NCBI GenBank assembly: GCA_964017155.1
Contig: OZ024857.1
Coordinates: 39,550,641 to 39,614,640, forward strand
Length of the DNA: 64,000 bases
Direction: 5' to 3'
DNA from: Oasisia sp. SBJ-2009
Lineage: Eukaryota > Annelida > Polychaeta > Sabellida > Siboglinidae
This document shows positions 1 to 64,000 of this stretch, piece by piece (within the stretch, counting starts at the first letter, position 1; each line of letters begins with the position of its first letter). The notes beneath the pieces were generated by a model that ran no database searches, was not told the DNA's origin, and saw only the letters and a list, made by a program, of their open reading frames with translations. Both the position numbers and the translations under genes were made by a program.

Positions 1-522
1 GCAACAGAAACAATGGCACAGATAGCTCTAAGTGTGGCATCAAGTCAGAAGAATGGTTGACAACTTTCTGAGCTATTGAACTTTGAGAGCTATTCAATGT
101 GAACCATCAATTTTGTTGCATTCTTGCACGTTTACTGTCTACATTTTGATGCATGAACCAGGAACACGATTTGTTGTTTATATAATAACATACACGTGTG
201 TGCAGCCATGCTTGACAACCAACAAAGGTACTTCATACGTAACAAGGGGTGTGTTATGTTATTTCGACTTCTGTCCAATAGGAGCATGTTGCCATACATA
301 ACACAGTGGACTCAGAACTAGTCAGACAGCAGTGACACAGCAGTCATGTGTGACACTTGCCAAGGGTTGGGGACGTTGAACTAAACTGAACACTTTCTGC
401 ATCTCGATCACATCCTGTCAGAATTATTATTATTTATACCTGGACTTCAAGTGGACAATCATAATGGCACAACCAACAGAGACTTCTGGCTGAACTTTGA
501 TGTTACACTCTACAACATCACA
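1..522. other. 5' flank of receptor gene A
   Basis: No gene can be supported here. Frame 1 is open from base 1 to a TGA at 58-60, so the end of an upstream exon is possible, but about 19 codons are too few to judge. The stretch just before the ATG at 523 is presumably promoter and 5'UTR of gene A; no clear TATA box or other element was recognised. Confidence 0.4.
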
Positions 523-3500
523 ATGCTGTTTGAGGTAAAAACACTCCTACTGACAGTGACAGTCTTCTATCTACACACTGCAGCAACAGTGCCACTCGGT
601 AAGTTATACTTCTTCTCTACAGTTTTATAGAGTGTAGGCATTAAAAAGTAGTAACTTAAATTAATCATCTTGCTACATAAACTAACTGTCAGTGTCAATT
701 ATGAGTATGAAAAACTGGATTTTTTTTTCTAGACTGCAAGAATGCATTAATTACTTTCTGTACCACAATCTACAAACATATATCACTCAAAAGTAGTCTA
801 TGTTGTACAGCAAGTGAGTGGAGGTCATGCGTCAGTGCACATGTGATATCTCAGAGTCGTGACAACCATTAATTTTACTTCCTTGTTGTATATCGACCTG
901 GGGTCAGTGACAACTGCAGTGTGTCATTACAATTAATCTGTTAAATTGTCAAATGTTATGTACTTGTTGTAGTAAGTAACTGGTATAAATGTTCAACGGC
1001 AATTCATTTTTTTTAGTGTTAAACCACATTGATCAGTAGCCTCAACAGTGTCAAATATAATTACTGTTATACAATATTTGTTTATATCTCAATAACAAAT
1101 GCATTTAGCTAGACTTCTAATATTTCTATAACACGAAAGCCTTTTAAAATACAGGCATTTGTTAGTATAATTCAAAGGCATAATTCTTTTTTTGTACTTC
1201 AAGTTAGGTACTTATATTCAAACCTTTTCTATTCAACTACATTACCAACATATCACTGGTCAATGTGTCACATCACTGGTCAATGTGTCACATCACTGGT
1301 CACTGTCACATCACTGGACAATGTGTCACATCACTGGTCAATGTATCACATCACTGGTCAATGTGTCACATCACTGGTCAATGTGTCACATCACTGGTCA
1401 ATGTGTCACATCACTGGACAATGTGTCCATTCAATGCATACTAGCTAAAAGTAATATAATTTGTCTTTCTGTTTATAGTGAACAGAGTTGGGTGCATCTA
1501 CACAAATGGGGGCAAGATGACGTTGCAGTGTAATAATTCACAACGTATACAAGTTGTCAATGCCACAGTGGGACAGACTTCCTTGGAATGTTACAAAGAG
1601 AGGAGGTGTTGTCCATCAGTGGATGACTACAGATTTCAAGAATCCACACAAGACGTGAAATACCTGAAGGACAGATGTGATGGAAAGCAGACATGTGACG
1701 TCACAGTCAGGCAGTTGATAATAAAATACACGACTGAATATGAATCTGTTAACTACATTTGTAGAAATGATCCCATAGGTAAGCACACATTATGTACTTT
1801 TACTATGAAAACAATTTGTAATCATTAAAGTGTAATGTAAAGTTATAGTTCAGGGTAACAAAGACATCTTCAGGTGTGGATCAATTGTGTGCAGTTATCT
1901 CTGTGAGCAAAAGCTTTTAATACTTTAAGGTAATATGGACATGATGGTCATCTTGTGGTCAAAAAAGTGCAACTGCTGCTGCAGAAACTGGTGGAAATGT
2001 TCCTGGTGTTGTCACTAGTGGACACTGGACAGGGAATTAATTACAACAAATGATGGATCGAGAGACATTTCTTGTCACAGGTCAGTGTCAAATGCTGCTA
2101 AAAAGGTGATATATGCTAATTAGGGCACATACACTCAATATAATATAGTGAACACGGTTGATTATGGCCCTTTGGATGAAGTCTATATTTCACATTGGTT
2201 GTTGATTAAGGGTTGTTATTGGTTTTAGGGTTCATGCTGTGTTAGACAGACACAAATAAACTATTCATGACATAAATAGTTTCTGCTGTAGTGTCAAGGC
2301 CATAAGGTCTACTGATCAGTTTAACTGGTGTTCATATGAAAAAGTGTTACTATCATCCAATGGATGAGCAGTTTTAAATGCTAACAAAGATATGCAAAAA
2401 GTTTAATAAATTATCATAATATTATCAAATTTGAGTATTGGTTATATATTATAAAACTGCAGTTCTGCATGTTTTGAAGGATAAATCTGAATCATACACT
2501 GTAAGTTTAGTACCATACAATAAGTGTTTATATCATCAGATTAGTTACAATTCTAATTCTACTTCTTTTCTGTTTGCAGTTTATTCATGGGGCTGCCAGT
2601 TCAACAGCAATAGTTTAAACATAACGTGTCAGCAACACCAACATATTTATATCTTAAAATCAGTATTGAGACGAAGCTATAGATCATGTCGCACCAGGAA
2701 GACCTGTTGCACAGACAAGACTGCCTGTGCAATGTCTGGATCCTTGCAACGTGTACAACAGCTGAGGAACTTGTGTGACGGAAAGCAACAATGTCAAGTG
2801 ACTGTGACCAGGGAAGAGTGCACTTACAGAGATTACTACACTGACAATGAATTAGTTCGCTACTTTTGTATCAACCCTACTCCAGGTAAGTTGGCACTGC
2901 AATATTAAAATACAGACCCAATCAAAATATGACAGAGAGCACATGAATTTGTGTGAATGAGTGCGCGTGCGTGCGTGCATGACCACGTGTGCATGAGACA
3001 GCAAGGGGGGAGGTCAAGGGGAATGAGGAAGATGTAGATCACGTCACATAGCAACAGGAAATGTGACAGCTGGGAAGAACACACCTGGAGGGAACAATTG
3101 GGAGCAAAGTGAACCTTCTGTAACTTGGAACCTGACAGCAGGTTAGAAGGCAGTCAGCATCTAAAGACTGTTTCATTTAAGTACTCTAGCGTTAAATCAT
3201 TTGTTTAGCTACCATAACTCCTGTACAAGCAAAAGAGGAAGCAAAAGGCTCCAAGAAAGTTACTTACACTTACAGCATCAGACACAATTATAAATGTTTA
3301 ACAGTGGGAACTGGTGCTACATCATTGTAGAGCATTTGTGGTGGTGTACATTTTTGATCTCTGTAAAAATGTAAACTGTAATTGTACTAAACCACTAAAT
3401 TACCACTAAATTAATTGACGAAAACTGAGTTGACTGTTATATGTTTGCTTTATTGATGTGCATATGGCCAAGGACCATGTCAGATATTGCAAACATGCAG

Positions 3501-6500
3501 CGTCTGAATGTTATCTCCCATTGATGTTGCAGCTGTTACCACGACTACACCTTCAATCAAAACAATACCCTCAACCACTACCACAACAACCACATCATCC
3601 CCAACCACAATATCCTCGACCACGACACCCTTAACCACAATCACAACATCCTCGACAACAACCACAACACCCTCGACAACAACCACAACACCCTCGACAA
3701 CAACCACAACACCCTCAACAACAACCACAACATTCTCAGCCACGACACCTTCAACCATAACATTGACCACAACAACCACAACAACCTTGACAACAATAGC
3801 CTCTACCAAAACCACAGCAGCCTTGACAACAACCAGAGCAGCTTTGACCACAACCACAGCAGCACTGACAACAGCCACCCCAGTGAGGCCTACACCAGAC
3901 AATGGAGGGAGCAGCAGAAGTAGATCATCAGCCGGAGAAACTGACACAGCCAGCAGCCACACTAATATAGGCAAGACTCTGTCAAATCTGTTTTAAAGTT
4001 TATTGAAATGATCACAACTACCATCCCAATATCCACCTTTCCACAGTTACATCCTGGTTTAATAACAAGATACCGTATCATGATCATGTAAGACTGATGA
4101 ACCCTCGCAGTCTGCTACATTTAGATTGAAGGAAAGATATAGACCCGTCTCAGAACACAAGCAGCTCACAACGAGGCTGAAAAAGGACCGTAGATGTTCT
4201 GAAACTTATATTGAGCAGGAAACTCTTTTCTACCAGTTTTTCAAAGATATCAAAACTTTCACTTTGCATTTTGGAGTGCATTTAAATATATGGTATGGTT
4301 CATTATAAATGATAACATTAATGAATATTGTAACATACTGAGACATAACACATAAGATGGCAAGACAGTGTAAGGTACAGCTGAGACTGGGACTCCCCTG
4401 ACACGAGATAAGATAGGTTGATAGGTTTAACAAGATTTAACAAGATTTAACAAGATTGCCACCTAGAGAATCAACTCTAGATGGCAGGTGGACAAGGAAG
4501 CCGTTTGGCTTATCGAGAGTTCAACCTATCTATCTAAGTATACCCTGCCCGTCTTAGGTATATGTCAATTTTATTTTTAAACATATTAACACTTCTAGCA
4601 CCTACACAATCAGCTGATAATTTGTTCCATTCGTTTACTATTCTTTGGGAAAATGAAAATTTTCTAATATCTAGTCTACACTGCTTCTTTGCTAATGCAA
4701 CTCCATGTCCTCTAGTCCTTCTCTCTTCCTTGACCGTGAAAAAAATATTTCTGTCAATATTTTCATACCCATTCAATATTTTAAAAACCTCAATCTGATC
4801 TCCTCTCAATCTTCTGGTTTCTAGTGTTGTTAGACCACATTCTTTTAGACGCATTTCATAACTAATATTCCTGAGTTTTGGTATCATTTTTGTTGCTCTC
4901 CTTTGTACTCTTTCTAGCATATCAATATCCTTCTTGCGATATGGCCTCCATGCTTGTATACAATATTCTAAATGAGGCCTAACTATTGTTTTATAAAGCG
5001 GTATTATTAGTTCTTTTTCTTTGTATACTATATTTCGCCTAATTAATCCAAGAATTTGGTTTGCCTTCGCTGCTGCAATTCCACACTGCTCTGATACCTT
5101 CATGTCAGCACTAATGGTTAAACCTAAATCCTTTTCCTTTACAGTAGTATTTAGTACAGTACCACCCATTGTATATTGTGCATTTTCATTCCCATGTCCT
5201 GTGTGGAGGCACTTACACTTTCCAAAGTTAAACAGCATTTGCCATTTCTCAGACCATTCTATCAACTTATTTAGATCATCTTGTAAATGCTGTCTATCTG
5301 CATCACTTTTTATTTTCCTAAACACTTTTGTGTCGTCTGCAAACTTCAACACCTTGCTTGTTATGTCATCATCCAAATCATTGATATATATTAAGAATAA
5401 AATAGGTCCCAATACTGATCCTTGCGGTACTCCACTCAAAACAGATTTCCAATTTGAAACCTCCCCATCAACTACTACTCTTTGTCTTCTATCAATAAGC
5501 CATTTTTCTATCCAGTTAATCATACTATTTCCTATGCCATGGGCCTTTAGTTTAAGTAGTAATCTTTGGTGTGGCACTTTGTCAAAGGCTTTTTTAAAAT
5601 CTAAGTAGATTATATCTACTGGTGATCCCTCATCTACCCACTTTGTGACATCTTCCAAAAAACATAACATATTTGTTAAGCATGACCTCGCTTTTAAAAA
5701 CCCATGTTGAGATGTGTTTATCAATTTATTTTTAACAAGAAAATCAACCAAGTGATCTTTAATTAGTCTTTCTAATAGTTTACAAATCACCGATGTTAAA
5801 CTCACTGGTCTATAGTTCTCTGACTTGCTTCTTGATCCTTTTTTAAATAATGGTATGATGTTTGCTTCTTTCCATTCTACCGGAACCACTCCTTCCTCTA
5901 ATGCCAAATTGAACATTGTTTAGGGGGTAGATGGGCATTGTGGTTGGCTGGACTATTAGAGATTGTCATTGGCTAGTTTAAATGACATGTAGGGAGAGAC
6001 AGTTTGATAGGGATCCAGTCACAGGGAGAGGGAGGGAGTTGTCAGTCTCACACACAGTGCAGGGTGTGCAGCTGGAAGGCTTCCCTCCAGCTTGGGCTGG
6101 GAGGTGAGGCTGAGCTGCCTCTGTGTCATAGCTGGCATGGTCAGGGTATAGAGTTGACTTGTACACTGGATAGAATAAAGAATAAAATTGTGCAGCCAGT
6201 GTTTATTAGTCAGTCTATTGTGTTACAGGTATTTATAGTTGGTAGCTATCCCCCATTGTCTAGCAGCAGTTTCGTTACGACAAATATTATAATTTTATAT
6301 TTATAAAATAAAAACAGTGAAGTAATACTGTTGTGATATGATACAAAATTACAAATTCTCATTAATGCATGAGCATAATATGGAGTGACTGAATGTGACC
6401 ATAAGTCCAAGACACAGCATTACTGGAGTTGAGTCAATGTCACTGTGTTGTTGTTGTTGTAGGTCTCATAGTGGGTCTGATGACAGCAGCTTGTGTCGTA

Positions 6501-8356
6501 GTCATCGCTGCTGTCTTAGTCATCATCATCTGTAGGAGGAGGTAGGTAGTGACACTGTGCACAGAGTATATAATAGTTTTGACATATATAATATGTATAA
6601 GTAAGGTAACAGCTTGCAGAGTAAAAACATTGTGTTAATTGTTTACTTCATCAGTGCTACAAATTGAAAATTGCGAACCTTGAGGTCCCATCCAAACTGT
6701 TCTTTTACTATCGTGCTTGTGGAAAAAAGGCAGTGCCAGTTACCCACACTAAAATGTTTGCAAATTATGTTACATTATTTCAATTGTTGCCTCTTGCTCT
6801 CGACATAACAGAACGGTACCATAACATACTCCAAATAGGGCCTACAACCTGTTCAGGTATTGAGTGGCCCAAGGTATCAAGCCCTTGGACAAATTTGGTA
6901 AAAGTCTAAATCTACACCTGCTCACAAAGGTAATACATATCCATGTGGGCCTGCTAAATCGCACACACAATTTCAGCAGACAAATCAGCAGACAACATTA
7001 TTACATTTCGCTGTCATCTGAGAACCTGCCTGTGTAATCTCATCTATTCATGCTAGCTTCTTGGAGCTCCCTCCAACTGACAGAGAAGTGGGGCCACCAA
7101 CAGAACACAGTATTCACATTTATTGCATAAACTAACCCAGAAGTGTTGTAATTGATATTGTTATACCTCACTGTAATACACTCAATGGTAAGCGTGAATG
7201 ACGCAAATCACCGTAATACACTGATGAATGAGCCGAGAGGGGCACAATAGGCCGAGAGGTGCACAATAGCCTGAGAGGGGCACAATATCCCAATTGTTCA
7301 CCGCAGCGGCGGCGCTGCGGTCGTTACATCGGCCCACTCGCTGGGCGGCGCTGCGTATCAGAACTGTCAAGTGGGTCAACATGGTACCATAATTTACGTG
7401 TTGCTGTTACTTAATGACAGTTTGGTATAACAAAACAATTATTGTCCCTCCGTTCGGGTGACACCAGGATTGCAACACCCTCGGAAGTGTTGTTGCCCTC
7501 GGGCTTCGCCCTCGGGCAACAACACTTCCTCGGGTGTTGCAATTCCTGGTGTCACCCTCACTCCAGGACAACAATTGTATATTGTTGTTAATTGTTTTGT
7601 TTTTATTCATTTTTACACATCAACTACTTAATATAAATGCAGCTACACTATAAAATGTATTCATATTATTCCAGACGCAAGCGAGGTCCAGCCAGTCGCT
7701 CAGCCCTGGACAATCACCCATCCACACAGCCTGAAATGAACTTACATGCAATCACAGGATCCGTACAAATCACAAGATCCAGCCAATCAGAACAACCCCA
7801 GACTAATCTGTATGAAAGCATCCCAGAAGACACTGCAACATATATATCTGATGACACACACGTGTACTACAACAATGGACAGACAGTGACGCCACCTGAT
7901 GATGAACATGTGTACTACAATGACCAGTCTGGGGCAAGAGGGGCGAAGACTTCACGAGACGTTGCACTTGATGAGTTGTACAGCAAGCCAAACAAACAGA
8001 CCAAACCTGAGAATGACTCGGAAGACTACGACTTTGTGTGGACAGCCGGGGGGAGTGGAGGTGCTGGGGGGAGTGGAGGGGCTGGGGGGAGCGGAGGGGC
8101 TGGGGGGAGTGGAGGGGCTGGGGGGAGTGGAGGGGATGGGGGGAGTGGAGGGGCTGGGGGAAGTGGAGGGGCTGGGGAAGGGGGTACAAATGTGGAAAAC
8201 CAGGAGCTAAACTATATAGACATTGACCACAGTGTGACTCCAGTTCAAAGGTCAGAAGGGGTCAGCACCAGGTCACCAGAGGTCACTTATGCTGAAGTTC
8301 AACCTAAGGTCGGTGACGAGGACATGCAGATGGTTGAAAATGAACTGTATAACTAA
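523..8356 (+). CDS. Receptor gene A: two SUEL/Gal-lectin-like domains, Thr-rich stalk, TM, tyrosine-motif tail
   Basis: Spliced gene with six exons: 523-598, 1479-1778, 2580-2885, 3533-3970, 6463-6541, 7675-8356. They total 1881 nt, giving 626 aa and a TAA stop. Exon 1 encodes a hydrophobic signal peptide (residues 1-22). Exons 2 and 3 each encode one Cys-rich SUEL/Gal-lectin-like domain (about 26-125 and 126-227) with the family's conserved C-x-G-K-x-x-C-x-V core. Exon 4 is a Thr/Pro/Ser stalk (228-373). Exon 5 is a single TM helix (375-396) followed by an Arg-rich stop-transfer. Exon 6 is a 227-residue cytoplasmic tail with tyrosine motifs. Intron phases are 1,1,1,1,2. Intron 4 has a GC donor and contains a truncated CR1 copy. 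Domain order resembles EVA1C (two SUEL domains plus TM), but the tail does not. Predicted type I receptor binding a glycan or protein ligand; ligand unknown. Splice structure is confident, function inferred. Confidence 0.85.
1250..1430. repeat. 20-bp minisatellite in gene A intron 1
   Basis: About nine tandem copies of a 20-bp unit (catcactggtcaatgtgtca and variants) end about 50 bp before the acceptor of exon 2. The array has no stop in one frame and produces spurious ORFs; it is intronic. Confidence 0.9.
1479..1778 (+). CDS. Gene A exon 2: SUEL/Gal-lectin-like domain 1
   Basis: A 300-nt symmetric phase 1-1 exon with acceptor tttatag and donor g|gtaagc. It encodes a domain beginning V-N-R-V-G-C and ending Y-I-C. 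Eight cysteines include a C-C pair and the diagnostic C-D-G-K-Q-T-C-D-V-T-V block near the C-terminus. The Gal_Lectin family is expected to have an F-G-D-P-C block near the end; here it is replaced by a divergent stretch, so sugar specificity cannot be assumed. Same length as the lectin exon of gene B. Confidence 0.85.
2580..2885 (+). CDS. Gene A exon 3: SUEL/Gal-lectin-like domain 2
   Basis: A 306-nt symmetric phase 1-1 exon with acceptor gtttgcag and donor g|gtaagt. It encodes W-G-C at the start, a C-C pair in the middle, then C-D-G-K-Q-Q-C-Q-V-T-V and a terminal Y-F-C. It is clearly paralogous to exon 2 of genes A and B and probably arose by exon duplication. A possible N-glycosylation site lies in N-I-T near the second cysteine. 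Confidence 0.85.
3533..3970 (+). CDS. Gene A exon 4: Thr-rich mucin-like stalk with GC donor
   Basis: A 438-nt phase 1-1 exon that is mostly Thr, Ser, Pro and Ala, including about four copies of a 21-bp unit (P-S-T-T-T-T-T). It ends in a charged linker before the membrane. Such stalks are usually densely O-glycosylated and hold the ligand-binding domains away from the cell surface. The donor reads atag|gcaaga, the classic GC-AG form. Using it gives the phase 1 needed for the TM exon, and no in-phase GT donor was seen nearby. The long antisense Val-rich frame across this exon is a shadow. Confidence 0.8.
4427..5915 (-). mobile_element. 5'-truncated CR1-like retrotransposon copy in gene A intron 4
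   Basis: About 1.49 kb encoding the last 459 residues of the RT/C-terminal part of ORF2, with motifs Y-R-P-V-S-L-T-S, G-V-P-Q-G-S and F-A-D-D-T. It ends in three copies of the 10-bp 3' tail unit (aatcttgtta on the element strand). Read against positions 52845-54323 it has no indel except one tail unit and about five substitutions in 1479 bp by eye. The 5' break at 5915 lies inside the RT, typical of target-primed reverse transcription. Very recent insertion. Confidence 0.93.
6463..6541 (+). CDS. Gene A exon 5: transmembrane segment
   Basis: A 79-nt exon (phase 1 in, phase 2 out) with acceptor ttgttgtag and donor ag|gtaggt. It encodes about 23 hydrophobic residues (G-L-I-V-G-L-M ... V-I-I-I-C) followed by R-R-R. 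With the next exon this gives a six-residue basic stop-transfer, predicting type I orientation. Confidence 0.9.
7430..7607. mobile_element. Palindromic MITE-like inverted repeat
   Basis: The two halves are near-perfect reverse complements around a centre at about 7503. The arms share the blocks gggtgacaccagg, attgcaacaccc and aagtgttgttgccc, with outer aaaacaatt arms. It lies in intron 5 of gene A. No coding capacity, so probably a non-autonomous palindromic (foldback or MITE) element; family unknown. Confidence 0.7.
7675..8356 (+). CDS. Gene A exon 6: cytoplasmic tail with YxN and ITIM-like motifs
   Basis: The exon opens with basic residues after the TM and encodes residues 400-626. Tyrosine motifs in order: N-L-Y-E-S-I (Y446); H-V-Y-Y-N twice (Y464/465 and Y480/481), fitting the Grb2 SH2 pattern Y-x-N; D-E-L-Y-S-K-P (Y502); L-N-Y-I-D-I (Y580) and V-T-Y-A-E-V (Y605), both strict ITIM-consensus matches; and a C-terminal N-E-L-Y-N. 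A Gly/Ser/Ala-rich minisatellite separates the membrane-proximal and distal motifs. H-x-Y-Y-N, L-Y-S-K-P, Y-A-E-V and the terminal L-Y are shared with gene C. Phosphorylation and SH2 recruitment are inferred from motif form only. Confidence 0.88.
8047..8186 (+). repeat. 18-bp coding minisatellite in the gene A tail
   Basis: About seven to eight copies of an 18-bp G-rich unit encode G-G-S-G-G-A repeats inside the cytoplasmic tail. The unit length keeps frame, so copy-number changes would alter only linker length. G-runs on the coding strand could form quadruplexes. All three forward frames stay open, which explains the overlapping ORFs here. Confidence 0.92.
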
Positions 8357-8517
8357 ATATTTAATTTACAATCACTAACATCTTGCAATAACTACATGAA
8401 TGTTACACATGTGTTACATCTATGATAGTGATCTTACACACCACGTATCAGTTAGACAAGCTGATATAGGTGTTACAGCTATTGACAGAAATGCACATAA
8501 ATATAAACAAAATAACC

Positions 8518-8523
8518 AATAAA
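8518..8523 (+). terminator. Candidate poly(A) signal of gene A
   Basis: AATAAA lies 162 bp after the gene A stop codon, the first canonical hexamer downstream. The surroundings are A-rich, so this is only a candidate. Confidence 0.45.
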
Positions 8524-9357
8524 AATAACCATACCAATAAACCAAAGTAAAATAACAATAACAATACACTTATATGTAATAATGAATTAAAAAAAAATTG
8601 TTTTAAAACAGCCCTGTGAATTTTTCATTTTACATTCTTTAATAGTGCACCATTTTATCATATGCACTACAATTTTAGCATGTTATACATCATCTATCTA
8701 TATTTAATATAGAACTCTCAAAGTTATTGTGTACTTAGAATATCTCTGGATGGATCCCAATGACAAAGTGTTTACAAAATAGATGAATGTAAATGATCAT
8801 ACATTTATAAGGTTGAAGGATGTCAGTGATCATGCACTGCACCATGGCATACTCATGATATAAGTCCAGGCACACTTCATTGCAAATATTCAGTCGTATT
8901 ACATTTCAACTGCATAACATTTCAACTGCATAAGATGTATAATTTCTTAATGAAATGTTTTTAATTTCTAGTAAAATGTCAGTGTTGATGACTCAGCCAC
9001 TGTTACACGATTACAAGATTGCTTAATTCCTTGGTTTTGTCACGCCACTGAGCTTGATCTTTGAGGATATCGGCGCATAAGAAGCCATTATTTTTATTAT
9101 TAAATAGACGTTCTGATGTATATTCAGGGTGTATTAGTGAAATGCAGTTTATATAGGATCTATTTACATATTTACTGTAGAATCTGCCTTTGTAGCCACC
9201 TGTCCATAATGTAACCTGTAAGTCTTTTGAGAGTCTACTCCTGTAGGTGAGTCTCCAATCATAAAACTCTATAACAGCCACCTACCTACAAAGGTAATAC
9301 ATGCCGCACCATCCCACTGGTGACTATTATGGACAATTTTACTATATTTATACTACT

Positions 9358-9450
9358 GCTGAAGTTGCTGCTGTTGCTGCTGCTGTTGCTGTTGTTGCTG
9401 CTGTTGTTGTTGTTGTTGTTGTTGCTACTGCTGCAGTTACTGTAGTTCTT
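9358..9450. repeat. CTG/TTG trinucleotide repeat
   Basis: Impure (gctgttgctg)-type triplet tract of about 90 bp in intergenic DNA. It encodes a meaningless Ala/Val run in one frame. Confidence 0.85.
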
Positions 9451-11267
9451 GTCATGTATAATGATGTGTCATGTACAAATAAATTAATACAATTATTTTA
9501 AATGACTCCTGTTAATTTTAACTAACTGCAAAATTGGTGTGACATGAAGAACAACATGCTGGCAAACTTTGAAGTTTTTAATAAATTTGCTGCAAAACTC
9601 ACACCTAGTTCAACAATCCCTGGCAGGTAGAGAATTTTCAAGCGTGTGATGAAGTAAGCAGTCTACATCAAAAGGGCTAATACATTGTGTAATGTTCTGT
9701 ACTTTGTGGTAGTTAAAACAAAGGTCATTCAGATCAAACATAGGAAATGTTATCTCAGACTTGTGGGCATTTATTTAGTGACAGTAACTGTCTAGTCAAA
9801 CATTTCTGTGGCGCAACTTATTTTGTCGACTGAGTGCCGCACATTTGCGAAGATGTGTTGAATCTATCGTTGCTATGTGTTGTCAATTAGATGTGTATGT
9901 ATGTGATGTGTATGCAGTGTGTCCACCACTGCCAGTCTGTGCTTCTTATGTCTTATGAGAATTTACCAGATACACATCAAAACCCTCACACTCACTCTGC
10001 GCAATGTCACCTTTCTTTAAAGTTCAGTTTATTACTTTACATTCCTCAGCAAATAATTCAAAACTACTAATACCCAGACATTTATGAGCCAACATATTAG
10101 AAAATGACAGACACAGTATGGTGTTAAAATGACCATGCTTCTCAAAACATCACTCTACTTAAATCTTAGCAATAAATCACAAACTATGGAAGATATTTCA
10201 GCAAATTAGGCCTGATTTTAATGTTTTGGATCCATGAAATGCCAAAACGGTATGAAACACTATTTTAAAATTAATACCAAGGTTGCTGTGGCAAGTCACA
10301 TGATCATGGAAATAAATTCTGGAATGGACACGCTCAAGGCAGAACAAACACCACAAATCGAAGCCATCTTTCAGAATGTTGTGTCAGAACCTGAACTATA
10401 TAATCACAGAACAATTATTGGTTACAATCTCCACTAACATGAGATAATGGTGTCAACATCTAGCAGGTTATGTGATGAGCCATGACAAAGTTGTCAGCAA
10501 AGTGTCACTTTGGAAGCCTGAGGGTACTTAGCAAAGAGGTCTTACCCTACTCAGTGGGACTTATCTACCTTGATAAACTGTAACCACTGAAACAAAATTG
10601 ACCCAGTCACCATGCTAAGTGGAAACACAAGTAGATATTTTATTTGGCCTAATTAAATATGACATGACAGCTGTCAAAATAAAGCATGTGTAACCATTCT
10701 GTATGATACGATATATAAGAACCTAAGTCACCAGAGAATATCAACTAAAACACTGGTAAATACATATTTAACAGAAAGTTTTATATTGTTAGAGAGTAGG
10801 GCTTCTGCATAGTGGTAAGGATAAGTAGGTAATTGGAACCAAACATATTTTTCGTTGGCCTTTGCCTCAAGCTGTGATCCACATACTGTGAATAATCAAA
10901 TGACATTTTTCAAGAGCACTCATGCACAGCCGTATCATTTCTGGGGGCGACTTGTCATCTTACTTTGTAATTTCACATGATCAGATGCATTCAAGTAGAA
11001 AGAGTTTCTCTGAGAGTGAATTGTATCAGCACTGGCAAATCTTGTCTGCCCTGCCAGTCACACTAGTTAGGTTCGGCCATGCGTGACATACAAAAAAAGA
11101 TGCACGATAAGCAGACACTGTGCTCAGGTTCCTGTACACCTGCGTGATAAGGTAACTGGCACTGCAGCAAGCAGGTGTCTACACTGTGTAGTTCAACAAA
11201 CTTACGTTGAACTGTGAGAGGAATATTGTACGAGAGACAGAGAGAGAGAGAACACTTGAGTGCGGCC

Positions 11268-14200
11268 ATGTGTGTCATCACTAGGACTCTGGTGATTGTG
11301 CTCACATGGCAGCAGGTCTGTGGGAGAGTGACTGTACCTATAGGTAAGTGTTGTGTGCTAACTGCAGGCAGTAATGGGGACGGAATTTGTACTACTGGCA
11401 GCTGTGTTGCAATGTACGACAACATCTACAGTTCCACTATTAAAATAGCAATCCAAGATGCAATCTACACCCTAAAAAGCCCACAAATACTGGTTATCTA
11501 TACCTATGCTCTGTGTGTGTATTGTTCAGTTCCTTGACATCATTCGTGTTACAGTAAAAAATTGCATTATGTAACTGGTTCAATGCCATCTTATTCCATC
11601 TTATATGATAGTCACAGACATTCATTTGCTTTTCCGCTCACAACAAACACCTTCCAAGTGGTGAGGGGAGCTAATGCAGTATATACACATGTGCTGCTGG
11701 TTTTTATTGTTGACAAACACTTCATTGTGTATGTTCTAGTGTCTAGCACAGAAGCAGCCTATTCGAGTTTCATATCAGTATTTATATCAGTAAAAACAAA
11801 ATCATGTTTTGTACAAATCACGTATGTGTTAAAGTACAGCTTATTACAAAACATTATATTTTACTGACATAATTTGTTCAGCTGCCAACACATTAACATT
11901 ACAAATCCTATTAACCAAAACTCTACCACAAATCAGAATGTTGGTTACTGCTATTTTGTGCTATTCGGTACTTCTACTTAAAATTAAATAGTAATTAATA
12001 TTTCAACAGTACCACTAATGGTTTAAATAATGGTAGTCTTTATTATTATAAACAAACTATAGAATGAATATATTTTGAGTATATTTATAAACATTACATC
12101 GGTATCCATTTCAAATATTGTACTGTAGAACTTTGACTGCAATATTCTGTGTTGTGAAGGGGTATGGTATCCGTAAAGTACATCATCTTCAGGGTTAAAC
12201 ATTTCTGAGTGTGGTGTGTTTTACCTGCAGGGGAATAATTCACTTTGAAGATGGAAGGTACCAATAGTGGGTATTTGTGAACAGTAGCATAATTTTGTCT
12301 AGACACCGTATTATTCCTTATAGATGCACACTGCCTAATAGACATGCACCCCTTTTTACAGAGGTGAAATGCCCATAATGAAACTGTCTAGTGTGAATGC
12401 GGGAATTGAAATGCTGAACATATGGTAATACTCATAGCGCCACCTTGTGGACATTTTCTAGACAACATCTCTTTGTGCATTAGTCGTAAAATGACATCAC
12501 GTAATTGTTTCTATCTTGCCATTTGCTTCCGTTTTATTTTCAAAGTTGGACGTGTCATCATAATCGCATATATCTTTTTAACAACACACAGGAAGAATTG
12601 AAACAAAATGACATTCGTTATCACATAAATATCTCTATTCACAAGGACTGGTCAAAACAACGAACAGTGAAGCCTGGATGTCTGACTTGACATACTTGAT
12701 AATCAGTCGCTCCCTGTATGTGCACAGTTCATGTCACCCTGTTAGACATCACATCGTCAGTAATGCACATGGATTCAGCATACATTGAGGGTATTCTGCA
12801 ATGTTTGTGCTATGTGCTGCCTATCTTAAATGTGCACATGTGTGACATGTGTGTAATTTGTTTGATGGTGCATTAGTATTGATTACTGATACCTTGTGCT
12901 ACTGTTGCCTTATGTGAAATTAACAGATACCTACCCAAGCCCTTGCCCTCATGCACTGCATGTCTATTTGGGATAATACAGTAGGTTAAATGTTACAAAA
13001 AGATGAAGGTCTCAAAATGTTTCTTATATACATGTAATTTGACATCATAAGTATGTAGGAAAACTATTTTCAAATGGGTGAAAAAGCTCTATAAAAGCCA
13101 TTTAATTACGGTCCAACCACATGTGGTACCTCACTGATGTTTGTTTGTCTTTTCTGCCAACAGTGACATACAATGGCTGCATGCATGATGACAACGGCAA
13201 CTTCCACTTAAACTGTACCACTTCCGAGAGGATATATGTGCTCAATGCAGTACTGGGTAGAAGTGATGAGATGTGTCAGGACGAGGCGAGATGCTGTCCC
13301 TCATCCTCTGACTGCACTAGTGCTGCACAGTCTGACCACTTGGACCTGCTGAAGAACCAGTGCAATGGGCAACAACAGTGCCAAGTAGCTGTGGTCAAAC
13401 AGTTGTGCAATGGACATTTGACCGATTACGAAACAGTGAAATTTGTTTGTACCACCTTTGCAGGTATGTCAACGTCACATTGGAAAAATTGCTATGTTTA
13501 CTTACAAAGGTTCTACGTTATTATATACTCTCCAAAGCTAATATCTCCTTCCTTTCCATTCCTCTAATTTGTTCCTTGCCCTACAGCTGTAATTAGGGTT
13601 GCCACCTTCAACCCTAGCTATTATTATCATACATTTTGTTTTCAAATTATGCACAAATTTATATCTTGCCTATATAGCCTTGAATATAAGCATGGTCTTA
13701 ATTAAGCATTAGTGATAATATCATATTTTTTCAAATGATCATCATGTTCACATGTCAAAAATGACACAAGTGCTTGAAGGAAATAACAAAGACAGTATAG
13801 AATGTCACGAACACACTGGCTGTGACAAGAGGGTCACCAGCTAGTCTGGCTGATTTTGCTCTGGAAGAATGAAGCTGGAAAAAGAAATGTGAAAAGTTTG
13901 TTATAGGACATCATACCTTAATAGGACAACAAAAAGGTAAATGAGATGATTTTGATTCCTTATAGACACAATCTATAAGTACATTATATAAATAATCTAC
14001 TTTCTATGCCACACATAATTTACATTGCAGGTGAAAGCACAGCAGCTACGACCACAGCTCTGACCACCACAGCTACAACAACCACACACATTTCTACCAC
14101 AGCCACACAATCCACACCCACAACAAAAGCATCAACCATCAAAGCTACAACCACACACATTTCTACCACAGCTACAGAATCCACACCCACAGCAAAAGCA

Positions 14201-16254
14201 TCAACCATCAAAGCTACAACCACACACATTTCTACCACAGCCACACAATCCACAACCACAGCAAAAGCATCAACCATGAAAGCTACAACCACATACATTT
14301 CTACCACAGCCATAAAATCTACAACCACGGCATCAACGGTCAAACCTACAACAACACATATGTCTACCACAGCTGTAAAATCCACCACCACAAAAGCAGC
14401 TATGACAACCACACACATCTCCACCACAGCTAGAAAGTCTACACCCACAACCACAGCAATGCATGTAATGTCAACTGCACAGAATGGTGGTGACAACAGC
14501 AGTCAAAGCAATCCAACAAGAACCACCATTGAGAACACTTCCAACATGGCCACTGGGGGCAGCACAACTCTGGCCAAAGATGTGACCCGGAATGACGCAA
14601 GTGTACACACCAACAAGTTCACAAATACCAGTAAGAAATCACATCAACTAAGTTATTATCAGAATACCCCTAATAATAAAAGTATGTCATGGATGCTTCC
14701 CAGAGAAGTTAGGATGGTGTTCAATTGAATAGGTCTGCCAAGCAGTAAAAAGTGTAAAGCATTTTGAGCATTCCTGATAACTGGATAATGCACTATATAC
14801 TTAACTTTTTTCTTTATCTCAAATATCCTGAGAAACTCTAAGTTCAGTGCCACATGAAAACCAAAGGGTTAAGCATTCTCATTACCATGTATGGTGTAAA
14901 GTTGTCAACAACTCAATGGAGCTGATAACAAACTTAAAGGAGGGGATGCAATATATAAATGTAGAGTTACATATGATGGTGAAATGAAAATATATTTCCT
15001 ATAGTCTTAATGATGTAAGGGAGTGAGCTCCACAAAGTTGGTGCAGCCACAGAGAAGGTTTGAGTTTGTCTGAACTATGGGAGCAAAAGGTAGATTAGAA
15101 TCAGTCGACTGAAGTTCATCAGCTGATGTCTATTTGTCATAACTCTCTAACTATTTTGTTAGCAATATTGGTATTGTATAATATGATTAACAACTTTACT
15201 ACAACACATTTTCTTGTGTGTAGTTTCTCTTGTGGGATACAGAACACTGCAGCCTCAACACCTGGTGTTATCCAACCTACAACCTTAACATATCAACCAA
15301 TCTGTTCTTCCACTTTCATGTTGACTGTGTGTGCCATTTTAGAATAAATTTATGTTTCATTTAAACTCACATCCATTCTCTAGCTAAACCGACACCTGCA
15401 AAGATTAGAAGCAACATGTTAACATAACAAATATCAATATGGTAATATTATTAATTTTAAATCGTATTGTCTGTATCTGCCGGAATGTTCCATGCAATGT
15501 TCCATTTAATGCAATGTAACGAGACATCACTGTGGACTTGTTACAGCCCTGCTGCTGATTGCTGTGCCCTGCGTCATAGCTGTGGTTGCTATTATACTCT
15601 TCATCATCTACAGGACGTACGTCAACTACTTACACATATCCACTGTGATGTACCATGTACTTGTCACAATTAACTTTATATTTAACGTAACTGTATAGTT
15701 AATTTTAAAAAGCAATTTATGAACATCTGAATGATGGCTCATTGGAAGATGTAACAATGACAATGTAACAATGACAATGTAACAATGACAATGTAACAAT
15801 GACAATGTAACAATGACAATGTAACAATGACAATGTAACAATGACAATGTTACATGTCACATGGTCACCATCATGAAATAAATATTTTACATACTTTTAT
15901 CCCTGAGCCTCAGAAGGCAGTAAGACGTGATGGGAAGTGTAGGTTATGTCGAGGTTACAACTGATGGGGTCACTGCCTGACATCACTGTCCTAACTGCAT
16001 GCGTGACCACTAACAAACTTTGACAGATTGTTTTTATCTGCCCAGTGATTAAACAACTGTGCCCTATGTGTTATGTCACAAATAATAACAAAAAAGAAAA
16101 TGGAGATAAGTATCCATTACAAACAAAAACAGAAACAAATACTAAATTTTTGTGTTGTTTTGTCTGTAGGACCAGACGAACTAAGGCGCACCATCGGATG
16201 GACAAGCCACCACGAACTACAAGCCTATATGACGCCATCCCTATAGACAGTTAG
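11268..16254 (+). CDS. Receptor gene B: one SUEL/Gal-lectin-like domain, Thr-rich stalk, TM, very short ITIM-like tail
   Basis: Spliced gene with five exons: 11268-11343, 13164-13463, 14031-14630, 15547-15616, 16170-16254. They total 1131 nt, giving 376 aa and a TAG stop. Exon 1 is 76 nt, the same as gene A, and encodes a weak N-terminal hydrophobic segment. Exon 2 is the single lectin domain (about 26-125). Exon 3 is a 200-residue Thr/Ser stalk with 23-aa repeats. Exon 4 is a TM helix (about 326-346). Exon 5 is a basic 29-residue tail ending S-L-Y-D-A-I-P-I-D-S, where S-x-Y-x-x-I is an ITIM-consensus match (Y369). Intron phases 1,1,1,2 equal those of gene A. Y-D-A-I is shared with gene D. 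Predicted inhibitory-type or adaptor-docking surface receptor by motif only; ligand unknown. Confidence 0.85.
13164..13463 (+). CDS. Gene B exon 2: SUEL/Gal-lectin-like domain
   Basis: A 300-nt symmetric phase 1-1 exon with acceptor gccaacag and donor g|gtatgt. It has N-G-C, L-N-C, a C-C pair, C-N-G-Q-Q-Q-C-Q-V-A-V and a terminal F-V-C; ten cysteines in all. The segment A-V-L-G-R near the first third matches the family's A-x-Y-G-R block with Leu for Tyr. This is the clearest Gal-lectin domain in the window. Confidence 0.88.
14031..14630 (+). CDS. Gene B exon 3: Thr-rich stalk with 23-aa repeats
   Basis: A 600-nt phase 1-1 exon. It contains about four copies of a 69-bp unit encoding a 23-residue Thr/Ser/Ala repeat with the core T-T-T-H-I-S-T-T-A, followed by a non-repetitive Ser/Asn/Thr segment. 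Probably a densely O-glycosylated stalk. Donor a|gtaaga. The antisense Val-rich frame is a shadow. Confidence 0.83.
14715..14810 (+). mobile_element. SINE 3'-tail fragment in gene B intron 3
   Basis: The stretch gtaaagcattttgagcattc ... tggataatgcactatata closely matches the 3' part of the SINE at 44430-44645 and resembles the one at 18293. Only the tail is present. Confidence 0.55.
15547..15616 (+). CDS. Gene B exon 4: transmembrane segment
   Basis: A 70-nt exon (phase 1 in, phase 2 out) with acceptor cttgttacag and donor ac|gtacgt. It encodes T-L-L-L-I-A-V-P-C then I-A-V-V-A-I-I-L-F-I-I-Y-R, a single membrane helix. Position and phases match the TM exons of A, C and D. Confidence 0.82.
15752..15853. 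repeat. 14-bp minisatellite
   Basis: About seven to eight tandem copies of aatgacaatgtaac in intron 4 of gene B. Confidence 0.92.
16170..16254 (+). CDS. Gene B exon 5: short tail with one ITIM-like motif
   Basis: An 85-nt terminal exon with acceptor tgtctgtag, phase 2. It is rich in Arg/Lys/His, then P-P-R-T-T-S-L-Y-D-A-I-P-I-D-S and TAG. The tail has a single tyrosine, placed in an ITIM-consensus match. The tails of A, C and D are 7 to 16 times longer. Confidence 0.82.
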
Positions 16255-16279
16255 ACACGATGGCAGGGTATTCTGGACT

Positions 16280-16598
16280 GCCCAACAGACTAGCCTGAAT
16301 CACCCAGCAGAGGATGAAATGCCCAACAGACTAGCCTGAATCACCCAGCAGAGGATGAAAAGCCCAACAGACTAGCCTGAATCACCCAGCAGAGGATGAA
16401 ATGCCCAACAGACTAGCCTGAATCACCCAGCAGAGGATGAAAAGCCCAACAGACTAGCCTGAATCACCCAGCAGAGGATGAAATGCCCAACAGACTAGCC
16501 TGAATCACCCAGCAGAGGATGAAATGCCCAACAGACTAGCCTGAATCACCTAGCAGAGGATGAAATGCCCAACAGACTAGCCTGAATCACCCAGCAGT
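16280..16598. repeat. 41-bp satellite immediately 3' of gene B
   Basis: About eight almost identical direct copies of a 41-bp unit starting gcccaacagactagcctgaa, beginning 26 bp after the stop codon and so probably in the 3'UTR. Degenerate partial copies continue to about 16700. There are no spacers, so it is not a CRISPR array. Confidence 0.95.
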
Positions 16599-17439
16599 GT
16601 TAACTGAAGTGCACAACAGAGCCCAACAGAGTACCTGAAATGTCAGACAGTGCTGCCTGACATGCCCAACAATATACCCCAAAGTGCCCAACAGGGTAGC
16701 CTGAAGTATCAGGAAGAATAGCCAGAAGAAGCTAATGATGGGCTGATGGTAGAATGTTGGGCTCTGGAATGCAAGTGGAACTTAGCAGAAACATGTGTTG
16801 ACATAACAAGTGTGATGATGGTCATGAATGACCTCTACGCAGATGAAAATTATTACAGTGTGTCTGAAGCTGGACTAACCCAAACTGTTGATTGAAAATG
16901 GTAACACATAAGATTACCAAATTTACTATAAAACTTTATCAGACTTTTACACAAGACTCAAGAGGACCATGGTGTGAATCCTTTCACTGTCATCACAAAG
17001 CTTGGAAAATTGAATTCCATGATGCCTTATAGTTCATTGAGCTGTTTAGATGATGACTTGGCTACTGACACTACTGTATATATAGTAATCGTCTTTGCAT
17101 CATTGCAGTTTCTCATAGTAGTCAAGTGCACAGCAGACTGTGTCTGCCTCGGAAGTGAAATGTAATGTGCTTCAAAGTTCAAACAGTTCCAAGGACTTGA
17201 TATATCATTACATAAGATCTTTCTTTTTCTAATTAATTTCATATTTTCTAATGAAAATTTTATTGATAGGATATAAAATAATTTTAGATTAACACAGTAA
17301 CTATGTACACTGTACATTTAAAAGTAAAGTGTCATGTCTGAGTTTACTGAAAATGTCACAATATTCACTGTATTATTTTATTTGGCCTACCCGCCCACCC
17401 GCTTGGCTATAGCTGCCTGTATGCCTGCTTGTGTCTGCC

Positions 17440-17769
17440 AACCTATGTCTGCCTACTTGCTGCTGGCTTTCTGTGTTAGCCTGTCTATATCTGCCTGCAT
17501 GTCTGCTTCCATGTGTCTGCCTGTCTGTGTCTGCCTGTCTGTGTCTGCCTGTCTGTGTCTGCCTGTCTGTGTCTGCCTGTCTGTGTCTGCCTGTCAGTGT
17601 CTGCCTGTCTATATCTGCCTGCATGTCTGCCTGCATATGTGTGCCTGTCTGTATCTGCCTGGCTCTGTCTGCCTGTCTGTGTCTGCCTGTCTGTATCTAC
17701 CTGCCTGTGTCTGCCTGTCTATGTATGCCTGCCTGTCTATACCTGATGGTGTCTGTCTATCAGCCTGCC

Positions 17770-17826
<57 letters not shown>

Positions 17827-17830
17827 GCAA
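17440..17830. repeat. CTGT/CTGC-rich satellite (14-bp unit, then pure CTGT)
   Basis: A 14-bp unit (ctgtctgtgtctgc) with variants, followed by a pure (CTGT)n run at about 17768-17825. It generates several Cys/Leu/Val-rich ORFs in all frames that are not genes. Confidence 0.95.
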
Positions 17831-18292
17831 ATGTTATTTACAGACCCCTGTGGTGAGTGTGGGTCAACCTCCACATACAACACAAGTGTCCATTCTCACG
17901 ACACAATGACCCACACAAAGCACCCTCAGGACCTCTACACAAGATTGTTATCCGTTATCATTTGAAAAGATTCACATACAATATAGCTGTGTCACGAACT
18001 ACAGGACACATTCACCAAACATTGAAAAGCTGTTTACAGCTAGTCACATGATTTCCGGTGCCGCGTGATTTCATTAAACTTCCTGCTCCAAGCTAATGCA
18101 AGTTACGCATGGCGGAACATTTGCTTGCTTGCAATTTCCTAGACATCCAAACATGTACAGCTGTAGTTAGACAATATCAACCTGAAATGCCCTTATGTAA
18201 CTCTTGTTTTCCATTCAGATTTATCCACAAAATATATGTTTATTGCAAGTTCTACTAGCACACCTATAAAACGTTTGTATTAGTAGATTGCA

Positions 18293-18620
18293 GCAGCACA
18301 GTGGTACTGTGGCTTGAGCTTCGACCTCTTGACTAAGAGGACCCAGGTTCAAATCCTGTGCTGCAGTGTCCAACCTTTGGCAAGTTGTTTCACTCTACAT
18401 TGCTCCAGCTGTACGAGTATCTTGCTATAAGCAGCGGTGGATAGTTGTGTCTTTCCACGTTAATTGCAGCATGGCGGGATGCTTCCCAAATAATTCTATA
18501 TGGTGTTCAATTAAACATTTTTATCAGGGAGTAAAGAGCATTGAGCAATTCTGTGGAGTGGAAATTGCTGCACGATATAAGAACTTTACATTTGTATATC
18601 TGATTAGCTGTATTTTGTGA
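18293..18620 (+). mobile_element. tRNA-derived SINE
   Basis: A 72-nt tRNA-like head (18293-18364) has a perfect 7-bp acceptor stem (gcagcac/gtgctgc) and a canonical B box ggttcaaatcc. The anticodon arm is irregular, so a working tRNA is unlikely. A body follows with ggcaagttgtttcactctac and attgctcc, then a tail with gtaaagagcattgagcaatt. Body and tail recur at 44430-44645 and 14715-14810, defining a dispersed family. Confidence 0.8.
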
Positions 18621-19044
18621 CAATACAGATCAGACATTGATCACAATAATATCACCAAGGTTCAATACATTATTTAACATTATGTATTCATTTCAAAGTT
18701 AATTATTTTATTTTATTTGCACTGAAAACTGATCCCTGACTTCACTGGCCCATCCCCTAATAAGTTATGATTGTTACATGTTGTAATTAGGATGAACAAT
18801 AAAACTGGAGCCGGAATCAACTTTATGACTATCTTTTTGACTGACATCATATAATATTATTACATAAAAATCCAGCCTAACTGTGTGTCTACTTGTCGGT
18901 CATTCCTATACACGTATAACACATTATTTGTTATTCTTCTTTTACACACTTATCTATAATGTGTTTCTTGTGGGAAACATCAGAACGGTACTATACATTT
19001 TCCATAATTAGTTTATTTCCAAAGTAAGCATCAGCTAAATGACC

Positions 19045-19316
19045 TCACGACAGGCTCACGTTCAGTCCATGATAGAGCCACACCCAATTACAAAATCAGA
19101 TAGGGGACTTTTAGTGACAGATGAGATGATTTCTCCTGTTCAAGACCCTGGACACGTGTGGCCGGGCACACCGTCACGCATGACCTAACATGGCATATTC
19201 AGAACCGCGCCCAATTACTGTGAAATGTATCAGGGATATTTAGTGGCAGACTGGATGACTTCCTCTCTTCAAGATCTGGTCACGTGTGGCCGGGCACATT
19301 GTCACGCATGACCTAC
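19045..19316. repeat. Tandemly duplicated ~125-bp segment upstream of gene C
   Basis: Two diverged copies share cacccaatta / cgcccaatta, then cacgtgtggccgggcac and gtcacgcatgacct. Both copies include a CACGTG E-box. They lie about 1 kb 5' of the gene C start, so either a regulatory duplication or an old repeat. Confidence 0.65.
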
Positions 19317-20324
19317 AGCTCCACTGCACACTGGTGTTGTTTTTTCGTTGATACTGTAATCATTTATATAATGCGTACCTGCTTGCCTGCATGTATCTGT
19401 GGTGTACACTGAAGGTACACAAATAGCAGTATTGTATACGAGTTGATATCACTTCCTGGGTGGAGTATTGCGTATTTATCAGCCAAATCCGAATTAGTCA
19501 GTGATTTAGATTGTTAACCCTCAGTTATTGGCCTTACACTTTGCTGTCACTTGTGGTTTGGTCTCCCATCTTGGCAAAACAAACATTCCCTAGTGACGAC
19601 TAGGAGAGGATCCTGCATGAGCTAACTATCTGGATTATCCCAGCTGTCATAGTTTCACAGAGAGAGGTTAAATAATAATAAAGGTTTATTCACTTCACTG
19701 GCAGCCAAAGCGGCTGAATAGTACAATGAGAACGTATTCATATGGTTGATAACAAATTAATTAATGTATATTAGTAAAACTATTTATGAAAGCATAACAA
19801 TATATGAAAGTGTTACTAATGAGAATGTCTAGTAAAATTAAAGCGACACAAATTTTGGATAGTAAAACTGTAAATGTTCTCTAATATGAATATATACATT
19901 TAGGTAAATTAAAGCATAAAGAATAAAAAATAAAAATATTTAGCAAAGTATATTATTATAAATGGAACATACAACATGAGTAAAAAATTACAACTCGTTA
20001 AAATAGTATAAAATAGATCAATTGAATAAATAGTTCTGTAGTGTGCCTCTCCAGCCACCATACAAACACACACACAGTGAAGTCTTGTTTGTACACCTCT
20101 GACCAAAATTTTAAATGGGTCAGACTATCGCCACAATGCAATAAGTACAGCAACCTTAGAAATCTGCCACGGTTGACTGACCATGAAAGGGCTCTCGGTG
20201 CTGCATGGCGGCATACTATACATTTTCTGGCTGGAGGAAAACTCCCTGTGTAACTTCCTCTTACAAGCTAGTCTGTGTGTGACCACTTAATGCCAGGGTA
20301 TGTTTAAGCTGGATCTCCTCAAAC

Positions 20325-23300
20325 ATGGATCTTGCTGTCTTCTTTCTGCTGTTGGTGGCTGTACCTTCACCTATTCTGAGCGACACTACCACAGGTAAGT
20401 TACAAGCCGACACACCAATGGGGCTATATGCTATATACAAAGGGGTCTCACTGGCAATACTTGCTAAGTTTGTGTCAGTGCAACTACACATAACTGTTGA
20501 CCATTCAGTGTGCTCTGCAGGTGAAGAGATCAACTAAGCCGGTGTTGTCAGTAATTGCAGTACAAACTATCCCATTAGTGAACTCAGTAGTTGTTAATAA
20601 TACATAATTTTAATGTGTATATGAAGTCATACTACATGTTGTCCTTTAACTAAATTGTCACCATGGCCTAGTTACAGTGAGGCAAAAAAGAGTTCACACA
20701 CAACGTTTGTCTAATCTTAGATCTGACATATCTATCCTTGGATCAATTTGACAGTGAATAATCAAACCTAAAAGGCTTTAATGGTGCATTTAACTAAAAA
20801 TATTTCACAACACTGCACTGTCGCTCTAGCAATCTGTGGGCATGGGCAGCAGTTTGAAGTGACATAATTTTTTAATCTCATTAAAATGTGCTATAAAGTG
20901 TGGACAAGCTTTTCAAATAAAATATGTCAGTACTTTTTATTTTACTTTTACCTTGGATGGACATTTTTATAACGCATTTAGTATTGAATTGGTTCTTCTG
21001 GACATTTTAATTTTGGTGACATTACAAATGTATATCATCATCATCATCATTGTGCAGCCATTGTGTCCCATGATTGGGCAAAGGCCTGAGTTGTAGACTT
21101 GTCTCTTTGAGCATATTCCAATATTGTCCTTGAAGATGTCGCGGTGCTTGGTGAATGCTGTCCAAATGTATATAATATGTACATGTATATATAATTATAG
21201 TTATGTGTGTGTATTACAATGTGGACATTATAATATATATATATATATGTATATGTATATGCATATGTATGTATGTATACATACGTATATATATTATATA
21301 CACATACATATATTATATATATATATATATATATACAGACAAATAATATATAGCCATATAGACTAGTTTAATAAATTATATCATGTCATCACTTGCAAAT
21401 GACCTTTCAAAATGGTACACACAACCATTGACTACCTGGGTTAATAGATAAAGTTCCAAGATCTCAAAATGTACAGTTTTGTGGTGTCCTATTCATATTC
21501 TCATCTGCATGCGTACATGCAACTAACTGCTAGCTATAGTATTACAGTACACACTTGCAAATGTTATTAGATGTAAATATAAAATTGTACGCTAGCATCC
21601 CATTGTGAAACCTGGCAGAGTTTTATAATATAAATTTTAATAACCAATAATGCTAAAGATAGTCATGAATTTAATGGGGGTTTTTAGTATGCAAGGAGTT
21701 AATAAGCAAATGCATGCGACATTGTGATGTTGTTTGGTTTACAGCCCTTGAGCCAAATACCACCATGTCCAGTAATGACAACTCTACTAACGACAACTCT
21801 ACTAACGACACCTCTACTGATGTCTCCAGTGACTACACCACCACTGCCAGCAGCACATTCAGCAAGAAAGATGACACAACAGCTGTCACAGGTAGGACAG
21901 ATCTATGCACCCTCCCACTAGAGGCTAAACATACCACAGGAAATCTACACACTTTCATAGTTTACGTGCGTCAGTTTAACAAGATCTGTTGACATTTTCT
22001 TTAACATTTTGTAATTATATTACAACATACACCAGTATGTGAGAATAACTGACTTCACTTGACCAGTGTCTTGTAACTTGTATTTAATGAAACAAGCCAA
22101 GGAACTAGTGTCTATATATTCAATCGATGATAATACTATTATTACTTAAAAAACAAAAAAGTACAAAGTGGTCACTTAAAACTGTTGTGCAACTGCTTAT
22201 AGCACTGTACAACAGTGTATGTGGTGTGTGGTGTTGTGCTATGTGCTACATATCTTCCACTGTGTGTGTGCAGGTGAAGTTACAAGTAGAGGTGGCAACA
22301 CAGGTGCTGGGTCAAGTATGGTGATGATCATATCAGCGGCAGCAGGTGGCGTCATCATCTGTATCATCATCATTGTAGTAGTTGTCCTACTGCTCCGAAG
22401 ACGGAAAAGGTGTGTTCCCACTAACACTGTATGTGACACGTTCACTAACACTGTATGTGACATGTTCACTAACACTGTATGTGACATGTACACTAACACT
22501 GTATGTGACATATGCACTAACACTCTATGTGACACGTTCACTAACACTCTATGTGACATGTGCACTAACACTGTATGTGACATATGCACTAACACTCTAT
22601 GTGACATGTGCACTAACACTGTATGTGACATGTGCACTAACACTGTATGTGACATGTGCACTAACACTCTATGTGACATGTGCACTAACACTGTATGTGA
22701 CATGTGCACTAACACTGTATGTGACACATTCACTAACACTATATGTGACATGTGCACTAACACTGTATGTGACACGTTCACTAACACTGTATGTGACATG
22801 TGCACTAACACTGTATGTGACACATTCACTAACACTATATGTGACATGTGCACTAACACTGTATGTGACACGTTCACTAACACTGTATGTGACATGTGCA
22901 CTAACACTGTATGTGACATGTGCACTAACACTGTATGTGACATGTGCACTAACACTGTATGTGACACGTTCACTAACACTGTATGTGACATGTGTAATAA
23001 CACTGTATGTGACACATTCACTAACACTGTATGTGACACGTTCACTAACACTGTATGTGACACGTTCACTAACACTGTATGTGACACGTTCACTAACACT
23101 GTATGTGACACGTTCACTAACACTGTATGTGACATGTGCACTAACACTGTATGTGACATGTGCACTAACACTGTATGTGACATGTGCACTAACACTGTAT
23201 GTGACACGTTCACTAACACTGTATGTGACATGTGTAATAACACTGTATGTGACACATTCACTAACACTGTATGTGACACGTTCACTAACACTGTATGTGA

Positions 23301-25885
23301 CACGTTCACTAACACTGTATGTGACACGTTCACTAACACTGTATGTGACACGTTCACTAACACTGTATGTGACACGTTCACTAACACTGTATGTGACATG
23401 TGCACTAACACTGTATGTGACATGTGCACTAACACTCTATGTGACATGTGCACTAACACTGTATGAGACACGTTCACTAACACTGTATGTGACATGTGCA
23501 CTAACACTGTGTGTGACATATGCACTAACACTGTATGTGACATATGCACTAACACTGTATGTGACATGTGCACTAACACTCTATGTGACATGTGCATTAA
23601 AACTGTATGAGACACGTTCACTAACACTGTATGTGACACGTTCACTAACATTGTATGTGACATGTGCACTAACACTGTATCTGATATGTGCACTAACACT
23701 GTATGTGACATGTGCACTAACACTGTATCTGATATGTGCACTAACACTGTACGTGACATACACTGCATATACACTAACACTATATGTGACATTGTACGTG
23801 TATGCAAGTTATAGCTAAAAAAAATAATGACAAGTGTGTAATTCAAGTCTGGAAATAGATGCAATTTGTGTTTGAAACTGAAACAAATGTGAAATCAATA
23901 CTTTTAAGTTGATTAATTTCTGAAACATATATGATGTATACCAGTGTATACACGTTGGTGTGCATATTATGATTTCAAATAATCTGTCTTATAAATATAC
24001 TAAATATGTTAATAACAACTGACCAACTGGTGGACCAGCGGTCAGTAGTCCAAGCAAGTGTATAGGAAAAGTAAACCCTGGAGCGAACACTTTACCTGAA
24101 TTTAATTATATTTACAGTGAATATTAACATTTGAACCATCGTAGTTGCTTTGTTTCCCTGCCCCCCTGCCCCCCTGCCCCCCTGCCCCCCTGCCCCCCTG
24201 CCCCTCTGCCCCCCTGCCCCCTGCCCCTCTTGTAACACCTGTTGTGATGTCAAACATATTGTAATTGTTCTTTTGTCTTATATGCTTTTAAAAAGGACAA
24301 TTCTACCTGAAACCCTGAGTGGTTATTCATTAACCAGGTGGCATCACTGTAGGCAAATGGCTAGTTGCTCCTGTGCATAACTGGGTATAATAGTATAACT
24401 TAACGAAAATGACATAGTTTCTTTCTATTGTGCCCAAAGCCACAACAGGTACGGCTGTGCTAACCCAACACTCCAATTTATGGTTCCAGGACCAAGAATG
24501 ACAGCGCATCAATAGAAGCTCAAGAAGAAACAGAGACAAAAGAAGGAGAAAGTATGTACGCTGAAGTATACGACAGAAAGCAGTCTGATGATCCTCACAT
24601 CTACTACAACGAGGAAGCAGCTGCAGCACTGGATGAGGAGGAACAGAAGACGGGGAAACAAAACAACAAAGCAGCGAACAACAATAAACAACCTTCAGCA
24701 AAACAAAAGAAATCTAGCGACAAGAAATCGAAGCCTATAAAGGGAGAATCGGAAAACGGTGACGCAAACCCATATTACAACCTCGTAGGCATACCAGCAT
24801 CCAGTAACAAACAGGAAACTTCTGGCAAAGAGAAACAGGCAAAGAAAGACAGCAAAACAAAACCTGAACAAAAGACGAAGAAAGAGAGTGACAAACAAAA
24901 GCCAGACAAAAGTGCAAATAATTCCAAGAAGACACCACCAAAAGAAACAAAAGATGACGATGATGGAGACGAGAGTTACACTGATGACACCCCTCACACT
25001 CCTCACACTGCTGACTTAGAGGATCTCTACAGCAAGCCAATGAAGGTGACCAAAAAAAAGTCTGCATCCTCCTCACAGAAGCCCGACAATAAAAGAGACA
25101 GTTCCAAAAAGACAACAAAAACCCCAACTGTAAACACCCCATCCCCACCGCAGCCAGCTAAGGCAGCAAAAGAACAACCGGCAAGTGGTAAAAAGAAAGA
25201 GGAAAAACCGAAACCTGCCTCCAAAGAAAAAACAGATGATGCAAATGTACCAAAAGGCAAAAAAAAGAAGTTTCCACTCAAAAAACAAGCATCAAAGGAG
25301 AGTGCTGGAACCAGTACCGAGAAACAACCCAAAACCACGGACAAAGTCAACAAGAAAACTGACAGCCAGACTAACGGATCAACAAAAGAGCAAGCCAAAC
25401 CATCTGGCAAACCGGAGAAACCAGAAAGAAAACAGACTGTGAGTGTGGCACCAACTAAGACCACAGTTCCACCCATCAAGCCCGCAGTTCGCCCTAAGCC
25501 TGCCTCAGTTCGACCCTCAGTCACAAGCTCCCCAACTCCACATGAATCTGAGTATGCATATGTGTCATTGCCAAAGGAGAGAAAACCTTCACTGGCTGCG
25601 GTACCATCAGATGCCTCCGCCGGTGTCAACAAGGACACTAATGATACAAACAACACAAATGCAGACGATGATGATGATGATGATGATGTTGTGTATGTAA
25701 GACTGAACCACAGCGATGCACAAGACGAAGAATATCTTGTGGAGGAGCCAGAAAACGATGATGACGAAGAAGTCGCTTACACAGAAATAAGAACACCCAC
25801 CAGACCTCAAGAGACACAAGCTGCAGACACGAAAGCTGCAGATAATGCGACAGTCTTTGTCGACAATGATCTTTACAGCTCATAA
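20325..25885 (+). CDS. Receptor gene C: short Ser/Thr ectodomain, TM, large Lys-rich tyrosine-motif tail
   Basis: Spliced gene with four exons: 20325-20394, 21745-21891, 22274-22409, 24490-25885. They total 1749 nt, giving 582 aa and a TAA stop. Exon 1 is a strong signal peptide (M-D-L-A-V-F-F-L-L-L). Exon 2 is a 49-residue Ser/Thr/Asn/Asp stalk with several N-x-S/T sites. Exon 3 is a TM helix (about 90-111) ending R-R-R-K. Exon 4 is a 465-residue tail. Phases 1,1,2 match A and B. No lectin exon was found in the 1.35-kb first intron or elsewhere nearby, so as seen the ectodomain is only a stalk of about 65 residues. Intron 3 holds a 1.36-kb minisatellite directly after the TM donor. The tail shares motifs with gene A. 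It may act as an adaptor-like partner or be a receptor that lost its lectin exons. Confidence 0.83.
21230..21345. repeat. AT/ATGT-rich microsatellite
   Basis: Alternating TA and TATG runs in intron 1 of gene C; the adjoining 80-codon ORF is low-complexity. Confidence 0.85.
22274..22409 (+). CDS. Gene C exon 3: juxtamembrane linker and TM segment
   Basis: A 136-nt exon (phase 1 in, phase 2 out) with acceptor tgtgtgcag and donor ag|gtgtgt. It encodes a Gly/Ser linker, then S-M-V-M-I-I-S-A-A-A-G-G and about 18 Ile/Val/Leu residues, then R-R-R-K. If the donor were skipped the frame would run on into the minisatellite for about 350 codons. Confidence 0.83.
22427..23790. repeat. 24-bp minisatellite (~56 copies) in gene C intron 3
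   Basis: About 56 tandem copies of a 24-bp unit (core actaacactgtatgtgaca plus four variable bases). Variants at the last four positions form higher-order blocks; one run of about ten units is repeated nearly verbatim at about 22900-23110 and 23140-23350. Because 24 is a multiple of three and the unit lacks stops, frames of 415 to 541 codons appear on both strands. These are repeat artefacts. Confidence 0.95.
24158..24232. repeat. C-rich (ctgccccc)n repeat
   Basis: About nine copies of an 8-bp C-rich unit upstream of the gene C tail exon. The complementary strand is G-rich. Confidence 0.9.
24490..25885 (+). CDS. Gene C exon 4: 465-residue cytoplasmic tail
   Basis: Acceptor atggttccag, phase 2. 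Tyrosine motifs in order: S-M-Y-A-E-V-Y (Y141, ITIM match), H-I-Y-Y-N (Y156/157), N-P-Y-Y-N-L (Y213/214), L-E-D-L-Y-S-K-P (Y298), Y-A-Y-V-S-L (Y473/475), V-V-Y-V-R-L (Y520, ITIM match), V-A-Y-T-E-I (Y548, ITIM match), and N-D-L-Y-S-S at the C-terminus. Between them lies a long Lys/Pro/Ser/Thr-rich disordered region with lysine clusters and Pro-rich stretches that could bind SH3 domains. An Asp run (GAT/GAC microsatellite) precedes Y520. Gene A has the same order of Y-Y-N, L-Y-S-K-P, distal ITIM-like and terminal L-Y motifs. Confidence 0.88.
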
Positions 25886-27492
25886 TAAGATGAAGACACG
25901 CTCCAGTGACTTATCTTGCATTTTTTTGTTGAACGATACACATTACTAAAACACAGTATATTCACATTTAAATGCTTCAGAATGCCACAAACTGTTGTTA
26001 AGCACTGGTTATATGGTGGATATCGGCACTGCATGTGAGGTCTCTGATGATGACCTACAACCGATCAAACAAACAATATCAGCATGTCGGTTACTACTGG
26101 ATTCACTTATTTGTGTTTGTGATTTGGAAATTTATGTTACTGTTCTAAGACAGATCTTTCAGCATCCTCTTTATGCCTTCGTCAGCATTTGTCAGATTAA
26201 TTTCTCAGTTGTCATGTGACATTGCTTGTGTCCATCACATGATAGCACAAGAAAATTGTGGGAAGAATATATCCGGTGTGTCTGTTAAAAGTTGCATGCC
26301 TCTCGTGGAATTCAGCTGCTTCCAGCAACTGAAATCTGCAAGAGGCATCCAGTTTTCAATAGACACACTGACTACAATCTTTCCGCGACTTTCTCCTATG
26401 TTAAATCAGATGTTCGGTACAGTTGGGCAGAGCTGTTTGGGGAAAACCCCAGGCAATATGTGGTCTGACAATAACCCATCTTTGTTTACTCCATGTGTAA
26501 TGTTTCCCTGTCAGGATGTAGCAATAATAGACCACTGCAGAGGCTCCATTGAGTGTTGTGTTACTGCTATTCCCAAGAGGTGACATTCACAATCTTGGGA
26601 GCTGGTTCAGTTACAGAATGCAATTCTGTTCACTTAAAGTACTAATGAATGACACAGTGTTTGCTGTGTCATTGTTGTGGCGTGGTGTGATGTGGTGTGA
26701 TAACATCATTTCATGTTTTTCAAGAGAGAGGTGATATTATGTATATTACAAATGTACATATGTTACAAGGACACTACTAACTCCCATTTCATTCAGTCCC
26801 TTAACAATAACATTTGATATTGTTATGTTAATGAAATGCATACTAATATTCTGTAAGCATTCGGGATAGAAAGTTATTGGAACATCATCCAAAATGTGTT
26901 CATTGTAATTGGGGTTTCTTTAGCATCTGTATAATGTATATATTTTTAACACAGCAAAGCACTGCAAAATGGTGTAGCAAAGGTTAAGCTGTTTATGCGC
27001 ATATACTAATCATGATTAGGCTACAGCTCATTACACAGGAGGAGACTGGTATTATATTAGTTTCTTTTCTCAATTACTACAGACTCTGTTTAGACAATGC
27101 AATAACTCTGTATTCAACTTCTTCTATTAACAATGACTGACAATCAACAATGTTGTGTTAATGTGTGCAACATTTATGTACATATAGATATATACATATA
27201 TTAACTGTAATTAAATACTGTGATGAATAAATCTGCATATTTAAAATGGTTCTAGTGTTTTTCATGTATGTGACTGAAGTTTTGCACATGATTTTGCAGA
27301 GCTATTGGGATGTTTTGTAGATTTAGATTTTGTAGAAATTTGTCTGGGAGGTGCGCCTGATCGTAAGAGGATCGTAAGTTATTTTATGTTCTTGATGTTT
27401 GACATACTGAACATGTAACTATGCATCACAATTTAGTAACCTGGTTAGTGTTTGCATTTCATGCAAACAGAAAGAACCAATTAATCTTTCAG

Positions 27493-27595
<103 letters not shown>

Positions 27596-28314
27596 CCAAA
27601 GTTGTTTTATAGGCCAGGCCAGTGACCAGGTAAAAAAATTCAATGCAGACAGAATTTACACTGCATTTTGGAAGTGGGTGGAGTTGGTCAGTACAACTAT
27701 GTACTCAGAGTTAACCCAACAACAGTTCTGGGGAAAACACGGGGATTAGATTGAAGTGCAAGTACCAGGGGTAAGTCGAGGATAAATCATCACGTGCAAG
27801 ATTGTGGGAGAATTGAGATAGCCATTGGCCTCATCTCAAAATGTGGTTGACCATTGCAACTAAGCTAATCCATATGTATATATTACAACCAAATTAAATT
27901 TACTATCTCACTTTTGTGATTGTTAATATTAGCCATTTAAATAAAACACGCAAATAACGCTAGAGTCACTGCTTTGTCATGCTTATGCGTCTACTTTTAT
28001 GGACCTGCTGGTCCATAAAAATGATAAATACCACGGTATCTGTATTAAATTCATGAGTGGAATGATGAAGTTCCTTCTATCTGACTGACTTGAAAGTCCT
28101 TGGCTTTGATGTATTAGTTCAAGTTACCATAAATAGACACATGTGAAGCGTAATGACCTCACTGCTACCTTACACTGCGTCTGTTAACCCTAACCCTTAC
28201 AGTGTGTTTGTTAACCCTAACCCGCCCATTTACTCTGGTCACTGCACCTTCCTGATAACCAATGATAACCTAGTTTCCACAAGGCTTTCTTTGTGACAGG
28301 TTTCACCCTGGGTG

Positions 28315-28560
28315 GATGGCTTTGATGTGTGTCCAATTGAGGAATTTCCACAACTGATAACTAACAAGTACTTTGTGGAGACATGGCTTGGTGACGCTTC
28401 AAAGATCTCCATGGACATGTGGAATATCTGCACAGAAACTGACAAATGAACAAACAATCATGTTGAGGGATGGAATTCCAAGTCTGTGAAAGTGGTGGGG
28501 AAACACCATCCTAACATCTTCCAGTTCATGGTTGCTCAACATGATGCTGCCGTCACACCA
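28315..28560 (+). pseudogene. Relic of a MULE-type (FLYWCH-associated) transposase C-terminus
   Basis: The plus-strand translation reads Y-F-V-E-T-W-L-G, then W-N-I-C-T-E-T-D-K, a TGA stop, then T-N-N-H-V-E-G-W-N-S-K and H-P-N-I-F. The pair Y-F-x-x-T-W-x-G and T-N-N-x-x-E-x-W/H-x-S-x-L is the C-terminal signature I associate with MULE-like transposases and the FLYWCH-linked proteins derived from them in invertebrates. The in-frame TGA at 28447-28449 replaces a likely Arg codon, and no upstream catalytic region is visible. Decayed fragment. Confidence 0.65.
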
Positions 28561-30290
28561 CCACATAACAAGAATAATTGATGACTTCCATTACTTTTTG
28601 ATAAATGCAATTCTGCAATCTTTAATATTTTCCATTTCAAATATCTGACAGTTACATTTGTGTATAATTTTATGACTTTTAAAAAGTGTCCTTCATTACT
28701 ATATTTCATGTAGACATCTTACAGAAGTTACAGTAATCTAAAATAGTTAATGCTCCCTCTTGCTGTCCCCTCCTGAATTGTGTAATTAAATAAGTAGCTA
28801 TTTAACGGGACTAGTTTGCCTGCCAACCTTAACTAGTAGCTATAACGGGAACAAAATGTAGCTGTAACGGGAAGTAGCTATAACGAAACTAGACCGACAA
28901 AGTCTATGCAGCTGGTCCATATCTGGCCTATCTCCTAATTACACTAGCCAAGTATTTAGTTCAGTGCAGCATGCTTGGGGCATTGCAACTATACCCAGGG
29001 TAGCTCAGTGACATACTACAAGTCATGTTGTAACTGTTTAACATGTGAAATTCACTAGGATTCTGAACCACTTCATTCAGCCCTCCATCCTAGTGTATTT
29101 GCAACAATATGTTACACACAACAAAAGACACCTACTTATCTGACTGTAACTAACGTATCACATTATACTATTTATCAAAACAGTGATTGGCAATACATGT
29201 CATATACTGATTTAAGTCATCCCTAGATGGCAGCACTGATTTAATAGCTTTGGGTTTCAGGGACATACACACATGCATGCACACACATACGCATGCATGC
29301 ACACACATATTATATTGTTTTATGTCAATCACAACTGTTTACACAGCAAGACAAGAAATGGTTATAACATGAACTAACATGTGATTGTACTTAACTAATA
29401 CTACATCAACACAGGGTGACATATAATAAAGCAACGAAATGAACAACAAATTTGTTTCTTCTGAATAAAAAATTACTTCTGATTTTATTGACCCCTAAGT
29501 AAAATGTACATTACTGTATGTACATAGCTATATGACTAACTGTGCTATGGCTGATGCCGACAAAGACTTCAAAACTTGATTAAACGCTCAGTAGTGCGAA
29601 CAATGACAACTATAAACTTATTTCCACAGAAACAAAAAAAAATTGCTATTATAAACATCATAAATCACAAAGGAAGCAGTTTAATAATTGTTTGGTAACC
29701 TTAATACACATGTTTACTGCTACCTGATAGAAAGTGCCTCTTGGTCATGCATCACTGCACAGGCTTTCTAAATACAATGTTTATTTCCTTGACAAGTTGG
29801 TACCAATACAGTTGGAGTGGCTTGCTTCTCATGGACAAATATAGTTTGACCGGCTTGCTTCCCATGGACAAACATACACCGTATCTCTTTCTAAATACAT
29901 GACATTTGTCCTCTGTCACCCCACAATAACCTGGGTCGATCTTTCTGCCTGCCCATGGTGACACAGGCTACCTGTTGGCGAATGAAAGAACTCTGTCACT
30001 CAAAGCCACTCCTCCAGTGAATCATATCACACTTGATTGCACACTGCAGTAGTGACGGAATGAGACACTGGCAGAGCCGGGCCGGGACAACGTACAAAGT
30101 GGGTCAGTTGAACAGTTTGACAGAGTCAGTGAAGTACGTTAAAAGTTGTGTTCAGCGCCGGTACACGACTGCAGGTAACACCTGAACAGCAGAAGAGGAG
30201 ATCAGATGTAACCAGACCTGACCAGGACAGAGGACCATCGCTGTACTGTGGCCACCGTGTACCACATCACACCACATCACATCACACAGA

Positions 30291-33200
30291 ATGACTTGCA
30301 GAAGTTCAGTCCTGTTTCTCTTCCTTCTGACTCTCTACTGTACAGGTACGTACGTACACATCAACAGCACTTTTTAGTGTTGTCGTCATGTAACTCATGT
30401 TTATAAAAAAACTACATAATTTAATACATAAAAAATTTAACTGGTCATTTTATTCATTCAAAACAACATGCTTCTGTATGTACCCTATTGATTTCTGTTT
30501 TTGTGTACTTTGACACTGTCACTGTCAGCACCCGTGTCAGCAGCTGTCAGCACCTGTGTCAGCAGCATTGCTGTAAGAATGTTATGACTTATGACCGAGT
30601 GTCTGCGCAACTCTTATGACTAAGAACACATATACACACACACATGATTGTATAACACGCTGCAAGCTCAGGCAGAAGGTTCATATATGCAGTTATTCAC
30701 ACCAGAACGATAACTGAAACCTACACAAAACTAAGTGTGTAGTTAAATCTACAAAAACTATGATACAGTACGGTATCATGAATAAGCACACTGGTCAATC
30801 ATTCCAAACCGGACATAAAAAGTACGACTTAGAAAGAAGACTGACAGAAAGAGGAAGTTACTTTATGTGTAATGAATACCCACGACGGTTCCCACGTATG
30901 ACCTCACTCAGCCAGTGTGGTGTTGACTGTTAAACCTCCTACACAGGGTCAGATGTGACACCAAATACAGATTGCTATCACTCTCTTACTGCCAAACTTC
31001 CATTCTGTTTGCACCAGTGTGCTAGTGGGCTAGAAATGTTAATATGTTATGTAAAGAAACATACATTTGTGCCATATCACCACTCACATCAAATTACTTA
31101 TATCGTCATAAAATTAGGGTGTCCCAGTTTTTATACCCTACATCTAAGAACAAAAGAGCAGCTAAGCTTAGTCATCCATTTGTTAAAATGCTAGATTATT
31201 GTGGTACAACAGGTTATAAATAATAGGGAAAATGTGCATGTGTATCATAAAACTAAATAAATAAATAATATTTTTGTAAATACACTTGTTTAAAAACATT
31301 GAGAACACACAAGGGATGGCCAGTAGAATCTGCTCTGTTGCATCTCTTCTTGTAGGATACAATACGAACACACGTCTCTGAAATACAGTAAAGATGGCAT
31401 GAAAATAGACATGAGAAATAAACATGATTTTACACAACATATCCTAGAGTATGATGTGTTTAGATGTTAATTCTGTTTACAAGTGACTACTGTATATATG
31501 ACTACTTGCTTCTGCACATCCATCCAACAAATAAATCAACACAGTAGCTGGCAATAAATGCCTGGTATCACCATTAGAAAATTCCAGACTTGTTGAGAAC
31601 CTGAGGACTGACAGGCAACTCAATTTACCTGCCACAAAAAGTAAATAACTTGAATAACTACCTTGGTCAACGTCACTGGTGCTAGGGAGAGAATGACCAT
31701 AGACAGGGATCAGTGGCCCTCAGTGTCGGGTGGAGTTACACATACACTTGTATATAGCATCTCCACATGAGTGAAATAGACATAATTTGCTTTACGATAT
31801 AAATATAGTGTATAAAGCTGCTCTAATTGTGTACAAACCTAACTGACTGAATTTTGCACCACTTAATTACTTTTTTTTTACATCCTAACATCTATAAAAA
31901 AAAAATCCATAATGTATGTTTTCTGAGTTCAGACAGCAATTATTTTCTGAATTTTTTTACTACATATCTGAACACAATGTTTTTGAACTCTGTACATTTT
32001 CAAACAACCACACAACCACAAACTCTTATAGTTTCATTTAAATTTTAGACCTAAATCAAGACACTGCTGTGATGTGGAATATTTTTTTACTGTATTAGTC
32101 AAACAAGGAAGTGAAGCTAACAATGTTATAAATTATTGCGTATTTTCCCATTAGTCACAAACATGTTACATTTTTCTCACAACCACACATAAAGGTCAGT
32201 CCATTATTACTGTATATATTTGTACATCGATTTTACATATAACATTCTTTTCTCCTGTATGTTTTGGTCAGTAGGGAATTTGGTTTTCGTAGGTGTAAAA
32301 ACACACCATCGATTTGGTATTATGCTGGGATGAACTATACAAATCACAGCTTGTTGTTTACTTGCAGTTGTTACTGCACCGGAAGCAGCAGCACCAGCAC
32401 CAGCACCAGCACAAGCAACAACACAAACGAAACCAACAACAACAACAACTAAAGCAACTACAACTACAAAAGCAACTACTACACCCACAACCACTACTAA
32501 AAAATCTACAACTACAACCACAACCACAACCACAACGACACCCAAACCGACCTCACAAACAACAGATGAGTTGACAACCGATGCTTTGCCAACAGAGAGT
32601 GGCCTTGACACCATTGACTCCACTAACAGCCAGTCTCTCACTAGTAAGTTCTTTAGTTTTTACTTCAAACACACCTCAAATTATTTCATATTCATTCAAC
32701 TAGTAGGCCTGTCAGATAATTATGTATACATTTTATGAAGGACATTTAAAAAATGTCATGCTTAATGAGTTCGAAAATGGGTGGACAAAAGATATGTTTT
32801 TGCATTCTGATTCTTTTTCCTACATTTAGCCGGGTTGGTAAAGGAACCAGAATATTATCCTCACAGGCCGTGTTAGTTTGAAATGATGTGAGTTACTATT
32901 AGTCATGTATATTTTGTCATGTAAATGAGTCATTACAGGGGAAATGTGTCTCAAGAAGTATGTGCTCTGTATATTATTTTTGTTCCAGTTTGGTGGCACC
33001 CATAAAGGATGTTTATACATGTTGGCTGTAAAATTAGCTCAGACGTCAACAACAAAATAGATGTGCAGTTAGATTGCAAACAACAAGGCTTGTGGTCGCT
33101 ACAAAAATGCACCACCTAATGGAAGCACATCCCTTTTCATCAAACTAAACAACATATTTTCAACTCTACATAAGTCTGTTTCACTAAGCCTCCTGATGTA

Positions 33201-35445
33201 ACTGAAACTGTCTGCAGATGTATCTAGATATAATGACAGTGATATATTAAAATATGCTATGTGACATATTATCAGCATATTTCTACATATTAAACTCACT
33301 GATACCAGATATAATTCTGCTGTATTTGTTTTACAGAAACTATATTGCTGGGAGTATCAGCAGCATTGAACGTCATCCTTCTTGTGGTGATAGTTGTTGG
33401 CGTATTCATACACAAAAACAGGTCAGTCGCCATGTCATATTGTACATACAGGTGTACATTACAAACATTCCTCAGCAAACTCTTATAGTTTCATTTAAAT
33501 TTTAGACCTAAATCAAGAAACTGCTGTGATGTGGAATATTTTTTTACTGTATTAGTCAAACAAGGAAGTGAAGCTAACATTGTTATAAATTATTGCGTAT
33601 TTTCCCATCAGTCACAAACATGTTAAATTGTTCTCATCTGAGCAGGCAACCAGTCATTTCATATATCTTTTGTTTAGCCATATCATACAAGATACTTGGA
33701 CACATTTCCTATTATCATTAAATGTCACACAGAGTTCAATGAGAGAAAATGCTGTATTTCACCACCACTATATTTAGACTATTTCTAATACAAACTACTA
33801 CTGTAATTGTTTTGATATCCACGTTTCAAGTCTGTCTAAAAACCCAGATACACCATCCGACAATGTCGTACGACAATGCAGTGCTCATGTCTGATGTTTA
33901 TTAGCTATATCGGATGACCTTGTATTGTCACATGTTCTGACAGTGTGAGACGGAAGCGCGACTATGTGTGATGGTCCCTAAGCACAAACCACTGTTTTCA
34001 AGAACTCCATTGCTGTAAATGGCGCACATATATGGAAAGAACTAGACCCAATAATAAGAAACTTGAACTCTCTCTCTGCTTTTAAAACGACGTATCATGT
34101 TTTTAACTAGAAAACAGTGACGCACGATTCAATGAACACTTTTACTAAATGTTTTATTGTATGTATATATATATATATATACTGTATATATATACATATA
34201 TATATATATAATGCTATTTATCTTGTTTTAAAATGTACATCTATTTATTATTATTTTTATTGAAATCTTCTTTTTATTTATTCAGTATATCTATTTTTTA
34301 ATATTATTCAATTTTTGCAATGTATAAGGTAGTCGATCAAATTGCTTAGTGCATGTATATTATGTTTTACAATACACTTGCGTTAGTAATCATGACCTTT
34401 AGGGAGATCAAATGATTATTATGGTCACTCTTTCGCTGAGGTGGGAGTTTGTCAGTGTGATGCGCTTTTCATTGGCTATCAGATCCCCGTGTTGGATAAG
34501 AATAGCGCATGTTGGATCACCATCAGACACCAGAGAGTGTTTGGAGGTGATGTAAACAGGTACACATTGCCATAGCAATACAGCCGATGGGTCTCTGCCA
34601 TACGGCATTGTCTGACAGTGTATCTGGGCCTTAAGACTGTCAGGAATAAATCAGCTCGCAGGTTATAATAATAATTTTTTTTGATAAAGCGCCGTATATC
34701 CGGAAACATTTCCATTCATAAATTCATTATAAAATACCCTACAAGTAAGCTTATGCACTGCCCCATTTCTGCTTTCAGAATGAAAAGGAAAAACAACACG
34801 AAGGACAACCAGGACAAGTATTACTACACACACAACATGCCAGGTGGGGGAAAACCGGAGACTCCAACAACATACGATGCCATCGAGGGATCACAGGGTG
34901 CCACTGAGGCATCCCAGCCTCACAGACAGCCAAGTACGACTGATGCTACTGCAGATGTTGATTATGAGCCTGTTGAGCCCCCTCAGGACAAACACACGTC
35001 AGTGGACAATGGTCAAGTCAGTGACCAATACCTGAGTGTTATCAGTGAGCCTGCCGGTACTATCTATCAAAATGTTGCCATTACAGCCCCGGAAGCAGGC
35101 AGCTCAAGTCAGCAAAGTACACCAAGGCCGAAGCCAAAACCGCGGCTAACGAAGGAACCGTCGACTGATTCCTACACTGAAATGTACAGCTACACACCCA
35201 TGAGTGCATCACGTAATCAGGTTGGAGCCACTGACAGCCTTGCACTAGATGAAACGGTACCACCCCCTCCAGAAGAGGAGATAAATAACAAAGTGGGCAA
35301 CCACCACTATTACAACCAGGACGCCTTCTCAAAGTCTACATCGAAACAACACGACCAGAAAAAATCTAGCCCTGAGACTCCATCTAGAGAAACCGATGAG
35401 AACTTGTATTGCAATCAGTCGGCATTCATTCGTGGGAAACGTTAA
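30291..35445 (+). CDS. Receptor gene D: Thr-rich ectodomain, TM, tyrosine-motif tail
   Basis: Spliced gene with four exons: 30291-30345, 32368-32643, 33337-33421, 34779-35445. They total 1083 nt, giving 360 aa and a TAA stop. Exon 1 is a signal peptide (L-F-L-F-L-L-T-L). Exon 2 is a 92-residue Ala/Pro then Thr/Lys-rich mucin-like stalk. Exon 3 is a TM helix (about 112-135). Exon 4 is a 222-residue tail. Phases 1,1,2 match the other three genes. No lectin exon was found in the 2.0-kb first intron. Intron 3 contains a TIR transposon relic, and a 161-bp duplication flanks the stalk exon. Tail motif Y-D-A-I links it to gene B; Y-Y-N links it to A and C. Predicted mucin-like signalling receptor or co-receptor; ligand unknown. 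Confidence 0.83.
32019..32179. repeat. 161-bp direct duplication, copy 1
   Basis: Matches 33476-33636 at the same length with about six differences by eye. Lies 188 bp before the gene D stalk exon. Confidence 0.9.
32368..32643 (+). CDS. Gene D exon 2: mucin-like stalk
   Basis: A 276-nt symmetric phase 1-1 exon with acceptor acttgcag and donor a|gtaagt. It begins with Ala-Pro repeats, then Thr/Lys runs, then an acidic juxtamembrane segment. The antisense Val-rich 144-codon frame is a shadow. Confidence 0.82.
33337..33421 (+). CDS. Gene D exon 3: transmembrane segment
   Basis: An 85-nt exon (phase 1 in, phase 2 out) with acceptor ttttacag and donor ag|gtcagt. It encodes T-I-L-L-G-V-S-A-A-L-N-V-I-L-L then V-V-I-V-V-G-V-F-I, followed by H-K-N-R. 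Confidence 0.85.
33476..33636. repeat. 161-bp direct duplication, copy 2
   Basis: Second copy of 32019-32179, starting 55 bp after the TM exon donor of gene D. Together the copies bracket the stalk and TM exons. Confidence 0.9.
33843..34628. mobile_element. DNA-transposon relic with ~33-bp imperfect terminal inverted repeats
   Basis: The left end cccagatacaccatccgaca continues with atgtcgta. The right end, read on the minus strand, begins cccagatacactgtcagaca and continues atgccgta, so the ends are inverted repeats with a few mismatches. No transposase frame lies inside the 786 bp, so it is non-autonomous. It sits in gene D intron 3. Superfamily not determined; flanks taa/tta hint at a 3-bp target site. 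Confidence 0.65.
34779..35445 (+). CDS. Gene D exon 4: cytoplasmic tail with YDAI, YxN and YxxM motifs
   Basis: Acceptor gctttcag, phase 2. Tyrosine motifs: T-T-Y-D-A-I (Y171, ITIM-like with Thr at -2), V-D-Y-E-P-V (Y201, ITIM match), D-Q-Y-L-S-V (Y223), T-I-Y-Q-N-V (Y235, Y-x-N), Y-T-E-M and Y-T-P-M (Y271 and Y277, Y-x-x-M as bound by PI3K p85), H-H-Y-Y-N-Q-D-A-F (Y316/317) and N-L-Y-C-N-Q-S-A-F (Y349). The last two are repeated modules sharing Y-x-N-Q-x-A-F. A Pro/Lys-rich stretch (R-P-K-P-K-P-R) and a P-P-P-P run may bind SH3 domains. Confidence 0.87.
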
Positions 35446-37227
35446 ATGTTGATGAAATGAGAACATAACTGTACAAAACAAACAGCGTCTACATAAAGAT
35501 AATATCTATGCTTAGTTTCTTCTTATGTGACTTATATACTTTGTAAAAAATGTTCATCTCTGTTGGGAGAACTGGAAAAGACGAACAAGTATTCGCATGT
35601 GATATGTCCACATCTGTATGTGCTAATTTTTATACTGCTACCAGCCTTCGCTGTGTCACCAAAATGCTGGTATAGTCCATTTCTGTTGGCTGATTTAGGA
35701 CATGATGTGCCTTTACTTGATAAATCTCCTACTGTCATATGCACACAAACTCTCAAACCAGTTGTCATGGTAACAACTGAATATGACTCGTCATATTTTA
35801 TTATTATGTTAATATGCACTTTGAGCTTAATAGCATGCTAATTTATGTAAATATGCAGCAGTTAGTAAGTCAATTACTTTTTATCATTCATTGAAATACA
35901 GGTATAAGATACCAAATATTGACAAGTAAAATGTAACAATGAGTGTATAATACTCATACTTGCTGGAGCATATAGTAATTATGTAACTAGAAATTATACA
36001 TTGGCCAAAATAAAACATTACAATAGATGTGTTAGTCTAATCATATATAATCATGTTTGACCCAGAATTACTGTTCCCATGTGCAATCAGGCAAAACATT
36101 GTTCATCAACTTAAAAGTAGATTTGCTAATAGGTTCCCAGACCAGAGTGAACCTGTGGTTGGTGTGGCTACAGCCCACCTGTATTATTATCACTGCACAG
36201 CTTAGCCAGGTAATGCTTAGTATGACAAGCAAACAGTAGTAATTTATTAATGAATTGTTGGTTGTCCAATAATTATTTTGCCGTTTCTGATCACACCGGG
36301 CAGGCTGGATCAACCTGAGTGGTCAACTCCCTTGGTTGTGTTATCTTGGCAAATTTAGTTCTGTGTTTGATGTACTAGACATTTACATATGTATCGCTGG
36401 ACCCTACGCAGTGGATGCTTGTAAATGTGCAACCTAAAGTATCATTCTGTCTTGGGTAGACATGGGTAGCTTCATCTGTATCATTATCTCTGCCAAAGTA
36501 TTATGTTTAGTCTATCACCAAATACTGCCTAGTAATTATATGTATCTAACAATAAACCAGACAATGACTTGTGGTGCCGACGAGAACAATAAAGTTGTAT
36601 TATATACTATTCATCACAAAGTCCAATTTATGTTTATGTCAACTGATTCCATGTATGTTTTATTGTGATGTGCGTACATGCCTATGAATGGGCTGGTCCC
36701 AAATACGACACTCTATAAATGCTTGTAATAATAATAATAAACTACCGGGTGGTAAGTACTTCTGGAACTCAGAATCTGTCAACTTAATAGAAATAAAGGG
36801 ATAGTAATAAAGAGATGTTCACTTCCAATGAACTTTATAAGAAGTAAATACAATCACAACCAATCAAACAAGCTGTCCAAAAACATTCTGTCACAAACCC
36901 TAATCTTGGTTGTATGCTAAAAATACGAATAATACAGAGTACTGCACTGGTAACAAAAAGGCAAAATGATAATGTTTCCACTTACTAAAGTAAAAAACAT
37001 GCATGACTCAAAATGGCCGTGAAGTGCAGGTTGTGTTAATGACCTGACTGAAACAAGTCAAAAGTCAACTGAAAAAGAACACATATCAGACAGAAACAAG
37101 TCACCTGTGCACATATTTGTGTTGTTTTAAGAAAAACCTGTAAAAATGAACATACAAGCTACAACATCAACAGTGAAACAGGAGGGGCGCTGTAACATTG
37201 GGGTGTGGGATATAACAGGCCACCCAC
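35446..37227. other. Region between gene D and the last visible NAT10 exon
   Basis: Contains the 3' flank of gene D, with AATAAA candidates at 36009-36014 and 36551-36556. I looked on the minus strand for the missing NAT10 exons (acetyl-CoA motif and C-terminal domain) and found none. No other coding signal. Confidence 0.6.
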
Positions 37228-51812
<14,585 letters not shown>

Positions 51813-52659
51813 ATTTTCCGTTCTGCTAGATCACCTGAAAATTCAGATCAAAAATGTACTGCAAACAAAACTTATTGTACCTAGAATGCTGGAATGAACT
51901 AAAAATATCATATCCAAATACAAAGCTGAACTTCTCCGCACCTGTATATTTGTCTATGTTAACGATATTAAAATGTTGACAATGTAATCGGTTAAGTCAA
52001 AAACAATACAATATACTTCTATGAGAATCACAGAGTCATAATATGTGCAACACAGCCTACACAGTCTACTTTAACCATATGGCTCAATACTGCATAGTGC
52101 CTATACTATATACTATAATGTTTTATTCAGTACATGACAGTATTGGTTTTACATTGTTGTGCTGACATGCGTTCTGTCATTTTTCTTCTGATTTAGTGTA
52201 ACAAAAACGGTGCTCCTGCCTGTACATCATGTACACACAAAATGCAATAGTACATGTGGATGTAACAGCGCTATTACACTGTAGATCAGACCCAACAGTA
52301 CTGTGTGGCAGTGTGCGCTGTGTGCAGTTTGTCAATAGTAAATAGTGGCTTACTGTATAAATGGTATTGAATACATATTCAACTGAATATACATACCACT
52401 TTGAAAATGGCTATGATCATTACCAACATGATTATATCTGCATTAATTTTGTAAGATTTACATAAACTATTGCATACATTTGTAATAATTCACCTTTATT
52501 AGCAAAATAAGTAACTTATTAATGCAGCCGGGCACTTGCATAGAATTTGCACCCACCTCAATTGTATAGTTATAACTGTATCTTTGCCAATATTTGATAC
52601 TTCACTTTATAATTTAATCATTCAACATCATGTCATGCATATTTGTGTTTTATATACAG
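51813..52659. other. 5' flank of NAT10
   Basis: Upstream of the NAT10 start codon. An AG at about 51820 just before the ATG could be the acceptor of a 5'UTR exon. AT-rich, no recognised promoter element and no other coding signal until 52660. Confidence 0.45.
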
Positions 52660-52848
52660 TGCGTTTTAATGGACTTTTGCAGTTTAAAAGACGGTGTGGT
52701 CAGCATTTGTTATCACTCATTCCATGTGCATGGCATAGCAACATATGGCCGCTGTTCCTGTGGCTGGCACAAATTGGGGCCAAATCAGAGCGTTATTTGG
52801 GTCTCAAAATGCAATATTTGTAAAGTAAAGGATTACGATTCGAGTTAA
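52660..52848 (+). CDS. Possible orphan Cys/Trp-rich exon cut by the CR1 insertion
   Basis: After a good acceptor (tttatatacag) an open frame of 62 codons looks protein-like. It has eight cysteines and two tryptophans, including G-R-C-S-C-G-W-H-K-L-G-P and V-S-K-C-N-I-C-K, a C-x-C ... C-x-x-C pattern that could bind zinc. The stop TAA (52846-52848) lies in the first bases of the CR1 3' tail, so the original frame may have continued. I recognise no family. It could be a chance frame; its other exons are not visible. Confidence 0.3.
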   Translation, partial: CVLMDFCSLKDGVVSICYHSFHVHGIATYGRCSCGWHKLGPNQSVIWVSKCNICKVKDYDSS

Positions 52849-52941
52849 CAAGATTTAACAAGATTGCCACCTAGAGAATCAACTCTAGATGGCAGGTGGA
52901 CAAGGAAGCCGTTTGGCTTATCGAGAGTCCAACCTATCTAT

Positions 52942-55900
52942 CTAAGTATACCCTGCCCGTCTTAGGTATATGTCAATTTTATTTTTAAACATATTAACAC
53001 TTCTAGCACCTACACAATCAGCTGATAATTTGTTCCATTCGTTTACTATTCTTTGGGAAAATGAAAATTTTCTAATATCTAGTCTACACTGCTTCTTTGC
53101 TAATGCAACTCCATGTCCTCTAGTCCTTCTCTCTTCCTTGACCGTGAAAAAAATATTTCTGTCAATATTTTCATACCCATTCAATATTTTAAAAACCTCA
53201 ATCTGATCTCCTCTCAATCTTCTGGTTTCTAGTGTTGTTAGACCACATTCTTTTAGACGCATTTCATAACTAATATTCCTGAGTTTTGGTATCATTTTTG
53301 TTGCTCTCCTTTGTACTCTTTCTAGCATATCAATATCCTTCTTGCGATATGGCCTCCATGCTTGTATACAATATTCTAAATGAGGCCTAACTATTGTTTT
53401 ATAAAGCGGTATTATTAGTTCTTTTTCTTTGTATACTATATTTCGCCTAATTAATCCAAGAATTTGGTTTGCCTTCGCTGCTGCAATTCCACACTGCTCT
53501 GATACCTTCATGTCAGCACTAATGGTTAAACCTAAGTCCTTTTCCTTTACAGTAGTATTTAGTACAGTACCACCCATTGTATATTGTGCATTTTCATTCC
53601 CATGTCCTGTGTGGAGGCACTTACACTTTCCAAAGTTAAACAGCATTTGCCATTTCTCAGACCATTCTATCAACTTATTTAGATCATCTTGTAAATGCTG
53701 TCTATCTGCATCGCTTTTTATTTTCCTAAACACTTTTGTGTCGTCCGCAAACTTCAACACCTTGCTTGTTATGTCATCATCCAAATCATTGATATATATT
53801 AAGAATAAAATAGGTCCCAATACTGATCCTTGCGGTACTCCACTCAAAACAGATTTCCAATTTGAAACCTCCCCATCAACTACTACTCTTTGTCTTCTAT
53901 CAATAAGCCATTTTTCTATCCAGTTAATCATACTATTTCCTATGCCATGGGCCTTTAGTTTAAGTAGTAATCTTTGGTGTGGCACTTTGTCAAAGGCTTT
54001 TTTAAAATCCAAGTAGATTATATCTACTGGTGATCCCTCATCTACCCACTTTGTGACATCTTCCAAAAAACATAACATATTTGTTAAGCATGACCTCGCT
54101 TTTAAAAACCCATGTTGAGATGTGTTTATCAATTTATTTTTAACAAGAAAATCAACCAAGTGATCTTTAATTAGTCTTTCTAATAGTTTACAAATCACCG
54201 ATGTTAAACTCACTGGTCTATAGTTCTCTGACTTGCTTCTTGATCCTTTTTTAAATAATGGTATGATGTTTGCTTCTTTCCATTCTACCGGAACCACTCC
54301 TTCCTCTAATGCCAAATTGAACACTGTTGCAAGTGGTATGCTAATTTGTTCTACAATTTCCAGTAGTAATTTGGGAGGAATCCCATCCACTCCTGGTGAT
54401 TTATTATCCTTCATATCTCTTATTTTCATAGCTACCATTTTTGGGGTTACAGTTAGTTGTCCTAAATAGTCACACTCTCTCCCTTCGAACTTAGTCTCTA
54501 GTACTGGTAATGTACTAATATCTTCCCTGGTAAACACCGAACTAAAGTATTCATTTAGGTTTTCTGCCATTAAGAATCCCTCCGTTATTATGTTTCCATC
54601 ACTACCTTCTAGTGGCCCGACCTTATCTTGAACTTTCTGTTTACTTCGAACATACGCATAAAAACTCTTGCTGTCATGTTTTATGTTGAAAGCTATTTTT
54701 TGTTCATAGCTTCTCTTCGAATTTCTAATTTCAGCTGTAGCTTGATTAAGTGCTTCTTTATAAATGGCATAGTCTTCTTCACTTCCAGTATGTCTATATG
54801 TCTTCCACATCATTTGCTTGTACTTGATTTTTCTAATGGCTTCCTTCGATAAGTGTTTCTTCTTTGACCTTTTCCCTTGTTTTTTCAAGGGGACAAATTT
54901 GTCAACGACGCAGTCAATTTCCCTCTTTAAGATATTCCAGCATTCTGTTGCTGTCTTATTCTTCAGTGTGTTATTCCAGTCTATCTTCGCTAAATATTCC
55001 CTCATGTCCTTATATCTTCCTTTGTGAAAATTTTTCCTGTACCGTATTTTTCTGTTCCGTTCTCCTTTTACTTTGATGATAAAATGTATCTGGTTATGAT
55101 CACTACATCCCAGTGGCTCACATATATTGACATTATCAACAAATTCCTTCTGTGAGCTCAAAACTATGTCCAACACGTTCTTGTCCCTGGTTGGTTCTAA
55201 CACATGTTGAAAAAGGAAACTATCTTGTACTAAATTTAAAAACTCTTGATCCTCTCTCCCAGGACTCTGTAGAGATGTCCACTTTATATGCCCATGGTTA
55301 AAATCCCCCATAATAATACAGTCCCGTTTACTCACTTCTTTTATAGCGTTGTGCATTTTTTCATTCTCTTCTATGCTTATGTTTGGACTACGATAAACTA
55401 ACCCAACAGTTAATGTTGAGTTTCCTGTAACTATGTTACACCAGACAGCTTCACATTCTGCTTCTTTTTCTAATTTTATTTCATAAGCCTGGATGGATTC
55501 TTTAATATATAAAATAACTCCGCCTCCCCTTCTTCCTAATCTATCTTTCCTAAACATTACATATCCTGTCATTCCTAATTCGGCATCTGATATATCGGGG
55601 GTGGCCCAAGATTCAGTTATACCTATTATGTGAGGGTCAATATCTTCTACCATAATGTTTAGTTCATTTCTTTTGTTTACTATGCTCCTTGCATTTAAAC
55701 AAACACATTTATAACCAAATTTCGTAGGGCTTTCCAGGCTGTTTTTTGCTGATTTCTTTTTGCTGTCTTTAGCTATGCCTCTAGTATTTGGCTTCTCTGT
55801 GTATCCCCCCTGCGAAACTAGTTTAAAAAATTGCAACCTGTTCCTCTGTCCATAGATTGAAGCAGGTTCTCGGAGAACACTGCTGCGCCCTTTCCGCTTA

Positions 55901-55953
55901 GATGGAGGCCATCTCTCACGTACATATCTTCCTTCCCAACAAAGTATCCCCAC
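52942..55953 (-). CDS. CR1 ORF2: endonuclease and reverse transcriptase
   Basis: Open frame of 1003 codons with no ATG before about codon 101, which is inside the endonuclease domain. The frame upstream of that overlaps ORF1 by 136 nt and is in its -1 frame. Order of motifs: APE-type endonuclease L-N-A-R-S-I, I-T-E-S-W, G-R-R-G-G-G-V, M-G-D-F-N, S-D-H-N-Q-I (codons about 83-290); reverse transcriptase N-Y-R-P-V-S-L-T-S, Y-L-D-F-K-K-A-F-D, G-V-P-Q-G-S-V-L-G-P (about 706) and F-A-D-D-T-K (about 735). All catalytic signatures look intact. It nicks target DNA and copies element RNA in place. Expression is probably by frameshift from ORF1. Confidence 0.95.
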   Translation of the reverse strand: MGILCWEGRYVRERWPPSKRKGRSSVLREPASIYGQRNRLQFFKLVSQGGYTEKPNTRGIAKDSKKKSAKNSLESPTKFGYKCVCLNARSIVNKRNELNIMVEDIDPHIIGITESWATPDISDAELGMTGYVMFRKDRLGRRGGGVILYIKESIQAYEIKLEKEAECEAVWCNIVTGNSTLTVGLVYRSPNISIEENEKMHNAIKEVSKRDCIIMGDFNHGHIKWTSLQSPGREDQEFLNLVQDSFLFQHVLEPTRDKNVLDIVLSSQKEFVDNVNICEPLGCSDHNQIHFIIKVKGERNRKIRYRKNFHKGRYKDMREYLAKIDWNNTLKNKTATECWNILKREIDCVVDKFVPLKKQGKRSKKKHLSKEAIRKIKYKQMMWKTYRHTGSEEDYAIYKEALNQATAEIRNSKRSYEQKIAFNIKHDSKSFYAYVRSKQKVQDKVGPLEGSDGNIITEGFLMAENLNEYFSSVFTREDISTLPVLETKFEGRECDYLGQLTVTPKMVAMKIRDMKDNKSPGVDGIPPKLLLEIVEQISIPLATVFNLALEEGVVPVEWKEANIIPLFKKGSRSKSENYRPVSLTSVICKLLERLIKDHLVDFLVKNKLINTSQHGFLKARSCLTNMLCFLEDVTKWVDEGSPVDIIYLDFKKAFDKVPHQRLLLKLKAHGIGNSMINWIEKWLIDRRQRVVVDGEVSNWKSVLSGVPQGSVLGPILFLIYINDLDDDITSKVLKFADDTKVFRKIKSDADRQHLQDDLNKLIEWSEKWQMLFNFGKCKCLHTGHGNENAQYTMGGTVLNTTVKEKDLGLTISADMKVSEQCGIAAAKANQILGLIRRNIVYKEKELIIPLYKTIVRPHLEYCIQAWRPYRKKDIDMLERVQRRATKMIPKLRNISYEMRLKECGLTTLETRRLRGDQIEVFKILNGYENIDRNIFFTVKEERRTRGHGVALAKKQCRLDIRKFSFSQRIVNEWNKLSADCVGARSVNMFKNKIDIYLRRAGYT

Positions 55954-56888
55954 AAATCTACAAATCCAACTCCTTCTCCTTCACACATCTGCTCCACCAG
56001 AGCATTGATTGCCATCCTCTTACAGTTTCTATAGGTTGCTCCCCTTCCTCCGATTACTGGCAAGATTCCTGAGATAATGATCTGTTCAACTCTTGTCTTC
56101 TTCAGTTTCCCTACCAACTGTCTGTATCTTTGCACTATTCTAGTTGTCCCCTCCCTGTCTGCATTGTTCGTCCCTACATGTACTAATATCGATCCTCCCT
56201 GGCCATGCCCCAACACGTTCTCTACCCTATCTGTCACATGCTCAATCCGAGCGCCCGGAAGACAAACAACAACATCTTCTCCTTTGTTTAACGTCTTGTC
56301 CGTCTTTCGCAAAATTGAGTCGCCCATAAAAACCCTTTCTGTTCTCAATGCACCCTCGATCACTGCTTCAGAGTAGCTCCTCCGTTTTGCATCTCCCTGG
56401 TTGCTGACTTCCCCCCCTGCCGCTTTCTCTGTTCCTCTCTTTCCTGTCTCTTTTCTTCCTGACATCTTCCTTGTTATTGACTTCCGTTTGGTCATATCTA
56501 CTCTCAGTTCCTTTCTTCCCTTCGTCTTTCCTCCTGTCGCATCTACTTCTATCATCTCCTGTCCCCTTGTCCCTCCCTCCTTCTCTACTGTCACTTTCTC
56601 CACTGTCTCCTTCATGCATGGCATGTTTTCTGTTGTTCTTTCTCCATTTGTTTTCCTTGCTATCATCCTCCCTCCTCTCTCCATCTCCTTCACAAGATCC
56701 GTTAGCTTAGCTAGCTCTGCCGTCAGACAGTCCACTTTCCAACACCCTAAACATTGGAAAGTAAACCCTTCTTTCGTTGTCTCTGACCAAGACTTTCCGC
56801 ACCCCGATAAGGCAAAATCCACCAAGCTGTGGCAGTGATCACACAGCAAGTGCCTCCTTGCCTTCACTTGCCGCTTGGAAGGTGCCAT
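55818..56888 (-). CDS. CR1 ORF1: zinc-finger-like and SGNH-hydrolase (esterase) protein
   Basis: The first ATG of the frame at 56888 gives M-A-P-S-K-R-Q and 356 aa; a longer frame to 56903 starts with TTG. The N-terminus has C-D-H-C and C-L-G-C pairs (PHD-like). A Lys/Arg/Glu-rich middle follows, then an SGNH/GDSL-like domain: block I F-M-G-D-S-I, block III H-V-G-T-N-N and block V D-G-L-H-L-S, so the Ser-Asp-His catalytic residues appear present. Such ORF1 proteins bind element RNA; the esterase role is unclear in the family. It ends ...N-F-L-N-TAG, where the last codons form a -1 slippery heptamer. Confidence 0.92.
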   Translation of the reverse strand: MAPSKRQVKARRHLLCDHCHSLVDFALSGCGKSWSETTKEGFTFQCLGCWKVDCLTAELAKLTDLVKEMERGGRMIARKTNGERTTENMPCMKETVEKVTVEKEGGTRGQEMIEVDATGGKTKGRKELRVDMTKRKSITRKMSGRKETGKRGTEKAAGGEVSNQGDAKRRSYSEAVIEGALRTERVFMGDSILRKTDKTLNKGEDVVVCLPGARIEHVTDRVENVLGHGQGGSILVHVGTNNADREGTTRIVQRYRQLVGKLKKTRVEQIIISGILPVIGGRGATYRNCKRMAINALVEQMCEGEGVGFVDLWGYFVGKEDMYVRDGLHLSGKGAAVFSENLLQSMDRGTGCNFLN

Positions 56889-57069
56889 AATACGATTGAT
56901 CAAATCAACTTCGTTTATACCAACTTAGTCTTTAGAAAGACTGTTTGTTTATTGTGTACAGCAACTGCAGCACACTACGTGTTATAAACAACTTACTTCC
57001 TATGCTACCATGAACAATAATTTTATTCTGTACTGGTACCGTTCCCTAGCGGATACTTTGGACACTACC

Positions 57070-57480
57070 TATATAAACAGACTAGGGCTTTCTGCTAAAA
57101 CACTTGCTTATTTTTAATAACAATGGCACCGAATCAAAGAATTATCCTATGTATGCAGCTGTTTTGCTTACCACTTTATCTGTTATATATCATATCAATT
57201 TATCAGATTTGCTAAATTTTGTTTACAATCTTGTTGAAAGCTAGATTACCCTATTTCACCCACTATAAATAATAGTCTGCACAAACTAAGGATTCCTACT
57301 AAAAAGCTTGTTTATTTTTAATAACAATGATACCTATTCAGAGTGTTACCTTACACATATAGTTGTTACGCTTATTGCTTTGTCTCTTATATACGATATC
57401 AAATAAACAGATTTTGCTCAGTCTTGTTTACAATTTGTCGAAGGCTAGATTACCCTATTATCACCCACGTATACTAATTT
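57070..57480 (-). repeat. Two ~200-bp tandem monomers in the CR1 5' region
   Basis: Two diverged copies share cttgtttatttttaataaca-like, tttgtttacaat and gctagattaccctatt blocks in the same order, with the beginning of a third after about 57465. They lie directly upstream of ORF1 on the element strand. Confidence 0.7.
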
Positions 57481-58593
<1,113 letters not shown>

Positions 58594-59400
58594 CTAGGGA
58601 CACATCACCCCAGTGCGCATGGTGGGTCGTCTGACTTGTGGTACCCCAGAGGTGACTTGAATTGGTATGGATGCTGATCCCTTTATTACAACCTGGTGAG
58701 TTATTTCTGCAAGAATGCTTTCTATCCATGATGATATTGGCCCTGTGATGCCATAGTATTTTTGTTTGTGGATTAGTATTTTATATAGAACTTTTTTGAA
58801 TGCTTTAATGAAGTCTAGATTGGCCATGTCTACAGATTTCTTTTCGTCTAGAGATTTGGTTATATCATGGACAATTTGAATTAATTGAGTTTATGTTGAT
58901 CTTTCTGCACGGAAACCATGTTGGTGGTCAGTTAGGATGTGATGTTGTTCAAGGTGTTCCATTATCTGGCTATGAATTATGTGTTCAAGAAGTTTATAAA
59001 TCACAGCTAGGTGTCAAGGATATTGGTCTGCAGTTTAAAGTTTCTGCCCTGTTTCCTTTCATGAAATTTGCTGTTATGTTTGCTTCTCTCCATAGGAATG
59101 GGGGGGGGGGCATATCTGTTCAGAAACCATGGTGGAATGCCATCTGGTCCTTGCGATTTAGAGGTGTTATTTTTTGATAGTTGGTCATGTACTCCTTTCA
59201 GTGAAATTGTTAGTTTGGGTATTTTTCCACGTGGTCTGTTGTTCCGATTTGGCAACTTGGAATTTCATTTCATGTGTGAAGACACTTTTGAACTGATTGC
59301 CTAAGACTTCTGCTTTTTGTTTGTCATCGCTATAATAAATTATGTTTCCCGCAATGTTGAGGTCCCCAGTAGCCTGGTTATATTGTCTAAGTTGCCGGAT
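58594..59400 (-). pseudogene. Decayed non-LTR reverse transcriptase
   Basis: The minus strand in two frames gives S-Q-G-P-D-G-I-P-P-W-F-L, then D-F-I-K-A-F-K-K-V-L, Y-G-I-T-G-P-I-S-S-W-I and V-T-S-G-V-P-Q. These are RT finger/palm motifs in the right order but interrupted by frameshifts and a G-run at 59100. The catalytic F-A-D-D block is missing. Different from the CR1 copies above; an old fragment. Confidence 0.75.
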
Positions 59401-60993
59401 TGCAACATGATCTGGATGAGGAATAGTGTGTATATTTTATATTGATGAGAGGTGTGTGTGTATCCGTGCGTGCGTGCGTGCGTGTGTGTGTATGTGTGTG
59501 TGTGTGTAATATTATATGATTTATATCACAGGTCTTGTCAAATGTGTGCTATTTGTAAGCTCTCTTCAAAGCACCATCCCAATAAGTGCAGGTTTGACAC
59601 TTTGGTAGACGGTATGTAAGTGCCGACTAATTCCTTCTTCCATGCGTCATTACGAGCCCACAAAATCGCTGCAGGTTCCCTGTCCATTCTTCAGCATCGT
59701 GACTATGACTGCTGCTGCAAACTCATAAATAGGCCTATAGACAATGATATGTCGATGTTACGATTAGAAGACATCTAGTTACATTTACATAACCCTCCTC
59801 AGTTTACAGTGATAGATCTGGAACTGAGCATTCCTGTGTACTTGCGTTCGCTGCATGATATTAACTTCCATAATGTGGGAAGAGGGGCAGCTGCCAGCCG
59901 TGTTATTTCGGTGGGGGGAGGGAATTGTGTGGTTCTACCCCCGTCATTTTATACGCCATGTCAAACGTCAAGTCCCACTTATGCTCTGTCTGGGCCAGAA
60001 ACTTATGACGCAACTTCATGAAATGTTGTGTTTGGCATACGGCCGAAGCAATACATGAATGCATGGGCTTAACTGCGTTAGCTAATGAAGTCTATTGTTA
60101 GCATATGAAGGCGTTTGAAGGATTACGGAAACGCCAGTGTACGATTGGTCTAAATATGGAAACGTGTTGGTATTCATCGTCGCATTGCATATTGTATAAT
60201 TGCGTTAATTATAAGTGAAAATATTTGTTTGGACGAAACATTATTGTATTAGGTTCTTGTGTAGTAAATTAAGCTTTTCATACCGTATCAGTATAAACGC
60301 GGTATGACATAGAATACCTATTTTGGACGTCATAGACAACGTCAGCTATTTGTCTTATCATCACACTATTTACACCATCAGAACAATGTGGACCCCGTAA
60401 CCACTACGACGACTTCTTGCGAGGTGGTTGGCAGCGCTGACTCAGTCACCTCGATCGAGGACACTTCTGCGCATTACCACAGAGAGAACAATTTCAAAGT
60501 GTACGTTGTGAAAATGGTTTCATGTGTCACACAATTAATGCTTTCACGGTCTATTCATTGTATTGTCATTGCTTAATGTATAAATGGACAGATATTCGAG
60601 TCGGTCGGTTGCATGACTAGCAACGATCTTCCATACAGTGGCCTTGGGAGAGATTCGTTTTCATACACTATAGCATGCAATGGTGTGTTAAAAATGGAAC
60701 ACGAAAGTGCCATTGAAATAATGCAAGTGTGACTTCTAATTCTTGTGTTGTCCTCGACGACGGGTGCCACTGACGTGTTTACAGTAGATTCTTAACCAAA
60801 GCACACACAAGTTTCGCGTTTGTGTTGTATGGAATGGGTCGGCCATGAGTTAAAGTCTGCCCTGGATAAAGTGTAGAACGGACAAAATGACGGAATACAG
60901 TGCTATACAAAAGACATACTAATTATCAGGCACGCACGTACGCATATACGCCAGCATACACATTGACGCACTTGCACGCACCCCCCCCCCCCC

Positions 60994-61075
<82 letters not shown>

Positions 61076-61528
61076 ACGACTAGATGTAATAATAATACAT
61101 TTATTTACATTAATGCAAGTAAATTTATTTAAAAAAAATAACATGTACTTCCATGCAACATTGCAGTATTAATTCAAAAGAAAATACCTAGGTTAAACTG
61201 TGGATGGGAACGAGCTAGGATGTCACTGTGCCATTTTATCACGACAGCTGTAACTGTGAAGATACATATCTTAAATAACAACCATATAGTGTATAGTTTA
61301 TGGTACAAATGTGCATTATTGCCATGTCAGCTTTTGTCAGTTATGATATGTATTGGCATTATGCATAAGAACTAGATGAGTGCTATCATTCAAGCAGCAA
61401 TAATGAGATGGTTTGCAGATACTAGTCAATATGCCAGTATTGAGTCTGTGACGAAGTACTCATACAGCCACTTACGCGGCGAGGTCTGGGCATATGTTTG
61501 CTCATGGCAACGTTCCAGGTGAAAGGTG
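59401..61528. other. Region between the LINE relic and the SDR gene
   Basis: Mostly without features. Two open stretches look mildly protein-like but lack start or splice support: 59619-59778 (plus, about 53 codons ending TAG) and about 60340-60510 (plus, Thr/Ser-rich, no ATG). A poly-C plus (AC)n repeat lies at 60977-61074. Confidence 0.4.
60977..61074. repeat. Poly-C followed by (AC)n
   Basis: About 17 C residues then about 80 bp of pure AC dinucleotide. Confidence 0.97.
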
Positions 61529-61630
61529 TCACACTTTATGTCCTTCACTGGTCAGTCGTCGGGCCACGGAGGCTTGCACGGCGGTCGTGATGCCGTCATA
61601 ATACCGGACAGTAAGGTCAAAACATTCACC
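61529..61630 (-). CDS. Possible terminal exon, unknown gene
   Basis: On the minus strand after tttcaag an open phase-0 frame of 33 codons reads G-E-C-F-D-L-T-V-R-Y-Y-D-G-I-T-T-A-V and ends G-H-K-V-TGA. It looks protein-like and lies 134 bp downstream of the SDR stop, so it could be an alternative last exon or part of another gene. No family recognised; the acceptor is weak. Confidence 0.2.
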   Translation of the reverse strand, partial: GECFDLTVRYYDGITTAVQASVARRLTSEGHKV

Positions 61631-61763
61631 CTTGAAACACTACGATAAAGTGCTTTCCAAACACTAAGTGCTCAAGTTATAAAATCAATACAATCTTGAT
61701 CGTTTCAACGGTGTATGCTTTGGACCTGTGTTGAAAATCGTCTGGAACATCTTGAACACGGGT

Positions 61764-62899
61764 TTAAAACATTGCCGTGTCTGCCGTTGGCGTAATGCTT
61801 TGACTGGTGCGGTCCTTGGTACCGTAGTTGAGTTCGGCGCCGCCCGACAGCGGAATGTCAACTCCCGTGAGGAAGGTCGCCTCGCCAGCCAGGTACAGAC
61901 ACAGTCGCCCAGCCTCCAACGCCGTCCCCATCCGACCCATCAGCTACAACACAACAACCGCCAGGTGTATCTTTGTGTATCACCGTTCGAGGATGCTCAT
62001 GTCTTGTGGATGGAAGCGTTATTATGTGGAATGTTTTGTTTACGTGTATAATTCTGGTACATGTTGTAGATATTATTATCCTTTTGAGATAATGATCAGT
62101 ATATTACTAATGGTCTACATCATGGAGTCCGGACTATGATCACTTAATAAGACGCTTTCAATGAATAAATGTATCATAGGGCATTTATTGTTTTAGCCAT
62201 GCCTATCAAAGTATTTGTACAATTTGAACTACATGTGGATTTTAAACTGGAAAGCAGCATATATATTAGCAAAAGGGAGCCAGCCATAAGTAGACTGGAC
62301 TTATACTGAACACTAAATTATATAACAATAAATAATAACGAACGACCGGGTTTGCACAAATAAAAAGTTACTCAATAAAGGAACACTAATACCTGGGCGT
62401 GGTTTCCAAATTCAATCATGCTTTTTGGATCTCCAGTTTTGTTGGCGCACTTGTTCCATAACGGAGTCCAGATGTTACCCGGAGAAAAACTGAAAGCAAT
62501 CGATACAACACAATGCACAATTGTTACCAAAAGAAGAAAGTCTATCATTTAGCATGAACCTTTACATGGACAGTTTGTCGAGAAACTATTTTACAATTGT
62601 TGATTAAGGGTTATCGAGCAGTTTGTTGAAGTTATAACTGGAGCACAATGCGGAGTTCGAGTCGTCATAAATTATGTTTATTTTATTATAAGAAAGTATT
62701 ATGTATTTCCGTGATCGATCTATGCAGACTACATATGTAGAGGCTGTAACAATGTATTAGAACACAATGGGTCGAGAGTGCGGAGAGAAAAGCAAGCGTA
62801 TGTGACGGTGGAAACGAGGACAAGTACTTGCCTGTTTACCCGAACTCCGTGCTCGGCTTCGTCTATCGCCAACGCTCGTGTCATTGCAACCACGGCGCC
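61764..62899 (-). CDS. HSD17B14-like: HSD17B14-like short-chain dehydrogenase/reductase, C-terminal three exons
   Basis: Minus-strand exons: 62832-62899 (68 nt), 62393-62489 (97 nt), 61764-61943 (180 nt with TAA). Together they encode 114 residues: G-A-V-V-A-M-T-R-A-L-A-I-D-E then G-V-R-V-N, S-P-G-N-I-W-T-P-L-W, and L-M-G-R-M-G ... F-L-T-G-V-D-I-P-L-S-G-G-A-E-L-N-Y-G. The P-G-N-I-W-T-P-L-W and G-G-A-E-L-x-Y-G blocks match 17-beta-hydroxysteroid dehydrogenase 14, a cytosolic NAD(H) enzyme acting on steroids and sugars. The first intron shown has a GC donor (cag|gcaagt). The catalytic Y-x-x-x-K should end the preceding exon, which with the Rossmann half lies beyond the right edge. The intron toward it carries a LINE fragment and a GA repeat. 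Confidence 0.9.
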
Positions 62900-63100
62900 C
62901 TGAAACGTACGGACAAGACAATATAGACAGCAGATCACGACATTGTATATCTAATAATAATAATAACGCAAGTTGTATTAGCAACTACTCAACTGAGTTG
63001 GATTGACATTACAATAGGTTACAATTAACTCATCAAAACATCATACAAATACAATAGAAATACATTTGATACCGCAATTCATACCGTATTAATAGCCTTT

Positions 63101-63725
63101 TTACTGAGTTGTAGAAAGCCCACGATATAAAGGAGTTACGGAATCTATTCGTTCTAGTAACGGGTACACATATTCATGTCTAATATTATACTCGGTATGT
63201 CTTTTGTCAGGCAGCAGATAATTTAATCTATGTATGCCGACTTTAATTTTATCAAAATATTTTTGACAAATGCTCTCCTGTCTTAGATTCAACGAATCCA
63301 GGTTAACACGTTTGAGTATCTCCGCGTAACTCAATCCAGGAAAAATACATTTTAATGCCCTTTTTTTGTATAACTTCAATATTGTCAGACAAATATTGGG
63401 GCAAGTTAGTGTGCCATACAGGACATGCATATTCTAGAACTGGTCTCACCACACTAACATATACACTGACCAGATCTTTCTGTGTAATCCCTGCACGCAT
63501 TAACTGATATAACATGTACAAGCGTTTACCAGCTTTTTTCCCAATATTATCCACGTGTTTGTTCCATGTCAGATCTTGAGAAATGGTCACACCTAATAGT
63601 TTGGCATGGCAAGCTTGTGATACATCCCTCAAATTAATCTTTATATTCGGGATAGTGCTTCTGAAATTATCATCTTGTGCAAAACTTATGATTATTTCTT
63701 TTGATTTTTCCGAATTAATTTTCAT
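63101..63725 (-). pseudogene. LINE reverse-transcriptase C-terminal fragment with frameshift
   Basis: The minus strand encodes S-K-E-I-I-I-S-F, then A-K-L-L-G-V-T-I-S-Q-D-L-T-W and V-R-P-V-L-E-Y-A-C-P-V-W-H, the region after the RT palm in CR1/Jockey-like elements. The frame shifts in an A/T run at about 63361 and continues F-P-G-L-S-Y-A-E-I-L to a stop at about 63101. The part upstream of K-I-N-S-E-K-S is missing. Probably inside the next SDR intron. Confidence 0.8.
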
Positions 63726-63739
63726 GTCATATCATTTTC

Positions 63740-64000
63740 ATATCATCTTGTTGAGATGAGAGAGACAGGGTGAGAGGGGAGAGGGAGATAGAGGGAGAGA
63801 GGGAGAGAGGGAGAGGGAGAGAGGGAGAGAGGGAGAGAGGGAGAGAGGGAGAGAGGGAGAGAGGGAGAGAGGGAGAGAGGGAGAGGCAGAGCAAGAGAGG
63901 GAGAGAGGGAGAGAGGGAGAGAGGGAGAGAGGGAGAAGCAGAGCAAGAGAGGGATAGATGGAGAGAGGGAAAGAGTGAGAGAGAGAGAGAGAGAGCGAGA
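63740..64000. repeat. (GAGAGAGG)n purine repeat at the right edge
   Basis: GA-rich repeat with an 8-bp gagagagg unit that runs to the window end. Gives a Ser/Leu/Pro frame on the minus strand that is not a gene. Confidence 0.96.

Follow-up and report, generated by a model that had tools for sequence, protein, structure and literature searches.

The window, a stretch of 64,000 nucleotides (C4:39550641-39614640), carries four plus-strand genes (Table 1). Each gene model was rebuilt from splice signals, with AG acceptors and GT or GC donors within 5 bases of the rough boundaries and a single open frame. Exactly one splice solution was obtained per gene, yielding proteins of 626, 376, 582, and 360 residues for genes 1 to 4 with intron phases of 1,1,1,1,2; 1,1,1,2; 1,1,2; and 1,1,2, respectively. 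Introns up to the transmembrane (TM) exon are in phase 1 and the intron leading into the tail is in phase 2; of the 15 donors, 14 are GT, the exception being the GC of gene 1 exon 4. The rebuild exactly reproduced the lengths and phases of the first-pass annotation, which had proposed a common exon plan with in-frame closure.

Table 1. Predicted exons of the four genes and one tail-like stretch, in window positions
Feature	Position	Strand	Basis
Gene 1 exon 1, signal peptide	523..598	+	Splice-signal model; signal-exon type also upstream of other array genes
Gene 1 exon 2, SUEL domain 1, phase 1-1	1479..1778	+	Pfam E 1.2e-4; array lectin profile
Gene 1 exon 3, SUEL domain 2, phase 1-1	2580..2885	+	Pfam E 5e-3; array lectin profile
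Gene 1 exon 4, Thr/Ser-rich stalk, GC donor	3533..3970	+	Splice-signal model, composition
Gene 1 exon 5, TM segment, donor phase 2	6463..6541	+	Splice-signal model, TM search
Gene 1 exon 6, cytoplasmic tail: YYN, DELYSKP, ITIM-consensus LNYIDI and VTYAEV (25 residues apart)	7675..8356	+	
Gene 2 exon 1, signal peptide	11268..11343	+	Splice-signal model
Gene 2 exon 2, SUEL domain	13164..13463	+	Pfam E 6.4e-6; predicted fold
Gene 2 exon 3, Thr-rich stalk, 69-bp repeats	14031..14630	+	Splice-signal model, composition
Gene 2 exon 4, TM segment	15547..15616	+	Splice-signal model; missed by family TM profile
Gene 2 exon 5, short tail (29 residues) with SLYDAI	16170..16254	+	Splice-signal model, motif counts
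Stretch past gene 2 stop and minisatellite, reading MMVMNDLYADENYYSV...	16815..16895	+	By eye like the C-terminus of other members' tails
Gene 3 exon 1, signal peptide	20325..20394	+	Splice-signal model
Gene 3 exon 2, short Asn/Ser/Thr stalk, without lectin	21745..21891	+	Splice-signal model, Pfam scan
Gene 3 exon 3, TM segment	22274..22409	+	Splice-signal model, TM search
Gene 3 exon 4, long tail: HIYYN, EDLYSKP, VAYTEI	24490..25885	+	Splice-signal model, motif counts, shuffles
Gene 4 exon 1, signal peptide	30291..30345	+	Splice-signal model
Gene 4 exon 2, Thr-rich stalk, without lectin	32368..32643	+	Splice-signal model, composition
Gene 4 exon 3, TM segment	33337..33421	+	Splice-signal model, TM search
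Gene 4 exon 4, tail with YxN and TxYxx[IV] motifs	34779..35445	+	Splice-signal model, motif counts

The combined threonine and serine content of the stalk exon is 63% in gene 1, 50% in gene 2, and 51% in gene 4. The ectodomains had been described as SUEL-like domains and/or Thr-rich stalks; the stalks were recovered, and SUEL domains were found in gene 1 (two) and gene 2 (one) but not in genes 3 and 4. The latter two are provisionally placed in the family because of their location, exon plan, and motifs, their overall similarity being not significant. A Pfam scan at E values up to 1 detected no GPCR, GAIN, or olfactomedin domain and no EVA-1 architecture in the four proteins. Beyond the gene 2 stop, the tail-like stretch at 16815..16895 may be what is left of a once longer tail, or an alternative exon. 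A 41-bp minisatellite (7.8 copies, 16279-16597) follows the stop codon directly, separating the short tail from this stretch, and may mark how the gene 2 tail was cut off. A second minisatellite (24 bp, about 56 copies, 22419-23759) occupies the last intron of gene 3, adjoining the TM exon on its 3' side.

Several other elements were observed in the window. Two CR1-like LINE 3' ends (4434-5920 and 52842-54328) are identical at 1,480 of 1,487 bases (99.5%), and the element is evidently a young one. The first copy sits inside gene 1 intron 4, and the second is part of a long minus-strand element (52942-56924) with a reverse transcriptase frame and a GDSL-type first frame. Minus-strand exons of a NAT10/TmcA RNA cytidine acetyltransferase gene (39711-50479) lie downstream of the array, and (AGAC)45 followed by 19 copies of a 30-bp repeat (37501-38308) lies between gene 4 and this gene.

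SUEL domains of the ectodomains

SUEL_Lectin (PF02140) was the best Pfam family for all three lectin exons of the window, as the first-pass annotation had anticipated, but their scores of 22.8, 17.6, and 26.9 bits (in the order of Table 1) each fall below the curated cut-off of 31.4 bits. Two relatives on contig C7 reach or exceed it (34.0 and 31.4 bits). When a structure predicted for the gene 2 domain was searched with Foldseek, the top 13 rows were SUEL, rhamnose-binding, or latrophilin lectin domains, only one of them at E≤0.001. Together, the Pfam matches, with relatives at the cut-off, and the predicted fold indicate that the lectin heads are SUEL domains.

The sugar-contact motifs of rhamnose-binding lectins (RBLs) are YGR, DPC, and KYL. 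Among 27 SUEL segments, partial ones included, DPC was found in none, [YF]GR in one, and KYL near the C-terminus in one; 'rhamnose-binding' is therefore not claimed for these domains. One source lists Glu42, Tyr63, Gly117, and Lys120 as sugar contacts and describes replaced contact residues in several membrane RBL domains too, among latrophilin, EVA-1, and PKD1-like proteins (PMC2430599). These proteins and the array receptors share the SUEL fold and membrane anchoring, whereas no GPCR or olfactomedin domain was found in the four window proteins, and the array has a mucin-like stalk, a tail with tyrosine motifs, and a tandem layout. The genes could be adhesion or guidance receptors of the EVA-1/latrophilin or PECAM-like kind, duplicated by chance and without a recognition role. 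Such a role would fit the replaced sugar contacts and the Slit co-receptor among the membrane SUEL proteins of the same source (PMC2430599). The many copies, some of them damaged, and the exchange of exons described below would be unusual for such genes, and we regard this account as rather unlikely.

A larger array with diverged heads and similar tails

We searched the genome (764 Mb, 33 contigs) and found 41 places matching the first lectin of gene 1. A lectin profile search of 194 kb of C4 on both strands and 40 kb of C1 returned, on C4, 23 profile segments representing 22 SUEL exons, all on the plus strand and spanning 114 kb (C4:39450129 to 39564093), and four further segments on C1. Of the sequence used, 2,500 bases read N. 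The array starts some 100 kb before the window and holds about 17 genes on C4, namely 13 that were examined, genes 2, 3, and 4, and one atypical first member. The proposed tandem cluster of domain-variable single-pass receptors stands and extends well beyond its four genes, which make up the 3' end. A candidate signal exon with a phase-1 donor lies upstream of all 15 genes examined (13 on C4, gene 1 included, and 2 on C1), a count made without a chance control, and CQQ occurs near its end in 11 of them. The TM donor is in phase 2 in 14/14 genes with a located TM segment, and a good phase-2 tail acceptor is present in 12 of the 13 genes with located tails; TM acceptors were excluded from the counts, since acceptors inside the matched segment are invisible to the scan. 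The gene models point to a tandem complex of about 17 putative type I membrane receptor genes, built on a plan of signal peptide, one or two divergent SUEL domains (none in the last two genes), Ser/Thr-rich stalk, one TM segment, and a separate tail exon.

Among the 150 of 6,099 candidates that were scored, at least 34 tail matches were found in the genome. Lectin loci harbor 33 of these 34 (the C4 array, C4 at 36.2 Mb, C1 at 54.26-54.33 and 22.55 Mb, and C5 at 30.7 Mb); the remaining match, a weak one, is also on C5 but outside the lectin loci. In a genome search of its own, the gene 4 tail matched only itself. A minus-strand SUEL cluster on C7 (about 49.10-49.144 Mb, 30 kb read) contains seven SUEL exons, Ser/Thr-rich stalks, and two hydrophobic segments. 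Its tails hold S-L-[ED]-D-L-Y-[SR]-K-P and, in part, YAEI, and the C4 TM profile found no match within the 30 kb.

PF02140 places number 78 genome-wide, many of them grouped on several contigs (for example, an open frame of 1,793 residues at C7:43448387); many of these other grouped exons probably belong to other SUEL genes. Two equal-scoring lectin places about 45 kb apart (C1:54279681 and C1:54324533) represent either a recent segmental duplication or an assembly duplicate. On the mitochondrial contig (C33, 15,483 bp) the genes lie on a single strand, arranged as cox1-N-cox2-D-atp8-Y-G-cox3-Q-nad6-cob-W-atp6-R-H-nad5-F-E-P-T-nad4L-nad4-C-M-rrnS-V-rrnL-L-A-S-L-nad1-I-K-nad3-S-nad2, read from frames and tRNAs. 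The rRNAs and gene names were assigned by position, and the order is that of the annelid ground pattern. With the tail homologues of a vestimentiferan described below, this makes the animal probably an annelid close to the vestimentiferan tubeworms.

Mean pairwise identity within the array is 0.53 for lectin 1, 0.49 for lectin 2, and 0.68 for the tails. Since synonymous change is expected to be about equal along one gene, synonymous divergence was compared between lectin 1 and tail. We used tails G, H, J, K, L, N, and X for dN/dS and the six of these with a lectin-1 exon for pS; neither these comparisons nor the tail alignment below included the damaged tail M or tails I and C, and tail relics were excluded from dN/dS, pS, and ITIM counts. 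In 12 of 15 gene pairs the synonymous divergence of lectin 1 exceeded that of the tail, the bootstrap interval of the difference lying above zero; K-X was reversed, and N-X and K-N were undecided. Among up to 14 BLASTN hits of at least 80 bp per gene pair, the similarity of G and J is confined to a 529-bp stretch (89%) that runs from the 3' part of the tail to beyond it, and J and N have a tail block of 134 bp in common (95.5%). By the same search, gene K has its lectin-1 exon with flanks, TM, and parts of its tail, but not lectin 2, in common with M, N, and X. Given that synonymous divergence is lower in the tails than in the lectins, the genes look like mosaics of exchanged exons, and exon-level conversion or exchange would be the simplest account. 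Pairwise dN/dS is below 1 wherever computable, pairs with saturated dS carrying no ratio (0.48-0.94 for recent lectin pairs, 0.27-0.71 for tails), and diversifying selection is therefore at most possible.

Stops or broken frames damage at least three members: two are hit in a SUEL exon, by TGA in the one at C4:39463211 and by TAG in that at C4:39514480, and a third in its tail (C4:39548084). This damage would be expected if the array consisted mostly of decaying duplicates or gene-model artefacts, which we consider very improbable given the unique in-frame closure of the window genes, the tail dN/dS values, and the long tails that are open and similar across genes and in the vestimentiferan Ridgeia piscesae. 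Three proteins of that species (NP493_180g07090, NP493_144g05014, and NP493_748g01020) have homologous tails that are 77-87% identical to the best array tail, with up to 177 of 203 residues identical; they are named just hypothetical proteins, and the sequences seen carry no ectodomain. Ridgeia protein P0020, an annotation and not a transcript, has TM and tail in one chain and identical residues across the predicted phase-2 junction of gene K.

Other ENA contigs carry several family members for which the assembly has no high-identity counterpart; apart from the two named next, the comparison was with the C4 and C1 stretches only. One of them, P0003, is 87% identical to the second lectin of gene 1 (next best, 72-73%); the two differ at 17/101 exon residues and 4/55 residues of the translated flanks, not a significant contrast (P 0.14, one allele-like pair). 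Another, P0004, reaches at most 77% to any place among the matches listed. These members may be alternate haplotypes, or come from other individuals or another species.

Tyrosine motifs and candidate roles

The ITIM consensus is [ILVS]xYxx[ILV]. Several ITIM and Y-x-N motifs had been ascribed to each of the four tails, which shuffling upheld for gene 1 (ITIM P 0.026, Y-x-N 0.013, Y-x-x-[ILVMP] 0.033) but which is not so for gene 2, whose only tyrosine forms one ITIM-like site (P 0.0145, the sole motif above chance), or for gene 4, with one ITIM-consensus site (P 0.19, not significant; Y-x-N 0.036, Y-x-x-[ILVMP] 0.032, TxYxx[IV] 0.003). The gene 3 tail exceeded its shuffles for ITIM (0/2000) and Y-x-x-[ILVMP] (0.0025), with Y-x-N not above chance (0.19). 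Its tyrosine contexts resemble those of array tails (0/500 shuffles as high), and those of gene 4 do so less (4/500). All 12 tails counted have at least one ITIM consensus, at shuffle P<0.05 in 10 of the 12. [LI]xYxx[IV] and VTYxEV are exactly 25 residues apart in 7/7 aligned tails and 24-26 apart in three more; the two tyrosines of PD-1 have a similar spacing. Conservation of tyrosine columns did not significantly exceed that of the remaining tail columns (6/11 invariant versus 67/180, P 0.34), and an ITIM consensus alone would be no proof of inhibition.

Siglecs, KIR/LILR, NKC C-type lectins, and CEACAMs are families with variable ectodomains, similar tails, ITIMs, members with truncated tails, and birth and death of genes. 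These clustered vertebrate receptors have the same plan as the array; their ectodomain fold is unrelated, they belong to another phylum, and common descent is unsupported. The ectodomains of Hydractinia Alr are Ig-like. Botryllus fester/FcoR and Hydractinia Alr are likewise clustered invertebrate multigene receptors with ITIM-type tails, the Botryllus ectodomains being Ig/sushi where the array has SUEL, and the inhibitory/activating logic described for FcoR and Alr is comparable to the signaling proposed here (PMC12065747). The gutless annelid Olavius algarvensis also has SUEL/RBL domains (seven transcripts), and the accessible text describes no array of ITIM-tailed receptors (PMC5117596). Tubeworm studies report TLR/NLR or general immune expansions or PGRP/TLR expression, and their available text makes no mention of a SUEL-ITIM receptor family (PMC8476170, PMC10192322, PMC8789280, PMC3372519). 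A search by titles and opening lines of abstracts likewise found no array combining SUEL, mucin stalk, and ITIM tail, in line with the first-pass view. Clustered ITIM receptors are thus a known kind, of which the SUEL-headed annelid version appears new.

We moderately favor a recognition role with ITIM-type signaling for the array receptors, and an inhibitory one is what we infer as the best account. The circumstantial evidence is lectins more diverged than tails, mosaics, damaged copies, and non-identical lectins elsewhere; the allorecognition function suggested earlier found no direct support. One form of this role would be receptors facing symbionts or microbes, whose SUEL heads read bacterial surfaces and whose ITIM-type tails dampen the response, giving symbiont tolerance. 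The only named relatives found belong to R. piscesae, a symbiotic vent tubeworm, although the classical rhamnose-site motifs are missing from the SUEL segments. Recognition of MAMPs is listed among the potential SUEL/RBL functions in the gutless annelid (PMC5117596). For vestimentiferans, one study reports expanded innate receptor families, naming TLRs and NLRs, and lectins highly expressed in the trophosome though not expanded (PMC8476170); against this, the immune system has been argued to play no major role in taming trophosome symbionts (PMC8789280). We give this form a substantial chance, if less than an even one.

As allorecognition or self-marker receptors, the array genes would resemble the Alr and fester/FcoR types, which have such a role and the same formal plan of clustered variable ectodomains with ITIM-type tails. 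ITIM-type motifs also occur in Hydractinia Alr candidates (PMC12065747). The family members that differ on other ENA contigs are a hint of variable haplotypes, yet these contigs could come from another individual or species, and tubeworms are not known to have fusion biology. We hold allorecognition to be distinctly improbable, and sensing of symbionts or microbes at least as plausible.

SH2 preferences would assign Grb2-like adaptors to YYN and Crk/Nck-like adaptors to YSKP. Under the favored recognition role, the lectin head would bind a protein or glycan ligand on a surface, with rhamnose binding at the classical site being unlikely, and receptor clustering would lead to tail phosphorylation by a Src-type kinase. 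A SHP-2-type phosphatase would dock on the pair of ITIM-consensus tyrosines spaced by 25 residues, the adaptors would bind YYN and YSKP, and the usual output would be a raised activation threshold in cells meeting microbes, symbionts, or foreign cells. Recombination would keep the tails alike while heads are swapped and diverge, and the tail-truncated gene 2 could serve as a decoy or modulator. Tentatively, the array may be a so far undescribed annelid counterpart of leukocyte-receptor complexes, with SUEL folds in place of Ig or C-type lectin, in which exon-level gene conversion unifies an inhibitory tail cassette and shuffles the heads, so that individuals differ in the receptor sets by which symbiont, microbe, or foreign cell is told from self; we think this possible but not probable.

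Such families can escape annotation because divergent domains fall under profile cut-offs and the Ridgeia relatives are labeled hypothetical proteins. How tubeworms admit their symbionts is still debated (PMC8789280, PMC3372519). If the proposed role is true, clustered ITIM-type receptors would have arisen on yet another ectodomain type, in a spiralian, among the relatives of chemosymbiotic tubeworms, and annelid immunology would gain a concrete, testable receptor locus.
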